From: an uncultured Roseicyclus sp.
Lineage (GTDB): Bacteria > Pseudomonadota > Alphaproteobacteria > Rhodobacterales > Rhodobacteraceae
Length of the DNA stretch: 64,000 nt
Direction: 5' to 3'
NCBI GenBank assembly: GCA_947494975.1
Contig: CANLXA010000004.1
Coordinates: forward strand, 591,001-655,000
Shown here: positions 1 through 64,000 of the stretch, in pieces
How positions within the stretch are numbered: the stretch's first letter is position 1
Layout of the letters: each line of letters starts with the position of its first letter
Made by a program: the position numbers and the translations under genes
Notes under the pieces: model-generated
What the model was told of the DNA's origin: nothing
The model's database searches: none
What the model saw: only the letters and a program-made list of their open reading frames with translations

Positions 1-699
1 CCGCCCGCCCACGGTGCTGATGGTCCAACCTCTGTCTGCCTTTTTCAACGATTGCACGGCGCTTTGGCCGAAGATCTGCACGCCCCGGCTTTTGGCGGCA
101 TTTGCCAGCCCGCGGGCAAACATCAGGGGCTGCACAGCGCCGCCGCGCGGGTTCACCATGCCGGATCGATAGGCGCGGCTGCCCGATAGCGAGACAACAT
201 CGCCGGCCCCGACAATCGACATCTCGGCGCCGATCGCGTTCCAGTTTCGAATATCGGCTTCGGATTTCCGATGCGCCGCGCCGTTGTGGTGGACCCGCAG
301 CCATCCCTTTTGACGGGCCTGGCATTCGATCTGGTAGGTCTTGATCAGGTCAAAGATCTCGTCCGCCGAATTCAGCGATGCCTCCGCCAGCCGATCAAAC
401 GTTTTCCCGCCCACGATTTGCCTGATCCTGTCGGGCGAATTGAACGGCATCATTGGGTTGACCTGCCCACCGGTCCGCCCCGACGCGCCCGCCCCGACAT
501 CGCCCGCATCCACCACCGCCACGCGCGTCCCGGCCTCGGCCAGGGCAAGGGCCGCCCTAAGGCCCGTATATCCCGCGCCGATCACCGCGACATCGACATC
601 CAGATCGCCCGCCAGCGGCGGATTGGCAGCTTCATCCGGCGCGGTGTGCATCCAGAGCGAGGCGGGCCTTATCGTCGCGGAGGCTGTGGGAACATTCAT
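1..699 (-). CDS. FAD-dependent oxidoreductase (DAO family), partial
   Basis: The 3' end lies outside the window; 233 codons are visible with no stop. The N-terminus carries an FAD dinucleotide-binding motif (GAGYTG, residues 41-46) followed by a GASGRTGGQ-type segment. This is the pattern of D-amino-acid oxidase/glycine oxidase-fold enzymes such as gamma-glutamylputrescine oxidase. The family oxidises amines or amino acids with O2 or a quinone acceptor. The start is the ATG ending at 699; the Shine-Dalgarno is weak. The gene follows the IclR regulator on the same strand, and a candidate operator shared with the ABC transporter promoter lies directly upstream. The substrate cannot be assigned from this fragment. 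Confidence 0.85.
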   Translation of the reverse strand, partial: MNVPTASATIRPASLWMHTAPDEAANPPLAGDLDVDVAVIGAGYTGLRAALALAEAGTRVAVVDAGDVGAGASGRTGGQVNPMMPFNSPDRIRQIVGGKTFDRLAEASLNSADEIFDLIKTYQIECQARQKGWLRVHHNGAAHRKSEADIRNWNAIGAEMSIVGAGDVVSLSGSRAYRSGMVNPRGGAVQPLMFARGLANAAKSRGVQIFGQSAVQSLKKADRGWTISTVGGR

Positions 700-704
700 G
701 TAGG

Positions 705-720
705 TCTCGCAATGCGGAAC
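705..720. promoter_or_regulatory. Candidate IclR operator (site 1)
   Basis: Read on the minus strand, this is GTTCCGCATTGCGAGA. It matches the site at 1669-1684 (GTTCCGCAATGCGGGA) at 14 of 16 positions, and the two sites flank the IclR gene. It lies only 6-21 bases upstream of the oxidoreductase start codon, so if real it would act close to the ribosome-binding region or downstream of the transcription start. Operator function is inferred. Confidence 0.4.
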
Positions 721-763
721 GCGCCTCTTATTTTGTGAGAGTCCGCCGGTATCGGTCAACCCC

Positions 764-1579
764 TTACTGCAGCGTTGCGTCCCAGCCATTCAGTGATGAG
801 ATATCCGATGCGGCACGGATCAGATGCGGCGCATAACGCTCCACTTGCTCAGGCGTGGCATTATCCGTGATCGTCCAGACGGACAGGCAGGCCGACACAT
901 CGCCCTGCGCGTCCCGGATCGGGGCGGCCATGCCGATCACGTGGAAGTATTCCTCACAGATGGCCAAGGCATAACCGCGCGCACGGATGTCGGGCATTTC
1001 GGCTTCGAGGTCCGCCGCTTCGGTTTTCGTGAATTCAGTGAATTTCGCAAGCTTCATCGTCGCCAGCATTTCAGCCCGGCGTTTGTCGGTCATGTAGGCC
1101 AGAAACACCTTGCCCGCCGCGGTGTTGTGGAGCGGCGCCCGATCACCGGCGCGGGCCGCGAGACGAAGCGACAGGCGATCGGAGGTCCGCAGATACAAAA
1201 TGAACTCATCATCGTGGATCGAGAGCGCCGCATTCATCCCGGTGATCTCGCTCAGGGCGTCCATGGCCGGCACGGCAATGTCGTGGATATCCGTGCGATG
1301 CCAACTGGCCCGTGCCCAGAGCTTCAGACGGGGCCCGGTAAAGTAAGTGCGGCTATGTTCATCATAGCTGATCATGTCTTCGCTTTTGAGCACCGCCAGG
1401 ATGCGGTGACACGAGCTTTTGACGAAGCCAGTGCGCGCCACGATTTCTGAAAACGGAAGTGGTTTTCGCGACATGCTGATCACATCCATGATCATCGCGC
1501 ATTTCGTGACGATGGAGCTTTCCGTCGTGCGGGCCAATGTGTTGTCTCCCGGGTTCAGCCACTTTGGGCGGATCGACAC
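764..1579 (-). CDS. IclR family transcriptional regulator
   Basis: The 271-residue protein has the IclR layout. An N-terminal winged helix-turn-helix spans about residues 25-85 (SEIVARTGFVKSSCHRIL) and a C-terminal effector-binding domain runs from about 95 to 265 (LHNTAAGKVFLAYM is typical). Family members bind small organic acids or related metabolites and repress or activate adjacent catabolic genes. It stands between the FAD oxidoreductase and the divergently transcribed ABC transporter, so it probably controls both. Candidate operators are at 705-720 and 1669-1684. The effector is unknown. The chosen ATG gives a normal family length. Confidence 0.93.
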   Translation of the reverse strand: MSIRPKWLNPGDNTLARTTESSIVTKCAMIMDVISMSRKPLPFSEIVARTGFVKSSCHRILAVLKSEDMISYDEHSRTYFTGPRLKLWARASWHRTDIHDIAVPAMDALSEITGMNAALSIHDDEFILYLRTSDRLSLRLAARAGDRAPLHNTAAGKVFLAYMTDKRRAEMLATMKLAKFTEFTKTEAADLEAEMPDIRARGYALAICEEYFHVIGMAAPIRDAQGDVSACLSVWTITDNATPEQVERYAPHLIRAASDISSLNGWDATLQ

Positions 1580-1658
1580 GCTCCTGCGCGCGCTTCACTC
1601 CGCGTCCCACCATAAGAAAAAGGTTGACGCATAGTCCGCTTTAGATAGCCTTGCTATA

Positions 1659-1684
1659 CGGAACGCGAGTTCCGCAATGCGGGA
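1659..1684. promoter_or_regulatory. Candidate IclR operator (site 2) in divergent promoter region
   Basis: Two overlapping inverted elements are visible: CGGAAC-GCGA-GTTCCG (1659-1674, perfect 6-base arms) and GTTCCGCAATGCGGGA (1669-1684, nearly the same as the site upstream of the FAD oxidoreductase). The position suits control of both genes: about 80 bases from the IclR start and 95 bases from the binding-protein start. The binding protein is inferred from proximity. Confidence 0.5.
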
Positions 1685-1778
1685 GTCTAAGGCGCGAATC
1701 AAAAAAAGCAACTGCAGTCGAAAAAGGACTGTCGACACCCTGCCAAAACAAATCAGACCTTCTCAACAGGAGAGTAAT

Positions 1779-2780
1779 ATGAAGAAGACAATCGCCACGT
1801 TGCTGGCCGGAACCGCTATCCTCGCCAGCGGCCAGGCTGCATTGGCCGATGGCCATATCGAAGAGATCACCGTGGCCTATTTCCTCGAATGGCCGCTGCC
1901 CTTGTACGAAGCCTGGGCCAATGGCGAATTCGAAGAAGCCATGGGGATCGATTTGAACTGGGTTTCGTTTGAAACCGGGACTGCAATGTCGGCGGCCATG
2001 GCGTCCGGTGATGTTCAGATCGCCGTGTCGCAAGGTCTTCCGCCCTTCGTGGTCGCCGCATCCGCCGGCCAGGACCTACAGGTTGTCGACGTGGCCGTGA
2101 CCTATGCCGATAACGACAACTGCGTCGTACGCTCGGATCTGGAAATCGACGCCGACAACGCCTCCGAACTGTCCGGCCGCCGCGTTGCCGTGCCGCTGGG
2201 CACTGCCGCCCATTACGGTTTTCTGCGCCAGATGGAGCATTTCGGCGTTGATCTTGCCAGCCTCGACATCGTCGACATGGCCCCGCCCGAAGGCGCTGCT
2301 GCCCTGTCGCAGGGTGCGGTTGATTTCGCATGCGGCTATGGCGGTGGTCTGACCCGTATGCTGGAATACGGCAACGTGCTGCTGACCGGTGAGGAAAAGA
2401 CGGAGCTGGGCATCCTGGTGTTCGACGTGATCTCGGCCCCCGCCGAGTTCGTCGCGGAAAACCCCGATCTCGTGGCGCAGTTCGTGGCCGTCGGCCAGGC
2501 CGCAAACGAGCGCTGGAATTCCGGTGAGGGTGGCGACGAAATGCTGGCCGTGATCGCCGAACGTGCCGGTATGGACCTTGAAGGGGCCCGCGCCGCGATC
2601 TCCACCATGGGCTTCCCCGATGCGGACACCGTGCTGGGTGAGACGTGGATGGGCGGCGGCATGTCCGAGTTCATGCTGGGCGTGGCGAACGTGTTCGTGG
2701 AAGCAGGCTCGATCGACAGCGCGCTGTCGAGCTACGAGGACGCGGTGAACCCCGGACCTCTGAGCGCCGCGGCCAACTGA
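1779..2780 (+). CDS. ABC transporter substrate-binding protein, taurine/nitrate (TauA) type
   Basis: The 333-residue periplasmic binding protein begins with a classical signal peptide (basic MKK, hydrophobic core, cleavage probably after ALA-DG near residue 23). The mature part has the TauA/SsuA/ThiY-like fold, with motifs such as FLEWPLPLYEAWA and YADNDNCVV. The start at 1779 was chosen over an upstream in-frame ATG because it is preceded by CAGGAGAG and begins the signal peptide. Tau-type systems import small organic compounds. No taurine-degradation genes are nearby, so the ligand is open; the neighbouring catabolic genes suggest an amino-acid derivative. A strong hairpin follows the gene. 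Confidence 0.9.
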   Translation: MKKTIATLLAGTAILASGQAALADGHIEEITVAYFLEWPLPLYEAWANGEFEEAMGIDLNWVSFETGTAMSAAMASGDVQIAVSQGLPPFVVAASAGQDLQVVDVAVTYADNDNCVVRSDLEIDADNASELSGRRVAVPLGTAAHYGFLRQMEHFGVDLASLDIVDMAPPEGAAALSQGAVDFACGYGGGLTRMLEYGNVLLTGEEKTELGILVFDVISAPAEFVAENPDLVAQFVAVGQAANERWNSGEGGDEMLAVIAERAGMDLEGARAAISTMGFPDADTVLGETWMGGGMSEFMLGVANVFVEAGSIDSALSSYEDAVNPGPLSAAAN

Positions 2781-2791
2781 TCAGGTTCCCG

Positions 2792-2820
2792 AAGGGGCCC
2801 GGTGTTCCGGGCCCCTTCTT
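2792..2820 (+). terminator. Intercistronic hairpin/terminator after binding-protein gene
   Basis: A perfect 11-base stem (AAGGGGCCCGG / CCGGGCCCCTT, loop TGTT) at 2792-2817 is followed by a pyrimidine-rich tract. Its place between the binding protein and the ATPase gene fits partial termination or mRNA protection, which would give more binding protein than membrane components. Confidence 0.8.
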
Positions 2821-2861
2821 CTTTTCCCTCTTTTCGTCTTTACGAGACAGGAGTGCCACGC

Positions 2862-3668
2862 ATGACCGGCTTGGCTATCAGAAATGTCTCCATGCGCTTC
2901 GACCTGCCGGGTGGCGGGGCCGTGCAAGCGCTGGAAAATGTGTCGCTCGACATCAAACAGGGCGAAATCCTGAGCGTCCTGGGGCCGTCCGGATGCGGCA
3001 AGACAACGCTTCTCAATATCGTGGCGGGTTTTCTTGCCCCAACGGAGGGCGTGATCGAGTTGAATGGGCACGAGGTGCACGGGCCAGATGCCGAACGCGG
3101 CATGGTGTTCCAGAAAGGCGCCTTGTTCGAATGGATGAGCGTCCGCGAGAATGTCAGTTTCGGGCCGAGGATGAAGGGCCAGCGTGCAGCGCAATACACC
3201 CAGAACGTGGATCACCTGCTGGATGTTGTGGGTCTGCAGGATTTCAAGGAAAAGGCGATCTACGAGCTGTCGGGCGGCATGCAGCAGCGCGTGGCTCTGG
3301 CCCGCTGCCTCGCCAATGATCCGGACGTGATCTTGATGGACGAACCCCTCGGCGCGCTTGATGCGCTGACGCGTGAGAAGATGCAAAGCCTTGTGCTGAA
3401 ACTCTGGAAAGAGACCGGCAAGACGATCATCCTGATCACCCACTCCGTCGAAGAAGCCCTGCTTCTGGGTGAACGGCTCATCGTGATGGCCCCGCGCCCC
3501 GGTCGTATCCACAAGGAATACAACCTTCCCTTTGCGGATGAAGGCGTCGATGCCGATCTGCGCGAAGTGAAGAAGAACCCCAAATTCGCGGAAGTGCGCG
3601 AGGAAATCCTCGGCATGATCTGGGATATGGAAGAAGAGATTATGGGCAGAACGGAGGCCGCACAATGA
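2862..3668 (+). CDS. ABC transporter ATP-binding protein, taurine/nitrate (TauB) type
   Basis: The 268-residue ATPase carries Walker A GPSGCGKTT (41-49), signature LSGGMQQR (136-143) and Walker B VILMDEP (156-162). It has the TauB/SsuB character (ITHSVEEALLLGERLIVM, APRPGRI). It would energise import of the compound captured by the upstream binding protein. The start at 2862 follows GACAGGAG and begins the conserved domain; an earlier in-frame ATG lies against the terminator hairpin. The stop overlaps the permease start by four bases (ATGA), so the two proteins are translationally coupled. Confidence 0.93.
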   Translation: MTGLAIRNVSMRFDLPGGGAVQALENVSLDIKQGEILSVLGPSGCGKTTLLNIVAGFLAPTEGVIELNGHEVHGPDAERGMVFQKGALFEWMSVRENVSFGPRMKGQRAAQYTQNVDHLLDVVGLQDFKEKAIYELSGGMQQRVALARCLANDPDVILMDEPLGALDALTREKMQSLVLKLWKETGKTIILITHSVEEALLLGERLIVMAPRPGRIHKEYNLPFADEGVDADLREVKKNPKFAEVREEILGMIWDMEEEIMGRTEAAQ

Positions 3669-4957
3669 TCCCCCTTCTGATCTATGTCGGCATCTTCGTT
3701 GTCGCCTTCTTCGCGGTGCGCGCCGTCGCTGGCGGTATTGCGCGCACCGGGTTCTCGTCGCTGAAAACGGTCACGTTCGGGGACGAAAGCGCTGTCACGC
3801 CGGACCGGCGCGCATCGGTGATCTCGATCCTGACGCTGTTCTTTTTGTGGGCCACTTTCACCGGATCGGCCCTGATCCCGTCCTTCCTGCACATGCCCGG
3901 CCCGCCCTTGGGTCTGCATACGTTCGAGCACACGGTGCAGAACGCGGAGGGTGAGACCGATACCGCCACCGTGACTTTCCTGCTGTTCGAGACCGAACAG
4001 GATGCGGAGGGCAATGATTTGCCCGACCCTGAGCCGCCGGCGGTGGAGCCGGGCGAGGGCTTTGCGCTCAACGACAGCCTGATCATCGAGGCCTACGGCT
4101 CGGAGCTGGCGCGCCTGCAGGACAATGATGAGCTGACCCGCGATGACGGCACCACCATCGTCGCCGTGAACGGGCAACCGATCAGTCCGGGCGATCGGCT
4201 TGATTTCAGCTTCGGGACGATCTCGATGTCGACGCGCGGCTCGCTCAACATCCTGCCCGACCAAGGCTGGCAGATGGAGCCGATCTGGCTGCCCGCGCCC
4301 GAATCCGTGGCGGTGCGGTTCTGGGACATCCTGTGGAACGGGTTCCGCAACTTCTCGCTGGCCGAACATCTGGGCTATTCGCTATTCCGGGTTGTCGTCG
4401 GCTTCGTTCTGGGGGCGCTGGTCGGTATCCCGCTGGGCTACGCGATGGGGCTGAGCAACTGGTTCCGGGGCTGGTTCGACCCGATCGTTGAGTTCATGCG
4501 CCCGGTCCCACCCTTGGCGCTGATCCCGCTGGTCATTATCTGGGCGGGCATTGGCGAGACTGGCAAAATTGTACTGCTGTTCCTCGCGGCTCTATGGATC
4601 ATGGCCATCGCCGCAAGGGCGGGTGTGTCGGGGGTGAACATCTCCAAGGTGCATGCGGCCTATTCGCTTGGTGCCAGCAAGTGGCAGATCATGCGCCACG
4701 TCATCATGCCCAACTCCCTGCCGGAAATCTTCACCGGTGCCCGCGTGGCGATGGGCGTGTGTTGGGGCACGGTGGTTGCCGCGGAACTGGTCGCGGCCGA
4801 ACAGGGCGCGGGCATGATGATCATGGTCGCATCGCGGTTCCAGAACACTGATATCGTGATCCTCGGCATTATCCTGATCGGGATCATCGGCTTCGGCATC
4901 GACATCCTGATGCGGTGGGCCGAGCGGATCCTGGTGCCCTGGAAAGGCCGCAGCTGA
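3665..4957 (+). CDS. ABC transporter permease, TauC type with large N-terminal insert
   Basis: The 430-residue permease is long for the TauC/SsuC family (usually about 250-280). Two hydrophobic segments (about 1-22 and 48-66) bracket a basic stretch. They are followed by about 150 polar residues (70-220) that are probably periplasmic, and then the normal BPD_transp_1 core (about 231-430). The core has the ATPase-contact loop AAYSLGASKWQIMRHVIMP and several transmembrane helices. The insert may interact with the binding protein. It is the last gene of the transporter operon and is followed by a terminator. Confidence 0.9.
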   Translation: MIPLLIYVGIFVVAFFAVRAVAGGIARTGFSSLKTVTFGDESAVTPDRRASVISILTLFFLWATFTGSALIPSFLHMPGPPLGLHTFEHTVQNAEGETDTATVTFLLFETEQDAEGNDLPDPEPPAVEPGEGFALNDSLIIEAYGSELARLQDNDELTRDDGTTIVAVNGQPISPGDRLDFSFGTISMSTRGSLNILPDQGWQMEPIWLPAPESVAVRFWDILWNGFRNFSLAEHLGYSLFRVVVGFVLGALVGIPLGYAMGLSNWFRGWFDPIVEFMRPVPPLALIPLVIIWAGIGETGKIVLLFLAALWIMAIAARAGVSGVNISKVHAAYSLGASKWQIMRHVIMPNSLPEIFTGARVAMGVCWGTVVAAELVAAEQGAGMMIMVASRFQNTDIVILGIILIGIIGFGIDILMRWAERILVPWKGRS

Positions 4958-4983
4958 TCCCGCCTGATCGGATGTGACTTGAG

Positions 4984-5014
4984 AACGCACTGGCCCAATG
5001 GGTCGGTGCGTTTT
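4984..5014 (+). terminator. Rho-independent terminator after tau-type ABC operon
   Basis: Arms AACGCAC (4984-4990) and GTGCGTT (5006-5012) are extended inward by a partly paired CCC/GGG, and TTTTGCTTT follows. It lies between the rightward permease gene and the end of the leftward operon, so it may serve both directions. Confidence 0.65.
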
Positions 5015-5023
5015 GCTTTGACG

Positions 5024-5770
5024 CTAGCGGCCCAGAAGCCGATAGGGGCCTCGGATCACATCGCCGATCCCCGCCATCCGGCCCATGTGCCATGCCAGCG
5101 CAAGGTTGCTTCCGAAGACGGGAATATCCAACTCCGCCTCCAGATCCGCGATCACATCAAGCGTCCGCAAATTTGTGCAGGAGAGGAAGATCCCGTCGAT
5201 ATCCGCCGCCCCGGCCAGATTGCGCGCCGCATCGGCGATGGAGACCGGATCGATGCGCGCGACATTGGCCTCCACCTCCTCTCCAAAGCTGACAGTTCGG
5301 GCCACCGGCGTCCCCGCCGTCACAAAGGCCTCGGCCAACGCGTTGGCAATGTCGGACGTGTAGGGCGATACGATCCCAAGGCGCTTGATGCCCAATTGGG
5401 TGCAGGCCATTCGCGCGGCATCAAGGGGGTTGCAGACATACCGCGTTGCGCATGCGCCTTTCACCAGCCTCTCCACCTGGTCAGGCCCGATCAGCGTGGT
5501 ACCCGACGTGCATCCGTAACCCACGGCATCGAATTGCGCCGCGCGTGGCAGCAGGCGCGCCGCGGCGGGCAGGTCCACGCCCATCTGCGCGATCATCTCG
5601 GGCGTCAATTCCGCGCCTGAGGGGATACGCGTGATGTAAAGGGCAATGCCCGGATCAGACAGCAGGCGGCGAAAGTCCTGCTCGATGGTCTCATCGGTTT
5701 GCAGTACGATCAGGCCCAGGGTCGCCGTCGTCCCTATGGATCCGATCAGGTTGTAGGAGGCATGTGTCAC
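5024..5770 (-). CDS. Maleate isomerase / Asp-Glu racemase superfamily protein (EutA-like)
   Basis: The 248-residue enzyme has the two-cysteine active site of the Asp/Glu/hydantoin racemase and maleate isomerase superfamily: GCTSGT with Cys87 and SCTNLRT with Cys198. Glycine-rich N-terminal and central segments (IGSIGTTATLGL, RLGIVSPY) fit the same fold. The nearest types I recognise are maleate cis-trans isomerase, arylmalonate decarboxylase and EutA of ectoine use. It is the last gene of a leftward operon and overlaps the M24 gene by four bases. Its reaction could be racemisation, isomerisation or decarboxylation of a small dicarboxylate; the sequence does not decide. Confidence 0.85.
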   Translation of the reverse strand: MTHASYNLIGSIGTTATLGLIVLQTDETIEQDFRRLLSDPGIALYITRIPSGAELTPEMIAQMGVDLPAAARLLPRAAQFDAVGYGCTSGTTLIGPDQVERLVKGACATRYVCNPLDAARMACTQLGIKRLGIVSPYTSDIANALAEAFVTAGTPVARTVSFGEEVEANVARIDPVSIADAARNLAGAADIDGIFLSCTNLRTLDVIADLEAELDIPVFGSNLALAWHMGRMAGIGDVIRGPYRLLGR

Positions 5771-6933
5771 AGTGTGATCTCCGGCATATCGGCGGGCGCG
5801 CGGGTTGAAAGAAGCTCCGGCCCTTCCGGGCGCAACACGATGTTTTCTTCATGCACAAGGATGCGCCCCGGTGCGATTTCGGCCGATGGCTCCAATGTCA
5901 GAACCATACCGTCGCGCAACTCGGTTCGATCCTTCGGCGTGAAGGACGGCCATTCGGTCAGCGTCACGCCAAGGCCGTGGCCGAACCGCCCGGTGCACGG
6001 CTGAACGCCACTCTCCGAGAGGGACGTGCTCATGATCCGGTGCGCATCGCTGGCCAGCATGCCGGGGCGGAGCGAGTCGAGCGCCGCATCCACCGCCTGG
6101 TGAAGCGCGGCGTGAGTGCGCCGGACATTATCGGCGGGCGGTCCGATCGAGAAGTTGCGATCAAAGTCGCAGAAATACCCGTCTTTCACCGCGCCCGTAT
6201 CGAGCATGAGGATATCGCCGGTTTGGAGGATTGCGTCATCCGCCGGAGAGATCACGTCGCCATATCCGCCCGGCCCCGCGCCGCCTGCAATGTAGCTGAC
6301 CCAATCCGCGCCTTCGTTCAGAAGCGCCATCTGAAACCGCCGCAAGACGTGATCGAGGCGCGGCGCCTTCTGAACGATCTCGGGCACATGGGTGAAGGCG
6401 GCGTCACCGATCCGGCAGGCCGCACGGATCTTGTCGATTTCGCGCTCGGATTTCACCTCTCGCACGCGCTGCACCACATCCGTGCCGTCGGCCAGGCGCG
6501 CGGGTCCAAGATGTCCGATCAACGCATGATAATCGGCAAGCGGCATTCGTAGGTGCGTTTCAAGCCCCATCGGTGTCCCGATCAGGCCGATGTCGCCCGC
6601 AACCTCGCGCAGTGTATTGGCCAGCAGGCTCACGCCATCATCCACGGGATCGGGGGCATCCCATGTCCGGATATCCGCCACCCATGTCCGGGCCATCAGG
6701 TCACGCCCGATGGAGGGGATAACGGCGATGGGTTTTCCGTGGGACGGTACAATCACGAACCATGGGCGCGCGGGGCTCTCCCAGAACCGCGTGAGGAAGC
6801 CGGTGGTGTAGAAGATGTCCGCAGCGGTAGTGAGCAGAAGGGCCGATAGCCCTGCGGCCTCCATACGGGTTTGTAACGCTTCGATCCGGCGTTCGTATTC
6901 AGTCGCCGGAAAGATCAGGGATCCCTCACCCAT
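5767..6933 (-). CDS. M24 (Xaa-Pro aminopeptidase/creatinase-fold) hydrolase
   Basis: The 388-residue protein has a creatinase-like N-terminal domain (about 10-150) and a pita-bread catalytic domain (about 160-380). The dinuclear metal ligands appear intact: Asp245 (DTG), Asp256 (DFDR), His319 (GHGLG), Glu348 (TLEPS) and Glu362/363 (HEEN). Family members cleave Xaa-Pro peptides, creatine, or the ring of ectoine (DoeA). The N-terminal sequence does not look like typical DoeA. It sits between the EutA-like and PLP-enzyme genes with 4- and 8-base overlaps, so it probably opens an amide or imide bond in the same pathway. Confidence 0.88.
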   Translation of the reverse strand: MGEGSLIFPATEYERRIEALQTRMEAAGLSALLLTTAADIFYTTGFLTRFWESPARPWFVIVPSHGKPIAVIPSIGRDLMARTWVADIRTWDAPDPVDDGVSLLANTLREVAGDIGLIGTPMGLETHLRMPLADYHALIGHLGPARLADGTDVVQRVREVKSEREIDKIRAACRIGDAAFTHVPEIVQKAPRLDHVLRRFQMALLNEGADWVSYIAGGAGPGGYGDVISPADDAILQTGDILMLDTGAVKDGYFCDFDRNFSIGPPADNVRRTHAALHQAVDAALDSLRPGMLASDAHRIMSTSLSESGVQPCTGRFGHGLGVTLTEWPSFTPKDRTELRDGMVLTLEPSAEIAPGRILVHEENIVLRPEGPELLSTRAPADMPEITL

Positions 6934-7975
6934 CTTCGGGCCCTTCGCTCAGCACGGCCAAGATGCGGGCCTCGGGCGGCAAGTCCAATCCGCCCGCCAT
7001 CGCGGCGCACAGACCTGCAGTGCCGGACGGCGTTGATGCGATCCCCAGGGCGGCAAGCCTCGCCGTGCCCTCCTCGGCCTCCGCTTCGGTGATCGTGGCG
7101 AAGATATCCGCATCCCGCGACAAGGACGCCAACGCCACCATGGAGGGAGTTTTGCAATCGAGCCGTCCCATGTTTGATACCGGCCCCCCCGTCGTCTGCA
7201 AGGCACCGGCACGGATGCTTTCGATGAGGGCGGGTGCCACCTCCGGCTCGACCACGATGATGATGGGGTCATCACCCCAGGCATGCCTTGCATGGGCCGC
7301 CAAGGCCGCAGCCATACCGCCGACGCCGGCTTGCAACAGGATATGTGTCGGGGGCACGGGGACCTGCTTCACAGCCTCGTGGGCCATCTGAAGGTAGCCC
7401 TCCATCACGTTCATGGCCGGGTCGATGTAGCCCTCCCACGTGCTGTCGGACAAAAGGGTCCACCCATGCTCGCGCGCCGCGGCCTCGGCGGCCTCCATGC
7501 TCTCTTCATAGGTGGCACCGGCGCGCACGACGTCGGCGCCCTTGGCGCGTAGCTTGGCGGCGAAGGCCTCCGGCACCGTATCCGACAGATAGATCACGGC
7601 GCGCGCGCCGAAAACACGCGCACCCGCCGCAACAGACAGGCCGTGGTTGCCGGCACTGGCCGCAACATAGGTTCTGCCATTCAGCGCCGATGTTATCGCG
7701 GCCGCGTCATTGGCTGCTGCTGCTGCATCTTTGGCCACCGCAAAGGCTGCGCCCAGGGCCTTGAAGCTGCCCAACCCCATACGGGCGCGCTCATCCTTAA
7801 TGTGGATCGAGCTGACGTTGCATTCCCGGGCCAGTTCCACGGCATCGATCAGCGGGGTGACATCATGCTTGGGGCAATCCGCAAGAAGCGCTGTTACGGC
7901 GTCGGACGTCGCGCGTGTGCGGGGCGCGTCGGGGAGCAAGCTATTGCCCCGATGGGGATTGAGAAGAATATCCAT
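6926..7975 (-). CDS. PLP-dependent ammonia-lyase (diaminopropionate ammonia-lyase-like)
   Basis: The 349-residue fold-type II PLP enzyme has the Schiff-base lysine at Lys72 in MGLGSFKALG and an ASAGNHGLSVAAGAR segment for phosphate and carboxylate binding. DSTWEGY and GVGGMAAALAAH segments are shared with diaminopropionate ammonia-lyase (DpaL/YgeX). Such enzymes release ammonia and a 2-oxo acid from amino acids by alpha,beta-elimination. The hydroxyectoine enzyme EutB belongs to the same broad group. The ATG ending at 7975 was preferred because it begins the conserved region; an in-frame ATG 57 bases upstream is possible. First gene of the leftward operon. Confidence 0.87.
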   Translation of the reverse strand: MDILLNPHRGNSLLPDAPRTRATSDAVTALLADCPKHDVTPLIDAVELARECNVSSIHIKDERARMGLGSFKALGAAFAVAKDAAAAANDAAAITSALNGRTYVAASAGNHGLSVAAGARVFGARAVIYLSDTVPEAFAAKLRAKGADVVRAGATYEESMEAAEAAAREHGWTLLSDSTWEGYIDPAMNVMEGYLQMAHEAVKQVPVPPTHILLQAGVGGMAAALAAHARHAWGDDPIIIVVEPEVAPALIESIRAGALQTTGGPVSNMGRLDCKTPSMVALASLSRDADIFATITEAEAEEGTARLAALGIASTPSGTAGLCAAMAGGLDLPPEARILAVLSEGPEDG

Positions 7976-8200
7976 TGAGGGCTGCCCCGCGTTGCTACTG
8001 ACACGCGAACAAGACGATGGACGGCACGCCATCGCAATCCCCTTTGCGACACCTGATGTCCGGTCGTTCCGTGGCGATCCGGGGCCAGGTTATCGGCAGG
8101 TCCGCCGGTTTCGTATGTGATCTGCCCGCCATTCAGCGCATAGTCGGACCACGGGCCATCAGAATAATGGCCCAAACGGAATGGGATAAGGCCGCGATGC
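7976..8200. promoter_or_regulatory. Divergent promoter region, ammonia-lyase operon / pxpBCA
   Basis: About 225 bases separate the two divergent start codons. Both operons must start here. I did not find a clear palindromic operator or a strong -35/-10 pair, so only the location can be stated. Confidence 0.5.
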
Positions 8201-8938
8201 ATGTCGGATGATCGATTTCCTCTGCTCCGGTCCCTTGGCGTGGACGGATACCTTGTCACCTTCGGTGCGGAGCTGAGTGAACCGGCCAACCGGGCGGCGC
8301 TCGCCTTGCACAGCGCGATTGAGCGGGCCGGGTGGGATGGGGTTGAGGAAAGCACGACCTCGCTCATCTCAACCTATCTCCGGTTCGACGCGCTGTCGGT
8401 CGATCACGCCATGATCCGCGGTCAGCTTCAGGCCTTGCTGGAGAGCCAGGATTGGTTCGCCGCCGACCTGCCCGAGGGCCGACGATTGTGGCGCATTCCA
8501 ACCGTGTTCGGCGGCGATCTTTGTCCGCAATTGGATGTGGCGGCGGAATTGGCGGGGCTGTCGCCCGAGGCCGCGATTGCCCAGATCGCCGCGACGCAGG
8601 TGCGGGTCCAGACCATCGGGTTCGCTCCCGGGATGCCCTATCTGGGGGAGTTGCCGGATGCCTGGAACATCCCGCGCCAGACGGAGCTGACCAAATCCGT
8701 GCCGGTCGGCGCGCTGGCCGTGGCGATCCGGCAATTGGTTTTGTTCCCTGTGACCTCGACAACCGGCTGGCGGCATATCGGGCAAACGGCGTTTCGCCCG
8801 TTCCAGCCCGAAGCGGAGCGTCCCTTCGTTCTGAACCCCGGCGACGAAGTGCTGTTCGAGCCGGTGGACCGGGCCACCTACGAAGCGATGCGGACCTCCG
8901 CCCCCAATGGTGGCGCAACCTTTGAGGTGCTGGCGTGA
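8201..8938 (+). CDS. pxpB: 5-oxoprolinase subunit PxpB (KipI family)
   Basis: The 245-residue protein shows the KipI/PxpB pattern: an alpha/beta N-terminal half and a cyclophilin-like C-terminal half with GFAPGMPYLGELP, SVPVGALAVA and TGWRHIGQT. With PxpC and PxpA it forms the ATP-dependent 5-oxoprolinase that opens 5-oxo-L-proline to glutamate. The three subunit genes follow one another here (4-base overlap to pxpC), which strongly supports the call. Start ATG 8201; the ribosome-binding site is weak. Confidence 0.92.
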   Translation: MSDDRFPLLRSLGVDGYLVTFGAELSEPANRAALALHSAIERAGWDGVEESTTSLISTYLRFDALSVDHAMIRGQLQALLESQDWFAADLPEGRRLWRIPTVFGGDLCPQLDVAAELAGLSPEAAIAQIAATQVRVQTIGFAPGMPYLGELPDAWNIPRQTELTKSVPVGALAVAIRQLVLFPVTSTTGWRHIGQTAFRPFQPEAERPFVLNPGDEVLFEPVDRATYEAMRTSAPNGGATFEVLA

Positions 8939-9957
8939 GTCCGCGTCTTCTCATCCATCAGGCCGGCCCCGGTGTGACGGTGCAGGATCTCGGCCGCCCG
9001 GGATACGTGGCGCTTGGCCTGTCGCGCGGCGGTGCGGCCGACCGTTTGGCCCTTGCCGAAGGCGCGGCCCTTCTGGGGCAGGCACCTAGCCTCGCCGCGC
9101 TTGAGATGGCGGGGATGGGTGGCCGGTTCGAGGTGACGCAGGACACCCGGATCGCCCTGACCGGGGCCGAGATGCGGGCGTCGGTCGATGGCGCGGCGAT
9201 TGCCTGGAATGCATCCCATCTGCTGCCCGCAGGGGCTCAACTGATCGTCGGCCCGGCGGTACAGGGCGTCTACGGCTACCTCAGCGTCGGCGGAGGTGTC
9301 GCCACCGATCCGCAACTGGGCGCGCGCGCCGCCCATCTTGTGGCGTCTTTGGGGGACGTCTTGCAGCCGGGGCAGGATCTTCCGCTTGGCGACGATGCTT
9401 CGAAGGCCGCGGCGGGCTTGGCCCTGCCGCGCGATGACAGGTTCAGCGGCGGCACGGTGCGCTTCGTTCCCGGGCCGCAGACCAATCTGTTCGCACAGGC
9501 CGATCAGGAGCGGTTTCAGTCAATCCCCTTTACCCGGGATACCCGCGGCAACCGGATGGGCGTGCGCCTGATCCCGGAATCTGGTGGCTTCGAAAGCGAG
9601 GCGGGCCTGTCGGTTCTGTCGGAAATCGTCGTGCCCGGAGATATCCAGATTACCGGCGACGGCACCCCCTTCGTGTTGTTGGCCGAATGCCAGACGACGG
9701 GCGGATACCCCCGGATCGGATCCGTCCTGCCCAGTGACCTGCCCCGCGTCGTGCAGGCCGCACCCGGCACTGTCTTGCGATTTCAGATGGCGGGCCTGGA
9801 GGAAGGAGTCACCATCGAACGCCGCGCGGCCGAGGCGCGCAGAACGCTCGCGTCCCGCCGCACCCGCCTTGTCCGCAACCCCCACGACATGCGCGATCTT
9901 CTCGCCTATCAATTGATCAGCGGCGTCGTTTCCGGCGACCCACAGGAGGAGCCCTGA
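8935..9957 (+). CDS. pxpC: 5-oxoprolinase subunit PxpC (KipA family)
   Basis: The 340-residue KipA/PxpC (biotin-dependent carboxyltransferase-like) protein has VTVQDLGRPGYVALGLSRGGAAD near the N-terminus and FVLLAECQTTGGYPRIGSV near residue 245. It is the partner of PxpB in the 5-oxoprolinase complex. It starts with GTG inside the pxpB stop (GTGA overlap), so expression is coupled. Only three bases separate its stop region from the pxpA start. Confidence 0.92.
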   Translation: MSPRLLIHQAGPGVTVQDLGRPGYVALGLSRGGAADRLALAEGAALLGQAPSLAALEMAGMGGRFEVTQDTRIALTGAEMRASVDGAAIAWNASHLLPAGAQLIVGPAVQGVYGYLSVGGGVATDPQLGARAAHLVASLGDVLQPGQDLPLGDDASKAAAGLALPRDDRFSGGTVRFVPGPQTNLFAQADQERFQSIPFTRDTRGNRMGVRLIPESGGFESEAGLSVLSEIVVPGDIQITGDGTPFVLLAECQTTGGYPRIGSVLPSDLPRVVQAAPGTVLRFQMAGLEEGVTIERRAAEARRTLASRRTRLVRNPHDMRDLLAYQLISGVVSGDPQEEP

Positions 9958-9959
9958 AC

Positions 9960-10736
9960 ATGCAGAAGAGTGTCGATCTGAACGCGGATATGGGCGAAGG
10001 GTTCGGCCCATGGCCAATGGGTGCCGACGAGGCGCTGCTTCAGGTCATCAGCTCCGCCAATATCGCGTGCGGGTTCCATGCGGGCGACCCGGACGTGATG
10101 GCGAATGTGATGGCGCAGGCGGTCGAGGCCAAGGTCGGCATCGGCGCGCATCCGGGCTTCCCCGATCTGCAGGGCTTTGGGCGTCGACGCATGTCTCTGT
10201 CCGCCGAAAGCGCCGGTAACCTCGTGCGGTATCAGCTGGGTGCGGCGCAGGGCATGGCCCGCGCGGCGGGCGGCACTGTCCGGCACCTGAAGTTGCACGG
10301 GGCGCTGGCCAATATGGCGGCGGAGGACAAGGCGCTGGCCACGGCCTGCTACCAAGCTGCCCTGTCCGTCGATCCCGACATCATCATCATGGTTCTGACC
10401 GGAACCGCACAGCAGGACGCGGCGCAGGAGCTGAACGCGCGTCTGGCCTGCGAGATCTTCGCGGATCGGGCCTACAACGATGATTGTACACTGGTTGATC
10501 GGTCCTTGCCCGGCGCGGTCATCCATGATGCCGATCGGGCCGCGCCGCGCATTCTGGAGATGCTGAAGGCGGGCGCGATCATTTCCGAAAGTGGCCGCCA
10601 CATCCCGTCGCGCATCGATACGATCTGCCTGCATGGAGACACGCCGGAGGCCGTGGAGATCGCGCGCGCGCTGCGACGTGACCTGACCGCTGCGCGGCTC
10701 GCCATCGCGCCGTTTTCGGGCGAGCGGGCGGGCTGA
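9960..10736 (+). CDS. pxpA: 5-oxoprolinase subunit PxpA (LamB/YcsF family)
   Basis: The 258-residue LamB/YcsF protein opens with the family hallmark DLNADMGEGFGPW and the NIACGFHAGDPDVM segment, and HLKLHGALAN lies further in. PxpA carries the probable hydrolytic site of the bacterial 5-oxoprolinase PxpABC. The start follows CAGGAGGAG. It is third in the pxpBCA operon, and the MarR gene begins about 46 bases downstream behind its own operator-like repeat. Confidence 0.95.
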   Translation: MQKSVDLNADMGEGFGPWPMGADEALLQVISSANIACGFHAGDPDVMANVMAQAVEAKVGIGAHPGFPDLQGFGRRRMSLSAESAGNLVRYQLGAAQGMARAAGGTVRHLKLHGALANMAAEDKALATACYQAALSVDPDIIIMVLTGTAQQDAAQELNARLACEIFADRAYNDDCTLVDRSLPGAVIHDADRAAPRILEMLKAGAIISESGRHIPSRIDTICLHGDTPEAVEIARALRRDLTAARLAIAPFSGERAG

Positions 10737-10742
10737 CACGAA

Positions 10743-10762
10743 TTGGTTGTTTTTGTAACCAA
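10743..10762. promoter_or_regulatory. MarR operator (inverted repeat)
   Basis: The inverted repeat TTGGTT-GTTTTTGT-AACCAA has perfect 6-base arms and an 8-base spacer. This size and sequence are typical of MarR-family operators. It lies 20 bases before the MarR start codon, so autoregulation is the natural reading. Confidence 0.75.
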
Positions 10763-10782
10763 CCGTTGATAGGCCTGCGCCC

Positions 10783-11223
10783 ATGACGCGCGACACTTCC
10801 TTTCACCTGCCCCACTTCCTGCCCTATCTGCTCAATCAGGCGGCCGAGGCGGCCAGCCAGGATTTTCAGACCTATTATCGGGAGCGGTACGGGATGCTTC
10901 GGACCGAATGGCGCGTGCTGTTCCACCTTGGCTGCTACGGTGATCTATCGGCCAGGGAGATCTGTCAAAAGGCCTCGATCCACAAAACGAAGGTAAGCCG
11001 TGCCGTCGCGGCGCTGGAGAAGAAGCGGTATCTCAACCGCCTGGAAATGCCCCATGACCGACGTGTTGAGACACTCGGCCTCACGCAACAGGGCGCGCGG
11101 GTCTTCCGCGACCTGAGCACGACAGCGGAACGGTTCGAGCGGGACCTGATCGGCGGGCTTGATCGATCCGAGGTTGAGAGCCTGCGGCGAAGCCTTCTCA
11201 AGCTTGCGGATCTTCCGGCCTAG
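10783..11223 (+). CDS. MarR family transcriptional regulator
   Basis: The 146-residue winged-helix protein has the MarR/HpaR-like order: dimerisation helix, HTH (LSAREICQKASIHKTKVSRAVAALEKKRYL, about 52-81) and wing with the conserved basic turn (EMPHDRRVETLGLTQQG). MarR proteins usually repress nearby catabolic or efflux genes and are released by phenolic or other small ligands. It is directly downstream of pxpBCA and has its own operator at 10743-10762. It may regulate pxpBCA, the divergent operon, or only itself. Confidence 0.93.
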   Translation: MTRDTSFHLPHFLPYLLNQAAEAASQDFQTYYRERYGMLRTEWRVLFHLGCYGDLSAREICQKASIHKTKVSRAVAALEKKRYLNRLEMPHDRRVETLGLTQQGARVFRDLSTTAERFERDLIGGLDRSEVESLRRSLLKLADLPA

Positions 11224-11668
11224 AGTCCGCTCGATTCGTGAAAAAGCTGGCTTTGCGGCGCCTTCAGCGGATGATTGCGGTGGATTAACAGTCGGATTGC
11301 GGGCTTTTCGACGTGCTGAACACACCGGTTTCGATGCCGAACGGCTTTTGTCCCGCGCCTGGTTCAACCGCGCGGGCCGGTTGCGATTGATCTAGGTCCG
11401 GGCCCTCGGCGCGCACCTGCCTGCTGCATGAGCGAGGGGCTGACACCAGCCCTGGAGGCCCCGGAGTATTCCCGAAGCGCAGTGGGCCGTTTCCGAATTG
11501 CTATAGGGGTGGAGCCGTATCCCATGCAGGCCGAATGCGGCGATCCCGGTGCCTCCTCTGCGATTCCCGTTGATCAGTCAGGCCTCCCCGCGAGGCCGTG
11601 TACGATAACCTGTGGACGGGGCTGGCACTTGTTTTTATCGTTTCAAAAAAAATCCATGGGAGGATCTG
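11224..11668. other. Non-coding region with promoter of first sugar ABC operon
   Basis: About 445 bases with no convincing gene on either strand. Near its right end lies a widely spaced inverted repeat, ACGATAA (11602-11608) and TTATCGT (11635-11641), which could be a regulatory element for the following binding-protein gene. A GGGAGGA Shine-Dalgarno (11658-11664) precedes the ATG at 11669. The rest shows nothing recognisable. Confidence 0.5.
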
Positions 11669-12937
11669 ATGACAAACCTGCAAACCCTGCGGCTGACCTG
11701 TGCCGCGACCGCTCTGATGGCCGCTGGCGCGGCCTCGGCGGATGAAGTGAGTTTCCTGTGCTACCAGAATGGCAATGAATGCGATGTTCTGGGCGCATTG
11801 GCCGAGGATTTTGCGGCCGCATCCGGCCACACGATCGCCATGGAGGTCGTGGGCTACGAAATCGTCCGCGATCAGCTCGAAAACCAGCTTCAGACCGATG
11901 CGGCCCCCGATGTGGCTCGCGTGACGAACCTCGGCGGTCTGAACCAGTATTACCTCGACCTGACGCCCTACGTGGATGCGGACTATATGGAGAGCGCCTA
12001 TGGCGCGGTCCTTGGCTGGTATCGCGCGCCGGGCGGTGAGGATATGGGCATCTACGGCTGGCCGACCGAGCTGACCGTGACCGGGCCCTACATCAACGTC
12101 ACCATGTTCGATGATGCAGGCGTGGACATCCCCGGCGACGGCGCCACATGGGACGACTGGGCCACCGCGCTGGGTGAGGTGCAGGAAACGCTGGGCCTCG
12201 ACGCGGCGTTTGCAATGGACCGCACCGCGCATCGGTGGGCCGGCCCCGCCTTCTCCTACGGCGCCGCGTTCTTCGATGATGCGGGTGAGCCGATCCTCGT
12301 CGACGAAGGCTTCCGCAATTATGCCGAGACCTTCGTGGGCTGGCACGAAAGCGGCCTGATGCCCGCCGATGGCTGGCCCGCCGGCACCGGCACGGCCTAT
12401 CGCAACGCGGCTCCGCTGTTCCTGTCGGGTTCGGTGGCCATGCATATGTCCGGCTCCTGGATGATCGGCAACTATGCCGAGAACATCACCGATTTCGAAT
12501 GGCGTGCGGTTCCCGCGCCCTGCGGCCCGGGCGGCTGCGGTGCCATGCCGGGCGGCGCTGGCATCGTGGCGTTCGCCTCCACCGACGTGCCGGAAGCGGC
12601 CGCGGCCTGGATCGCCTTCCTTGCGGAAGAGGAAAATGCAGCGCGTTATGCGGCTGAGACCCGGTCGATCACGGCCCATGCGGGGCTACAGGCCTCCGGC
12701 GTGGATTACGGCGACGCCTCGCCCGCCGTGGCGCAAGCGCTGTCAACCTTCGCCGCCTCCATCGGCAATGCGGCAGAGTCCACGCCACAGGCCTTCACGT
12801 TCCAGGGCTACGCCCAGAACTTCGTGATCTATGGCGTGGTGCCGGACTACATCACCCAGGTCATCACCGGTGAAATGAGCCTCGATGACGCGCTGGCGGC
12901 CATCGATGCGGATGTTGCCGCACAGATCGCGGAATAA
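11669..12937 (+). CDS. Sugar ABC transporter substrate-binding protein (family 1)
   Basis: The 422-residue extracellular solute-binding protein has a signal peptide (MTNLQTLRLTCAATALMAAG, cleavage after ASA near residue 24). The mature protein is the MalE/UgpB-like type (AVLGWYRAPGGEDMGIYGWPTELTVTGPY, SGSVAMHMSGSWMIGNY). It would bind a sugar or glycoside in the periplasm. The start follows GGGAGGA with good spacing, while the upstream in-frame ATG lacks this. It heads an operon with two permeases and an ATPase. The ligand is unknown; the downstream dehydrogenase suggests an anhydro- or keto-sugar. Confidence 0.92.
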   Translation: MTNLQTLRLTCAATALMAAGAASADEVSFLCYQNGNECDVLGALAEDFAAASGHTIAMEVVGYEIVRDQLENQLQTDAAPDVARVTNLGGLNQYYLDLTPYVDADYMESAYGAVLGWYRAPGGEDMGIYGWPTELTVTGPYINVTMFDDAGVDIPGDGATWDDWATALGEVQETLGLDAAFAMDRTAHRWAGPAFSYGAAFFDDAGEPILVDEGFRNYAETFVGWHESGLMPADGWPAGTGTAYRNAAPLFLSGSVAMHMSGSWMIGNYAENITDFEWRAVPAPCGPGGCGAMPGGAGIVAFASTDVPEAAAAWIAFLAEEENAARYAAETRSITAHAGLQASGVDYGDASPAVAQALSTFAASIGNAAESTPQAFTFQGYAQNFVIYGVVPDYITQVITGEMSLDDALAAIDADVAAQIAE

Positions 12938-12961
12938 GGACCGGGCGGCGGGGCCGGGCGC

Positions 12962-14023
12962 ATGTGGACGGCGATTGAAAACGCCTTCGCAGGCTCGGCC
13001 TGGCCGCTAGGGTTCCTTGTCTATCTGATCGTTGGGGCGGTCGTTGCCCGCCCCACCGGCACCTTCGGCTCCCGCGCCATGGCCGTGCTCGGCTGGCCGC
13101 TGGAACTGGCGCAGAAGATGCGGGGCCACGGGCCGTTGCCTTACCTCTTCCTTCTGCCCAACCTTCTTGTGTTCGGCATTTTCACCTTCGCGCCCCTGTT
13201 CATCAACGTCGGCTTCAGCGTCACCGAAGGCCAAAGCATCAACTTCTCCGACCGCCCCTTCGCGGGAACGGAGAACTGGCAGCGGCTGCTGGCGGAAACG
13301 CAGATTGATACCGGCGCGCCGAACCTCGAAGACGATCAATTCTACCGCGCCGTAATGGACACGTCCGTCTTCGTCATCTTCCAGGTCCCGATCATGGTCC
13401 TGTTTTCGCTGATCACGGCCCTGGTTCTGAACCGCGATATCGTGGCCCGTGGCCTCTGGCGGTCGATCTTCTTCTACCCCGTCATGCTGTCGCCCGTGGT
13501 TGTCGGCTTCCTCTGGACCCTGATCCTGAAACGGCAGGGCCTGATGTCCCTGACCCTGATGCAATGGGGTTGGATCGATGAGCCGATCCAATGGCTCGTC
13601 GATCCGAACTGGACGATGTTCTGGTCCATCTTCGTCTACACCTGGGCGCATCTCGGCTTCTATATGCTGATCCTTCTGGCGGGCCTGCAAGCGATCCCCG
13701 GCGACCTGTATGAGGCGGCGGAAATGGACGGCGCGTCGCCCTGGCGGGTGCTCACCAAAATCACCCTGCCGTTGCTGATGCCCACGCTTCTGGTGGTCAC
13801 GATCCTGTCGCTGATCAAGGCGTTCCAGGCCTTCGAGGAGCTTTACGCGATGCAGGTCGGCTGGATCTCCATCGTCGCCTACATCTTCGAGACCGCCGGT
13901 TTGCGCGGCAATCCCACACCCAACGGCCTCGGGATAGCGGCAACCGCGTCGCTGATCATCGCGGGCGTGTTGGCGCTGCTCTCCATCGTCCAGATCTTCC
14001 TGAGCGGACGGAACGCGCGATGA
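12962..14023 (+). CDS. Sugar ABC transporter permease (MalF/UgpA type)
   Basis: The 353-residue integral membrane protein is slightly longer than the family norm because of an extra N-terminal hydrophobic segment (about 15-31) before the usual first helix (about 60-80). The ATPase-contact loop YEAAEMDGASPWRVLTKITLPLLMP is present near residue 250. It pairs with the next gene to form the membrane channel. The stop overlaps the next start by four bases. Confidence 0.92.
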   Translation: MWTAIENAFAGSAWPLGFLVYLIVGAVVARPTGTFGSRAMAVLGWPLELAQKMRGHGPLPYLFLLPNLLVFGIFTFAPLFINVGFSVTEGQSINFSDRPFAGTENWQRLLAETQIDTGAPNLEDDQFYRAVMDTSVFVIFQVPIMVLFSLITALVLNRDIVARGLWRSIFFYPVMLSPVVVGFLWTLILKRQGLMSLTLMQWGWIDEPIQWLVDPNWTMFWSIFVYTWAHLGFYMLILLAGLQAIPGDLYEAAEMDGASPWRVLTKITLPLLMPTLLVVTILSLIKAFQAFEELYAMQVGWISIVAYIFETAGLRGNPTPNGLGIAATASLIIAGVLALLSIVQIFLSGRNAR

Positions 14024-15456
14024 GTGGCGTTTGGGATTTCTTCACCCGCACGCAAGGACGGGGTCGGTTGACACTCACCGATTGGCTCTCCTACGCCTAT
14101 CTGTCGCTCGGGTTCCTGATCATCCTCGTGCCGGTCCTGTGGCTCGGCCTCAACTCTGTCAAAACCCAGTTCCAGATTGAATCGCAGGATCTGTCGCTCC
14201 TGCCCGGCGATTTCGAACGCGTGGCGCGCGCTACCGTCAACGGGCCCGATGGGCGGGAGATCTTCGTGGTCGCCGACCTGCCGGACTGGGTGCTCAACTG
14301 GTCCGACCTGTCAGCGCAGGAGCAGGCCGACCGCGATGTCGGGGCGTTCCTTGCGGATTACGAGGGAAACACGCTCTACGCGCTGCGGTCGCATCTCGGG
14401 CAGGTCTCTAACGCCGCCCGGGCCGTCATCGCGGCAGAGGGCCTGCCGGTCTGGCTCAACCGCTACGGCGCGTTGACTCCGTCCGCGCGGGAGGCGTTTG
14501 ATCTGGACGCCGTCGTGGAGACCCTGACGCCTGAACAGGAACGCCTGATCCTCGAATATCTGGGCGTGGAACCCTACCAGCCGAACCGCATCGTCACGCA
14601 GGCTCTGGTTACCGCGCCTCACCCCGATACCGGGGAGGTCATGGAATGGGCCGTCCCGAACCCCAACGCGACCTCCGAATTCCTGCCGGGCCGGTCCGTC
14701 GATGGCTCCATCGAAGGGGTTGTGCGGCTGCCGCGCGAAATGGTGGTGACCGAACGCAACATCGCACCGGATTGGGGCAATTACATCGAGCCGCTCACCG
14801 GCACCGCCTATGGAGTGAACGTCGATTTCGCGACCTGCATCACCAACTCCGTCCTTGTGACCGTCATCGCCACGCTGATGACGCTGCTTATCAACTCCAT
14901 GGCCGCCTTCGCGCTCTCGAAATACACGTTTCGGGGGCAGACCTTCTTCCTCGTGATGATCCTCGCCACCCTCATGGTGCCTGCCACGATCACGCTGGTG
15001 GGGGTGTTCAAGGCGATCAACGCCACGGGCCTTTCGGGCTCCATCTGGGGCGTTATCATCCCGGGCGCGGCCACACCTGCCGGCGTCTTCCTGCTGCGCC
15101 AATACATGCTGACCATTCCCGACGAATTGCTGGAAGCCGCGCGCATGGATTCCGCCTCCGAGTGGAAGGTCTACTGGCGCATCGTCCTGCCCCTCGCCCT
15201 GCCCGCCATCGCCGCGCTCGGCATCCTCTCCGTCATCTGGCGCTGGAATGACCTGATCATTCCCATGGTCGCCATCGCCACGAATACCGAGGCTTACACG
15301 ATCCAACTCTGCCTGCTCGAATTCCGGGGCGAGCATATCAGCCAGGAGCATTACCGCCTCGCCATGACGGTCGTATCCCTGATCCCCACGACGCTCGTCT
15401 TCGTCTTCCTGCAAAAATACATCACTACTGGCATCGCCAACACTGGCATGAAGTGA
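14020..15456 (+). CDS. Sugar ABC transporter permease (MalG/UgpE type) with large periplasmic insert
   Basis: At 478 residues this is far longer than MalG/UgpE relatives (about 280). After the first helix (about 25-48) there are about 200 mostly polar residues (about 50-260), probably in the periplasm. The standard permease core follows, with the loop LEAARMDSASEWKVYWRIVLPLALP near residue 370. The insert may touch the binding protein or the cell wall. Gene order and overlaps (4 bases before, 7 bases to the ATPase gene) place it in the same transporter. Confidence 0.92.
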   Translation: MSGVWDFFTRTQGRGRLTLTDWLSYAYLSLGFLIILVPVLWLGLNSVKTQFQIESQDLSLLPGDFERVARATVNGPDGREIFVVADLPDWVLNWSDLSAQEQADRDVGAFLADYEGNTLYALRSHLGQVSNAARAVIAAEGLPVWLNRYGALTPSAREAFDLDAVVETLTPEQERLILEYLGVEPYQPNRIVTQALVTAPHPDTGEVMEWAVPNPNATSEFLPGRSVDGSIEGVVRLPREMVVTERNIAPDWGNYIEPLTGTAYGVNVDFATCITNSVLVTVIATLMTLLINSMAAFALSKYTFRGQTFFLVMILATLMVPATITLVGVFKAINATGLSGSIWGVIIPGAATPAGVFLLRQYMLTIPDELLEAARMDSASEWKVYWRIVLPLALPAIAALGILSVIWRWNDLIIPMVAIATNTEAYTIQLCLLEFRGEHISQEHYRLAMTVVSLIPTTLVFVFLQKYITTGIANTGMK

Positions 15457-15463
15457 GATAAAA

Positions 15464-16537
15464 ATGGCCCTCCTAGAACTGCGCAACGTCAAGAAAGCCT
15501 ATGGCCCGGTGGAGGTGATCCACGGTGTCGATATCACCGTGCAGTCGGGCGAGTTCTGCGTGTTCGTTGGGCCATCGGGCTGTGGCAAGTCCACGTTGCT
15601 GCGGATGATTGCGGGGTTGGAAAAGATCACCTCCGGTGAGATCGCGATTGATGATGAGGTTCTGAACGACGTCACGGCGTCGGAGCGCGGGCTTGCGATG
15701 GTGTTCCAGAGCTACGCGCTCTACCCCCACATGTCGGTGCGCAACAACCTCAGCTTCGGGTTGGAGAATATCGGGATGCCGAGGTCCGAGATCGATGATC
15801 GCGTGATCGAGGCAGCGCGTATGCTGCAGATCGACGACTACCTCGATCGGCGCCCCGGCCAACTCTCGGGCGGTCAGCGCCAGCGCGTCGCGATTGGCCG
15901 CGCCGTGGTTCGCGAACCGCGCGTGTTCCTGTTCGATGAGCCGCTGTCGAACCTCGATGCCGAATTGCGCGTCGCCACACGCGGCGAGATTTCCGCCCTC
16001 CACAAACGCCTCGGCAACACCATGGTCTACGTGACCCATGATCAGGTCGAAGCCATGACCATGGCCGACAAGATTGCTGTGCTGCGCGCGGGCAAGCTGG
16101 AGCAATTCGGCCCACCGCTCGAGCTGTTCAACGCGCCCGCCAACCGGTTCGTTGCCGGATTCATCGGATCGCCCAAGATGAATTTCATCAAGGGCACGAT
16201 GGGGGAGGCCGGCAAGTTCGTGTCAGACGGCGGGGCGGAGGTTCAGCTGGAGGCAAGCCGTTTCACCACGCGCCCGAACCAGGCCGTGGAATTGGGCGTC
16301 CGCCCCAGCCATACCAGCCCGGCGGACGGCGCAGGTGTGCCGCTGAAGGTGCGTGCGGTGGAGCAGCTTGGGACAGAGACCTTCGTTTACGGTGCCGTCG
16401 ACGGGGCCGAGGACTTTGCCATGCAATTGTCGGGGCAGGTCGATATCCAGCCCGACACGGTGCAGCAGGTCGCCATCAACGCCACCGCAGCACATCTGTT
16501 CGACCTCGACAGCGGGCTGAGCTGCGCCGCGCACTAA
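15464..16537 (+). CDS. Sugar ABC transporter ATP-binding protein (UgpC/MalK type)
   Basis: The 357-residue ATPase has Walker [10 protein letters not shown] (36-44), signature LSGGQRQR (134-141) and Walker B VFLFDEP (154-160). A C-terminal OB/TOBE regulatory domain (about 235-357) is typical of MalK/UgpC. It completes a full importer with the three preceding genes. The following Gfo/Idh operon begins behind its own operator array, so transcription can be controlled separately. Confidence 0.94.
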   Translation: MALLELRNVKKAYGPVEVIHGVDITVQSGEFCVFVGPSGCGKSTLLRMIAGLEKITSGEIAIDDEVLNDVTASERGLAMVFQSYALYPHMSVRNNLSFGLENIGMPRSEIDDRVIEAARMLQIDDYLDRRPGQLSGGQRQRVAIGRAVVREPRVFLFDEPLSNLDAELRVATRGEISALHKRLGNTMVYVTHDQVEAMTMADKIAVLRAGKLEQFGPPLELFNAPANRFVAGFIGSPKMNFIKGTMGEAGKFVSDGGAEVQLEASRFTTRPNQAVELGVRPSHTSPADGAGVPLKVRAVEQLGTETFVYGAVDGAEDFAMQLSGQVDIQPDTVQQVAINATAAHLFDLDSGLSCAAH

Positions 16538-16552
16538 CTTTCCATCTCCCGC

Positions 16553-16602
16553 TTGACTCCACCTATGGAACGTTCCAAAACGTTCCAAATAGGAACGTTC
16601 CA
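16553..16602 (+). promoter_or_regulatory. Promoter and LacI-type operator array before Gfo/Idh operon
   Basis: A TTGACT -35-like box (16553-16558) is followed by TGGAACGTTCCA (16566-16577, perfect palindrome), a half-matching AAAACGTTCC (centre 16581.5), and AGGAACGTTCCA (16591-16602). CG-centred palindromes of this kind are characteristic of LacI-family operators. The identical 12-mer recurs at 27050-27061 before the GMC operon. The array overlaps the likely promoter, which suggests repression. The LacI protein encoded at 32068-33075 is the best candidate. Confidence 0.78.
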
Positions 16603-16620
16603 ATTCAGCGGAGACGGCAC

Positions 16621-17613
16621 ATGCGTTGGGGATTGATCGGGGCCAGCACCATCGCGTCCGAGCATATGATCGGGGCGATCCGTGCCTCGGGTGGGCATAT
16701 CGCAAGCGTCCTGTCCTCAAGCCCCGACCGTGCCGCGAGCTACGCCGCCGACCACGGCATCGACGCCGGTGTCACCGATCTCGACGCGGCGATGGACGGC
16801 GTGGATGCCGTCTACATTTCCACCACCAACGAAAAGCATCTGCCGCAGGCCATGGCCGCCATCGCGGCGGGCAAACATGTGCTGTGTGAGAAACCATTGG
16901 CGATGAACGTGGCCGACGCGGTGTCCATGGTGCAGGCCGCCGCGGCCGAGGGCGTGACCTTCGCCACCAACCACCACCTCCGCAATGCGGGCAGCCACCT
17001 CGCCATCCGCGAGGCGATTGCAGCAGGCCGTCTGGGGGACATCCTGTCGGTCCGTGTCTTCCATGCCGTCCACCTGCCGCCGCACCTGCAAGGCTGGCGC
17101 ATCGACAACCCAGGCGCTGGCGGGGGCGTGATCCCCGACATCACCGTGCACGACGCCGATACTGTGCGCTTTCATCTGGGCGAGGATCCGATTGACGTCG
17201 TCGCCATGAAAGCCGCCAGCGGTATGGGGCAGGGCGTGGAGGACAGCGCGATGTCGCTCTGGTCGATGCCCTCGGGTGCCATGGTCCAGACCCATGAGAG
17301 CTTCACCCACGCCTTTGCCGGAACGGGGATCGAGATCCACGGCACCAAGGGCTCCATCTTCGCGCGCGGTGTGATGACCCAGGCGCCTACCGGCACGGTG
17401 ATGCTTCGCACCGACGCGGGGGAGGAGGCGCTCAGCTATTCGACCCACGGCCTCTATGACCGCGCAGTGGGTCTGTTCACCAAGGCCTGCGCGGGCGAGG
17501 GCCGCCCTGCCGCCGATGGCGTGGACGGCGTGAAGTCGCTGGCCGTGGCCGCCGCTGTCAACAAGGCTGCGGAAACGGGCCAGCGGATCACCGTCGATTA
17601 TGGCAGGATCTGA
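16621..17613 (+). CDS. Gfo/Idh/MocA oxidoreductase, 1,5-anhydro-D-fructose reductase-like
   Basis: The 330-residue protein has a Rossmann N-terminus (GLIGASTIASEHMIGAI, residues 4-20) and the EKP motif (CEKPLAM, about 92-98). The C-terminal dehydrogenase domain contains HHLRNAGSHLAIREAI and VFHAVHLPPHLQGWR. From memory these segments closely resemble the 1,5-anhydro-D-fructose reductase of Ensifer (Sinorhizobium) morelense. That enzyme reduces 1,5-anhydrofructose to 1,5-anhydromannitol with NADPH. Other Gfo/Idh members oxidise sugars, so direction and substrate remain inferred. A GGAGA Shine-Dalgarno precedes the ATG and the operator array lies just upstream. First gene of a four-gene operon. 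Confidence 0.8.
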   Translation: MRWGLIGASTIASEHMIGAIRASGGHIASVLSSSPDRAASYAADHGIDAGVTDLDAAMDGVDAVYISTTNEKHLPQAMAAIAAGKHVLCEKPLAMNVADAVSMVQAAAAEGVTFATNHHLRNAGSHLAIREAIAAGRLGDILSVRVFHAVHLPPHLQGWRIDNPGAGGGVIPDITVHDADTVRFHLGEDPIDVVAMKAASGMGQGVEDSAMSLWSMPSGAMVQTHESFTHAFAGTGIEIHGTKGSIFARGVMTQAPTGTVMLRTDAGEEALSYSTHGLYDRAVGLFTKACAGEGRPAADGVDGVKSLAVAAAVNKAAETGQRITVDYGRI

Positions 17614-17614
17614 C

Positions 17615-19186
17615 ATGTCCAAGATCGTCACCGCGTCCGACGCCGTCTCCCGCATCAGGGACAATGCGGTTGTGACCGTCTCCAGTTCCTCCGCGCTTGG
17701 CTGCCCGGATGCCGTCTTGCAGGCGCTTGGCGAGCGGTTCGACGCGGAGGGCGCACCGCGAAACCTCACCACGATCCATCCCATCGCGGCGGGCGACATG
17801 TATGGCGTGAAGGGCGTGGACCACATTGCCAAGGACGGTTTGCTGGCGCGGATCATCGGCGGCTCCTACCCGTCCGGCCCGTCTTCCTTGCCCATGCCCG
17901 CGATCTGGCAAATGGTCGTGGAGGATCGTGTGGCGGCGTATAACGTGCCGTCAGGTGTCCTCTTCGACATGCACCGCGACGTGGCCGCCCGCCGCCCGGG
18001 CGTGTTGACGCAAGTGGGGCTGGAGACCTTTGTGGACCCGATCCGGGAAGGCTGCGCGATGAACGATAGCGCGGCCAAGGCCCCCATCGTTCACCGCACC
18101 GAATTCGCAGGCGACACATGGCTCCACTTCCCGAACATCGTGCCGGACGTCGCCATCATCCGCGCCACGACAGCGGATGAAAACGGTAGTCTGACCTACG
18201 AACATGAAGGCGCGTATCTGGGCGGGCTCGACCAGGCCATCGCCACCCGCAATCACGGCGGCCTCGTCATCGCTCAGGTCAAACGGGTGACCGCTGCCGG
18301 AAGCCTCCGCCCCCATGATGTGCATGTGCCGGGCCATCTTGTGGACCTCATCGTCGTCGCGCCGGATCAGAAACAAACCACCGAAACACCCTATGACCCC
18401 GCGATCAGCGGCGAAGTCATGCGCCCCTGGAACAGCTTTACCCTGGCAGACCACGGCGTCGAGAAGATCATTGCCCGGCGCGCCGCGATGGAGCTCAAGC
18501 GCGGCCAGACCGCCAATCTGGGTTTCGGCATCTCCGCCATGGTGCCGCGCATCCTGCTGGAAGAGGGTGCCCATGACGCCGTCACCTGGGCCATCGAGCA
18601 GGGCGCGGTGGGGGGCATGCCACTCACCGGTTTCGCTTTCGGCTGTGCGTCGAACGCTGACGCCTTCGTGCCATCCCCCAATCAATTCGCCTATTTCCAG
18701 GGCGGTGGGTTCGACGTGTCGTTCCTGTCCTTCATGGAGGTCGACGTGGACGGCAACGTGAACGTCTCCAAGCTCGGTAAGAAACCCTACCTGACGGCGG
18801 GCTGCGGCGGCTTTGTCGACATCACGGCGCACGCGACAAAGATCGTCTTCAGTGGGTACTTCGAGGCCGGCGCGCAGCTGGATCTGACGAACCAAGGCCT
18901 GCACGTCACCCAACCCGGCAAATTCACCAAGATGGTCGACGCGGTGGAGCATGTCACCTTCGCAGGCCGCCGCGCGAAGGCCCGCAATGCGGACGTCCTC
19001 TACATCACGGAACGCTGCGTGATGCGGCTGGGCGAAAACGGCCTTGTCGCGCACGAGATCATGCCAGGCATCGACCCGGAACGGGACATCGTTGCGGCCA
19101 GCGACGGGCGAGTCAGCGTGGCCAACGACGCAACCACGATGCCCCTCTCCCTGCTGCAGGATGCGCCGATGGGATTGCAGTTATGA
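17615..19186 (+). CDS. Acyl-CoA:acetate CoA-transferase, YdiF type (fused alpha-beta)
   Basis: The 523-residue single-chain family I CoA-transferase has the alpha-like half first and the beta-like half after about residue 290. The probable catalytic glutamate is Glu328 in IEQGAVGGMP, matching the E-x-G-x-x-G-G signature of YdiF and propionate CoA-transferases. It would move CoA between acyl-CoA and a free acid. The ATG at 17615 follows AGGA and was preferred to one 15 bases upstream that overlaps the previous stop. It is coupled by a 4-base overlap to the enoyl-CoA hydratase gene. Its presence beside sugar genes is unusual. Confidence 0.9.
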   Translation: MSKIVTASDAVSRIRDNAVVTVSSSSALGCPDAVLQALGERFDAEGAPRNLTTIHPIAAGDMYGVKGVDHIAKDGLLARIIGGSYPSGPSSLPMPAIWQMVVEDRVAAYNVPSGVLFDMHRDVAARRPGVLTQVGLETFVDPIREGCAMNDSAAKAPIVHRTEFAGDTWLHFPNIVPDVAIIRATTADENGSLTYEHEGAYLGGLDQAIATRNHGGLVIAQVKRVTAAGSLRPHDVHVPGHLVDLIVVAPDQKQTTETPYDPAISGEVMRPWNSFTLADHGVEKIIARRAAMELKRGQTANLGFGISAMVPRILLEEGAHDAVTWAIEQGAVGGMPLTGFAFGCASNADAFVPSPNQFAYFQGGGFDVSFLSFMEVDVDGNVNVSKLGKKPYLTAGCGGFVDITAHATKIVFSGYFEAGAQLDLTNQGLHVTQPGKFTKMVDAVEHVTFAGRRAKARNADVLYITERCVMRLGENGLVAHEIMPGIDPERDIVAASDGRVSVANDATTMPLSLLQDAPMGLQL

Positions 19187-19950
19187 GCGCGGTTCATCTG
19201 AATATCGATGGGCCCATCGCCCGCATCACGCTCGACAATCCCGCGAAGCTGAACGCCCTCACCGTCGAGATGTTGCAGCAGTTGGAGGAGGCCTGCGCGA
19301 CCCTCGAACGCTCCCCCCATGCGCGAGCCGTGATCCTGACGGGTGAAGGCAACCGCGCTTTTTGTGCCGGCGCCGACATCACCGGCTGGGGCGACCTGAC
19401 GCCCACCGATTTCGCCCGCAATTGGGTCCGCGAAGGGCACAGGATCTATGACCGGTTCGTCCGGCTGTCCAAGCCCACCATTGCCGTGATCCACGCCCAC
19501 GCGTTCGGCGGCGGCCTTGAACTCGCCGCCTGCGCCGACATCCGGGTCATGGCGCCCAACGCCACGCTGGCGCTGCCCGAAGCGCAGGTGGGCATCGTGC
19601 CGGGCTGGGGCGGCAACACGCGGCTCCTGCGCCTTCTGTCTGAGCCGGTCGTCAAGGAAATGGCTCTGTTCGGTCGTCGCCTCAACGCTGACCGCGCGCT
19701 GGCCTTGGGCTTCGTTTCTGACGTCTCCGACACCCCGCTCGCCACGGCTCAGGCGATAGCGGAACAGGCCATGGCCGCCTCCCCCCGCGCCCATGAAGTG
19801 GCGAAATACCAGATCCACGCCGCCGTCGGCGAAGACCGCGCCGCGATGATCGAGGCGCTTGGTGGCGGCATGATCGGAGCCACGGGCGACCGGGCCGAGG
19901 GTGTCGCCGCCTTCAAAGAGAAACGCCAACCTGACTTTTCCGGGGATTGA
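19183..19950 (+). CDS. Enoyl-CoA hydratase/isomerase family protein
   Basis: The 255-residue crotonase-fold protein has the oxyanion-hole segments FCAGADITGWGDL (about 63-75) and HAFGGGLELAACADIRVMA (about 106-124). PEAQVGIVPGWGGNTRL follows, with Glu in the usual catalytic place. The family hydrates or isomerises enoyl-CoA thioesters. The gene overlaps the CoA-transferase by four bases and precedes an aldehyde dehydrogenase, so these three probably act in one route on CoA-linked acids. The substrate is unknown. Confidence 0.92.
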   Translation: MSAVHLNIDGPIARITLDNPAKLNALTVEMLQQLEEACATLERSPHARAVILTGEGNRAFCAGADITGWGDLTPTDFARNWVREGHRIYDRFVRLSKPTIAVIHAHAFGGGLELAACADIRVMAPNATLALPEAQVGIVPGWGGNTRLLRLLSEPVVKEMALFGRRLNADRALALGFVSDVSDTPLATAQAIAEQAMAASPRAHEVAKYQIHAAVGEDRAAMIEALGGGMIGATGDRAEGVAAFKEKRQPDFSGD

Positions 19951-19953
19951 TCC

Positions 19954-21477
19954 ATGACCGAGTTGACCATCATCCCCTCCTCCGGAATCGCGCTCCCCAC
20001 CGCGTTCACGGCCCGGCACCTGATCGACGGCGTGTGGATGGACAGCGCCGATGGCGCCACCTCCGACCGCCATTCCCCGGCCCACGGCACGCGGGTCAGC
20101 ACAGCGGCGAAGGGCGGTAAGCCCGAAGCGGAAGCCGCCATCGCCGCCGCCCGCGCGAGTTTCGACGCTGGCGATTGGGCGTTTTCCAGCGGTGCATCAC
20201 GCGCGGCGATCCTGCTGAAGGTTGCGGACCTGATCGAAAAACATCTCGACCGGATCGCCCTTCTGGAAACACTCGAATCGGGCAAACCGATCAGCCAGGC
20301 GAAGGCGGAGATCTCAGGCGCCGCCGACCTCTGGCGCTATGCCGCCAGCCTCGCGCGGATGATCCATGGCGACAGCCACAACAGCCTCGGTGCAGACATG
20401 TTGGGTGTCGTTCTGAAGGAGCCCATCGGCGTCGTCTCCATCATCTGCCCTTGGAACTTCCCGTTCCTGATCGTCAGCCAGAAGCTGCCCTTCGCGCTGG
20501 CTGCTGGCTGCACGGCGGTGATCAAGCCGTCGGAACTGACGCCGTCGACAACCTGCATCCTGGGCGAGTTGCTGATCGAAGCGGGCCTGCCCGCGGGCGT
20601 TGCCAATATTGTCCTGGGCTTCGGCGATCCTGTCGGCGAAATCCTCTCCACCGATCCCCGGGTGGATATGGTGTCGTTCACCGGCTCCACCGGCGTCGGC
20701 AAACGGATTTCGGAAGCGGCCAGCGGCACGCTCAAGAAGGTATCGCTTGAGCTTGGCGGCAAGAACCCCCAAGTTATCTTCCCCGATGCCGATCTGGATC
20801 AGGCCGCCGATGCCATCACCTTCGGCGTCTATTTCAACGCGGGCGAATGCTGCAATTCGGGCTCCCGTATCATCGTGCATGAGGACGTGGCCGAGGCGCT
20901 GACCAAGAAGGTCGTGGCCCTGTCGCGCAAGGTTCCCTTCGGCGATCCGCTGGATCCCGAAACGCAAGTCGGCGCGATCATCTCGCCCGAGCACATGGCC
21001 AAGATCGACGGCTACGTGCAGGATGCCGTGGCAGATGGCGCAACGGTTGCGATCGGTGGCGCGGCGTTGGACGTCGATGGTGTCGGCCCGCAATTCTACC
21101 AGCCCACGGTGGTCACCAACCTGCGCCCCGACATGCCGATTGCGCGCGAAGAAGTCTTCGGCCCGGTCCTGTCGGTGCTGACCTTCCGCACCATGGAGGA
21201 GGCGCTGCGCCTCACGAACGATGCGGCCTATGGCCTTTCCGCAGGGGTCTGGTCCCGCGACATGTCCACTTGCCTGACCTTCGCGCGCCGCGCGCAGGCC
21301 GGCACGATCTGGACCAATACCTGGATGGACGGCTTCCCCGAAATGCCGTTCGGCGGCGTCAAGGAAAGTGGACAGGGGCGGGAGCTTGGGCGCTACGGCC
21401 TTGAGGAATTCCTTGAGGTCAAAACCGTGCAGATGCGCATCGGTGACACGCGGCGGCCCTGGGTGGCTCAGGAATGA
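19954..21477 (+). CDS. NAD(P)-dependent aldehyde dehydrogenase
   Basis: The 507-residue ALDH superfamily protein has LELGGKNP with the general-base glutamate (about 265-272) and the nucleophile region FNAGECCNSGSR (Cys299-Cys300). The PWNFPFLIVSQKLP substrate/cofactor segment and a C-terminal MPFGGVKESGQGRE are also present. It oxidises an aldehyde to the acid; sequence style is that of betaine-aldehyde/succinate-semialdehyde-like enzymes. It closes the Gfo/Idh operon, three bases after the hydratase stop. Its 3' end overlaps the convergent LacI gene by 10 bases. Confidence 0.93.
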   Translation: MTELTIIPSSGIALPTAFTARHLIDGVWMDSADGATSDRHSPAHGTRVSTAAKGGKPEAEAAIAAARASFDAGDWAFSSGASRAAILLKVADLIEKHLDRIALLETLESGKPISQAKAEISGAADLWRYAASLARMIHGDSHNSLGADMLGVVLKEPIGVVSIICPWNFPFLIVSQKLPFALAAGCTAVIKPSELTPSTTCILGELLIEAGLPAGVANIVLGFGDPVGEILSTDPRVDMVSFTGSTGVGKRISEAASGTLKKVSLELGGKNPQVIFPDADLDQAADAITFGVYFNAGECCNSGSRIIVHEDVAEALTKKVVALSRKVPFGDPLDPETQVGAIISPEHMAKIDGYVQDAVADGATVAIGGAALDVDGVGPQFYQPTVVTNLRPDMPIAREEVFGPVLSVLTFRTMEEALRLTNDAAYGLSAGVWSRDMSTCLTFARRAQAGTIWTNTWMDGFPEMPFGGVKESGQGRELGRYGLEEFLEVKTVQMRIGDTRRPWVAQE

Positions 21478-22508
21478 TGCAACCGATCGAAATCCGGCAT
21501 CAGGATATGGGTCAGCCCCTCCGGCTTGTCCCCCGCCATCCGGCGCAGGAGCATCTCGGCCATCTTGTGGCCGGTCTCCCGGAGGTCTTCATAGACCGTC
21601 TCGATTCGCGGGCGGATATTGTCGAAAATCGGCGAGGCGCGCTTGGCGAAGATATCGGCGTCCCGTCCCAGCACCGCGCCCGAATCGGCCAGCGCCGACA
21701 ACGTCACCAACGCTGTAACCTCGCCGACGCAAACGTACCCATCGGGTGGCGTATCCGACGACCGGCCGTCGCGCATGGCGGTGGCGATCTCGGCGGCGGA
21801 ACTGTCGAGCGTCACGCCGGCCACGATCTCATGATCAACGCCCGCCTCCCGCGCCGCGCTGAGGAAGCCGTAGCGCAGATGTTGGGTGAAGGTGAACCGA
21901 TCCTCGGGAAGGATCAGCGACAGGCGGTTGCGTCCCCGTTCGACCAACCGGGCAACGGCGATCCGCGCAAAAGCCTCGTTGTCGAAATCGACGTAAGGAT
22001 GCGGCGTGGTGAATTCCGTGCGCCCGTGGCTGACGAAGGGAAAATCGTTCTCCATCAGCAGCCTGACGCGGGGATCAAAGGCCTCGGTTCGGGTGAACAG
22101 GATGCCGTCGGCCAGATGATTCCGCAGGATGTTGCGCACCGGTTGCAACCGGTCTTCGCCGACATGGTCAGGGACGACATTGACGGAATACCCGGTGCCG
22201 CGCAGCGCCTCGGTAATGCCGCTGAGGAATTCATGGGTGAAGCCCAGAAACTCGTGTTCTGTGTTCAGAAGAAGCGTCACAACCTGCGTGCGTCCGGTCC
22301 GCAAGCGCCGCGCCGCGCGGTCGGGAACATAGCCCGCGGCCGCTGCGGCCGCCGCCACCTTGGCGCGGGTTTTCGTGGCGATTCGCGGATCGTCGGCCAA
22401 GGCCCGGCTGATCGTCGCGATCGAGAATCCCGTCGCTTCCGCCAACGAGCGAAGCGTCGGTTTGTCGCCGTTTGGCGCGGGGCTGGTATCAAGGATCTCG
22501 CGGGTCAT
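21468..22508 (-). CDS. LacI family transcriptional regulator (AglR-like)
   Basis: The 346-residue regulator has an N-terminal LacI HTH (RSLAEATGFSIATISRALA, about 20-38), a hinge helix (AARRLRTGRTQVV) and a periplasmic-binding-protein-like effector domain. The recognition helix FSIATIS differs from that of the other LacI protein in the window (VSKSTVS), which implies a different operator. It is divergent from the glucose-type ABC operon. Two AACGTT-centred palindromes lie between them, so it probably represses that importer and itself in the absence of sugar. Confidence 0.92.
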   Translation of the reverse strand: MTREILDTSPAPNGDKPTLRSLAEATGFSIATISRALADDPRIATKTRAKVAAAAAAAGYVPDRAARRLRTGRTQVVTLLLNTEHEFLGFTHEFLSGITEALRGTGYSVNVVPDHVGEDRLQPVRNILRNHLADGILFTRTEAFDPRVRLLMENDFPFVSHGRTEFTTPHPYVDFDNEAFARIAVARLVERGRNRLSLILPEDRFTFTQHLRYGFLSAAREAGVDHEIVAGVTLDSSAAEIATAMRDGRSSDTPPDGYVCVGEVTALVTLSALADSGAVLGRDADIFAKRASPIFDNIRPRIETVYEDLRETGHKMAEMLLRRMAGDKPEGLTHILMPDFDRLHHS

Positions 22509-22555
22509 GGCGCATTGTCGCCCTTAGGTTGTGCCGCGCCTAATATTGCGCGAGA

Positions 22556-22571
22556 TTTCAAACGTTTCAAT
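22556..22571. promoter_or_regulatory. Candidate LacI/AglR operator, proximal to regulator
   Basis: TTTCAAACGTTTCAAT is an imperfect CG-centred palindrome with 6 of 8 positions paired on each side (centre 22563.5). It lies 48 bases upstream of the leftward LacI start and resembles the second site at 22686-22701. Confidence 0.6.
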
Positions 22572-22668
22572 AGTGCTGTTTTCGCGGCCAATCTTTCTGC
22601 ACTGCGGAAAAATCACAATGAAACATGCTGTTCTGCAGAGATGCGTGCGATCACAATGAACAATTTCT

Positions 22669-22701
22669 GGTTGACTTCAACCGGATTTATAACGTTTTAA
22701 T
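22669..22701 (+). promoter_or_regulatory. Promoter and second LacI/AglR operator of glucose-type ABC operon
   Basis: A TTGACT -35-like box (22671-22676) lies in a small palindrome GGTTGA-CT-TCAACC. It is followed at an 18-base spacing by TTTTAA, a weak -10. The CG-centred palindrome TTTATAACGTTTTAAT (22686-22701) covers the -10 region, a typical position for repression. A GGGAGGA ribosome-binding site precedes the ATG at 22747. Confidence 0.6.
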
Positions 22702-22746
22702 TCTGTCAGCCCCGGCAAGGGGATCGGTCAATTGGGAGGAAAACGA

Positions 22747-23997
22747 ATGACCATGATGAAAAAACTCTACACCGGCGCGGCGGTTGTCGCCCTGTCCACG
22801 ACGGCAGTTGCCGCGCAGGAAGTCGAGGTTCTGCACTGGTGGACCTCGGGCGGCGAAGCGGCCGCTCTGAACGTCCTGCGTGAAGATCTCGCCGGCGGCG
22901 GCGTCGGCTGGACCGATATGCCCGTGGCCGGTGGTGGCGGCTCCGACGCCATGACCGTTCTGCGCGCCCGCGTCACCGCCGGTGATCCGCCGACCGCCGT
23001 GCAGATGCTGGGCTTCGCGATCCAGAACTGGGCCGAGGAAGGCGCATTGGCCGATCTGAACGCCCTCGCCGAAGAGCAGAACTGGAACGAGGTCGTCCCC
23101 GAGGCGCTTCAGCGGTTCTCCACCTATGAAGGCAACTGGGTTGCGGCACCGGTCAACGTGCACTCGACCAACTGGGTCTGGGCCAACACCGCCCTGATGG
23201 AAGAGCTTGGCATCGAACAGCCCACCAGCTGGGAAGAATTCGTCGCCGCCATGCAGACCGCCCAGGATGCCGGTTACACCGCGCTCGCCCATGGCGGCCA
23301 GGCCTGGCAGGACGCCACGATCTTCGATTCGATCGCAATGGGCGCCGGTGGCCCGGAATTCTACCAGGCGGCCTTCGTCGATCTGGATCCCGAGGCGCTT
23401 GGCGGTGCCGAGATGGTCGAAGCGTTCAACCGCATGGACACCCTGCGCGGCTTTGTGGATGACAACTTCTCCGGTCGCGACTGGAACCTCGCCACGGCGA
23501 TGGTCATCAACGGCGAAGCTCTGTTCCAGATCATGGGCGATTGGGCGAAGGGTGAATTCGTCAATGCGGGTCTGACCGCGGGCGAAGAATTCCAGTGCTT
23601 CCGCGTTCCCGGATCCGAAGGCACGGTAACCTTCAACTCCGACCAGTTCGCGATGTTCAACGTCGAAGACGAAACCGACCAGGAATCGCAGGTTGCCATG
23701 GCGTCCGCCGTGATGAGCCCGGAATTCCAGATCGCGTTCAACCTCGTCAAAGGCTCCGCGCCCGCGCGGACCGACATCGACCCGTCCTCGTTCGATGCCT
23801 GCGGCCAGGCGGCCATGGCAGACCTCGCGGCGGCTGGCGAAGGCGGCACACTCTTCGGCTCCATGGCCCACGGCCACGCCAACCCGCCCTCCGTCCAGAA
23901 TGCGATGTATGACGTGATCACCGCGCATTTCAACGGTGAGTACGACGCCGAGACCGCGGCGGCCGAAATGGTCACCGCCGTCGAACTGGCACAGTAA
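22747..23997 (+). CDS. Glucose/mannose ABC transporter substrate-binding protein (GtsA type)
   Basis: The 416-residue protein has a signal peptide ([16 protein letters not shown], cleavage after VAA near 23). The mature N-terminus [16 protein letters not shown] and the segments [42 protein letters not shown] and [17 protein letters not shown] match the Pseudomonas GtsA/GltB glucose-binding family. It would capture glucose or a similar hexose. The ATG at 22747 has a GGGAGGA Shine-Dalgarno at good spacing. First gene of an importer operon opposite a LacI regulator. Confidence 0.93.
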
Positions 23998-24006
23998 CGT
24001 CCTCCC

Positions 24007-24036
24007 GGATCGGCCCTCTCTTTTGGGGGCCGGTCC
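24007..24036 (+). terminator. Intercistronic hairpin after glucose-binding-protein gene
   Basis: A 10-base stem, GGATCGGCCC with GGGCCGGTCC (one G-T pair), encloses a 10-base loop. No long T tract follows, so it probably protects the upstream mRNA or causes partial termination. Confidence 0.6.
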
Positions 24037-24090
24037 ACCCCCGCGCGGCCCTGCCCGCACCTGACCAACCCCGAGTGAAGGAGAGGCCCG

Positions 24091-24999
24091 ATGGCCGCAC
24101 CTGACCCCATGCTTGCCGGGGGCGCGGATTTCCGAACGCGTCTTCAAACCTGGCTGCCGAAGATCGTCCTCGCGCCGTCTTTCGCGATCATGGTCATCTT
24201 CGTTTACGGTTTCATCGCCTTCACCGTCTATCTCAGCTTCACCGGAAGCCGGATGTTGCCGAGCTTCGATCTGGTGGGCTGGCAGAATTACGATCGCCTG
24301 TTCCGCATCCGCGAATGGGATATCGCGGTCTCCAACCTCTTCGTCTTCGCCTCGCTCTACATCGTGATCTCCACGATCATCGGGCTGATGCTGGCGATCT
24401 TTCTCGACCAGAAAATCCGGGGCGAAGGTATCCTGCGCCCGATCTTCCTCTATCCCATGGCGCTCAGCTTCATCGTGACGGGCACGGCGTGGAAATGGTT
24501 CCTCGACCCCGGCATCGGGATCGAGCATTCCATGCATCTCTGGGGGTTCGAGAATTTCCAATTCGACTGGATCAAGGACCGCGACATGGCGGTCTACACC
24601 ATCGTCATCGCCGCCGTCTGGCAATCGTCGGGCTTCGTGATGGCGATGTTTCTGGCCGGTCTCCGCGGGATCGACAACGAGATCCTGAAAGCCGCCCAGA
24701 TGGATGGCGCGTCGAACTTCCAGATGTATCGCCGGATCATCCTGCCGCAGCTTCGCCCGGCCTTCCTGAGCGCCTTCGTGATCCTCAGCCACCTCGCGAT
24801 CAAGTCCTATGACCTTGTGATCGCGCTGACCGGTGGCGGGCCCGGCAACGCCACGGCGATGCCCGCGACCTTCATGTATTCCTACACCTTCACGCGCGAC
24901 CAGATGGGCATCGGCGCGGCGTCTGCCGTCATCATGTTGATGACCATCGCCGCGATCATGGTGCCCTACCTCTATGCCGAATTGCGGGAGAAGAAGTGA
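24091..24999 (+). CDS. Glucose-type ABC transporter permease 1 (GtsB type)
   Basis: The 302-residue permease has about six transmembrane helices. It begins with a helix near 27-47 ([20 protein letters not shown]) and has the ATPase-contact loop [25 protein letters not shown] near 205. It belongs to the MalF-like group that pairs with GtsA-type binding proteins. GAAGGAGAGG precedes the ATG. The stop and the next start form TGATG. Confidence 0.93.
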
Positions 25000-25880
25000 T
25001 GGCCATCGCCTCCAACGAGTCCGCCATGCGCTCCTCCAACGTCACGCGGATGTTCATCTACCTCGTGCTGCTGCTCTTCGCGCTGTTCTACCTGCTGCCC
25101 TTCGGGATCATGCTGGTGAATTCGCTCAAGCCCCTGTCCGAGATCACCGAAGGCAACATGATCGCGCTGCCCCGCGAATGGACGATCGAACCATGGCTCA
25201 GCGCCTGGTCCACGGCCCAGATCGGGGTGGAGCCCACGGGCCTGCGCCCCTATTTCATCAACTCCATCGCCATGGCGGTGCCTGCGGTCGCGATCTCCAC
25301 CGTGCTGGGGGCATTGAACGGATATGTCCTGACCAAGTGGCACTTCCGCGGCGCGACCTGGATCTTCGGCCTGCTGCTGTTTTCGTGCTTCATCCCGTTC
25401 CAGATCGTCCTGATCCCGATGGCCCGGATCCTCGGAATTCTGGATATCGCGGGTACGACCTACGGGTTGATCCTCGTCCACGTCGTCTACGGCATCGGTT
25501 TCTCGACCCTCTATTTCCGCAACTACTATGCCGCCTTCCCGACGGAGCTTGTGCGCGCGGCCCAAATCGACGGGGCCGGGTTCTTCCAGATCTTCTGGCG
25601 CATCATGCTGCCCTCATCCGGGCCGATCATCGCGGTGTGCTGCATCTGGCAGTTCACCAATATCTGGAACGACTTCCTGTTCGGCGCGTCCTTTGCCTCC
25701 GGTGGCGCGGCCCCGATGACGGTGGCGCTCAACAACCTCGTCAACTCCTCCACCGGCGTGCGGGAATACAACGTCCATTTCGCTGGCGCCATCATGGCCG
25801 CCGGTCCCACACTTCTCGTCTACATCGTCGCGGGCCGCTATTTCGTGCGCGGTCTGATGGCTGGCAGCGTAAAAGGATAA
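24999..25880 (+). CDS. Glucose-type ABC transporter permease 2 (GtsC type)
   Basis: The 293-residue MalG-like permease has a first helix near 17-40 and the conserved loop [25 protein letters not shown] near 190. The ATG overlaps the previous stop by one base (TGATG); a GTG three bases earlier is also possible. It forms the channel with the preceding permease. The ATPase gene begins five bases after its stop. Confidence 0.93.
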
Positions 25881-25885
25881 GTCCC

Positions 25886-27001
25886 ATGGGATTTCTCGAC
25901 ATCAACAACGTCACAAAATCCTACGGCGCGGTGGAGGTCCTGCATAAGGTCGACATCCAGGTGCAGGAAGGCGAGTTCCTCGTCCTGGTCGGCCCGTCCG
26001 GCTGCGGCAAGTCCACACTCCTGAACATGATCGCGGGGCTTGAGGGGATTTCCTCGGGTGAGATCGCGATCAAGGACCGGGTCGTGAACAACATCGCCCC
26101 TGCCAAGCGCAACATCGCCATGGTGTTCCAATCCTACGCCCTCTACCCCAACATGACCGTGGGCAAGAACATCACCTTCGGCCTGGAAATGCAGGGCACG
26201 CCCAAGGCGGAGCGGGACAAGGCCATGGCCGATGTCGCCCAACTCCTCCAGATCGAAAACCTGCTGGATCGCAAGCCGGGCCAGCTCTCGGGCGGTCAGC
26301 GTCAGCGCGTCGCCATGGGCCGCGCGCTCGTCCGCGACCCCGATGTGTTCCTCTTCGATGAGCCGCTCTCGAACCTCGACGCGAAGCTGCGCGTCGACAT
26401 GCGGACCGAGATCAAGAAGCTGCACCAGAAGCTCGGCACCACCATCGTCTACGTGACCCACGACCAGATCGAGGCGATGACGCTCTCCACCCGCATCGCG
26501 GTCATGTATGACGGCTACGTCCAGCAGCTCGGCACGCCGAAGGAGATCTACGACAACCCCGCAAACCTCTTTGTGGCGACCTTCATGGGCAGCCCCGCGA
26601 TGAACGTGCTCTCCTCCAAACTGGTGGAGATGAACGGCGCGATCCATGCCCAAATCACCGGGGCCGAGGGGCAGGACCAACACCTGCGCATCGAAAACGC
26701 GCCCGACGCCTACCGCGCCTATCTCAACAAGGAGGTGATGCTCGGCATCCGGCCCGAGGCGATCACCGACCCCGAAGGGGCGGACCGCAACGCGCGCAAC
26801 ATCCAGATGCTGACCAACACCGTCAGCGTGACGGAGCCCGCCGGCGCCGACACCTTCGTCAGCACCACGCTGTCGGGCAAGGATTGCATCGCCCGGATGC
26901 GCGCCGATGCCGATGTCCACCCGAACCAACCCTTTGAATTTGCGGTGAACATGGACAAGGCGGTTCTGTTCGATCCCAAGACGGAAGACCGTATCGCCTG
27001 A
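25886..27001 (+). CDS. Glucose-type ABC transporter ATP-binding protein (UgpC/MsmK type)
   Basis: The 371-residue ATPase has Walker [10 protein letters not shown] (36-44), signature LSGGQRQR (134-141), a Walker B VFLFDEP nearby and a C-terminal TOBE/OB domain from about 240. It powers the glucose-type importer of the three upstream genes. A longer in-frame reading extends far upstream across the permease gene, but the ATG at 25886 begins the conserved domain. A terminator follows the stop. Confidence 0.94.
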
Positions 27002-27007
27002 CCATCG

Positions 27008-27039
27008 GCCCGGACGTGCCTGCGTCCGGGCACATTTTT
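27008..27039 (+). terminator. Rho-independent terminator after glucose-type ABC operon
   Basis: A perfect 9-base stem GCCCGGACG / CGTCCGGGC (27008-27016 and 27023-27031) with a 6-base loop is followed by ACATTTTTC. It separates the ABC operon from the GMC operon, which has its own operator. Confidence 0.82.
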
Positions 27040-27049
27040 CACTTGGAAT

Positions 27050-27061
27050 TGGAACGTTCCA
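27050..27061. promoter_or_regulatory. LacI-type operator before GMC operon
   Basis: The perfect palindrome TGGAACGTTCCA is identical to the site at 16566-16577. It ends 19 bases before the GMC start codon, so a bound repressor would block transcription or its start. The LacI gene inside this same operon (32068-33075) is the likely partner. Confidence 0.78.
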
Positions 27062-27080
27062 GACATACGAAGAGAGGGTT

Positions 27081-28586
27081 ATGAACGACGCCGATATCAT
27101 CATCGTCGGCTCCGGCATGGGGGGCGCGACGCTGGCCGCAGGGCTGGCGGGATCGGGCCTGCGTGTGCTGATCGTTGAGCGCGGCCAGCTTCTGCATGAC
27201 AGCCCGGAGGCGCGCGACCCCGAGGCGATCTTCCGCGACGGCCATTTCCGCCCGGACGAGACCTGGCTCACCCCCGATGGCACCCGCTTCAACCCCGGCA
27301 ATTACACCTGTGTCGGCGGCAATTCCAAGTTCTACGGCGCGGTGATGATGCGCTACCGCGAGGCTGATTTTGCCCCGATCCGCCATATGGGCGGGACAAC
27401 GCCCGGCTGGCCCATCGACCATGCCACGCTCTCCCCGTTCTACGCCCGGGCCGAGGCGCTCTATCAGGTGCGCGGTGACGCGCGCGCCGATCCGTCCGAG
27501 CCGCCCCATGACAGCGCATATCCCCACCCCCCCATCCCCCACGAACCCGATATCGTCCGCCTCGCCACCCGTCTGACCCGCGCCGGTCTGACGCCATCGC
27601 CCCTCCCGCTCGCCGTCGATCTGGATCGCTGGCTCAGCCGCGCGCAGACCCCGTGGGATGCCTTCCCCGACACGACTGGCGGCAAGCTGGACGCCGAAAG
27701 CGCGGCCCTCGTGACGGCACTGGCCGATCCCAACATCACGCTCCGCACCGGCGTCGAGGTCCGGAAGATCGAGGCCGACGGCACCCGCATCACCGGCCTC
27801 CTTACCTCCGCCGGTCGCCTGACCGCCCCGCGCATCGTACTCGCCGCCGGGGCCGTCCACAGCGCCGCCCTGCTCCTGCGCTCCGCCGATGAAGACCATC
27901 CCAACGGTCTCGCCAACCGCTCCGATCAGGTGGGCCGCAACTTCATGAACCACAATGCCAGCGCCGTCCTGGCGCTCAGCCATCGGCGCAACCGGTCGGT
28001 CTATCAGAAAACTCTCCAGATCAACGACTGGTATCTGGGCACGGGGGAGGAGCCGCCCCTTGGCAACGTCCAACTTCTCGGCCGCGTCTCCACCCCCATC
28101 CTCGCCGCGCAGACAGGCCTGCCAAGGCCCCTCGCGGCCCTGATCGCCAACCACGCCATCGATTTCTACGCCATGTCCGAGGATCTGCCCGATCCCGAAA
28201 GCCGGGTGACAGTCCGGGGCGATGACATCGTGCTCGATTGGAAACGCTCCAACTGGGACGCGCATCTGGCCCTTGTCGCCAAGCTGAAAGCCACCCTCAA
28301 ACGCGCAGGCTTCCCCATCGTCTTGTCGCGCGCCTTCGACCGCCGCACGCCATCGCACCAATGCGGCACGGCGCGGTTGGGGGCCGATCCGGCAACCTCC
28401 GTCTGTGACCCGCTTGGCAAGGCCCACGACCTCGACAATCTCTATATCTGCGACGCCTCGCTCCTGCCCACATCGGCGGCGGTGAATCCGTCGCTGACCA
28501 TCGCCGCGCTGGCACTGCGGCAGGCGGACCACCTCAAGGACTCTTCAAGCAGCGATGCGACAGGGCAAAAGGAATTCGTGCAATGA
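27081..28586 (+). CDS. GMC family oxidoreductase (sugar dehydrogenase-like)
   Basis: The 501-residue FAD enzyme has the dinucleotide motif GSGMGGATLAAGLAGSG (about 10-26) and a glucose-methanol-choline type C-terminus, HQCGTARLGADPATS... and CDASLLPTSAAVNPSLTI. It is of the short pyranose/gluconate-dehydrogenase or glucoside-3-dehydrogenase-like kind rather than choline dehydrogenase. No signal peptide is visible. It would oxidise a sugar or sugar-alcohol hydroxyl to a ketone. It heads the six-gene operon behind the TGGAACGTTCCA operator and overlaps the SDR gene by four bases. Confidence 0.9.
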   Translation: MNDADIIIVGSGMGGATLAAGLAGSGLRVLIVERGQLLHDSPEARDPEAIFRDGHFRPDETWLTPDGTRFNPGNYTCVGGNSKFYGAVMMRYREADFAPIRHMGGTTPGWPIDHATLSPFYARAEALYQVRGDARADPSEPPHDSAYPHPPIPHEPDIVRLATRLTRAGLTPSPLPLAVDLDRWLSRAQTPWDAFPDTTGGKLDAESAALVTALADPNITLRTGVEVRKIEADGTRITGLLTSAGRLTAPRIVLAAGAVHSAALLLRSADEDHPNGLANRSDQVGRNFMNHNASAVLALSHRRNRSVYQKTLQINDWYLGTGEEPPLGNVQLLGRVSTPILAAQTGLPRPLAALIANHAIDFYAMSEDLPDPESRVTVRGDDIVLDWKRSNWDAHLALVAKLKATLKRAGFPIVLSRAFDRRTPSHQCGTARLGADPATSVCDPLGKAHDLDNLYICDASLLPTSAAVNPSLTIAALALRQADHLKDSSSSDATGQKEFVQ

Positions 28587-29293
28587 AAGCGCTCATCACA
28601 GGCGGCCAGCAAGGCATCGGCCTTGGCATCGCGCAGGCGCTCCACGCGGCAGGGTGGGAGATTGCCGTGGCCTCCGAACAGCCCGAGGCCGATCTCCCTT
28701 TCCCCGCAACCTATCGCCAGCACGACGTCACGAACATCGACGCGATCCCCGCCTTGCTTGACGCCGTTGGCCCGGTAACAACGTTCGTCTCCAACGCCGG
28801 TGTCAGCGCGATGCAGCGGGGCGATCTGCTCGACATGAACCCGGACAGTTTCGATCGCTGCATGGCCGTCAACACCCGTGGCGCGTTCTTTCTTGCACAA
28901 GAAGTTGCGCGCCGGATGCTCAACCAACCCGCCGAACCGTTTCGCTCCATCACGTTCATCACGTCGGTCAGTGCGTCCATGACCAACCAGGATCGCGCGG
29001 AATACTGCGCCTCCAAGGCTGCCACGGCGTCCCTTGCGCAGGCCTTCGCCATGCGCCTCGCGCCCGAGGGGATCGGTGTTTACGATATCCGCCCCGGTAT
29101 CATTGAAACGCCGATGACCGCCCCCGTGGCCGACCGCTACACCCCGCGCATTCCGGAATTGATCCCGCAGGCCCGGTGGGGGCAGCCGAAAGATATCGGC
29201 ACCGTCATGGTCCCCATTGCCCGCGGCGATTTCGCCTATTCGACGGGGGCCGTGATCCCCGTCGATGGCGGCTTGTCGATCCACCGGTTTTGA
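28583..29293 (+). CDS. SDR family oxidoreductase
   Basis: The 236-residue short-chain dehydrogenase has TGGQQGIGLGIA (6-17), NAGVS, and the catalytic Tyr-x-x-x-Lys in AEYCASKAA near residue 134. It ends with a typical IPVDGGLSIHRF. Best resembles 3-ketoacyl-ACP reductase (FabG)-like sugar dehydrogenases. It probably reduces or oxidises a keto intermediate made by the adjacent GMC enzymes. It overlaps the first GMC gene (ATGA), and 11 bases separate it from the second. Confidence 0.92.
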   Translation: MKALITGGQQGIGLGIAQALHAAGWEIAVASEQPEADLPFPATYRQHDVTNIDAIPALLDAVGPVTTFVSNAGVSAMQRGDLLDMNPDSFDRCMAVNTRGAFFLAQEVARRMLNQPAEPFRSITFITSVSASMTNQDRAEYCASKAATASLAQAFAMRLAPEGIGVYDIRPGIIETPMTAPVADRYTPRIPELIPQARWGQPKDIGTVMVPIARGDFAYSTGAVIPVDGGLSIHRF

Positions 29294-29304
29294 GGGGGGG
29301 CATC

Positions 29305-30891
29305 ATGAGCGAATCCTATGATTTCATCGTCATCGGCGGCGGATCCGCAGGCTCCGTCATCGCCGCGCGCCTGTCCGAGAATCCGGGCGTGTCCGTATGT
29401 CTGCTGGAGGCCGGCGGCTCCGACCGGCACCCGTTCTTCCACCTGCCCGCGGGCTTCGCCAAGATGACCAAGGGCATTGCGTCCTGGGGATGGTCGACGG
29501 TTCCGCAAAAACATATGCAGAACAAGGTCTTCACCTATACCCAGGCGAAGGTCATCGGCGGTGGTTCGGCCATCAATGCGCAGATCTATACGCGCGGCCA
29601 TCCCCTTGATTACGACGAATGGCGGCAGATGGGCTGTGAGGGTTGGAGCTATGAAGACGTCCTGCCCTACTTCCGAAAGTCCGAGGATAACGACACCTAT
29701 TCAGGGCGCTTCCACGGGCAGGACGGCCCCCTCGGCGTCTCGAAGCCCGCCGCACCCTTGCCGATCTGCGAGGCCTATTTCGAGGCGGCCAAGGTCCTTG
29801 GTATTCCGTTCAACGAAGATGTCACGGGCGAGGTTCAGGAAGGCGCAGCCTACTACCAGTTGACGCAGAAGAACGCCCGTCGGTCCTCCGCCGCGATGGC
29901 CTTCCTGCATCCCAACAAAAGCCGCCCGAACCTGACCGTGAAACTCCGCGCCAATGTCCGGCGGATCCTGGTGGAAAACGGCGTGGCCAAGGGGGTGGAG
30001 ATGCTCGACCGCTCCCTGATCCATGCGGGGACCGAGGTTATCCTCACTTCCGGCGCCATCGGCTCGCCGCGTCTGCTGCAACTCTCGGGGCTAGGCCCGG
30101 CCGATCATCTACAAGAACTTGGCATCGACGTGGTGCTCGACCAGCCGCAGATCGGCAGCAACCTGCAAGATCATCTGGATCTCTACTGCATCGCCGAAGT
30201 CTCCGGCCCCCACACCTATGACCGGTTCGCCAAGCCGCATCTGAGCGTGCTGGCGGGCTTGCAATACCTCTTCACCAAGACAGGCCCCGTCGCGTCCAGC
30301 CTCTTCGAGACTGGCGGCTTCTGGTATGCCGACGAAAATGCCCGCTCCCCCGATCTGCAATTTCACCTCGGTCTCGGCACCGGGATCGAGGCCGGGGTGG
30401 CCGCGATGCCCGAAGGCGGCGTCACGCTGAATTCCTGCTACCTCCGCCCCCGGTCACGCGGCAGCGTGCGCCTGCAATCGGCCGACCCGACCAAATCGCC
30501 CCTCATCGACCCCAATTACTGCGCCGATCCGCAGGACCGCGCCATGTCGATCCGTGGCCTCAAGCTGACACAACAAATCCTGTCCCAGGACCCGCTCAAG
30601 TCCTTTATCAGGGCCGAACGCCTCCCCGGCCCGGACGTGCAGACCGACGACGATTACTTCAACTTCATCTGCCAGCATTCCAAAACCTCCCACCATTGTG
30701 CGGGCACCTGCGCCATGGGGCCAGGCGACAGCGCGGTCGTGACCCCGCGTCTGCGCTTTAACGGCATCGAAAACCTCCGCGTGGCCGACGCCTCGATCAT
30801 GCCCAATGTCGTTTCCTCCAACACCAACGCGCCCACGATCATGATCGGTGAAAAAGCCGCTGACATGATCCGCGAAGATCACGGGATATAG
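29305..30891 (+). CDS. GMC family oxidoreductase (choline dehydrogenase-like)
   Basis: The 528-residue FAD enzyme has GGGSAGSVIAARLSENPGV (about 11-29), the GMC signature GGGSAINAQIYTRGHPLDYD (about 84-103) and a C-terminal HHCAGTCAMGP region with the catalytic histidine, then NTNAPTIMIGEKAAD. This is the choline/alcohol dehydrogenase branch, which has broad primary-alcohol and polyol substrates. The ATG at 29305 follows a G-rich GAGGGGGGG. Two GMC enzymes of different subtypes in one operon suggest two successive oxidations. Confidence 0.92.
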   Translation: MSESYDFIVIGGGSAGSVIAARLSENPGVSVCLLEAGGSDRHPFFHLPAGFAKMTKGIASWGWSTVPQKHMQNKVFTYTQAKVIGGGSAINAQIYTRGHPLDYDEWRQMGCEGWSYEDVLPYFRKSEDNDTYSGRFHGQDGPLGVSKPAAPLPICEAYFEAAKVLGIPFNEDVTGEVQEGAAYYQLTQKNARRSSAAMAFLHPNKSRPNLTVKLRANVRRILVENGVAKGVEMLDRSLIHAGTEVILTSGAIGSPRLLQLSGLGPADHLQELGIDVVLDQPQIGSNLQDHLDLYCIAEVSGPHTYDRFAKPHLSVLAGLQYLFTKTGPVASSLFETGGFWYADENARSPDLQFHLGLGTGIEAGVAAMPEGGVTLNSCYLRPRSRGSVRLQSADPTKSPLIDPNYCADPQDRAMSIRGLKLTQQILSQDPLKSFIRAERLPGPDVQTDDDYFNFICQHSKTSHHCAGTCAMGPGDSAVVTPRLRFNGIENLRVADASIMPNVVSSNTNAPTIMIGEKAADMIREDHGI

Positions 30892-30894
30892 ACC

Positions 30895-32058
30895 ATGCGA
30901 TTGCCCACCTATGCCGGAACGCTGGAAGACTACGCGCTTGTGGGCGACCCGCTGATCCCCCGCGCGCCGAAGGTGCCGCTCACCCGCACCGCCTTCGCCG
31001 CCGCCCATGTTGTCAGCGACCCGCTGGCCGAGCGCGACCCCTGGCAGGGCCGCCCGGCAGTGGATTGGGACGCAACTCTGCGGTTCCGTGAAAATCTGTG
31101 GGATCAGGGCCTTGGCCTCGCCGAAGCCATGGACACCGCCCAACGGGGCATGGGCGTGGATTGGGACACCGCGCGCGAGTTGATCGACCGCACGATGGCC
31201 GCCGCCAAGGCCCATCCCATGAAACCCCGCGTCGCCTGCGGGGCGGGCACCGACCACGTCCCGCTCAAGGACCTGACCGACCCCGTCCGCATCAAATCCG
31301 CCTATTCCGAACAGATGGAGGCTGTTGAGGCCGCCGGTGGCCAAATCATCCTCATGGCCACCCGCGCCCTTCCGGCCATCGGCGCCGGGCCCGAGACCTA
31401 TGCCCGCGTCTACGACGAGCTCATCACCCAGGCCGCGCAGCCGGTGATCCTGCACTGGCTCGGCGACATGTTCGACCCCGCGCTCAAGGGCTATTGGGGT
31501 GGCGCCTCAATCGATGAGGCCAACGCAATCGTGCTCGACCTCATCACCCGTAACGCGGCCAGGATCGACGGCATCAAGATTTCCCTCCTCGACCAAGGCC
31601 ACGAGGAAACCTTCCGCGCCAAACTACCCGAATCCGTCCGCCTCTACACAGGTGACGATTTCAACTATGCCACGCTGATCGAAGGCGACGGCCCCCACTA
31701 TTCCCACGCGCTTCTGGGCATCTTCGCCGCCATCGCCCCCGCCGCGGCCCAAGCCCTCGACGCCCTCGCGCAAGATGACCGTGAAACGTATCATGCGCTC
31801 CTCGCCCCGACCGTTCCGCTCAGCCGCGAAATCTTCAAGGCACCGACCCAATTCTACAAGGCAGGCATCGCGTTCCTGTCATGGCTGAACGGCCACCAGA
31901 GCCACTTCATCATGCCAGCAGGCTTCCAATCCTCCCGCGAGATCACCCACTACGCGCAAGTGTTCCGCCTCGCCGATCAAGCCCGGCTCCTGACCGACCC
32001 TGACCTCGCCACGCACCGCATGGGCCAATTGCTGGCGCTCCACGGGATCGACGGGTAA
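30895..32058 (+). CDS. DUF993 protein (dihydrodipicolinate synthase/aldolase superfamily)
   Basis: The 387-residue protein appears to be a DUF993 member, a TIM-barrel family related to DHDPS/N-acetylneuraminate lyase. Lys228 in DGIKISLL sits where the Schiff-base lysine is expected at a strand end. Other conserved-looking segments are ACGAGTDHVPL, ILHWLGDMFDP and LYTGDDFNY. No DUF993 activity is known to me. In this operon a retro-aldol cleavage of an oxidised sugar acid is a reasonable guess. It starts three bases after the second GMC stop; the Shine-Dalgarno is weak. Confidence 0.82.
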   Translation: MRLPTYAGTLEDYALVGDPLIPRAPKVPLTRTAFAAAHVVSDPLAERDPWQGRPAVDWDATLRFRENLWDQGLGLAEAMDTAQRGMGVDWDTARELIDRTMAAAKAHPMKPRVACGAGTDHVPLKDLTDPVRIKSAYSEQMEAVEAAGGQIILMATRALPAIGAGPETYARVYDELITQAAQPVILHWLGDMFDPALKGYWGGASIDEANAIVLDLITRNAARIDGIKISLLDQGHEETFRAKLPESVRLYTGDDFNYATLIEGDGPHYSHALLGIFAAIAPAAAQALDALAQDDRETYHALLAPTVPLSREIFKAPTQFYKAGIAFLSWLNGHQSHFIMPAGFQSSREITHYAQVFRLADQARLLTDPDLATHRMGQLLALHGIDG

Positions 32059-32067
32059 CACCGAAAC

Positions 32068-33075
32068 ATGAACCGCCGCCCCACCATCCTCGATGTCGCC
32101 GCCAAGGCAGGCGTGTCGAAATCGACCGTGTCGCTGGTGCTGCAAAACTCCAGGCAGGTGAAGGATGAGACGCGGGACGCCGTGCGCGCGGCCATGGCCG
32201 AGATCGGGTATGTCTACAACCGCGCCGCGGCCCAGATGCGCTCCCAATCGGCAGGCCTTGTCGGCCTTGTCATCAACGACCTTCGCAACCCGTTCTTCAC
32301 GGAATTCGCCACCGTTCTGCAAATGACGCTGGCCGCGAAGGGCTACGCCACCGTCATCGCCAATAGCGACGAAGACGCCGATCTTCAGGCCAAACTCGTC
32401 GGCTCCATGATCGAACACGGCGTCTCCGCGCTTGTCGTGTCGCCCGCCTATGGCGATGGCGGCGCCGCGTTTGACCAGATCGAACGCGCGGGCCTGCCTG
32501 CCATCCAGGTCCTGCGCAAGACCGATCCGCGCACCGGCCTCTTCCCTTTCGCCAGCTTCGATTACGCCGCAGGCTCGGCCCTTGCCACGCGCCACCTGAT
32601 GACCCAGGGCGGCGAGCGGATCGCCTTTGTCGGCGGCATCGAGGGCCGCGAGATCACCGAAGAACGCAAGTCGGGCTATCTGGCCGAGATGAAGCGCGCG
32701 GGCGCCGATCCTGTCACGTTGCACGGGCGCAGCACACGGGCGTTCGGGGTCGAGGCCGCGCAGGACCTGATCGAACTCGATGTGGAGTCTGTTGTCTGTT
32801 TCAATGATCTGGTCGCGCTTGGCCTGCATGCAGGCTTTGCCCGCGCGGGCGTGGCGGTGGGCACGGATGTCCGCATCGTCGGCTTCGATGACATCGAGGA
32901 TTGCGCGCTCGTCTGGCCGCAACTCTCCTCCGTCGCCTGCGATATCGACGGGTTTGCGCGCGCCACGGCGGATCGCCTTCTGGCGTGGATGCAAGACGCC
33001 GAACCGCCGCCCCCCGAACATCGCGCGCCGGTCGAATTGGTGGCGCGGGCCTCCAGCACAGGACGCGTTTCATGA
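32068..33075 (+). CDS. LacI family transcriptional regulator
   Basis: The 335-residue regulator has a LacI HTH at the extreme N-terminus (ILDVAAKAGVSKSTVSLVL, about 7-25), the hinge MRSQSAGLVGLV and a sugar-binding-type effector domain (FASFDYAAGSALATRHL, VGFDDIEDCALVWPQLSSV). It lies inside the GMC operon, 9 bases after the DUF993 gene, and its stop overlaps the glycerate kinase start. It is the best candidate to bind TGGAACGTTCCA before this operon (27050) and before the Gfo/Idh operon (16566), which would make it autoregulated. Confidence 0.93.
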   Translation: MNRRPTILDVAAKAGVSKSTVSLVLQNSRQVKDETRDAVRAAMAEIGYVYNRAAAQMRSQSAGLVGLVINDLRNPFFTEFATVLQMTLAAKGYATVIANSDEDADLQAKLVGSMIEHGVSALVVSPAYGDGGAAFDQIERAGLPAIQVLRKTDPRTGLFPFASFDYAAGSALATRHLMTQGGERIAFVGGIEGREITEERKSGYLAEMKRAGADPVTLHGRSTRAFGVEAAQDLIELDVESVVCFNDLVALGLHAGFARAGVAVGTDVRIVGFDDIEDCALVWPQLSSVACDIDGFARATADRLLAWMQDAEPPPPEHRAPVELVARASSTGRVS

Positions 33076-34301
33076 GCCCTGACGCCGTCCTCCGATCCCT
33101 CTTCGCCCGCGCGGTGGAGGTGGCGGATCCGATGCAAAGCCTCGCCGCCGCCCTGCCACCCAAACCCGACGGCGGCGTCCTGGTGATCGGCGCGGGCAAG
33201 GCCAGCGCGCGCATGGCCGAGGCGGTGGAGGCCCAATGGGGCCCCTGCGACGGCCTCGTCATCACCCGCTACGGCTATGCCCGCCCCTGCCAAGGCATCG
33301 AGATCGTCGAAGCCGCCCACCCCGTGCCCGATGCGGCGGGGGAGGTCGCGACCAAGCGCATGCTCGCCTTGCTGGATACCGTGGGGGAGGGGGAGTTTGT
33401 CCTCGCGCTGATCTCCGGCGGCGGCTCCGCGCTCCTGACGGCCCCCGCGGGCGACATCACCTTGGCGGAGAAGCAAAAACTCACGCAGGACCTTCTGGCT
33501 TCCGGCGCGCCGATCGGAGAGATCAACGGCATTCGCAAACAGATCTCCGCGGTGAAGGGCGGCAAGCTGGCGGCGGCGGCTTACCCGGCGCGGATGCTGT
33601 CGCTGATGATTTCCGATGTGCCGGGCGATGATCCGGGCGACATCGCCAGTGGCCCGACAGTGGGCCATGCGGGCGACGCAGCCCGCGCGTTGCAAGCGCT
33701 GAAGACGTGGAACGTCACCCCCGCGCCGTCCATCGCGGCCTATCTGCACCGCGGCGGCGATCCCGTTGCGCCGTCTGACCCGCGCCTTGGCCGTGTGACG
33801 AACGTCATCTACGCCGCGCCGTCACAATCCCTGTCGGCGGCCGCCGAACTGGGGCGGTCCGCCGGATATGCGGTAGAGCTCTTGGGAGATTCCATCGAGG
33901 GCGAGGCGCGCGACGTCGCCGCAGACCACGCCCGGATTGCCAAGGCGTCCGCCCCCGGCACCCTGATCCTCTCGGGCGGTGAGCTCACCGTGACGCGGCG
34001 GGGCGACGGTGTGGGCGGGCCCAATGCGGAATATGCCCTCGCGCTTGCCCTTGCCCTGAATGGTGCGCCGAACATCCACGCCATTGCCTGCGATACCGAT
34101 GGCGTTGACGGCGCGGCCGAAGTGGCGGGCGCGGTGATCGGGCCCGACACGCTATCCAGGGCGCGGGCCCGCGGCGTTGATCCGCAAGCCGCGCTCGACC
34201 GGAACGACGCACACAGCTTTTTTGGCCAAATCGGCGATCAGGTTGTTCCCGGCCCTACATTGACGAACGTGAATGACTTTCGCGCAATCCTCATCCTGTG
34301 A
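33072..34301 (+). CDS. Glycerate 2-kinase (GckA/TtuD, MOFRL family)
   Basis: The 409-residue protein has the DUF4147 N-terminal half (LVIGAGKASARMAEAVE near 35; ISGGGSALLTAPAGDITLAEK near 115; NGIRKQISAVKGGKLA near 150). A C-terminal MOFRL domain follows (ILSGGELTVT and ACDTDGVDG). It phosphorylates D-glycerate at C2, feeding glycolysis. It overlaps the LacI gene (ATGA) and ends the GMC operon, which hints that the pathway yields glycerate or hydroxypyruvate/tartronate semialdehyde. Confidence 0.92.
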   Translation: MSPDAVLRSLFARAVEVADPMQSLAAALPPKPDGGVLVIGAGKASARMAEAVEAQWGPCDGLVITRYGYARPCQGIEIVEAAHPVPDAAGEVATKRMLALLDTVGEGEFVLALISGGGSALLTAPAGDITLAEKQKLTQDLLASGAPIGEINGIRKQISAVKGGKLAAAAYPARMLSLMISDVPGDDPGDIASGPTVGHAGDAARALQALKTWNVTPAPSIAAYLHRGGDPVAPSDPRLGRVTNVIYAAPSQSLSAAAELGRSAGYAVELLGDSIEGEARDVAADHARIAKASAPGTLILSGGELTVTRRGDGVGGPNAEYALALALALNGAPNIHAIACDTDGVDGAAEVAGAVIGPDTLSRARARGVDPQAALDRNDAHSFFGQIGDQVVPGPTLTNVNDFRAILIL

Positions 34302-34355
34302 AGCCGGGCGCGCCCCTAGCGATACCCCTTGGCTGGCAAAAATCGGAGATATCAA

Positions 34356-34664
34356 GTGATCCTGCATGTCGTCCTTCTCGATCCCGCCAATGATCCTGCG
34401 CTTGCCCAGATCAAGGCAGCGATGAATATTCTGACGGATCTGACCAACGCGATCCCCGGTTTCCTGATCTTCCGGCACGGGCCGAACCGCGATTTCGAGG
34501 CGAAATCCGAACGCTATACTTACGGGTTCGCCTGCACCTTCGCGAACCGCAAGGCGTTGGACGCCTACGCGGCACATCCCGACCATCAGCGGGCGGGCGG
34601 CATGCTGGTAATGGCGTGCCGCGACGGGCATGACGGGATTTTCGTGGCGGATCTTGAGGTCTAG
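34356..34664 (+). CDS. Dabb/stress-response alpha-beta barrel domain protein
   Basis: A small protein of 102 residues with an initial strand VILHVVLLD and later YTYGFACTFANRKALDAYAAHPDHQ, the pattern of Dabb (dimeric alpha-beta barrel) proteins. The start is taken as GTG 34356, preceded by CGGAG; an in-frame TTG 27 bases upstream is less likely. These proteins are dimeric and some act as cyclases or monooxygenase-like enzymes. No specific role can be given. It follows glycerate kinase by 54 bases and may be co-transcribed. Confidence 0.75.
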   Translation: MILHVVLLDPANDPALAQIKAAMNILTDLTNAIPGFLIFRHGPNRDFEAKSERYTYGFACTFANRKALDAYAAHPDHQRAGGMLVMACRDGHDGIFVADLEV

Positions 34665-34688
34665 CCGCGCTATCCCTTTCCGGGCAGA

Positions 34689-35645
34689 GTGACGCCAGAG
34701 CAGCCACAACGGATCAAACCCGTGTCCGATCCCCGATCCCTTGCCCTCTTTTTCGTTGCCGACGGCCCGCGGCTTGAGGAGCAATCGTGGCTGTTGTCCA
34801 TGTCCCTCGCGCGGGCGCATGAGGGCGACAAGCGGATCAGGCTGATCGCTTATGTCGGTGAGGCGCACCGGCCGCGGATCGGGGCGATGACCCATGCCAT
34901 CTACGAGGCCTGCGGTGTGGAGCTCCGCACCTTGCCCGATCCCCCCAAGTGGAAGGGCGATTATCCCCACGGCAACAAGATGGTCGCCGCGCGGGATGAC
35001 AGGGGCACCACGCATTCGATCTTTCTCGATACCGATATCGCCTGCACCGCCAGCCTGGCGGAGTTCATGGACCTGCCCGACACCACGATTGCAGCCGCCC
35101 CGGAAGGCCGCCCGACCTGGGGCGACAAGAACGACCGTTGGACGCGGGCTTACGCGCATTTCGGGCTGCCCGTACCAAGCGAGCGCGTGCGGCTCCTGCG
35201 CGGGCGCCGCCACGATTTCGTGCCGTATTTCAACGCGGGCTTCGTCGCCTTCGCCGAAGCGCCCCATGCCGATGACGGCAAGCGATTTGCGGAGCATTGG
35301 ATCGACACCGCGCTTGCGTTCGATTTCGGCTGCGCGATCGCCAGCAAACGCCCCTGGCTCGATCAGATCACGCTGCCGCTGACCGTGGCGCGGTTCAACT
35401 ATCAGGTGCGGGTGCTGGACGAGATGCACAATTACTCCCTGTCCCATCGCGGCGATTATTCGAAGACGCCCGATGCCACGATCCTGCACTACCACCGCCA
35501 GCGCTTCCTCTACCCGGCTCCGCAATGGCCAGCGCTCCGCGACATGATGCGGGATAGGGTGCCCGCCGGATTCCAGGATCAGATCGAGGCGCATATCGCG
35601 GCCTTCGAGACGTCGCTGGAGCGGGCGGACGCGGCGCCGGGCTAG
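34689..35645 (+). CDS. Glycosyltransferase-like protein (GT-A fold, uncertain)
   Basis: The 318-residue protein has a possible DxD-type motif in IFLDTDIAC near residue 118, then PYFNAGFVAFAEA, DQITLPLTVARF and ILHYH. The order of these elements resembles GT8-like nucleotide-sugar transferases, in which the DxD binds the metal. No membrane segment or signal peptide is seen. The start is uncertain (GTG at 34689, or a GTG further in). The last four bases overlap the end of the convergent ribokinase gene. Acceptor and donor unknown. Confidence 0.6.
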   Translation: MTPEQPQRIKPVSDPRSLALFFVADGPRLEEQSWLLSMSLARAHEGDKRIRLIAYVGEAHRPRIGAMTHAIYEACGVELRTLPDPPKWKGDYPHGNKMVAARDDRGTTHSIFLDTDIACTASLAEFMDLPDTTIAAAPEGRPTWGDKNDRWTRAYAHFGLPVPSERVRLLRGRRHDFVPYFNAGFVAFAEAPHADDGKRFAEHWIDTALAFDFGCAIASKRPWLDQITLPLTVARFNYQVRVLDEMHNYSLSHRGDYSKTPDATILHYHRQRFLYPAPQWPALRDMMRDRVPAGFQDQIEAHIAAFETSLERADAAPG

Positions 35646-36559
35646 AGCAGCGCGTCGATCTCGGGCCGTTTCGGCATCGCGGGCGCCGTGCCGTGTTTGG
35701 TGACGGACAAGGCCGCCGTGGCGGTTGCGAAGCGCAGGGCCTCCCCGATGTCCCGGCCTTCGGCCAGCGCCGTGGCGAACCCGCCGTTGAACGCGTCCCC
35801 CGCGCCCGTGGTATCGACGACGGGGCCCGCCGAGAGGGGCGGCACATGGATCGCCTCGGACCCGTCCCAATAGAGTGACCCGTTTTCACCCAGGGTGATC
35901 AACGCCCCCTTGCGCACGCCAAGATCCATCAGGGCCCGGGCGGCAGGCACCGCATCTTCCGGGCCGGTCACGGGCAACCCCGTCAGTTCCTGCGCTTCGG
36001 TCTCGTTTGGCGTCACATAGTCGCAAAGCGCCAACAGGCCATCGGGCAGCTCGGCCGCGGGGGCCGGGTTCAGGATCGTGGTGACACCCGCCTCCGCCGC
36101 AATCTCAAGGAACCGGGCGGCGGCGTCGATCGGCTGTTCCAGCTGGGTCATGGCAACCCTGGCCTTGGCAATGTCCGCGGCCCATGTCTCGACATCCGAT
36201 GCGCTCAAAGTGCCGGCCGCACCGGGCACGACGACGATGGAATTCCTGCCCGAAGCCTCTTCGATGAAGATCCCGGCCGATCCCGTGGGATGCGCGGCAT
36301 CCTCGATCACCAGCGAGGATTGGACCCCGGCCTTCACCCAGATGTCGCGTCCCATCGCGCCGAACGTATCCGCGCCGATCCGGCTCAGGAAGGCCACGTC
36401 ACCGCCGGCCTTGGCGGCGGCCACCGCCTGGTTCGATCCCTTCCCGCCGGGGCCAAGCTGAAACCCCGTACCAAGCCGCGTTTCGCCGACCACGGGCATC
36501 TGCCCGACACGGTAGGCGGCATCCGTCACATAGACGCCCAGGATCACGATATCTGCCAT
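35642..36559 (-). CDS. rbsK: Ribokinase (PfkB family)
   Basis: The 305-residue PfkB kinase has the N-terminal signature GPGGKGSNQAVAAAKAG (about 36-52) and the C-terminal VDTTGAGDAFNGGFATAL, whose Asp is the catalytic base. NPAPA and VTPNETEAQELTG segments are typical of ribokinase. It phosphorylates ribose or a related sugar. No ribose transporter is adjacent. The ATG ending at 36559 begins the kinase fold; longer readings run into the upstream FAH promoter. Convergent with the glycosyltransferase-like gene, divergent from the FAH gene. Confidence 0.9.
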   Translation of the reverse strand: MADIVILGVYVTDAAYRVGQMPVVGETRLGTGFQLGPGGKGSNQAVAAAKAGGDVAFLSRIGADTFGAMGRDIWVKAGVQSSLVIEDAAHPTGSAGIFIEEASGRNSIVVVPGAAGTLSASDVETWAADIAKARVAMTQLEQPIDAAARFLEIAAEAGVTTILNPAPAAELPDGLLALCDYVTPNETEAQELTGLPVTGPEDAVPAARALMDLGVRKGALITLGENGSLYWDGSEAIHVPPLSAGPVVDTTGAGDAFNGGFATALAEGRDIGEALRFATATAALSVTKHGTAPAMPKRPEIDALL

Positions 36560-36628
36560 GGCGGCCCCTTTCACTTCCCCCGATACATCAGCATGATGCG
36601 CGGCAGACACGCAAGGGAGGGCAGGCGT

Positions 36629-37453
36629 ATGAAGCTGGTCAGGTGGGGCGAGGCCGGGCAGGAACGGCCCGGTGTTCTGGATGGGTCGGGCCGTGTGCGG
36701 GATCTGTCGGGTGTGGTCGCGGATATCGACGGCGCTGCGCTCTCCAACCTGCCCGAGATCGCGCCCGAAACCCTGCCCGAGGCGGGGGATGTGCGATTGG
36801 GCCCCTGTGTCGGCCATGTCGGCAAGCTGGTCTGCGTCGGTCTGAACTACGCCGACCACGCCGCCGAAGGCGGGTGGGATGTGCCGACGGAACCTGTCCT
36901 CTTCATGAAGGCCACCACCTGCATTTCCGGCCCCAACGATCCCGTCATCCTGCCCCCCGGCAGCACGAAAACCGATTGGGAGGTGGAGCTTGGTTTCGCC
37001 ATCGGCAAGCGCGCGAAAAACGTCCCCGAAGGCACCGGCGCCGACCATATTGCGGGCTATTGCATCGTCAACGATATCAGCGAACGCGCCTTTCAGCAGG
37101 AGATGGGCGGCCAGTGGACCAAGGGTAAATCCTGCGACACGTTCGGGCCGTTGGGCCCCTGGCTTGTCACCGCCGATGAGGTGCCCGACCCCGAAAACCT
37201 CCACATCTGGCTGGAGGTCGATGGCCAGCGGATGCAGGATGGGAACACGGGCACGATGGTGTTCGGCCCGTCCTTTCTGGTGGAATATATCAGCCGGTTC
37301 ATGACGTTGGAGCCGGGGGACGTTGTCTCAACCGGAACACCACCCGGCGTCGGAATGGGCCGGTCGCCGCAAATCTTCCTGCGCGCGGGCCAGACGATGC
37401 GGCTGGGCATCGACGGGCTCGGGGAACAGAACCTGCCGGTGCAGGCCTCGTGA
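36629..37453 (+). CDS. Fumarylacetoacetate hydrolase family protein
   Basis: The 274-residue protein has an N-terminal MKLVRWGEAGQERPGVLD and a C-terminal FAH barrel (GKLVCVGLNYADHAAE, then WEVELGFAIG and CIVNDISERAFQQE, where Glu and Asp metal ligands are expected). The family hydrolyses or decarboxylates 2-keto acids; close types are 2,4-diketo-3-deoxy-L-fuconate hydrolase and ureidoglycolate lyase-like enzymes. It starts after GGGAGGGCAGG. It overlaps the acyl-CoA synthetase gene by four bases, so both may act on one aromatic or sugar-acid route. Confidence 0.92.
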   Translation: MKLVRWGEAGQERPGVLDGSGRVRDLSGVVADIDGAALSNLPEIAPETLPEAGDVRLGPCVGHVGKLVCVGLNYADHAAEGGWDVPTEPVLFMKATTCISGPNDPVILPPGSTKTDWEVELGFAIGKRAKNVPEGTGADHIAGYCIVNDISERAFQQEMGGQWTKGKSCDTFGPLGPWLVTADEVPDPENLHIWLEVDGQRMQDGNTGTMVFGPSFLVEYISRFMTLEPGDVVSTGTPPGVGMGRSPQIFLRAGQTMRLGIDGLGEQNLPVQAS

Positions 37454-38907
37454 ACATCGCCGCGTGGCTCTCGCGCACGGCGTCCGTGTCGGGCGATGCA
37501 CCGGCCCTGATGGTGGGGGCGGAGATTGTCGCGGATTATGCGCAATTCGCCGACCGTGCCGCCCGTCTGGCCGGCGGTCTGCAGGCGCGGGGCCTCCGGC
37601 CCGGGGACCGTGTCGGCATTTTTGCAAAGAACAGCCCCGATTACCTGATAGCCCTGTTCGGCATCTGGTGGGCCGGTGCGGTTGCCGTGCCGGTGAATGC
37701 GAAGCTGCATCCCAGGGAGGCCGCGTGGATCCTGTCCGATGCCGGGGCGACCTCATGTTTCGTCAGCGACGCGCCGGAGGTGCCGGGGGCAATCACCGTC
37801 GCCTCTGTCGATGGTCCGCCCGCCCCGTTGGCCGCCAGGGCCGCCGCGGACCTTGCATGGCTGTTCTACACCTCCGGCACCACGGGCAAGCCCAAAGGGG
37901 TGCAGATCACCCACGGGATGATCGCCGCAACCTCCGTGTGTTACCCGATCGATGTGGATCCAGTAACGCCGGAAGACGCCGCGCTTTACGCGGCCCCGAT
38001 GAGCCACGGGGCAGGCATCTACGCGCCGATCCATGTGCGGATGGCGGCGCGCCACATCGTCCCGCCATCGGGCGGGTTCGATGCCCGCGAGGTGCTGGAT
38101 CTGTCGGAAACCCTCGGCCCGACATCCATGTTCATGGCGCCCACGATGGTTCGTCGGCTGGTGGATGAGGCCAAAGCCCAGGGCAGGCGCGGCGACGGGA
38201 TCAGGACAATCGTCTATGGGGGTGGGCCGATGTACCGCGCCGATATCGAAGAGGCCGTGGCCGCGATGGGCCCGCGCTTCGTCCAGATCTACGGCCAGGG
38301 CGAGTGCCCCATGGCGATCACCGCGCTCAGCCGGGCAGATGTCGCCGACAGAACGCATCCTCGATGGCAGGACAGGCTGGCCAGCGTCGGGCGGGCGCAA
38401 AGCCTCGTGGAGGTTGCCGTCGATGCGCCGCCCGGGGACACCGGCGAGATCATGGTGCGCGGTGCGCCGGTGATGCCCGGCTATTGGAAGAACCCCAAGG
38501 CGACCGCGTCGACCATAAGGGAAGGCTGGTTGATGACGGGCGATATCGGCAGGCTCGATGAAGACGGCTACCTCACGCTTCAGGACCGCTCCAAAGACGT
38601 CATCATCTCCGGCGGAACGAACATCTACCCACGCGAGGTTGAGGAGGTCCTGCTGACCCATCCCAGCGTGCACGAAGTCTCCGTGGTCGGGCGGTTTTCG
38701 CCGGAATGGGGAGAGGACGTGGTCGCGTTTGTCGTGCCCGCGCCGGGCTGTGTAATCGACGAGGCCGCCCTCGGGGCGCATTGCCGTGCCCATATCGCGG
38801 CCTTCAAAAGACCCAAGGCCTATGTCAGCCTGCCATCCCTGCCCAAGAACAATTATGGCAAGGTGTTGAAGACAGAGCTGCGCAAGTCGTTGCAGGAGGG
38901 CGGGTAA
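37450..38907 (+). CDS. AMP-dependent acyl-CoA synthetase
   Basis: The 485-residue ANL-superfamily ligase has the P-loop-like YTSGTTGKPKGV (residues 140-151), an adenylate motif region YGQGECPMAI and the domain-hinge GWLMTGDIGRLDEDGYL. The C-terminal lysine region is PKNNYGKVLKTELR. It activates a carboxylic acid as acyl-AMP and then acyl-CoA. It starts with GTG inside the FAH stop (GTGA). The length is on the short side but both domains are complete. The substrate is not evident. Confidence 0.92.
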   Translation: MNIAAWLSRTASVSGDAPALMVGAEIVADYAQFADRAARLAGGLQARGLRPGDRVGIFAKNSPDYLIALFGIWWAGAVAVPVNAKLHPREAAWILSDAGATSCFVSDAPEVPGAITVASVDGPPAPLAARAAADLAWLFYTSGTTGKPKGVQITHGMIAATSVCYPIDVDPVTPEDAALYAAPMSHGAGIYAPIHVRMAARHIVPPSGGFDAREVLDLSETLGPTSMFMAPTMVRRLVDEAKAQGRRGDGIRTIVYGGGPMYRADIEEAVAAMGPRFVQIYGQGECPMAITALSRADVADRTHPRWQDRLASVGRAQSLVEVAVDAPPGDTGEIMVRGAPVMPGYWKNPKATASTIREGWLMTGDIGRLDEDGYLTLQDRSKDVIISGGTNIYPREVEEVLLTHPSVHEVSVVGRFSPEWGEDVVAFVVPAPGCVIDEAALGAHCRAHIAAFKRPKAYVSLPSLPKNNYGKVLKTELRKSLQEGG

Positions 38908-38981
38908 CATCCGCAACAGCCCCGGCGAAAAGCGCGGCCGTCGCCTTGTTGCCACGTGCTCAGCGGCCTACATCGCGTGAC

Positions 38982-39785
38982 ATGAAGCGTTTCATTCCCT
39001 TTCTTGATAAAGATCCCAAGGTTTCCGTGATCCGGCTGCAAGGCGCCATCGCCGCGGGCGGCCGGGGGCAGGGGATCAATGATGCCACTTATGCGCCGGT
39101 GATCGAAAAGGCGTTTGCCAAGGGCAAGCCCGTGGCCGTTGCGTTGGCGATCAATTCGCCCGGCGGCAGCCCGGTACAATCCGCGCTTGTGGCGTCCCGT
39201 ATTCGCCGTCTGGCGGAGGAAAAGGACATCCCCGTCTATGCCTTCGTCGAAGATGTCGCCGCATCGGGCGGATACTGGCTGGCCTGTGCCGCCGATGAGA
39301 TCTGGGTGGATCACAGTTCCATCGTCGGCTCCATCGGGGTGATTTCGGCCACGTTCGGCTTTGTCGAAGCGTTGCAGAAAATCGGGGTGGAGCGCCGTGT
39401 CTACACTGCCGGGGAGGACAAATCGATCCTCGATCCGTTCCGTCCCGAACGGGCCGAGGATGTGGAGCGCCTGATGGACATCCAGCGCGATATCCACGGT
39501 GCCTTCATCGAGCATGTGAAAACCCGCCGCGGGGATCGCCTGGCCGAAGACAAGGATCTGTTCACCGGCGCTTTCTGGACCGGTGTTGCCAGCGTCGATC
39601 TCGGCCTTGCCGATGGGCTGGGGCATCTGGTGCCCAAGATGAAAGAGGTCTTTGGCGACAAGGTGAAGTTCAGCGCCTACGGGCCCAAGAAAGGGCTTCT
39701 GCCGCGGCTGGGCGCCCAGGTGATGGCCGATCTGGATCACGGCCTGGAAGAGCGGATGCTCTATGCCCGCTTTGGCCTGAATTGA
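38982..39785 (+). CDS. S49 family peptidase (SppA/SohB-like)
   Basis: The 267-residue protein has the S49 core, INSPGGSPVQSALV (58-71), nucleophile Ser95 in VAASGGYW and general-base Lys147 in GEDKSILDPF. The Ser-Lys spacing of 52 residues equals that of Bacillus SppA. No signal peptide or membrane anchor is visible, unlike classical SppA; it may act at the cytoplasmic face of the membrane. The ATG at 38982 begins the conserved region; there is no strong Shine-Dalgarno. The stop overlaps the next gene's ATG by one base. Confidence 0.9.
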   Translation: MKRFIPFLDKDPKVSVIRLQGAIAAGGRGQGINDATYAPVIEKAFAKGKPVAVALAINSPGGSPVQSALVASRIRRLAEEKDIPVYAFVEDVAASGGYWLACAADEIWVDHSSIVGSIGVISATFGFVEALQKIGVERRVYTAGEDKSILDPFRPERAEDVERLMDIQRDIHGAFIEHVKTRRGDRLAEDKDLFTGAFWTGVASVDLGLADGLGHLVPKMKEVFGDKVKFSAYGPKKGLLPRLGAQVMADLDHGLEERMLYARFGLN

Positions 39786-39988
39786 TGATCAAGATCGTCT
39801 CTCTTTTCCTGATCGGGATGGTCGTGCTGGCCATGTTCGGGCGGCTGCGCTGGCCCGGCAGCAGGCCCCGTATCGGCAAGCAGGGGCAGAGCGGCCCGCT
39901 GCCCAAGCCGCGCACCTGCCCCACCTGTGGGCGCATGAACCTGCGCGGCGGCGAATGCCGCGTGTGCCGCGAGGGCGGGAATGGCTGA
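39785..39988 (+). CDS. Small membrane-anchored zinc-ribbon protein
   Basis: A 67-residue protein with one N-terminal transmembrane segment (about 3-19) and a basic linker. A C-terminal four-cysteine knuckle follows (Cys45, Cys48, Cys58, Cys61; CPTCG and CRVC), which probably binds zinc. The start forms TGATG with the peptidase stop, and its end overlaps the antiporter gene by 8 bases. These tight overlaps argue that it is translated. The function is unknown; it may assist the adjacent peptidase or antiporter. Confidence 0.72.
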   Translation: MIKIVSLFLIGMVVLAMFGRLRWPGSRPRIGKQGQSGPLPKPRTCPTCGRMNLRGGECRVCREGGNG

Positions 39989-40931
39989 CGAGTTCGGCTT
40001 TGCAATCCTCGGCCTCGTCATCTTGTTGCTGGCCGGGGACGTTCTGGTCAAAGGCGCGGTCAACCTTGCCCTGCGCCTCGGCATCCCCGCGCTGATCGTG
40101 TCGCTCACCGTCGTGGCGTTCGGCACCTCGGCGCCGGAATTGCTCATCTCCATCCAATCGGTGCTGGAAGGCGTGCCCGGCCTGGCGCTGGGCAACGTGG
40201 TCGGGTCCAACACCGCCAACATCCTGCTTGTGCTGGGTGTGCCCGCCCTGATGGCCGGCCTCGCGGCCACCAGCGATACCCGGCGCGAATACATGTTCAT
40301 GATCGCGGCGAGCTTTTTGTTCATCATCCTGTGTTTCATCGGCCCGCTGACCTGGTGGCACGGGCTTGTCCTGCTGCTGGGTCTGGCCCTCGTCCTGGGG
40401 GACGCGGTGCGCAAGGCCCGCGCCCACCGCAAGGCCCAGAACGGCGCGGATGACGTCGATGACCTCGAAGAGGCCGATCCCGACATGCCGTGGTGGAACA
40501 TCGGCATCTACCTTGTGCTCGGGCTGATCGGGCTCCCCCTTGGCGCAAGCCTCCTGATCGACAGCGCCACCGCGATTGCGACGGAATACGGCGTCAGCGA
40601 CACCGTGATCGGCCTGACCCTCGTGGCCGTCGGCACCTCGTTGCCGGAACTGGCCACCACCGTCATGGCCGCGTTTCGCCGTCAGGCCGATGTGGCCATC
40701 GGCAATGTCATCGGGTCCAACGTGTTCAACCTTCTGGCGATCATCGGCATCGCCGTGCTGGTCGGCCCGATCCCGGTCGATCCCGAGCTGCTGCGATTTG
40801 ATCTGTGGGTGATGTTGGCGGCCTCGATCATCATCGCCCCCTTCGTCTTCTTGCGCTGGCCCATGGGCCGCGTCGTCGGTCTGGCCTTTTCGGCGCTCTA
40901 TGTGGGCTATATCGTCCTCCTTCTGATGTAA
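39981..40931 (+). CDS. Calcium/sodium antiporter (CaxA/YrbG family)
   Basis: The 316-residue membrane protein has the two inverted alpha repeats of the Ca2+:cation antiporter family: FGTSAPELLIS with GNVVGSNTANILLVLG in the first half, and VGTSLPELATT with GNVIGSNVFNLLAIIG in the second. About ten helices are predicted, and the acidic PE residues bind cations. A polar loop lies between the halves (about 140-165). It exchanges Ca2+ for Na+ or H+ across the inner membrane. Confidence 0.94.
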   Translation: MADEFGFAILGLVILLLAGDVLVKGAVNLALRLGIPALIVSLTVVAFGTSAPELLISIQSVLEGVPGLALGNVVGSNTANILLVLGVPALMAGLAATSDTRREYMFMIAASFLFIILCFIGPLTWWHGLVLLLGLALVLGDAVRKARAHRKAQNGADDVDDLEEADPDMPWWNIGIYLVLGLIGLPLGASLLIDSATAIATEYGVSDTVIGLTLVAVGTSLPELATTVMAAFRRQADVAIGNVIGSNVFNLLAIIGIAVLVGPIPVDPELLRFDLWVMLAASIIIAPFVFLRWPMGRVVGLAFSALYVGYIVLLLM

Positions 40932-40946
40932 GGGAGACACCGGGCA

Positions 40947-41720
40947 ATGACAGCATTGGTAACAGGGGCCGCCCGGCGGTTGGGCCGCGCCATGGCGCTG
41001 GAACTGGCCGCCCAGGGCCACGATGTCGCGATCCACTACAACGGCAGTGCCGATGCCGCCGAGGAGGCCGCGGAGGAGGTCCGCCGCCTTGGGCGGCAGG
41101 CCGTCGCATTGCAGGCCGACCTTCTTGACGAAGACGCCGTGGCGGGCCTGCTGCCACGGGCGGCCAACGCGCTGGGGCCGATCACGGTGCTCGTCAACAA
41201 CGCGTCGATCTTCGAATACGACAATCTTGAAAGCGCGACGCGGCAAAGCTGGGATCGCCATATCGGCTCGAACCTGCGCGCGCCCTTTGTCCTCACCCAG
41301 GCGCTGGCCGATCAGATCCCGGATCCGGATCGGGACGAGACCGGTGAAAAGGTCGCGCGCGGCCTTGTCGTCAACATGATCGATCAGCGCGTGCGGAAAC
41401 TGACGCCCGAATTCATGACCTACACAATTGCCAAGATGGGCCTGTGGGCCTTCACCCGCACCGCCGCGCAGGCGCTGGGCTCCCGCGTGCGGGTCAATGC
41501 CATCGGTCCCGGGCCGACGATGCAGGGCGGCCGCCAGAGCGCAGAGCACTTCGCCAGGCAGCGCGCCGCCACGATTCTGGAGCGCGGCGCGGATGCCGAG
41601 GGGATCTGCGGCGCCTTGCGCTATCTGTTGGATGCGCGGGCCGTCACGGGGCAGCTTATCTGCGTTGACGGGGGCCAACATCTGGGGTGGGAAACGCCGG
41701 ACGTTCTGGGGGTCGAATGA
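40947..41720 (+). CDS. SDR family oxidoreductase, pteridine-reductase type
   Basis: The 257-residue SDR has TGAARRLG at the cofactor site (the TGxxxRxG variant of pteridine reductases) and catalytic Asp146, Tyr159 and Lys163 (NMIDQRV, TYTIAK). In PTR1 the same triad is Asp181, Tyr194 and Lys198, with identical spacing. Asp replaces the usual SDR serine. It may reduce dihydrofolate or dihydromonapterin (FolM-like). The gene follows the antiporter by 15 bases after an AGGGAGAC ribosome-binding site. Confidence 0.88.
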   Translation: MTALVTGAARRLGRAMALELAAQGHDVAIHYNGSADAAEEAAEEVRRLGRQAVALQADLLDEDAVAGLLPRAANALGPITVLVNNASIFEYDNLESATRQSWDRHIGSNLRAPFVLTQALADQIPDPDRDETGEKVARGLVVNMIDQRVRKLTPEFMTYTIAKMGLWAFTRTAAQALGSRVRVNAIGPGPTMQGGRQSAEHFARQRAATILERGADAEGICGALRYLLDARAVTGQLICVDGGQHLGWETPDVLGVE

Positions 41721-41792
41721 CGCAAGGGAACGTGATTCTCCACCGGCGGGTGAAACCGTTCACCTTTGTAAAGATTGTATGACAGCAACAGT

Positions 41793-41820
41793 TTGCACCT
41801 GAAAGTGTATGTTTTATATA
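41793..41820 (+). promoter_or_regulatory. Candidate sigma70-like promoter upstream of uvrC
   Basis: TTGCAC (41793-41798) and TATATA (41815-41820) are separated by 16 bases inside an AT-rich intergenic stretch. An exact DnaA-box sequence TTATCCACA (41923-41931) lies between this promoter and uvrC. Confidence 0.45.
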
Positions 41821-42011
41821 AGCGAAAACAATGGCTTAGGTATGCGCCTAAAAAATAGGCAAATCGCAGAACCCTGCCGAAAACAAAGGAAAATTCGGTA
41901 TGCCAAAGAGTTCTCCGCAAGGTTATCCACAGAAACGGTGGAAAGCTGACCCCTTGATCCGCCCCTCTCCGCGTTGCAGCCGGACATAGAATCACAGATG
42001 CGCGAGTCGTG

Positions 42012-43880
42012 ATGGAAAATGAGACCGAAAATGCCCCCGAAACGGGCCATGAGGTGATCCAGGCATATCTCAAGACGCTGGATAACTCGCCGGGCGTGTA
42101 CCGCATGCTCGATGCGCAGTCGCGCGTGCTCTATGTCGGCAAGGCGCGGGCCCTCAAGCGCCGGGTGTCGAGCTACGCCAAGCCGTCGGGTCATTCCCCG
42201 CGCATCGCCCGCATGATCCGCGAAACCGCCTCGATGATGTTTCTGACCACGCGGACGGAAACCGAGGCGCTGCTGCTCGAACAGAACCTGATCAAGCAGT
42301 TGAAGCCGAAATTCAACGTGTTGCTGCGCGATGACAAATCGTTTCCGAACATCCTTGTCAGCCGCGAACATGCCTTTCCGCAGATCAAGAAGCATCGCGG
42401 CGCGAAGAAGGAGAAGGGGGAGTATTTCGGCCCCTTCGCCAGCGCCGGTGCCGTGAACCGGACGCTCAACCAGTTGCAGAAGGTCTTCCTCCTGCGCAAT
42501 TGCACCGATGCCACGTTCGAGACGCGGACGCGCCCCTGCCTGCTGTACCAGATCAAGCGCTGTTCCGGGCCCTGCGTGGGCTATATCGGCGAGGCGGATT
42601 ATGCGTCGTCCGTGGCCGATGCCGTGCGGTTCCTCAAGGGCGACAGCACCGAGCTTCAGGCGCAATTGGCCGATGGCATGGCCGAGGCCAGCGCGGCGAT
42701 GGAGTTCGAACGGGCCGCGGCTTTGCGCGACCGGATCCGCGCCCTGACCAACGTGCAAAGCGCCCAGGGCATCAACCCGCGCGGCGTGCGGGAGGCCGAT
42801 GTGATCGCGCTGCACATGGAAGGCGGGCAGGCCTGCGTGCAGGTCTTCTTCATCCGCGCCAACCAGAATTGGGGCAACCGCGATTTCTATCCGCGTGTGG
42901 GTCCGGACATTGACGAGCCCGAGGTGCTTGAGGCGTTCATGGGCCAGTTCTACGATCAGAAGGAACCGCCGCGTCAGGTCATCCTCTCCCATCCGGTCGA
43001 GAATATGGACCTGATGGCCGATGCCCTGGCGCAGAAGCGGGGCACCAAGGTTGAAATCCTTGTCCCGCAGCGCGGAGAAAAGGCCGAGCTTGTGGACGGC
43101 GCGCGGCGCAATGCCCGCGAAAGCCTGGGGCGGCGGATGGCCGAGAACCAGGCCCAGGGCAAGTTGCTGACCGGGCTGGCCGAGGCCTTCGGGCTCGATG
43201 GCCCGCCCAAGCGCGTCGAAGTCTACGACAACTCGCATATCCAGGGGGCCCATGCCGTGGGCGCGATGATCGTGGCCGGGCCGGACGGCTTCGTGAAATC
43301 GCAATACCGCAAGTTCAACATTCGCGGCGACAGCCTGACGCCCGGGGATGATTTCGGGATGATGAAAGAGGTTCTCACGCGCCGATTCTCGCGGCTTCTC
43401 AAGGAAGATCCGGATCGCGAGACCGAGGCCTGGCCCGACCTTCTGCTGATCGATGGCGGGGCCGGGCAAATCTCCGCGGTCAAGGAGATCATGGATGATC
43501 TGGGGGTTGAGGATGTGCCCTTCATCGGCGTCGCCAAGGGCATTGATCGCGATCAGGGCAAGGAGGAATTCTACCGCCCCGGCAAGTCGGTCTTTGCCCT
43601 GAAACGCAATGATCCGGTCCTCTATTTCGTGCAGCGGATGCGGGACGAGGCGCACCGCTTCGCCATCGGCGCGCACCGGCAGAAACGCTCCAAGGCCGTC
43701 ACCGCCACACCGCTCGACGATGTGCCGGGCGTGGGAGCCGCCCGGAAGCGTGCGCTTCTCGCCCACTTCGGGTCAGCGAAGGCGGTCACGCGGGCGAATT
43801 TGGCGGATCTGAAGGCGGTCGAGGGCGTCAGTGAGGGGCTCGCGCAGAAAATCTACGATCATTTTCATGAGGGGGGGTGA
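42012..43880 (+). CDS. uvrC: Excinuclease ABC subunit C
   Basis: UvrC of 622 residues. The GIY-YIG nuclease domain that makes the 3' incision is at the N-terminus ([20 protein letters not shown], about 27-46). A UVR helix pair that binds UvrB lies near 205-240, the RNase-H-like domain that makes the 5' incision is around 390-550 ([20 protein letters not shown]), and tandem helix-hairpin-helix motifs are at the C-terminus. It acts in nucleotide-excision repair with UvrA and UvrB. The start is ATG 42012 or the GTG three bases earlier. Confidence 0.97.
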
Positions 43881-44272
43881 GGGGCAAGAAACGGTCCCGA
43901 CACCAGCAACCTCACACGAGCCCTGCTAACGACGGGCCGGGGACGGTCGACCCAACGCCGCTTCTGCGCGCTTTATCGCTGCCAAGTCAGGAAGACCTCA
44001 GATCGGTGTGCCAACATCACCAAATCGACAGGCCGCCGGACGGCCCGTCGATAGCGGGGCGGCTCCGCCGCTGTTAACCCGCTGGGGGAGAAGCTCACAC
44101 CGTGGCTTCATGGGACACACTCACTTGGAAAAAGGAAGATGTGCATGCCCCATCCCTGAGCGCCGATGCAGGTCGCATCCAACGGCCATCTCCACCGCTA
44201 TTCGTTGCGAGGAAGTGGACAGAAGGGTATTTTTGTTCGTCAAATTTGCCGACTGCCGACAAGGAAAGATCC
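43881..44272. other. Intergenic region between uvrC and lipoprotein gene
   Basis: About 390 bases. I see no gene with a credible start or family match. An AAGGAAAG ribosome-binding site precedes the ATG at 44273. A longer in-frame reading starting at 44102 lacks a signal sequence at its start and is not preferred. No clear terminator for uvrC. Confidence 0.5.
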
Positions 44273-44965
44273 ATGCGCTTCTTATTTCTCACCGCCTTCC
44301 TTTCGGGCGGCCTCTTCGGCTGTGGTCCCGATGAATTCGACTGGAACCAGCGGCTTACAGTGACGGTGCAAACACCGGACGGTCCCGTGACTGGCAGCAC
44401 CGTCTACCGCATGTTCGCAACGCTTTACGGCCCGGACGGCCAGGCCATCACTGGAACTACGGCGCGCTACGGGTATCGCGGGGAAAACGCTGTTGTCGAT
44501 CTTGGCGAGGGGCGGTTCATCTTCGTCGATCTGCTGATCTCCGGCGATACGCTCTACTCTCTTGATCCCAACCGTTACCCTGGGCTGAGCTTTCAGGATC
44601 GCGCCGAATGGCTGCCGATGGCTTTGGAGGCCCGTGAGCCGTTTGTGGTGCCGGACGACCGTTATCCGCGCCTGGTGACGTTTGGCGACATCACCGATCC
44701 ACTCACCGCCGATATTTTCGAGGTGGGCGAGATGGAGGCCATCTTCGGCGAGGGCTACGGAATCGCGTCGATGGAATGGCAGGTCGTCGAGGACCCGCCA
44801 ACGTCAGGGCGGGTGCTGGAGGTGCTGCCGTGGTTGCTTGATGTCCTGGGAGACCAACTAGACGCCGACCCTGTAATTCGCTCGAACGCCGAGTTTCCTG
44901 ATGCGAATCGACTGAGTGCCTTCTCGTTTTCAAACGAGTTGACAGATTTAGTTGGAGAAGACTGA
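44273..44965 (+). CDS. Hypothetical lipoprotein
   Basis: A 230-residue protein with a lipoprotein-type signal: MRFLFLTAFLSGGLFGC, lipobox ending at Cys17 (weak, LFGC), and GPDEFDW after it. The rest is acidic and has no domain that I recognise. Asp-rich turns (YGPDGQ, DDRYPRL) and a predicted beta-rich N-terminal part are visible. Base composition seems lower in GC and codon use less biased than in the flanking genes. The next gene, a truncated lipase-like fragment, begins immediately after its stop, so they may have been gained together. Confidence 0.65.
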   Translation: MRFLFLTAFLSGGLFGCGPDEFDWNQRLTVTVQTPDGPVTGSTVYRMFATLYGPDGQAITGTTARYGYRGENAVVDLGEGRFIFVDLLISGDTLYSLDPNRYPGLSFQDRAEWLPMALEAREPFVVPDDRYPRLVTFGDITDPLTADIFEVGEMEAIFGEGYGIASMEWQVVEDPPTSGRVLEVLPWLLDVLGDQLDADPVIRSNAEFPDANRLSAFSFSNELTDLVGED

Positions 44966-45232
44966 ATGCCTGATCATCTGACTATGTCCATTCTCGCAAT
45001 GGATTCGTACAATCGGGGCTATGATGTTGGCGTTACCGGATTGGGTGGGCTCCCTTTGGGCTCAACCTTCCTTCGAGAATCCTCAGTAACTGATGACACG
45101 GACGAAGTCGAAGCTGGCTTCTACGCGATCGCGTACCAATTTGGCCCCGACGCTCCGGCCGGTCTCGCAAACAAAGTCGTCATATCTTACCGAGGCACCG
45201 ACAACATCTTTGGGTTGCCTGAGCAAGTTTAG
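44966..45232 (+). pseudogene. Truncated lipase-like (alpha/beta hydrolase) fragment
   Basis: The 88-residue reading starts at the base after the lipoprotein stop. Its only recognisable part, KVVISYRGTDN near residues 70-80, resembles the strand before the nucleophile elbow in class 3 lipases (usually followed by a GHSLGG motif). The reading stops just after this, and no GHSLGG segment is found downstream in any frame that I read. It is therefore probably the 5' remnant of a lipase or toxin-like hydrolase cut by recombination. Whether it is still expressed is unknown. Confidence 0.6.
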
Positions 45233-45237
45233 GTTGG

Positions 45238-45250
45238 GTGCAACCCACCT
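45238..45250. repeat. Small REP-like hairpin
   Basis: TGGGTGCAACCCA forms a 5-base stem with a 3-base loop directly after the truncated lipase-like reading. Short GGGT/ACCC hairpins of this kind recur as dispersed repeats in many proteobacterial genomes; I found only one in the window, so the repeat status is a guess. Confidence 0.25.
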
Positions 45251-45332
45251 TCCCACACTGCCGCCAGACAAACTCGGGCCGTCGTGGGGTGCATCATTTG
45301 CTTTGGGAGCATCAAACCACCCCCCAAACCCC

Positions 45333-45347
45333 TTAACAAAACCTTAA
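45333..45347. promoter_or_regulatory. Candidate CtrA box upstream of pgsA
   Basis: TTAA-CAAAACC-TTAA fits the CtrA full-site pattern TTAA-N7-TTAA known from alphaproteobacteria. It lies 117-131 bases before the pgsA start. It may be fortuitous in this locally AT-rich stretch; another TTAAC occurs near 45383. Confidence 0.4.
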
Positions 45348-45463
45348 CAAGATCCACAATTTCGTTCCCTTTCAGACCCTTAACCCCCTTGTGCACGCTT
45401 GCACAGCCTTGCACACACCCACCCCCTCTGGCCCCGGACCCGCATCCCGGCTAACAAGGGCCC

Positions 45464-46159
45464 ATGCGCTGGACCCTGCCCAATATCCTGACCCTCGTGC
45501 GCCTCATCGCGGCGCCGATGGTGGCATTCGTCTTCCTCCTGCTGCCGCGCCCCTTCGCGGATTGGGTGGCGGTGATCCTGTTCATGTCGGCATCGCTGAC
45601 CGACTATCTCGACGGTGTCTTGGCGCGCAGATGGGGGCAGGAAACACGGTTCGGTGCGATGCTCGACCCGATCGCGGACAAGGCGATGGTCGTGATCGCG
45701 CTGATGGTCCTGCTGGCGCTTTACGGCGTGAATTATCTGTCCGGCAGCCTGAGTTTCAACGCCACGTTCCTGATCCCCATTACGGTGATCCTGTTTCGCG
45801 AGATCTTCGTGTCGGGCCTGCGCGAGTTTCTGGGCGCCCAGGCCGGGACGTTGAAGGTCACGAAGCTGGCGAAATGGAAAACCACGGTTCAGATGGTGGC
45901 GATCGGCCTGCTCTTCTGCTGGGGCCTGTTCGCCCACTATCTGTGGGCCCTGACCATCGGGATGGATGGCGCGCTGATCGAAAGCATCCTTGCGGGTGAC
46001 GTGCCCGACGATTTCAACCTTGGCTGGATCTTGTTCGGCTATCAATGGAGCGAACTGATTGGCGTCGGCCTGTTGTGGTTGGCCGCCATCCTGACCGCCG
46101 TGACAGGGTGGGATTACTTCCGCAAGGCCCGCCCGTATCTGTCTGAGGAGGGCCCGTGA
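45464..46159 (+). CDS. pgsA: CDP-diacylglycerol--glycerol-3-phosphate 3-phosphatidyltransferase
   Basis: The 231-residue membrane enzyme has the CDP-alcohol phosphotransferase signature D-G-x2-A-R-x8-G-x3-D-x3-D, seen as DGVLARRWGQETRFGAML followed by DPIAD (about 49-71). It makes phosphatidylglycerol phosphate for phospholipid synthesis. About six helices. A C-terminal extension of about 40 residues includes one more helix. It overlaps the moaD start, and the trio pgsA-moaD-moaE is a tight operon. Confidence 0.94.
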   Translation: MRWTLPNILTLVRLIAAPMVAFVFLLLPRPFADWVAVILFMSASLTDYLDGVLARRWGQETRFGAMLDPIADKAMVVIALMVLLALYGVNYLSGSLSFNATFLIPITVILFREIFVSGLREFLGAQAGTLKVTKLAKWKTTVQMVAIGLLFCWGLFAHYLWALTIGMDGALIESILAGDVPDDFNLGWILFGYQWSELIGVGLLWLAAILTAVTGWDYFRKARPYLSEEGP

Positions 46160-46404
46160 TGGACCTGCGCTATTTTGCCTGGCTGCGCGAACGGATCGGA
46201 ACCGGTCATGAGGTGATCGAGACCGAGGCATCGACGGTTCGGGACCTGATCGAGGAGTTGAAGCAGCGATCCGAGGCGCACGCGTTCGCGTTTTCCGATC
46301 TCGGGTCGATCCGCGCGGCGGTGGATCAGGATCTGGTCGAGTTCGACGCGCCGCTCACCGGGGCTCGCGAGGTTGCGTTCTTTCCGCCGATGACCGGGGG
46401 TTAG
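46159..46404 (+). CDS. moaD: Molybdopterin synthase sulfur carrier subunit
   Basis: An 81-residue ubiquitin-like protein ending in the required Gly-Gly (FFPPMTGG), which is adenylated and carries the thiocarboxylate for molybdopterin synthesis. MDLRYFAWLRERIG at the N-terminus is typical. The ATG overlaps the pgsA stop (TGATG); a GTG three bases earlier is possible. moaE follows after 4 bases. Confidence 0.95.
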   Translation: MDLRYFAWLRERIGTGHEVIETEASTVRDLIEELKQRSEAHAFAFSDLGSIRAAVDQDLVEFDAPLTGAREVAFFPPMTGG

Positions 46405-46408
46405 GCGC

Positions 46409-46855
46409 ATGCAGGGCGTCCGTGTTCAGGAAGCCGCCTTCGATATGGGCGTGGAGCTGAATCGGTTTGCAAGCCACGTCGCCGGGGCCGGGGCCATCGT
46501 CAGCTTCTCCGGCGTCACACGGGATGTGGCGAGCGGCGATCTTGAGGCGATGGTGATCGAGCATTATCCCGGCATGACCGAACGCGCGCTGACCCGGATC
46601 CACGACGAGGCAATGGGCCGGTTTTCATTGGTTGACGCGATGATCGTGCATCGGTTCGGGCGGCTCCCCCCCGGCGAAGTGATCATGATGGTCGCCACGG
46701 CAGCCCCCCACCGGGCCGACGCGTTTGCGGGGGCCGAATTCCTGATGGATTTCCTGAAATCGCGCGCGCCGTTCTGGAAGCAGGAAATCACCGCTGATGG
46801 GCGCGAATGGGTCGCTGCCAAGTCGGATGATGAAGACGCCCTGAAGCGCTGGTGA
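46409..46855 (+). CDS. moaE: Molybdopterin synthase catalytic subunit
   Basis: The 148-residue MoaE has the family segments GAIVSFSGVTRDV (about 27-39), HRFGRLPPGEVIMMVATAAPHR and the active-site region APFWKQEI with a catalytic lysine. With MoaD it converts precursor Z to molybdopterin. The order pgsA-moaD-moaE supports the call. moaB lies about 15 kb downstream. Confidence 0.95.
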   Translation: MQGVRVQEAAFDMGVELNRFASHVAGAGAIVSFSGVTRDVASGDLEAMVIEHYPGMTERALTRIHDEAMGRFSLVDAMIVHRFGRLPPGEVIMMVATAAPHRADAFAGAEFLMDFLKSRAPFWKQEITADGREWVAAKSDDEDALKRW

Positions 46856-46933
46856 ACTCACCCTGCTGCGCGGTGCGCTTTGGGTTCAGGCGGGCGTCCG
46901 GCCAATCCGTCTTGAATGCCCGCCGCCGCTCGA

Positions 46934-47263
46934 TCAGCTGTTCTGATCGGAGGATTCCATGTAAGCCCGCAGCTCTTCGGCATCGGTCCGGGCTTCCCGC
47001 AATCCGTCCATCGCGGCGCGCAGTTCCGCTTCGGTCTGGCTGAGCTGGCTGGTCAGTTCCGTTTCGCGTTGCTGCAGATATGCAATCGCCTGATCCCGGG
47101 TTTCCTCGGCATCGTGAAGCGCACGCGCCAGGTTCTCCATCTCGCCCAGATCCGCGGAGGACACCTGATTGAACCGAGTGACGAGCCAATGGGCGAGCCA
47201 TCCGAGCGCGAAGGCCACGAACAGGATGACGGCGATTGCGATGATGAATTCGAGGCGGTTCAT
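46934..47263 (-). CDS. Small inner-membrane coiled-coil protein
   Basis: A 109-residue protein with one N-terminal transmembrane helix (about 5-27) followed by a long charged helix with heptad-like spacing (about 38-103), predicted as a coiled coil. No family name can be given. It is 21 bases downstream of the OmpA-family gene on the same strand, so it is probably co-transcribed and may work with it in the envelope. Confidence 0.75.
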   Translation of the reverse strand: MNRLEFIIAIAVILFVAFALGWLAHWLVTRFNQVSSADLGEMENLARALHDAEETRDQAIAYLQQRETELTSQLSQTEAELRAAMDGLREARTDAEELRAYMESSDQNS

Positions 47264-47284
47264 GGGGCGGGGGGCTTTCTGTCG

Positions 47285-49249
47285 TTAGTTTCCGTCCGGG
47301 GCAATCGGACGGGGCAGGGGGCGGATCTCGAATGGCCAATCGGCGATATCACCCCGGGCAAGAATACCGGCCGTGGTGCGCGGTTGATCGTCGGCCGCCG
47401 CGGCAAGTTCGGCAACCTCCGCCGTGGCAAGCAGGCGGAATTCGATGCGTCGGTTCTGTTCGCGTCCAGCTTCGGTTTCGTTGCTGGCGATGGGTTGGCT
47501 TTCGCCATAGCCCTGCGCGGTCAGGTTCGAGATGAGAACGCCGCGCGCAAGGATGCCGTTCAACACCGCATCGGCACGGGCCTGGCTGAGGTTCAGGTTC
47601 ATTCCTTCGCCGCCCTGCGCATCGGTATGGCCGCCTATCTCCATGCGCACATGCAGGCAATCGGGGAGGATCTCGACAATCCGGTCAAGCACTTCGCCCG
47701 CCGCGTCGTTGATTTCGGTGGATCCCGGATCGAAGGTGATCTTGGTGACATCCTGGATGTCGCGGATGCGCGCCTCGCATTGCTCCGGCGTGGGTTGTGA
47801 CGCCACGGGATCAAGAGCCTCGTCATAGCGGACATCCAGTTGGAAATTCGCCCCGGGCCCGAGTTCTTCCGATAGGAGGCGGGTGAGTTGCGAGACCGTG
47901 TCTTCATTGCCGGTGCGTCCGGTCAGGCGCAGGGTGTCGGGCTCCACAATCAATTGGCCCTCGTTCAATTCGGCCAGTGCCGTGAGGCCAGCCATGACCC
48001 GGACCGACCAGCCGGACGGCAGATCCGCGACTTCCCGGGTTGCCACATCCGTGCGGCCGGCGCCGAACAACGCGGTTGCGAAGGTCTGCACCGATTGACC
48101 GATGGCGCCGCGGGGCAAGCGACCACGCAGACGCGCGCCGTTTTCGTCGTTGTAAGATGCGGTGAAACGGGCAGGCCCCGCATTCGCCAGCGTTTCGGGT
48201 TCAGGAAGAACCGCTTGCAGAGAGAAGACATCTGGCAGGGCCGCATCCAGTTCGCCGACGACGGTATCGAACCGGTCCTGCGGCGTGCCTTCGGCGGCGA
48301 TCAGCGTCACGTCCGCATCGGACAACGTGACGCTGCCGGCGCCGAGTTCCGACAGCGCGACAAGCGTGGTTTCCACGGCCTCGCCCCAGGACGGCGACGG
48401 CACGCCGAGCCCGATGGTGCAGGGGACGACCCCGGTCGCCCCGGCCGCGAGGCCTGCGGCAACGATCCGGTCGCGCGCTTGCGGCGTGTCAGCGGTACAG
48501 GTCTCGAACCGGCCGCCGCCCCCTTCTGCATCAATCACGAAACGGAGCGTGAAGGGCGTGATGACGGGGCGCGGGGCCGAGATATCGAGCACCACCTGAA
48601 CGCCGCTTGGCTGATCTTGCTGCAGCAATGCGATGAATTCCGCGCGTTCTTCGCGGGTTTCGCCCACGGCTTCCACTTCCACCCGGTCGGCAAGGACGGT
48701 CACCTTCGAGCGTGGCAGGGTTTGCAGCGCCCGCAATCCGTAGGCGAGCGCGGCCTCCCACGTCGCTGGCGCTTCGAAATCCGCGCTTTCGATCATGTTC
48801 ACAACGTCGGCCTCACCCGCGATATCCGCGATGGACTCGGCGATGGCGAAGGCTTCGTCGCCGTCCTGGCCGGGGATCAGACCGATGAGTTGGATCCCGT
48901 CGCCATTGCGCAGCATATCGAGCGAGAAGCGCGGCGGCGCGGATGTATCGGCAGCGGCGACATCGAGGCGGTTGATCACCCGGTCCGCATCCACAATCGC
49001 GGCCGCCCCGCTTTGTGCCCGGAAGCGGGAGGCTTCATCGGGGGCGGTGCCGTCGAGGAAAATCTGCAAACCGTTGGCGGACACTTCCACCCAGGTGATG
49101 CCATCCGCCTCCAGCGACGTGATGACATCTTCGATGGAGCGGCGTTCGATCGTGATCGCGGCCACAACGGCGGTCACAACGGCCAAGATGGCGGCCACCG
49201 CGAACGAGGCGGGGCCGACCAATGCGGAGATGCGTTCGGATATCGACAT
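47285..49249 (-). CDS. OmpA family protein with N-terminal anchor and BON-like repeats
   Basis: The 654-residue protein has an N-terminal membrane anchor (about 13-34). A long periplasmic region with repeated units reminiscent of BON domains follows (VINRLDVAAA, VVNMIESADF). A C-terminal OmpA peptidoglycan-binding domain (about 510-625) has the signature GHTDAQGG, NLNLSQARADAVL and QGYGESQPIASN. An inner-membrane anchor plus OmpA domain suggests an envelope-spanning link to the cell wall. An acidic tail of about 30 residues is present. Two cysteines in the middle may form a disulfide. Confidence 0.85.
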   Translation of the reverse strand: MSISERISALVGPASFAVAAILAVVTAVVAAITIERRSIEDVITSLEADGITWVEVSANGLQIFLDGTAPDEASRFRAQSGAAAIVDADRVINRLDVAAADTSAPPRFSLDMLRNGDGIQLIGLIPGQDGDEAFAIAESIADIAGEADVVNMIESADFEAPATWEAALAYGLRALQTLPRSKVTVLADRVEVEAVGETREERAEFIALLQQDQPSGVQVVLDISAPRPVITPFTLRFVIDAEGGGGRFETCTADTPQARDRIVAAGLAAGATGVVPCTIGLGVPSPSWGEAVETTLVALSELGAGSVTLSDADVTLIAAEGTPQDRFDTVVGELDAALPDVFSLQAVLPEPETLANAGPARFTASYNDENGARLRGRLPRGAIGQSVQTFATALFGAGRTDVATREVADLPSGWSVRVMAGLTALAELNEGQLIVEPDTLRLTGRTGNEDTVSQLTRLLSEELGPGANFQLDVRYDEALDPVASQPTPEQCEARIRDIQDVTKITFDPGSTEINDAAGEVLDRIVEILPDCLHVRMEIGGHTDAQGGEGMNLNLSQARADAVLNGILARGVLISNLTAQGYGESQPIASNETEAGREQNRRIEFRLLATAEVAELAAAADDQPRTTAGILARGDIADWPFEIRPLPRPIAPDGN

Positions 49250-49322
49250 GGGGTTTGTTACCCGTTGTTCCCTGCTCGGGGCCTTATGCTACCGCACTAT
49301 CCTGTCCCGCGCCCGCTTTCAA

Positions 49323-50300
49323 TCAGACCAGAAGCGTAGCGGCGAAAAACAGCACGGGGATCAATCCGGCGTCCCGGTTCGAACGAAAGATGCGCATACA
49401 AAGCGCCGGATCGTCGATGTCGAGGCGCAGCAGCTGCCACGACAGATGCCACCCCATCGCCCAGACCCCGCCCAACGCCAGAACCAGCGCAAGAATATCG
49501 CCCCCGGGCACCAGCGCCACCAGCACGCCCGCGCCGATCAGACCAACGGCGCCCACCATGAAGCCGCGCAGCCACTTTTTGGAACTTTCGCCGAACAGGC
49601 GCGCCGTGGATTTGATGCCGATCAACGCGTCGTCCTCCCGGTCCTGATGGGCGTAGATCGTGTCGTAAAAGAGCGTCCAGCAGATTCCGCCGAGATAGAG
49701 CAGAACCGGTGCCAGGCTGAGGCTCCCGGTATGGGCCGTCCACGCCAGGAGAGCGCCCCAGTTGAAGGCAAGGCCGAGAAAGACCTGCGGCCACCAGGTG
49801 ATCCGCTTTGCGAAGGGATAGATGCAGACGGGCAGGAGCGAAATGATGCCTAGGATGATGGTGGGCAGGTTGAACGTCAGCAGGATGCCAAAGGCGATCA
49901 GCGATTGGATGATGACCCAGGCCATCGCCTGTTTCACGCTGACCTGGCCGGACGGAATTGGCCGCGAGCGGGTGCGCGCGACGGAGCCGTCAAAATCCCG
50001 GTCGGTGATGTCATTCCAGGTGCAGCCCGCGCCGCGCATCAGGAACGCGCCGATGGCGCAGCCGATGAAGATCCACAGATCGAACGGATTTGCGCCCGCC
50101 GGATCGGCCGCCGCCGCAAGCGTGACGCCCCACCAACACGGCAGGAGCAGCAGCCAGGTGCCGATGGGTCGGTCCGCCCGGCTCAGCCGCAGGTAGGGGC
50201 GCGACCATGACGGGGCGAAACGGTCGACCCAATTGCCGCGCACGGCGTCGGCAACTTGCCCGTCTTCCGAGGCCTCTGGCATTTCGTCTGTCCCGCTCAT
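49323..50300 (-). CDS. ubiA: 4-hydroxybenzoate octaprenyltransferase
   Basis: The 325-residue UbiA prenyltransferase has the first Asp-rich motif NDITDRDFDGSVARTRSRPIPSG (around 115-137) and the second, YAHQDREDDALIGIKSTAR (about 215-233), among about eight helices. It attaches a polyprenyl chain to 4-hydroxybenzoate in ubiquinone synthesis. The cytoplasmic N-terminal extension of about 40 residues is seen in related sequences. The start ending at 50300 leaves only 12 bases to the divergent rsmE start, so both promoters must lie within coding DNA. Confidence 0.95.
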   Translation of the reverse strand: MSGTDEMPEASEDGQVADAVRGNWVDRFAPSWSRPYLRLSRADRPIGTWLLLLPCWWGVTLAAAADPAGANPFDLWIFIGCAIGAFLMRGAGCTWNDITDRDFDGSVARTRSRPIPSGQVSVKQAMAWVIIQSLIAFGILLTFNLPTIILGIISLLPVCIYPFAKRITWWPQVFLGLAFNWGALLAWTAHTGSLSLAPVLLYLGGICWTLFYDTIYAHQDREDDALIGIKSTARLFGESSKKWLRGFMVGAVGLIGAGVLVALVPGGDILALVLALGGVWAMGWHLSWQLLRLDIDDPALCMRIFRSNRDAGLIPVLFFAATLLV

Positions 50301-50312
50301 ACGTTCTCGCCC

Positions 50313-51035
50313 ATGTCCGCGCGCCCCAAGATACGGCTCTATGTAGATCACCCCTTGAAGGCAGGGCAAAGCGTTCCCGTGTCGCGGGACCAAGCGAACT
50401 ACCTGTTCAACGTGATGCGTCTGCGGGCCGGGGCCGAGATTGCCCTGTTCAACGGGCGTGACGGCGAATGGCGGGCGGAGGTTGCGCAGGCCGCAAAGCG
50501 GGGCGGCGCGCTGGTCTGTGAGGCGCAGACCGCGCCGCAAATGATGCCACCCGACCTGTGGCTGCTCTTTGCGCCGATCAAGAAGGCGCGGACGGATTTC
50601 ATCGTGGAAAAGGCGACGGAAATGGGCGCGGCTCGGATCTGCCCGGTCCAGACGGACTTTACCAATTCCGACAGAATCCGGCAGGACCGGTTGCAGGCCC
50701 ACGCGGTGGAAGCCGCCGAGCAATGCGGCGGCACCTATGTCCCGCCGGTTGATGATCTGCGCCCGCTGGCTCGCGTGCTGGACGACTGGCCAGAGGACCG
50801 CACCTTGATTTTCGCGGATGAAGGTGCGGCGGGGCGGGCATCCGCGTCCCTCCCATCATCGCCCGCGGCAATTCTGATCGGGCCGGAAGGCGGGTTCTCG
50901 GATGGGGAACGCGCGCGGCTCAGTGCACTACCTTTCGTGGCGACGATCCCGCTTGGGCCACGCATCTTGCGGGCCGATACGGCGGCGGTTGCCGCGCTGA
51001 CATTGTGGCAGTCGGCTAGCGGGGATTGGCGATGA
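50313..51035 (+). CDS. rsmE: 16S rRNA (uracil(1498)-N(3))-methyltransferase
   Basis: The 240-residue SPOUT methyltransferase has a PUA-like N-terminal domain and the knotted catalytic domain with ILIGPEGGFSDGE and PLGPRILRADTAAVAAL. It methylates U1498 of 16S rRNA with SAM. The ATG at 50313 was chosen because it gives the standard N-terminus (RLYVDHPL); a longer in-frame reading overlaps the ubiA start. Its stop overlaps the next gene's ATG (ATGA). Confidence 0.95.
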   Translation: MSARPKIRLYVDHPLKAGQSVPVSRDQANYLFNVMRLRAGAEIALFNGRDGEWRAEVAQAAKRGGALVCEAQTAPQMMPPDLWLLFAPIKKARTDFIVEKATEMGAARICPVQTDFTNSDRIRQDRLQAHAVEAAEQCGGTYVPPVDDLRPLARVLDDWPEDRTLIFADEGAAGRASASLPSSPAAILIGPEGGFSDGERARLSALPFVATIPLGPRILRADTAAVAALTLWQSASGDWR

Positions 51036-51829
51036 CCAGCCGCCCGCCACCGCGCCTGCATGTGATCCCGGCAATTGGCTGCAACAAGGCGCTTGTGCTG
51101 CGACGTGGCCCGACAATGCATGTCGCCTCGTGCCTTTGGGATCGCACGACAGGCGAAGTAGAGCTTGGCCAATGGTTGAAGGCGCGGATATTCGAACATC
51201 GCTCGGATCTGTCGCCAGATGGGCGACACATGATCATCTTCGCCCGCCGTAGCGGCAAGGCCTGGACGGCGATCAGCCGGGCTCCATGGCTGACGGCCTT
51301 GACCTATTATCCGCAAGACAGCACGTGGTTCGGGGGCGGTGCGTTCACACCGGAAGGGGACGTGTTTCTGAACGGTGGCGGCCAGCACGATCCCATGCCG
51401 GATCGCCTAAGGCCTGCGCCGCAGGATGCATATCCGTCGGGTACGGACGGGTTCCATATGGGCGGTTTCTTTCCCGCCATGATGCAGGCGCGCGGATGGC
51501 AACATGACAGCGGCACGCGGTATGACGTGAAGTTGAGCAAAGAGGTGCCGCGCGGATGGCGTCTGCATCTTCGGTTCGAGCATGGGTTTCGTTCGGCACG
51601 GAGCGTGCTGGATCATGTCTACACGCTGGAGCGAAAGGGCCAGACGATCCGCTGCGACGGTTGGGAATGGGCAGAGCATTGGAAAACCGGCCTGCAGATC
51701 GCCGCGAAGGGCGCCCTGTGGTTTGTGCCATTCACCCAGCCGGGCCCAGGGCAGCCACAAATGATACACGATTTCAATGATATGATGTTCGAAAGCCGTG
51801 AGGCGCCCTATGAGGGGATCCATCAATGA
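51032..51829 (+). CDS. Conserved hypothetical protein downstream of rsmE
   Basis: A 265-residue soluble protein without signal peptide or membrane segment. Regions such as RSGKAWTAISRAPWLTALTYY, TWFGGGAFTPEGDVFLNGGGQHD and GWEWAEHWKTGLQIAAKGALWF are rich in Trp and Gly and look like repeated beta structure. I do not recognise a family. It is translated from an ATG overlapping the rsmE stop and overlaps the next gene by four bases. The operon context (rRNA methylation, then membrane protein) does not reveal its task. Confidence 0.7.
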   Translation: MTSRPPPRLHVIPAIGCNKALVLRRGPTMHVASCLWDRTTGEVELGQWLKARIFEHRSDLSPDGRHMIIFARRSGKAWTAISRAPWLTALTYYPQDSTWFGGGAFTPEGDVFLNGGGQHDPMPDRLRPAPQDAYPSGTDGFHMGGFFPAMMQARGWQHDSGTRYDVKLSKEVPRGWRLHLRFEHGFRSARSVLDHVYTLERKGQTIRCDGWEWAEHWKTGLQIAAKGALWFVPFTQPGPGQPQMIHDFNDMMFESREAPYEGIHQ

Positions 51830-52353
51830 GCGGGTTTTTCCGCCCCGAAGCCGTGGCCGCCGTGGCCCGTTGGCGGGAAGTGATTGCCGCCGCCGGCATT
51901 GCCGCCCTTGGCCTTTGGATCGCGGTGCGTCCGGGCGGCATGGTCATGACCGGGTTTGGCTACGTGTTGATACTGGTTGCGGCGGTGATCTTGATCCCGG
52001 CGCTGCGCCGCGCGCGTTTTGCGACCGGTGCGGGCCAGGGGCCGGGTATGGTCCAGGTCGATGAAGGACGCATCCTTTACATGGGTCCGGTCACCGGCGG
52101 CTCTATGGCCCTGGATGACCTGCGCGTTCTATCGGTGCGGCGCGATGGCTCGGATCAAAGCACATGGGTTCTGGCAGATGACGCTCAACTTCTGGTGATC
52201 CCGGTGGATGCGGCGGGCGCCGACGCGCTTTTTGATGCGTTTGCGGCGCTGCCCGGCCTCAATATCGACAGGCTGATCCATGCTGTGCAAAGCCGCACAA
52301 AGGGGTCGCAGCGACTCTGGGCGCGGGACCGCGCACCGGCCTTGACACCCTGA
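51826..52353 (+). CDS. Conserved hypothetical membrane protein
   Basis: A 175-residue protein with two hydrophobic helices near the N-terminus (about 20-36 and 45-63) and then a cytoplasmic domain rich in beta strands (GMVQVDEGRILYMGPVTGG, about 77-95). The soluble part may be a PH-like or DUF-type domain but is not assigned. It overlaps the preceding hypothetical gene by four bases. gshA starts 51 bases downstream. Confidence 0.7.
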   Translation: MSGFFRPEAVAAVARWREVIAAAGIAALGLWIAVRPGGMVMTGFGYVLILVAAVILIPALRRARFATGAGQGPGMVQVDEGRILYMGPVTGGSMALDDLRVLSVRRDGSDQSTWVLADDAQLLVIPVDAAGADALFDAFAALPGLNIDRLIHAVQSRTKGSQRLWARDRAPALTP

Positions 52354-52404
52354 CACGTCCGGGCCACGCCTAACGCTCTGACGGCCACGCGAAGGAAGCC
52401 CCCC

Positions 52405-53775
52405 ATGTCCATCCCCCAATCCGGCGGCGGCCCGATCGAGCGACACGAACAATTGGCCGAGTATCTGGCCGACGGCTGCAAACCCAAGGCCGATTGGCGC
52501 ATCGGGACCGAGCATGAGAAGTTTGGCTTCTGCCGCGACACGTTGAAGCCCATCCCGTATGAGGGTGAGCGCTCCGTCAAAGCTGTGCTGGAGGGTTTGC
52601 GTGACCGTTTCGGGTGGTCGCCGGTCATGGAAGGCGGCAATATCATCGGGCTGGAAAAGGACGGCGCAAATGTCTCGTTGGAGCCCGGCGGGCAGCTGGA
52701 GCTGAGCGGTGCGCCCCTGGAGACCATCCACCAGACCTGTGACGAAGTGAACGAACACCTGCGCCAGGTGCGCGAAGTGGCCGACATCATCGGCGTGGAT
52801 TTCATCGGCCTCGGCGCCGCCCCCATCTGGCGGCACGAGGATATGCCGCTGATGCCCAAGGGGCGCTACAAGCTGATGGACGCCTATATGCAGAAGGTCG
52901 GCACGATGGGCCGGACCATGATGCGGCGGACCTGCACGGTTCAGGTAAACCTCGACTTCGCATCCGAGGCCGACATGGTCCAGAAGATGCGCGTGGCGAT
53001 CGCGCTACAGCCTGTCGCGACGGCGCTTTTTGCCAATTCACCGTTTCTGGATGGGACGCCCAACGGGCACAAATCCTGGCGCAGCCGCGTCTGGCGCGAC
53101 CTGGATCCGGATCGCACTGGCACGGTGCCGTTTGTGTTCGAGGACGGCTTCGGGTTCGAGCGTTGGGTCGAATACGCGCTCGATGTGCCGATGTATTTTG
53201 TCTATCGCGACGGCGTTTATCACGACGCGTTGGGAATGAGTTTCCGCGATTTTCTGAAGGGAGAGCTTCCGGCGCTTCCCGGTGAGATGCCGACGCTCAG
53301 CGATTGGGCCGATCACCTGACGACGATCTTCCCGGAAGCCCGCGTCAAGAAGTTCATCGAAATGCGTGGTGCCGACGGGGGGCCATGGCGCAGGCTCTGC
53401 GCGCTGCCCGCCCTTTGGGTGGGGCTGATGTATGATCAGGGCGCGCTCGATGCGGCTTGGGATCTATGCAAGGGTTTCGACGCGGAGACCCGCGATGACA
53501 TGCGGGTTCAGGCCTCGGTGCGCGGTCTGGACGCCGTCGTGGGCAGCTACAAGATGATCGATCTCGCCCGCGAGGTTCTGGCCATCGCGGAAATGGGCCT
53601 CAAGGCGCGCGGCATGCCTGGCGCGGGGGGCCTTGTGCCGGATGAGACGCATTTCCTCAACGCGCTGAAAGACAGTGTCGAGACGGGCCAGGTGCCCGCC
53701 GACGAGTTGCTCGAGAAATACCGGGGCGAATGGGCCGGAGATCTGAGCCGCATCTACGCGGAGTTTTCGTATTGA
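52405..53775 (+). CDS. gshA: Glutamate--cysteine ligase (plant/alphaproteobacterial type)
   Basis: The 456-residue enzyme is of the plant-like GCS2/GshA class. Recognisable segments are WRIGTEHEKFGF (around 30-42), LEPGGQLELSGAP (around 92-105), and TCTVQVNLDFASEADMVQKMR. It makes gamma-glutamylcysteine, the first step of glutathione synthesis. The family is redox-regulated in plants and found in many alphaproteobacteria. GAAGGAAG precedes the ATG. No gshB in the window. Confidence 0.95.
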   Translation: MSIPQSGGGPIERHEQLAEYLADGCKPKADWRIGTEHEKFGFCRDTLKPIPYEGERSVKAVLEGLRDRFGWSPVMEGGNIIGLEKDGANVSLEPGGQLELSGAPLETIHQTCDEVNEHLRQVREVADIIGVDFIGLGAAPIWRHEDMPLMPKGRYKLMDAYMQKVGTMGRTMMRRTCTVQVNLDFASEADMVQKMRVAIALQPVATALFANSPFLDGTPNGHKSWRSRVWRDLDPDRTGTVPFVFEDGFGFERWVEYALDVPMYFVYRDGVYHDALGMSFRDFLKGELPALPGEMPTLSDWADHLTTIFPEARVKKFIEMRGADGGPWRRLCALPALWVGLMYDQGALDAAWDLCKGFDAETRDDMRVQASVRGLDAVVGSYKMIDLAREVLAIAEMGLKARGMPGAGGLVPDETHFLNALKDSVETGQVPADELLEKYRGEWAGDLSRIYAEFSY

Positions 53776-53804
53776 TGTGCTGACCCGGTGCGGGCCCGGA
53801 TGGC

Positions 53805-54503
53805 TTACGCGCCTTCCGGGCGTTGGATCGAAGGTAGAACGTGGCGCTTGTAGTAGTCGCGTGCCGCGGCCTTGCGGGCCTCATCCGACCGATCCCGCCG
53901 TGCACCCATGACGGGTGCCGCGAAGGCCGGGTGGGACGGCTCAACCTCCTTACGGTTCTTGATCGGATCGCCACCAAACCGGTTCGGACCGTGGGTGCCG
54001 GGTAGGCAGAGCCAGACGAAAAACCAGATCGACGCAATAAGGACCGGAACGATTGTCACGGCCATGGACACCATGGCGCCGCCAGCGCTCCCCGAGGCTG
54101 CGGAGGCCCCCATCAGGATACCGCCGCCAAACCCGGATACAAGCCCGACCAGCGACGGCATGAAGATCCGCCAGCCGCTCCGGTCCGTATCGTGCAGGCG
54201 ACGGACGGTGAGGGAGAGGTTCGGAAGAACGATTAGAAGCAGATACCCGACAAGAATTGGGAGTTCGTATCCTGCAATCAGCGTCCGGAAATAGGCTTCT
54301 GCCGCAACCGGGTCTTGCAAGCTCCGGGCAAAGGCGGGATCAGCCTCCGCCATCCGGGCAAGCTGCGCGCCCGCCCAACCGCCGACGCCCGCACCGATTG
54401 CTATCTGCCACAGAGAGAACCACCAGAACTCCGCGCGACGCGAGCGGCCGGAGAAATTGAACATCCTGAAATAGCCGAGCGCGACTGCCTTGATTGGCCC
54501 CAT
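53805..54503 (-). CDS. DUF805 family membrane protein
   Basis: A 232-residue protein with the DUF805 pattern: MGPIKAVALGYFRMFNFSGRSRRAEFWWF at the N-terminus, about four helices, and the RRLHDTDRSGW motif near residue 110. It is larger than the paralogue at 54670-55035 owing to a C-terminal extension of about 75 charged residues (ARRDRSDEARKAAARDYYKR). The role of DUF805 proteins is unknown. The chosen ATG gives a normal N-terminus; a start 45 bases upstream is also in frame. Confidence 0.85.
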   Translation of the reverse strand: MGPIKAVALGYFRMFNFSGRSRRAEFWWFSLWQIAIGAGVGGWAGAQLARMAEADPAFARSLQDPVAAEAYFRTLIAGYELPILVGYLLLIVLPNLSLTVRRLHDTDRSGWRIFMPSLVGLVSGFGGGILMGASAASGSAGGAMVSMAVTIVPVLIASIWFFVWLCLPGTHGPNRFGGDPIKNRKEVEPSHPAFAAPVMGARRDRSDEARKAAARDYYKRHVLPSIQRPEGA

Positions 54504-54618
54504 GATCCCATCATCCCTTTCTGGCGGTTGGAACGTGATGAAAGGCACACTTGCTCGAAATTACGCCGAGGATGCGGCGATAGCGGGACGAACTCGGGAG
54601 AATTTGCGGCAAAAATAT

Positions 54619-54646
54619 AACGGCCTGCCGCATAGGGCAGGCCGTT
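54619..54646 (-). terminator. Rho-independent terminator after DUF805 gene
   Basis: A perfect 11-base stem AACGGCCTGCC / GGCAGGCCGTT with a 6-base loop. Read on the minus strand it is followed by ATATTTTTGC, so it ends the transcript of the small DUF805 gene. Confidence 0.85.
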
Positions 54647-54669
54647 CCGGTTTCAGATGTGAATGGCGA

Positions 54670-55035
54670 TCAGGCCATGGCGGGCGCGTCGTAGGGATCC
54701 GCGCCGTATTCGTTGGGGCCCACGGTGCCGCGCTGAACGAACCAGTAGATGAACAGGATGAAGCCAACGAGTGGGATCAAAAAGATCAAGATCCACCAGC
54801 CCGACCGGCCAGTGTCGTGCATTCGACGAACGGAGACGGCGAGCGACGGAATGATCAGGCCCAGCATGATGACAGCGGAAAGGATCGGAATACCTATGGC
54901 CGCATCCACGACCGACGCCACCACGTAGCAGATCATCGTGAACAGATAAAACCACCAATACTCTGAGCGGCGCGCACGGCCGGAGAAATTGGCGTAATTC
55001 GCAAAGACATGCTTAACTGCCGTCATGAAATCCAT
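54670..55035 (-). CDS. DUF805 family membrane protein (short)
   Basis: A 121-residue DUF805 protein with about four helices, N-terminal FANYANFSGRARRSEYWWFYLF and the RRMHDTGRSGWW loop near residue 70, followed by GTVGPNEYGADPY. It is a tandem paralogue of the next leftward gene. GGACACTTCTTATGG precedes the start (reverse complement), giving a GAAAGGACAC Shine-Dalgarno. A terminator follows. Function unknown. Confidence 0.85.
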   Translation of the reverse strand: MDFMTAVKHVFANYANFSGRARRSEYWWFYLFTMICYVVASVVDAAIGIPILSAVIMLGLIIPSLAVSVRRMHDTGRSGWWILIFLIPLVGFILFIYWFVQRGTVGPNEYGADPYDAPAMA

Positions 55036-55495
55036 AAGAAGTGTCCTTTCAGGGGTCCGGTATTATCGTGTGACGGGGACGCATTTGATCCGCGCAAATC
55101 ATGCAGATCTGGCCTCCGTTCGCGGACACATTCGCGTGAGACATGCGGGAAATCAACGATTTTAAGGCTCGGGTAAGGAAACCCGCCGGTGTGGGACACC
55201 AAAGGAGAATGGCATCGGTCGCCGGTTCGGCGGCATTCCACAAGCCACTGATAAACCAAACATATCTCAGTTCATAGTGTCGTAGAAGCGGCGAACGCGC
55301 CACCTGTGTTCGGCCTCGGCGCCGCTCTTGTCTCCGTCAGTTTGCGGCGCGTCCGGTGCGACCGGTGATGTCGAGGATCTAAGGGTAGCCGCATCAAATT
55401 GCCTGTCCGGGGGACATGAAGTTGCCCCAAGTTTCGAGCGGCCAGGGCTACAAAACGCAGGACGTGGAATGTTGGCTATACGCCCGGGGGGATGG
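55036..55495. other. Non-coding region between DUF805 gene and plsY
   Basis: About 460 bases. No gene, tRNA or repeat could be supported. It must contain the promoter of the leftward DUF805 gene. The plsY operon ends at its right edge; no strong terminator was seen there. Confidence 0.4.
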
Positions 55496-56107
55496 TCAGG
55501 TCTTGCTGCCGATCCTGGGCTCTTCGCCCCTCATCAGGCGCGCGATGTTCTCGTGGTGGCGTGCCAGGATCAGGACGGTGAGGGCGATGCAGAACAGCGT
55601 GGCGTCCGGTCGGCCCAGAAGGATCGCGGCGACGGGGCTCAGGATTGCCGCGACCAGTGCCGCCAGCGACGAGATACGGAAAAGCGCTGCCGTCACCGCC
55701 CATGTCGCGCAGGCTGCAAGGCCCAGGGGCCAGGCCAGCGCCAGCAAGGTGCCCAGGAACGTCGCCACGCCTTTGCCGCCCTTGAAACGCAGGTAGATCG
55801 GGTAGCAATGACCAAGGAAGGCGGCCACGCCCGCCACCTGCGCCGCGTCCTCCGCCAGCAGAGCCCGTGCAACCAGAACAGCAATCGCGCCTTTGCCCGC
55901 GTCCAGAACAAGCGTCAGAAACGCGGCCGGTTTGTTCCCGGTGCGCAACACGTTTGTGGCCCCGATATTGCCCGAGCCCACTTGCCGCAGGTCGCCGAGG
56001 TCAAAGGCCCGCGCCATCACGATGCCGAACGGAATGGAGCCAAGCGCATAGGCCGCGATTGCCGTGAGCGCCAGTAGCGGCCAGGCCGTTTCGATGGCGG
56101 GGATCAT
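55496..56107 (-). CDS. plsY: Glycerol-3-phosphate acyltransferase PlsY
   Basis: The 203-residue membrane enzyme has the three PlsY motifs: GSIPFGI, GSGNIGATNVLRTGNK and FKGGKGVAT, plus a later HHENIARL. About five helices. It transfers an acyl group from acyl-phosphate to glycerol-3-phosphate in phospholipid synthesis. The start overlaps the pyrC-like stop by four bases; it is the last gene in a five-gene operon started by pyrB. Confidence 0.95.
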   Translation of the reverse strand: MIPAIETAWPLLALTAIAAYALGSIPFGIVMARAFDLGDLRQVGSGNIGATNVLRTGNKPAAFLTLVLDAGKGAIAVLVARALLAEDAAQVAGVAAFLGHCYPIYLRFKGGKGVATFLGTLLALAWPLGLAACATWAVTAALFRISSLAALVAAILSPVAAILLGRPDATLFCIALTVLILARHHENIARLMRGEEPRIGSKT

Positions 56108-57375
56108 GAAATGCCTCCGTAGATGCGTTCACCGCCCACCCAGGTCCCCAGAACCCGTCCTTGCATTCGCGCCAGATCGAAGGGCGTGTTTTTGGATTTC
56201 GATTGCAGCTTGGCGCGGTCCAGAACAAACGGCGCGTCGGGGTCGAACAGCACAAGGTCGGCAGGGGCGCCGGGCGCCAATCGGCCCGAGGCCTGGCCAA
56301 ACCGCCTTGCGGGGTTCAGGGACATGACGCGGAACAGGTCCGCAAGGCTCAGCTGCCCGGAATGGAACAGGCGCAGGGCGGCCGGCAGCAACGTTTCCAA
56401 GCCCACCGCGCCGCTCGCCGCCGCCTCGAATGGGAGGCGCTTGCTTTCCTCGTCCTGCGGCGTGTGCATCGAACAGATCACATCAATCGTGCCGTCACGC
56501 ACAGCCTCGACCATGGCCATGCGATCATCTTCCGACCTGAGCGGGGGCTTCAGCTTGAAGAAGGTCCGGTAATCGCCCACGTCCAGTTCGTTCAACGTCA
56601 GGTGATGGATGGACACGCCCGCCGTCACGTCCAGGCCGGCGAGTTTCGCGCGGGTCAAAGCGGGCAGAGCGGCTGCGGTAGAAATCTGATCGGCGTGATA
56701 GGCCACGCCCGTCATCTCTGCCAAAGCCAGATCCCGCTCCAGTCCCATCCGCTCCGCCATCGGCGAGACCGCCGGAAGCCCCCGAAGCGAGGCGAATTTG
56801 CCGGATGTGACAGTTGCACCGGCGCTCAGTATCGGTTCCTGCGGGTGGCCCACGATCAATGCGCCGAGGGACCGCGCGTAGGTCATGCAGCGGCTCAGCA
56901 CCTTGGTGTCACCCAAAACGGCATCCCCATCCGAAAAAGCCACCGCACCGGCATCGCGCAGAAACCCGATCTCGACCATTTCGCGGCCTTCCCGCGCCTT
57001 GGTCAGAGCGGCCATCGGCGCGACCCGTACCTGCGCATGATCCCGCGCACGGCGGGTCACGAATTCCAGAACTTCAGGCGTGTCGATGGGGGTGGTCGTG
57101 TCGGGCCGGGTGATTATCGTGGTCACACCGCCCGCTGCCGCCGCCAGCCCTGCGGTGCGGAAGCTTTCCTTATGCCGCTCGCCCGGTTCGCCCACCTTGA
57201 CGCCGACATCCACGATGCCCGGAGCAAGGCAGGCGCCGTTGCAATCCAGTCCGCCGGCGCGCGAGCCTTCGCCGATTTCTGCAATTATCCCGCCTTCCAC
57301 CCGGATCCATCCAGACGTCTCGGTACCTGCTTCGGGGTCGATCAGGCGGGCATTGTGCAGCAGCGCGTTTGTCAT
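56104..57375 (-). CDS. pyrC: Dihydroorotase-like protein lacking catalytic histidines (PyrC')
   Basis: A 423-residue protein of the type I dihydroorotase family. The metal-binding motif normally DxHxH reads DVGVKVGEPG (Asp56, Gly58, Lys60), so both histidines are absent. GHPQEP, SIHHLTLNE and ICSMHTPQ also deviate from the active forms. Similar non-catalytic PyrC' (PyrX) proteins support PyrB assembly in Pseudomonas. With pyrB in the same operon, that structural role is more likely than catalysis. An active dihydroorotase must be elsewhere. Overlaps plsY and the bPH gene by four bases each. Confidence 0.88.
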   Translation of the reverse strand: MTNALLHNARLIDPEAGTETSGWIRVEGGIIAEIGEGSRAGGLDCNGACLAPGIVDVGVKVGEPGERHKESFRTAGLAAAAGGVTTIITRPDTTTPIDTPEVLEFVTRRARDHAQVRVAPMAALTKAREGREMVEIGFLRDAGAVAFSDGDAVLGDTKVLSRCMTYARSLGALIVGHPQEPILSAGATVTSGKFASLRGLPAVSPMAERMGLERDLALAEMTGVAYHADQISTAAALPALTRAKLAGLDVTAGVSIHHLTLNELDVGDYRTFFKLKPPLRSEDDRMAMVEAVRDGTIDVICSMHTPQDEESKRLPFEAAASGAVGLETLLPAALRLFHSGQLSLADLFRVMSLNPARRFGQASGRLAPGAPADLVLFDPDAPFVLDRAKLQSKSKNTPFDLARMQGRVLGTWVGGERIYGGIS

Positions 57376-57956
57376 GCCTCACCCCTGTCCTGCCGATCCT
57401 GAAAATTCAAGGCCCCACGTGCCTCTCGGATCTTGGCAAAAACCTGCCGCGCTTGCGGGATGGCGACAAAACCGATGCGCCGGGGCACATGTGCGCCTTG
57501 TCCGGCTGGGGTTGGATGTTCGCCAAACCAGATGCTGCCGATCAGGGTGTCTTCCAGTTCCAGGAACGGCATGTCGCGGATCAGATAGGCGGCCAGCTTG
57601 CGCCGCCCGAAGGCGTTGCTTGCAATGAAGGCCGTGCGGTCTGTCAGCGTGTACCAGGTGGTGGAGCGCATATAGGCGTCCATGATCACGTGCCCGACAA
57701 GCAGGTAGATCCCGATCAGCAGGAAGGGCAGCCCGAAGACCGGGAACAGGTTGAACGGAAACACGAACCCAGGCCCCGAGCCGATGATCGATGACGCGAT
57801 CGACATCCAGACAATGGCAAAGCCGGTGATGATCAGGCCGAACACCCCCTGAAAGCCCACGATGTTACGCCAGACCACGCGGCCGTCCGGGCGCCCCTGC
57901 CAGAGGATGGTTTCACCTTCATCCAGCAGGCCATCCCACCCGTCCCTCGCCGTCAC
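57372..57956 (-). CDS. bPH-like domain membrane protein 2
   Basis: A 194-residue protein. The N-terminal GLLDEGETILWQGRPDG is a typical opening of bacterial PH-domain proteins. Two hydrophobic segments (about 30-55 and 65-90) and then a beta-rich domain (STTWYTLTDRTAFIASNAFGRRKLAAYL) follow. It starts with GTG in the upstream stop (GTGA) and ends inside the pyrC' start (ATGA). Function unknown; it may be related to the preceding gene's product. Confidence 0.75.
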   Translation of the reverse strand: MTARDGWDGLLDEGETILWQGRPDGRVVWRNIVGFQGVFGLIITGFAIVWMSIASSIIGSGPGFVFPFNLFPVFGLPFLLIGIYLLVGHVIMDAYMRSTTWYTLTDRTAFIASNAFGRRKLAAYLIRDMPFLELEDTLIGSIWFGEHPTPAGQGAHVPRRIGFVAIPQARQVFAKIREARGALNFQDRQDRGEA

Positions 57957-58396
57957 GACCGCGCATCCTCGATGGCGGCGCGTACGCGATCCGTCGCGGC
58001 TTGGTTCTTGATCAGGTGTTTGTCGCCGCCTTTGGTGATGATCTGCACCATCGACCAGATCGTCCGAACCTCGGCAATCTCGTCGAGGTCTATCGCCCGC
58101 CCGCCGGGGCCCAATAGCCGCTGATCCGTCAGATCCCACTGCTGTTTCAGCTCGTCCGACGCCAGATAGAACGCCCGTACCGCGATGGCGAAAAGCCCGC
58201 CGACGGCACCGGTCCAGACATGGGGGTTCCCGATCGCCCACAGGATCGCCATGCCCGCGGCCATCGCAATCGCCGCCAGCCACGCATTCATCCGCCAGTA
58301 TGTCGGCGGATCAGCGTGGAATTCCGTGATCACGTGTTCATCTTCGCGTAGGGGCGTGGTCGGCGTGGAGGCGGTGTATGTGCCCGTCGGGTCCAT
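57953..58396 (-). CDS. bPH-like domain membrane protein 1
   Basis: A 147-residue protein with two helices (about 40-58 and 62-80) followed by a PH-like beta domain (WDLTDQRLLGPGGRAIDLDEIAEVRTI). ATG 58396 forms TGATG with the upstream stop and was preferred to an ATG 9 bases earlier. It is probably a partner of the next gene. Both lie between pyrB and pyrC', an arrangement that suggests a link to the membrane rather than to pyrimidine chemistry. Confidence 0.72.
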   Translation of the reverse strand: MDPTGTYTASTPTTPLREDEHVITEFHADPPTYWRMNAWLAAIAMAAGMAILWAIGNPHVWTGAVGGLFAIAVRAFYLASDELKQQWDLTDQRLLGPGGRAIDLDEIAEVRTIWSMVQIITKGGDKHLIKNQAATDRVRAAIEDARS

Positions 58397-58908
58397 CAGG
58401 CCCAACCGATGAAGATCGCCAATGCGGCAAAGATCACAACGGCCAGAAGGGCAAAGAAGGCGATGGGCGGCGTGCCCTCGCGCTCCGCCGGAAGTGGTGT
58501 CGGCGCGGGCGGGGCTGGAGTGGTGTCGGCCTTGGGCAAGGAGGCCACATGGTCGGCCTGCGCCAGGGCAATTGTGGCCACCGAGGTCAGCTGCGCGCCC
58601 GGGCTCGGCTGTGCTGGCATGGCCGTGTCGGGCACCAGCAAGATCGCACCTTCGAGCGCGTCCAATCGCCCCTGCACATCCCCAGGAGTCGCCTCGTCAG
58701 GGGAAAATGCCAGTTGGATGTAGTCGGACAGCGCCATGCCCCCGAGCTCGGAGAGCGGGAACAACTCGATCCGGTCGGTGTCCAACGTCTCGACTCCCAA
58801 CCACTCCGCCAATGGCGGCAGATCCGGCGCTTCGCCCTTCTGGCGGGTCAGGTTGGTGTGGGAGATCGTGACGGGTTCGTTGACGGCGAAGACGTGGAGG
58901 TGGGTCAT
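58396..58908 (-). CDS. Hypothetical tail-anchored protein after pyrB
   Basis: A 170-residue protein with a soluble N-terminal domain (about 1-120), a Pro-rich linker ([20 protein letters not shown]) and one C-terminal transmembrane helix (about 149-168), so it is probably tail-anchored in the inner membrane. No family recognised. It overlaps pyrB by four bases and abuts the bPH genes, which suggests one membrane-associated assembly. Confidence 0.75.
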
Positions 58909-59849
58909 GCCGCCGCCCGCCGTTCCCGCAAGTTCTCCGCCAGCAATTCCATCGCGGCCATGCGCACTGCGACGCCCATTTCCACCTGCTCCTGTATGAC
59001 GCTTCTGTTGATGTCGTCGGCCAGCACACCGTCGATTTCCACACCGCGGTTCATTGGCCCAGGGTGCATAATGATCGCGTCATCCTTGGCCGCGCTCAAC
59101 TTCTGCGCATCCAGCCCGTAGCGATGGTAGTATTCCCGTTCGGACGGGATAAACGCGCCGTCCATGCGCTCTTTCTGGAGCCGCAGCATCATGACGACGT
59201 CGCAGCCTTCGAGGCCCTTTGACATATCGTCGTAGACCTCTACACCCCAGTCGGCCACGCCCGACGGCATCAAGGTTGGCGGCCCGATCAGGCGGATGCG
59301 GTTTTCCATCTTGCCGAGCAGAAGGATGTTGGACCGCGCGACGCGGGAATGAGCGATGTCACCGCAGATCGCTATGTTCAGGCGGTGGAGGCGCCCCTTG
59401 GCGCGGCGGATCGTGAGCGCATCCAGGAGCGCCTGCGTGGGATGCTCGTGCCGCCCGTCGCCCGCGTTCAGAACGGCGCAGTTCACCTTTTCGGCCAACA
59501 GCTTCACCGCCCCGGATTGTGGGTGGCGCACCACCAAGAGATCGGGATGCATCGCGTTGAGGGTCAGCGCCGTATCGATCAGCGTTTCGCCCTTCTTCAC
59601 CGAAGATGTCTGCATCGCCATGTTCATCACATCCGCGCCAAGCCGCTTGCCGGCGATCTCGAAACTCGCCTGGGTCCGCGTCGAATTCTCGAAGAACATG
59701 TTGATCTGGGTGAGGCCCTTGAGTGGCTCCCCGTGCACCCGATCCCCGCGCTCGGCCTCGGCATGGACATTTGCCCGGTCCAGAAGCGTCGTGATCTCAG
59801 GCGGCGACAGCTCTTCAATGCCCAGAAGATGCGGTTGATCGAATGCCAT
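58905..59849 (-). CDS. pyrB: Aspartate carbamoyltransferase catalytic subunit
   Basis: The 314-residue enzyme has the carbamoyl-phosphate loop [13 protein letters not shown] (about 52-64), [17 protein letters not shown] (about 130-146), and MRLQKERM with [11 protein letters not shown] near the C-terminus. It makes carbamoyl-aspartate in pyrimidine synthesis. The ATG ending at 59849 follows AAAGGGCGCG (reverse strand) and begins the fold; a longer in-frame reading overlaps the next gene. First gene of the operon ending in plsY. Confidence 0.95.
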
Positions 59850-59908
59850 TGGCGCGCCCTTTCGATGGTTCCCGGTATATAGGTCCGGAGGGTTGGAGGC
59901 GGCAAGGC

Positions 59909-60367
59909 TTAGGGCTTGGTGATCCACGCGGTGATCTCCAGCGCATCGCGATTGCGATGGCGATAGGTGTAAAGGTGGCGAGCCACACGCACCATGTAGG
60001 GGGTCAGCAGCCCGCTATTGATGATGATCCGGTCAGTCCAGATACAGCCTTCGGGGGCCGGTTCCACCGTCAAGGTGTGATCCCATTGCTGGATCGCGCG
60101 GCCCTGTTCGCGGCTCAGCATCAGGCGCTCGGCGGGATCCAGACGCTCCACGTGAATGCGGTAATGGGGGTTGTGCATCCAGCCCCAGACCGTCACGTAG
60201 GTCTCGTAGGTTTCGCCTTGCTCAAACGATCCGCTGGGAAGGCCCTTGTAGGTGGCAAGCCCTTCGGTCGCCTCAACCATCGCGTCGAAATCAATGGCTT
60301 CGGCAAAGACCGTATCGGGGTCTTTGGCGAAGGAGGCGGCGACGGTCAGAATACGGGTAAAAGGCAT
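59909..60367 (-). CDS. SRPBCC/START-like domain protein
   Basis: A 152-residue protein with a probable helix-grip fold. Visible features are an N-terminal strand-helix ([23 protein letters not shown]), a central [17 protein letters not shown], and a C-terminal helix with [13 protein letters not shown]. It most resembles polyketide cyclase/SRPBCC proteins, which bind hydrophobic ligands. No signal peptide. It is upstream of pyrB on the same strand (60 bases apart) and divergent from the uracil-DNA glycosylase gene. Confidence 0.75.
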
Positions 60368-60659
60368 GATCTTCAGATGACAGGAACGGTTTCGCCGGGC
60401 AAGGGCTTGTGCCGCTCGATCTGCACCTTGATGTCGCGCGTCCGCCACCTGTGATGCCCGGCGTTCTTGATGGAATGGGTGATCCTCAAGGCAATATGCC
60501 CCGGAAGCGGGGCTCGTTATCTCAGGCCGGTTGGTCCACGGGCGTCCGCTGCCGTCTTGAATGCGGCGCGTCAGGCAGCGAGCGGCAGTTGTCATCACGA
60601 TGAGGGCCCGGACATGCCGCCCCTTTTCGTCGGTGCCGATCCCGCCTAACTTGGACCCG

Positions 60660-61451
60660 ATGAATGCGGAGCTGACATATGACGATGCGCTGGCCGCACT
60701 GGCCTGGCAGGTCGAGCTTGGGGCCGATGAGGCTTTGCTGGATGTTTCCGTTGACCGGTTCGATCTGCCCGCGCCCAAGCCCGTCGCAAAACCGGCGCCC
60801 ACCCCTATCACCGCTGCCGCACCGGTCCAGCATGCCATGCCGGATGTGGATGCCGTTGCCATCGCCCGTCAACTGGCCGAAAGCGCCGGATCGCTCGAGA
60901 CGTTGCATGCCGCGATGGAGGCGTTCGAGCATTGCGACCTGAAGCGCGGGGCGCGGAATTTCGTCTTCTGTGATGGCCATGCCACGGCCCGGGTTATGGT
61001 GGTGGGCGAGGCGCCGGGCCGGGATGAGGATCAGCAAGGCAAGCCTTTCGTCGGTCGGGCCGGGCAGCTTCTCGACAAGATGTTCGCGGCCATCGGTCTG
61101 GATCGGCAGGTGGACGGTGCGGACGGCCTCTATATCACCAACATGCTGCCGTGGCGCCCCCCGCAGAACCGCGATCCGAAACCGGAAGAGATGGCGATGC
61201 TCACGCCCTTTGTCCGCCGCCATATTGAGCTTGCGGAGCCGGAGATCATCGTCCTGATGGGCAACCATGCCTGCGCCGGATTGCTGGGCAGGCGCGGCAT
61301 CACCCGGATGCGCGGACATTGGGAAGATGTGCTGGGCCGCCCTGCCATCCCGATGTTTCACCCGGCCTACCTGCTGCGCAACCCGGCGGCGAAACGCGAG
61401 GCCTGGGCTGATCTGCTGTCGATCAAGGCGCGGTTGGAGGCGGCGCCGTGA
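60660..61451 (+). CDS. Uracil-DNA glycosylase (family 4-like)
   Basis: The 263-residue protein has an N-terminal extension of about 80 Pro/Ala-rich residues and a catalytic UDG superfamily domain. Motif 1 is VVGEAPGRDEDQQGKPFVGRAGQLL and motif 2 is MFHPAYLL. The N-terminal cysteines near CDLKRGARNFVFCDG may belong to an iron-sulfur cluster as in family 4. It excises uracil from DNA. The ATG at 60660 begins the protein proper; an in-frame ATG 99 bases upstream is less likely. Overlaps the LysE gene (GTGA). Confidence 0.92.
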   Translation: MNAELTYDDALAALAWQVELGADEALLDVSVDRFDLPAPKPVAKPAPTPITAAAPVQHAMPDVDAVAIARQLAESAGSLETLHAAMEAFEHCDLKRGARNFVFCDGHATARVMVVGEAPGRDEDQQGKPFVGRAGQLLDKMFAAIGLDRQVDGADGLYITNMLPWRPPQNRDPKPEEMAMLTPFVRRHIELAEPEIIVLMGNHACAGLLGRRGITRMRGHWEDVLGRPAIPMFHPAYLLRNPAAKREAWADLLSIKARLEAAP

Positions 61452-62068
61452 TCGACCCGATTGTCTTGCTGGCCTTCATCCCTGCGGCTGTCGCGCTGAA
61501 CCTGACACCGGGGGCGGACATGATGTTCTGCCTTGCGCAGGGATTGCGGGGCGGGGCGCGGCCCGCCATCGCAGCGTCGGCCGGCATATCTTGCGGCGGG
61601 ATGGTTCATGTTACGCTGGCAGGCATCGGGCTCGGGGCGCTGGTTGCGCAATTCCCGTGGCTCTTCGGGGCGATCCGGTGGATCGGGGCAGCTTACCTGC
61701 TGTGGCTGGCATGGAAGACCCTGACAACTCCGCTGGATGCACGGGACCTCCCCGCGGCCAGCCCGCGCCGGGCCTTTCTCGACGGGATGATCGTGAACCT
61801 GTCCAATCCAAAGGTGATCTTGTTCATCCTTGCGTTTGTGCCGCAATTCGTTTCACCCGACGCGGCGGTGCTGCCGCAATTTCTGATCTTCGGTGCGGTG
61901 CTTGCGGTTGGCGGGTTCGTTATCAACGGTCTGGTCGGCGTGTTCGCCAGCGGGATCGGGCGTCGGTTCCTTCGCAACCCGACGGCGGAACGCGGTCTCC
62001 GCTATGTTTCGGCCACGGTCTTCGGGGCGCTGGCTGGACGCATTGCCTGGGAGGCCGCCCGTCCATGA
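61448..62068 (+). CDS. LysE family exporter
   Basis: The 206-residue membrane protein has six predicted helices and the LysE/RhtB N-terminus, PAAVALNLTPGADMMFCLAQGLRGGARPAI. These exporters move amino acids or their derivatives out of the cell. It begins with GTG in the UDG stop and overlaps moaB by four bases. Confidence 0.93.
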   Translation: MIDPIVLLAFIPAAVALNLTPGADMMFCLAQGLRGGARPAIAASAGISCGGMVHVTLAGIGLGALVAQFPWLFGAIRWIGAAYLLWLAWKTLTTPLDARDLPAASPRRAFLDGMIVNLSNPKVILFILAFVPQFVSPDAAVLPQFLIFGAVLAVGGFVINGLVGVFASGIGRRFLRNPTAERGLRYVSATVFGALAGRIAWEAARP

Positions 62069-62607
62069 GCCGGATCGACACCATCCGTGACTTCATCCCC
62101 TGTCGCATCGCCGTTCTTGCGGTCAGCGACACAAGGACCTTGGCCGAGGATAAATCCGGCGATGTGCTTGTGCAGCGCCTGACGGATGCGGGGCACATCC
62201 TCGCCGCCCGCCACATCCTGCGCGATGATCGCGAGGATATCGCCGAGCAACTCCGCCGATGGTGCGCCGATCCGGAGATCGACGTGATCCTGACCACCGG
62301 TGGCACCGGGCTGACGGGCCGTGATGTGACGGTGGAGGCCCACCGAGACGTCTACGAGAAAGAGATCGAGGCGTTCGGAACGGTCTTTACCCACGTTTCC
62401 ATGGCCAAGATCGGCACCTCCGCCGTGCAATCCCGCGCGACCGGGGGCGTGTCGAACGGCACATACCTGTTCGCGCTGCCCGGCAGCAGCGGCGCGTGCA
62501 AGGACGCTTGGGACGAAATCCTTGCCCTGCAACTCGATTACCGGCACATGCCGTGCAATTTCATCGAGATCATGCCCCGCCTCGACGAGCACAAGCGACG
62601 GAAATAA
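62065..62607 (+). CDS. moaB: Molybdenum cofactor biosynthesis protein B
   Basis: The 180-residue MoaB has the MPT-binding motif ILTTGGTGLTGRDVT (about 76-90) and a C-terminal AKIGTSAVQSRATGGVSNG near residue 115. It acts in molybdopterin adenylation in some bacteria. The ATG at 62065 overlaps the LysE stop and is preceded by a G-rich region; an out-of-phase longer reading crosses LysE. moaD and moaE are about 15 kb upstream. Confidence 0.93.
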   Translation: MSRIDTIRDFIPCRIAVLAVSDTRTLAEDKSGDVLVQRLTDAGHILAARHILRDDREDIAEQLRRWCADPEIDVILTTGGTGLTGRDVTVEAHRDVYEKEIEAFGTVFTHVSMAKIGTSAVQSRATGGVSNGTYLFALPGSSGACKDAWDEILALQLDYRHMPCNFIEIMPRLDEHKRRK

Positions 62608-62692
62608 CCCACGCAGCCGTGATACCTCTGACTTGGACGTTTCAAGGCGGCCCGCTACATATGCGTAACGCTTCACAACCCACGGATATTCG

Positions 62693-64000
62693 ATGCGGTT
62701 CTTAGGTCGTGCATTGATCGGATTGTTCCTGACGGCTTTGACCGTCGGGTTGCTGGCCATGGCCGGATACACCACCTATGGCGCGCTACAGGCGCGCTGG
62801 GCCGACGAGGGCCGCCCGCCGACCGGCCGCGAACGTGTCTTTGCCGCCGAGGTTGCGCCGCTGATCTTTGGGGAAGAGCGGCCCGTTCTGACCGCATTCG
62901 GTGAAATCCGCTCGCGCCGAACCCTGGAATTGCGCGCGCCTGCCGAAGGAACCGTGATCGAACTGGCCGATGTATTCGAGGACGGCGGCGCGGTGAGCGC
63001 GGGCCAGCCTCTCCTGCGCATTGATCCGGCGGAGGCACAATCGGCGCGCGATACGGCCGCGGCTGACCTACGGGATGCAGAAAACGAATTGACCGAGGCC
63101 ACCCGCGCTCTGGAACTCGCTGGAGAAGAGGTCGCCGCCGCGCGGATGCAGGCGGAGTTGCGCAGCCGGGCATTGGAGCGGGCCGAAGATCTCGCGGAAC
63201 GTGGCGTTGGATCAACCGCCGCCGTGGAGACCGCTGAACTGGCCGAAGCCACGGCCAATCAGCAAATCCTGGCGCAACGCCGTGCATTGGCGCTGGCGGA
63301 AGCGCGGGTGGACAATGCAGGGACGGCGCTTGACCGGCGCAGGATCGCCTTGGCCGAAGCCGAACGGCGGCTGGCGCAAACGGAATTGCGCGCCGAGTTC
63401 GATGGCGTGCTGACCGAGGTTGACGTGGCCGCCGGTCGCCTTGTGAATCGCAACGAACGCCTTGCGTCGCTTATTGATGCCGATGATCTTGAGGTCGCGT
63501 TTCGCATCTCAACGGCTCAATATGTCCGCCTGCTGGATGATGACGGTGCGCTGCCGCAGCGGCCCGTCAACGTGATCTTGGATGTTTTTGGCCTCGACGT
63601 GCAATCCCAGGCCACGCTTACCCGCGAATCCGGCGCGGTGGAGGACGGACAATCCGGCCGGCTGCTTTTCGCCCGCATCGCCACGCCACGTGGCCTGCGG
63701 GTGGGGGATTTCGTGCGGGTTGAGGTTGAAGAACCTCTGCTGCCTTTTGTCGCCCGCCTGCCGGCGGCCGCTCTTGGATCCGACGGGCAGATCCTCCTGC
63801 TGGGGGACGACAATGTGCTTGAAGCCGCAGATGTCGAGCTGGCGCGCCGCCAGGGTGACGATGTGCTGATCCGAGGCGAAGGCCTGCGGGATCGGGAGGT
63901 TGTGCTGGCCCGGACCCCGGTGCTGGGTGAGGGCATTCGCATCAATCCGATCCGCCCCGAAGCCGCCGATGCACCCGAGGAGCCGGACACCATCGCGTTG
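62693..64000 (+). CDS. RND efflux periplasmic adaptor (membrane fusion protein), partial
   Basis: The 3' end lies outside the window; 436 codons are visible with no stop. An N-terminal anchor (about 7-28) is followed by a lipoyl/barrel-sandwich half (ELRAPAEGTVIELADVFEDGGAVSAGQPL, about 80-110). A long alpha-helical hairpin (about 115-235), the second half-motif AEFDGVLTEVDVAAGRLV and a beta-barrel follow. This is the MFP of a tripartite efflux system; an RND pump gene probably follows. It may be a lipid- or drug-extruding system. Confidence 0.92.
   Translation, partial: MRFLGRALIGLFLTALTVGLLAMAGYTTYGALQARWADEGRPPTGRERVFAAEVAPLIFGEERPVLTAFGEIRSRRTLELRAPAEGTVIELADVFEDGGAVSAGQPLLRIDPAEAQSARDTAAADLRDAENELTEATRALELAGEEVAAARMQAELRSRALERAEDLAERGVGSTAAVETAELAEATANQQILAQRRALALAEARVDNAGTALDRRRIALAEAERRLAQTELRAEFDGVLTEVDVAAGRLVNRNERLASLIDADDLEVAFRISTAQYVRLLDDDGALPQRPVNVILDVFGLDVQSQATLTRESGAVEDGQSGRLLFARIATPRGLRVGDFVRVEVEEPLLPFVARLPAAALGSDGQILLLGDDNVLEAADVELARRQGDDVLIRGEGLRDREVVLARTPVLGEGIRINPIRPEAADAPEEPDTIAL

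Follow-up and report, generated by a model that had tools for sequence, protein, structure and literature searches.

A conserved alphaproteobacterial gene cluster under a predicted LacI-family regulator, with a tentative link to the catabolism of 1,5-anhydro-hexoses

The window, a stretch of 64,000 nucleotides from the genome of an uncultured Roseicyclus species, carries the following genes and predicted regulatory sites between positions 16566 and 34664:

16566..16577, no strand: predicted LacI2 operator O1, TGGAACGTTCCA (sequence match, shuffles, cluster-front scan)
16591..16602, no strand: predicted LacI2 operator O2, AGGAACGTTCCA, 25 bp after O1
16621..17613, + strand: AFR-like Gfo/Idh oxidoreductase (Pfam; 388.6 bits to 4koa, 373.2 to 2glx)
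17600..19186, + strand: YdiF-type CoA-transferase (Pfam; 324 bits to ydiF, 2ahu)
19183..19950, + strand: enoyl-CoA hydratase/isomerase family protein (Pfam)
19954..21477, + strand: aldehyde dehydrogenase, ALDH (Pfam)
21468..22508, - strand: LacI1, second LacI-family regulator, recognition helix FSIATISRAL
22558..22569, no strand: candidate LacI1 operator TCAAACGTTTCA, same or near-same palindrome in close relatives
22688..22699, no strand: candidate LacI1 operator TATAACGTTTTA, same or near-same palindrome in close relatives
22747..23997, + strand: solute-binding protein of a glucose/galactose-type ABC transporter (structure match)
24091..24999, + strand: ABC permease (Pfam)
24996..25880, + strand: ABC permease (Pfam)
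25880..27001, start approximate, + strand: ABC ATPase with MalK OB fold (scanned within ORF 24974-27001)
27050..27061, no strand: predicted LacI2 operator O3, TGGAACGTTCCA, inside the cluster, in closest relatives only
27081..28586, + strand: GMC1, FAD-dependent (among solved structures, nearest to FAD glucose dehydrogenase and fructose dehydrogenase)
28583..29293, + strand: SDR oxidoreductase (NF009386, 291 bits against a cut-off of 250)
29290..30891, + strand: GMC2, choline-dehydrogenase/alcohol-oxidase type (Pfam)
30895..32058, + strand: DUF993 protein, predicted DHDPS/NAL-type barrel with invariant K228 on strand 6
32068..33075, + strand: LacI2, likely regulator of the GGAACGTTCC sites, recognition helix VSKSTVSLVL (Pfam PF00356 and PF13377)
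33072..34301, + strand: glycerate 2-kinase type protein, DUF4147 + MOFRL (domain matches)
34356..34664, + strand: Dabb-domain protein (Pfam)

A sequence-only reading of this DNA had described two operons, and its gene calls (AFR-like Gfo/Idh, YdiF-type CoA-transferase, hydratase, ALDH, two GMC enzymes, SDR, DUF993, LacI and MOFRL-type kinase) agree with the matches above. It had passed over the ABC transporter (22747-27001) and LacI1, both encoded between the two gene sets, as well as the Dabb gene, whose homologue directly follows GMC2 in many relatives. The ORF 21474-22700 on the + strand was rejected as a gene, as it has no Pfam match and is the antisense of LacI1. Both solved structures matched by the AFR-like protein, 4koa and 2glx, are named 1,5-anhydro-D-fructose reductase, and a reductase activity is predicted here. 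The model of the solute-binding protein matches 4r2b (Oant_3817, with bound glucose) with TM scores of 0.91 (query) and 0.96 (target) at 60% identity, and its similarity to glucose-bound structures places it among the glucose-type ABC binding proteins. The kinase possesses both the DUF4147 and MOFRL domains but falls below the equivalog cut-offs of the two NCBIfam models that it matched (166.7 vs 550 and 147.7 vs 670 bits); among the 58 relatives, 11 have such a kinase close to the cluster.

Judged by gene order, both operons are a single conserved, predicted catabolic cluster (16566-34664 of the window) that is contiguous in many relatives, with its order retained in the organism's own family, the Phyllobacterium family and two further groups. 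The linkage between the two operons is thus stronger than had been claimed, and the recurrence of the same genes, site and kind of regulator in relatives suggests that they probably serve one pathway. The Phyllobacterium family yielded 32 LacI matches, from which Phyllobacterium and 20 others were examined and 11 left out; class-wide searches gave few matches outside the own family (12/385, and in a second search 4/385 with the own genome counted), and the family of G394 gave 1/17. We scored the AFR, SDR and DUF993 genes in the window and 45 relatives, the 46 neighbourhoods in which all three could be judged, using identity thresholds of our own choice for each protein; the other 13 of the 58 relatives were excluded owing to contig ends or otherwise unclear cases, and the SDR of G182 went unscored as its contig begins inside GMC2. 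All three genes are present in 31 neighbourhoods, none in 9, AFR only in 3, SDR only in 2, and AFR with SDR in 1, with absence referring to the fetched neighbourhood (in G640, about 600 bp beyond the LacI gene are in view). DUF993 occurs in no neighbourhood that lacks AFR and SDR. The Fisher p of 1e-7 for this co-occurrence ignores kinship, since the LacI2 tree, with at least 7 changes of state for DUF993 and 5 for AFR, has only 5 independent pairs on supported branches, too few for significance. The Dabb gene was rejected as a substitute for DUF993, being found both with and without it.

The palindromes were found as the sequence-only reading had given them, with identical copies at O1 and O3 and a near copy at O2. 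The exact inner 10-mer GGAACGTTCC occurs three times in the window, where 100 shuffles gave 0.07 copies on average and never more than 1, and five times in the whole 4.55 Mb genome. The two copies outside the window sit within ORFs of 252 and 648 codons, which by eye, rather than by Pfam scan, we take to be an FHA-domain gene and thrS respectively; the three copies in the window are therefore the only ones in the genome outside such frames. An O3 equivalent is present in 1 of 22 relatives and at loci L101-L104, L107 and L109, and hence is not a general feature of the cluster.

LacI2 combines an HTH domain (PF00356) with a periplasmic-binding-like effector domain (PF13377), both above cut-offs. 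Its recognition helix is found in no other of the 13 LacI-family genes of the genome, and is identical in 52 of 58 relatives and different by one residue in the other 6. In the family sample the exact 12-mer is present in 24/35 genomes with LacI2 against 23/213 without it (p = 1.4e-12), and in the latter it is no commoner than a reversed-sequence control (25/213). A site with at most 1 mismatch lies within 250 bp of the first gene at all 27 cluster fronts, compared with 20 of 5000 random stretches of 260 bp, which were drawn from all DNA, mostly coding rather than intergenic; in 24 of the 27 a second site (up to 2 mismatches) lies 21-34 bp away. Counted among these fronts are that of the window and that of G195, a genome with no LacI2 match at the threshold; LacI2 genomes with no front in view are excluded. 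Four (G238, G182, G084 and G195) were fetched because the site was already known there, and the remaining 23, each either the window itself or on the same contig as the LacI gene, have the site in 23/23.

Among the 24 LacI2 genomes with the exact 12-mer, 18 have it at the cluster front, and five (G030, G067, G077, G107 and G155) have it elsewhere, in G077 upstream of a GMC1 homologue; the fronts of G067, G077 and G107 bear a one-mismatch site. G190 also contains an exact copy, and this placement covers the other 23. As for the 11 LacI2 genomes without the exact 12-mer, five have a one-mismatch site at the front (G034, G098, G104, G152, G230), G235 has one before GMC1, and five have no front in view (G021, G022, G118, G166, G191). 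In groups further away, with a LacI sharing 35-39% identity with LacI2, 23 of 24 loci show such a site up to 450 bp upstream of the LacI gene, L225 being the single locus without one within 1 mismatch. The exact 12-mer is in any case frequent in the Phyllobacterium family (66/247 genomes).

Taken together, these counts indicate that LacI2 is the likely regulator of the GGAACGTTCC sites and that a common regulon is well supported. The palindrome is even and CG-centred and tracks the regulator, as in the local catabolic regulons of LacI-family proteins (Ravcheev 2014, PMC4052901), which likewise have even palindromes with a central CG and the regulator within the cluster; the operator described here was not found in the main text of that paper, whose supplements, or RegPrecise, may list the regulon. 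The proposal that the LacI at 32068 governs both gene sets is thus borne out at the level of prediction, with a palindrome that tracks LacI2, behaves as its operator and marks both sets. Random placement of the sites in relatives, set beforehand as grounds for giving up the regulon, was checked in their genomes and did not refute it. If the palindromes were chance or structural repeats without a common regulator, they should be no commoner at cluster fronts than elsewhere, which the front counts already contradict; when up to 2 mismatches are allowed the window indeed shows no excess over shuffles (3 matches vs a mean of 2.05), but the excess of exact cores and the tracking of LacI2 render this explanation extremely improbable, and we reject it. 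LacI1, as a LacI-family protein encoded between both gene sets, might be thought to govern the GGAACGTTCC sites instead. It is, however, found in the neighbourhood seen of only 11 of the 58 relatives having the cluster regulator, while GGAACGTTCC-type sites are general, and its recognition helix differs from that of LacI2. Moreover, AAACGTTT-type palindromes recur before the transporter genes in most LacI1 loci (L156, L158 and L224 have none), so LacI1 was rejected for this role as very improbable; it would rather control the transporter genes separately via its own sites. A regulon under LacI2 that acts on a single cluster accordingly appears highly probable from these genomic comparisons.

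DUF993 is represented by the only copy found in the genome. A structure has been solved (4dnh, the title of which identifies SMc04132 as DUF993), Pfam gives no function, and the word DUF993 was not found in the literature searched. The predicted model adopts a DHDPS/NAL-like (beta/alpha)8 fold, with TM scores of 0.55-0.66 over the query among the 49 matches listed after 4dnh; these neighbours include DHDPS, NAL, 2-keto-3-deoxyarabonate dehydratase and 1-pyrroline-4-hydroxy-2-carboxylate deaminase. K228 is invariant in 22/22 sequences and lies on the model strand 224-230, which was identified as barrel strand 6 by counting rather than by residue-level superposition on DHDPS. In DHDPS a catalytic tyrosine follows barrel strand 5; the strand-5 segment of DUF993, VILHWLG as read from the window sequence itself, contains no tyrosine. 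A modelled fold of this kind with an invariant lysine is as compatible with a dehydratase as with an aldolase.

Comparisons with known systems provide partial parallels. In Sinorhizobium morelense the catabolism of 1,5-anhydrofructose begins with AFR, and the conversion of 1,5-anhydromannitol to mannose is ascribed to a still unidentified C1-hydroxylating enzyme in the cited part of a review (PMC12441222). The AFR of the window matches the solved 1,5-anhydro-D-fructose reductases over its full length, and most of the matching Phyllobacterium-family clusters have an AFR gene after the LacI gene; in contrast to the S. morelense pathway, the window AFR is surrounded by GMC, CoA and DUF993 enzymes, and 11/46 clusters lack AFR. 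In S. meliloti the tags SMc04390-SMc04401 fit the 12-gene order of the relatives' clusters: SMc04390 is tabulated as an L-sorbose dehydrogenase, SMc04391 as an SDR and SMc04392 as a dehydrogenase (PMC12542648), SMc04396 is a sugar transporter gene (PMC4960864) and SMc04401 a regulator with a predicted regulon (PMC4560400). The match of this block rests on the locus-tag numbers rather than on sequence, and the cited passages assign it no function. The oxidative deoxyribonate pathways, as far as described in the cited part of PMC6365646, share SDR oxidation, C-C cleavage, CoA chemistry and a glycerate kinase with the cluster; they differ in their beta-keto acid cleavage enzyme or thiolase, for which no domain was found among the cluster proteins with Pfam, whereas the window has DUF993, two GMC enzymes and an ABC sugar transporter. 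A published pathway with the whole gene set was not found in the literature searched. The earlier statement that no such pathway has been described is hence fair for the set as a whole, but not for its parts, as the AFR step has been described in Rhizobiaceae (PMC12441222) and a regulon predicted for the probable S. meliloti counterpart of the LacI protein (PMC4560400), going by the cited passages of both.

In the mechanism that we propose, LacI2 would control the cluster from GGAACGTTCC operators before AFR (O1, O2) and before GMC1 (O3), and, as its own gene lies behind O3, would be indirectly autoregulated. The glucose/galactose-type ABC transporter may import a monosaccharide-like pyranose, the oxidation state of which would be altered by the two GMC-family FAD enzymes, the SDR, AFR and ALDH, while the CoA-transferase and the crotonase-fold enzyme, going by their families, might process a CoA-bound acid. 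DUF993, as a putative Schiff-base (class I) lyase of the DHDPS/NAL fold, would belong to an accessory branch with AFR and SDR, and glycerate arising from DUF993 or from the core route could be phosphorylated by the MOFRL-type kinase. The oxidation of a sugar, its aldol cleavage by DUF993 and the formation of glycerate, which the sequence-only reading had put forward, are likewise putative steps. Our tentative best guess for the substrate is a 1,5-anhydro-hexose (for example 1,5-anhydrofructose, 1,5-anhydromannitol or 1,5-anhydroglucitol); as AFR is missing from 11/46 clusters, a core substrate other than an anhydro-sugar is also conceivable. It is possible, if still doubtful, that these genes make up a pathway not described before, aerobic, non-phosphorylating and in part CoA-linked, by which a pyranose derivative is degraded, the 1,5-anhydro-hexoses being the likeliest candidates. 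Such a pathway would fill the enzyme gaps in the 1,5-anhydrofructose catabolism of Rhizobiaceae, and DUF993 would be a novel class I lyase acting on an AFR/SDR product.

The two other readings of the pathway part from this one at the lyase and at the substrate. Instead of an aldolase, DUF993 might be a dehydratase or some other enzyme with this fold that works through a Schiff base, as are the 2-keto-3-deoxyarabonate dehydratase and 1-pyrroline-4-hydroxy-2-carboxylate deaminase among its fold neighbours, with cleavage occurring elsewhere, for instance by the crotonase-fold enzyme; nothing speaks directly against this, though the glycerate kinase in some clusters fits C-C cleavage, and we regard it as a plausible reading that falls somewhat short of an even chance. 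That the cluster is a general route for glucose, galactose or maltodextrin, with AFR and DUF993 as side activities, would agree with the match of the binding protein to structures with bound glucose or galactose and with the reported induction by dextrin of SMc04396 (cited part of PMC4960864), even if the latter is a counterpart by locus-tag position only. Yet the cluster proteins include no glucosidase, hexokinase or Entner-Doudoroff domain by Pfam, and the CoA-transferase and hydratase fit no ordinary glucose route, making this reading unlikely.

Under the proposed anhydro-hexose pathway, enzymes of the cluster are candidates for the step following AFR, which the 2025 review calls unidentified in its cited part (PMC12441222). 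With DUF993 assigned to a conserved cluster that has a defined operator and also encodes AFR, an SDR and a monosaccharide-type transporter, the possible substrates are narrowed to a few that lend themselves to a simple test of induction. The operator TGGAACGTTCCA and the helix VSKSTVSLVL would together make a clean pair of site and regulator by which this cluster can be annotated in alphaproteobacterial genomes.

The genes and candidate sites lie in the window as follows; O1, O2 and O3 are palindromic candidate operators of the LacI-family regulator LacI2, and LacI1 is a second LacI-family gene that the sequence-only reading had overlooked.

16566 and 16591: O1 and O2, upstream of genes for AFR (a 1,5-anhydro-D-fructose reductase-like Gfo/Idh protein), CoA-transferase, enoyl-CoA hydratase and ALDH
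21468-22508, minus strand: LacI1, after ALDH
22747-27001: ABC transporter, after LacI1
27050: O3, upstream of GMC1, SDR, GMC2, DUF993, LacI2 and glycerate kinase (GMC1 and GMC2 are FAD-dependent GMC enzymes)
34356-34664: Dabb gene, after the glycerate kinase

A further set of carbohydrate-type ABC transporter genes (binding protein, two permeases and ATPase; 11612-16537) ends directly upstream of O1, and in a relative (L162) a 54% homologue of its ATPase is found on that side of the AFR genes. Farther upstream, consecutive CT_C_D, CT_A_B and LamB_YcsF genes (8201-10736) form a row, as in 5-oxoprolinase PxpBCA operons.

The palindrome positions of the sequence-only reading are borne out on the window sequence. 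Matches with up to two mismatches are not in excess (3 versus 2.05 in shuffled sequences); the exact core GGAACGTTCC is present in three copies versus 0.07 expected. The whole genome contains five copies of GGAACGTTCC, and as the two beyond the window lie inside reading frames of 252 and 648 codons, the latter by eye thrS, those of the window are the only ones outside such frames.

That reading had also placed both gene sets under one LacI regulon, and comparison with relatives supports this more strongly than it was stated: the palindrome tracks the LacI2 orthologue. In the family sample, where orthologues (E up to 1e-60) were found in 35 of 248 genomes, the 12-mer palindrome occurs in 24 of the 35 genomes with LacI2 versus 23 of the 213 without it (Fisher p = 1.4e-12); the reversed control occurs in 25 of these 213, the same rate as the 12-mer itself. 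One of the 23 exceptions, G195, possesses the AFR gene set and two exact sites. Among the 24 positive LacI2 genomes the exact 12-mer is at the cluster front, i.e. the stretch before the first cluster gene, in 18 and elsewhere in five (G030, G067, G077, G107 and G155), the copies of G190 not being listed. A site with no more than one mismatch, at most 250 bp from the first gene, is present at all 27 cluster fronts in view, four of which were located via the site itself and 23 independently of it, versus 20 of 5000 random stretches of mostly coding DNA. In distant loci, whose LacI proteins are 35-39% identical to LacI2, such a site precedes the LacI gene in 23 of 24 cases, L225 being the one without it. 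Of 58 relatives, 52 carry the recognition helix VSKSTVSLVL unchanged and six differ from it by a single residue; within the window's genome it is found in LacI2 only, the nearest version among the other 12 LacI genes being LTKSTVSRAM. In the Phyllobacterium family, where many sites have one altered base, the 12-mer by itself is less informative as a marker (66 of 247 genomes, versus 32 of 151 for the LacI).

Exact GGAACGTTCC sites are also seen just past the LacI2 3' end or 1-4 kb farther on in six relatives (L041 2469-2570, L047 5254-5289, L052 8416, L061 10532, L062 7013 and L065 10514), where they possibly mark additional regulon members. G067 has eight exact 12-mers on three other contigs, the most of any genome in the family sample, three of them at L170, L171 and L172. 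In G107 a GGAACGTTCC site immediately precedes a LacI paralogue that shares 40% identity with LacI2 (L050 5553-5616), besides the cluster's own sites. Two more CG-centred palindromes, TCAAACGTTTCA and TATAACGTTTTA, lie between LacI1 and the transporter, and we read them as candidate operators of LacI1 itself. Across 21 relatives with LacI1 they are retained in close relatives and altered in others, and L156, L158 and L224 have none of the palindromes of this AAACGTTT type.

The recurring gene order near LacI2 is AFR, CoA-transferase, hydratase, ALDH, binding protein, two permeases, ATPase, GMC1, SDR, GMC2, DUF993, LacI2 and kinase, with certain genes missing from some clusters and other contigs cut. 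O3 has a counterpart in one of 22 relatives compared (L036, one mismatch), and in 20 of these the aligned gap between ATPase and GMC1 spans at most 94 nucleotides and contains no operator; O3 is also shared by L101-L103 (exact) and by L104, L107 and L109 (one mismatch). In the Phyllobacterium family and two further groups (L191 and L196) the LacI gene heads the cluster, with the same genes after it, and DUF993 is divergent from LacI in most such loci; in L191 it stands at the end of the cluster together with Dabb and the kinase. Neither AFR nor DUF993 is in view in L228, L231 and the cut-short L229. The cluster is additionally present in records titled Nocardioides marinus (L121) and Flavobacteriales (L113), whose DUF993 proteins are 76% and 74% identical to that of the window; mislabelled or mixed assemblies seem likelier here than transfer.

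Oant_3817, solved with bound glucose, shares 60% identity with the binding protein, whose next matches are proteins that bind glucose or galactose; a monosaccharide-like substrate is therefore probable. AFR aligns over its full length with solved 1,5-anhydro-D-fructose reductases, GMC1 is nearest to FAD glucose dehydrogenases and fructose dehydrogenases, and GMC2 to choline-dehydrogenase-type and alcohol-oxidase-type enzymes. The kinase suggests glycerate as an end product; only 11 of 58 relatives have it near the cluster, and in the remainder it may be located elsewhere in the genome. DUF993, found as a single copy in the window's genome, shares 55% identity with 4dnh (SMc04132 of S. meliloti), its next likeness being to DHDPS and N-acetylneuraminate lyase. 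K228 is invariant in all 22 DUF993 members and in the model falls on the barrel strand counted as the sixth, the strand bearing the Schiff-base lysine of the DHDPS/NAL superfamily. Outside the cluster, DUF993 genes neighbour Gfo/Idh and xylose-isomerase-like genes (L131 6543-12004) or xylose-isomerase-like and shikimate-dehydrogenase-like genes (L132 11149-12859), which would represent a different sugar- or cyclitol-type setting.

From locus-tag numbering in three papers, we infer that SMc04390-SMc04401 of S. meliloti would be the same cluster (PMC12542648, PMC4960864, PMC4560400). A regulon of SMc04401 is already predicted in one of them, and the regulator is thus not entirely novel (PMC4560400); another reports dextrin as an inducer of SMc04396 (PMC4960864). 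According to a 2025 review, Rhizobiaceae reduce 1,5-anhydrofructose to 1,5-anhydromannitol, which an enzyme it calls unidentified converts to mannose; the E. coli 1,5-anhydroglucitol route it describes uses glycyl radical enzymes and is a different one (PMC12441222). The oxidative deoxyribonate pathways share their logic with this cluster but not the cleavage enzyme (PMC6365646). No paper naming DUF993 was found in the literature searched.

In the 46 neighborhoods where AFR, SDR and DUF993 could all be judged (absence meaning absence from the fetched stretch, with a short view in G640), all three are present in 31, none in nine, AFR only in three, SDR only in two, and AFR with SDR in one; DUF993 without both partners is seen in none of the 46. 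The LacI2 tree requires at least seven changes of state for DUF993 and five for AFR, and because supported branches yield only five independent pairs, the co-occurrence loses significance when kinship is taken into account. The predicted route of sugar oxidation, aldol cleavage by DUF993 and phosphorylation of glycerate is plausible in outline only. In our reading, AFR, SDR and DUF993 form an accessory branch to a core comprising the transporter, GMC1, GMC2, Dabb, ALDH, CoA-transferase and hydratase.
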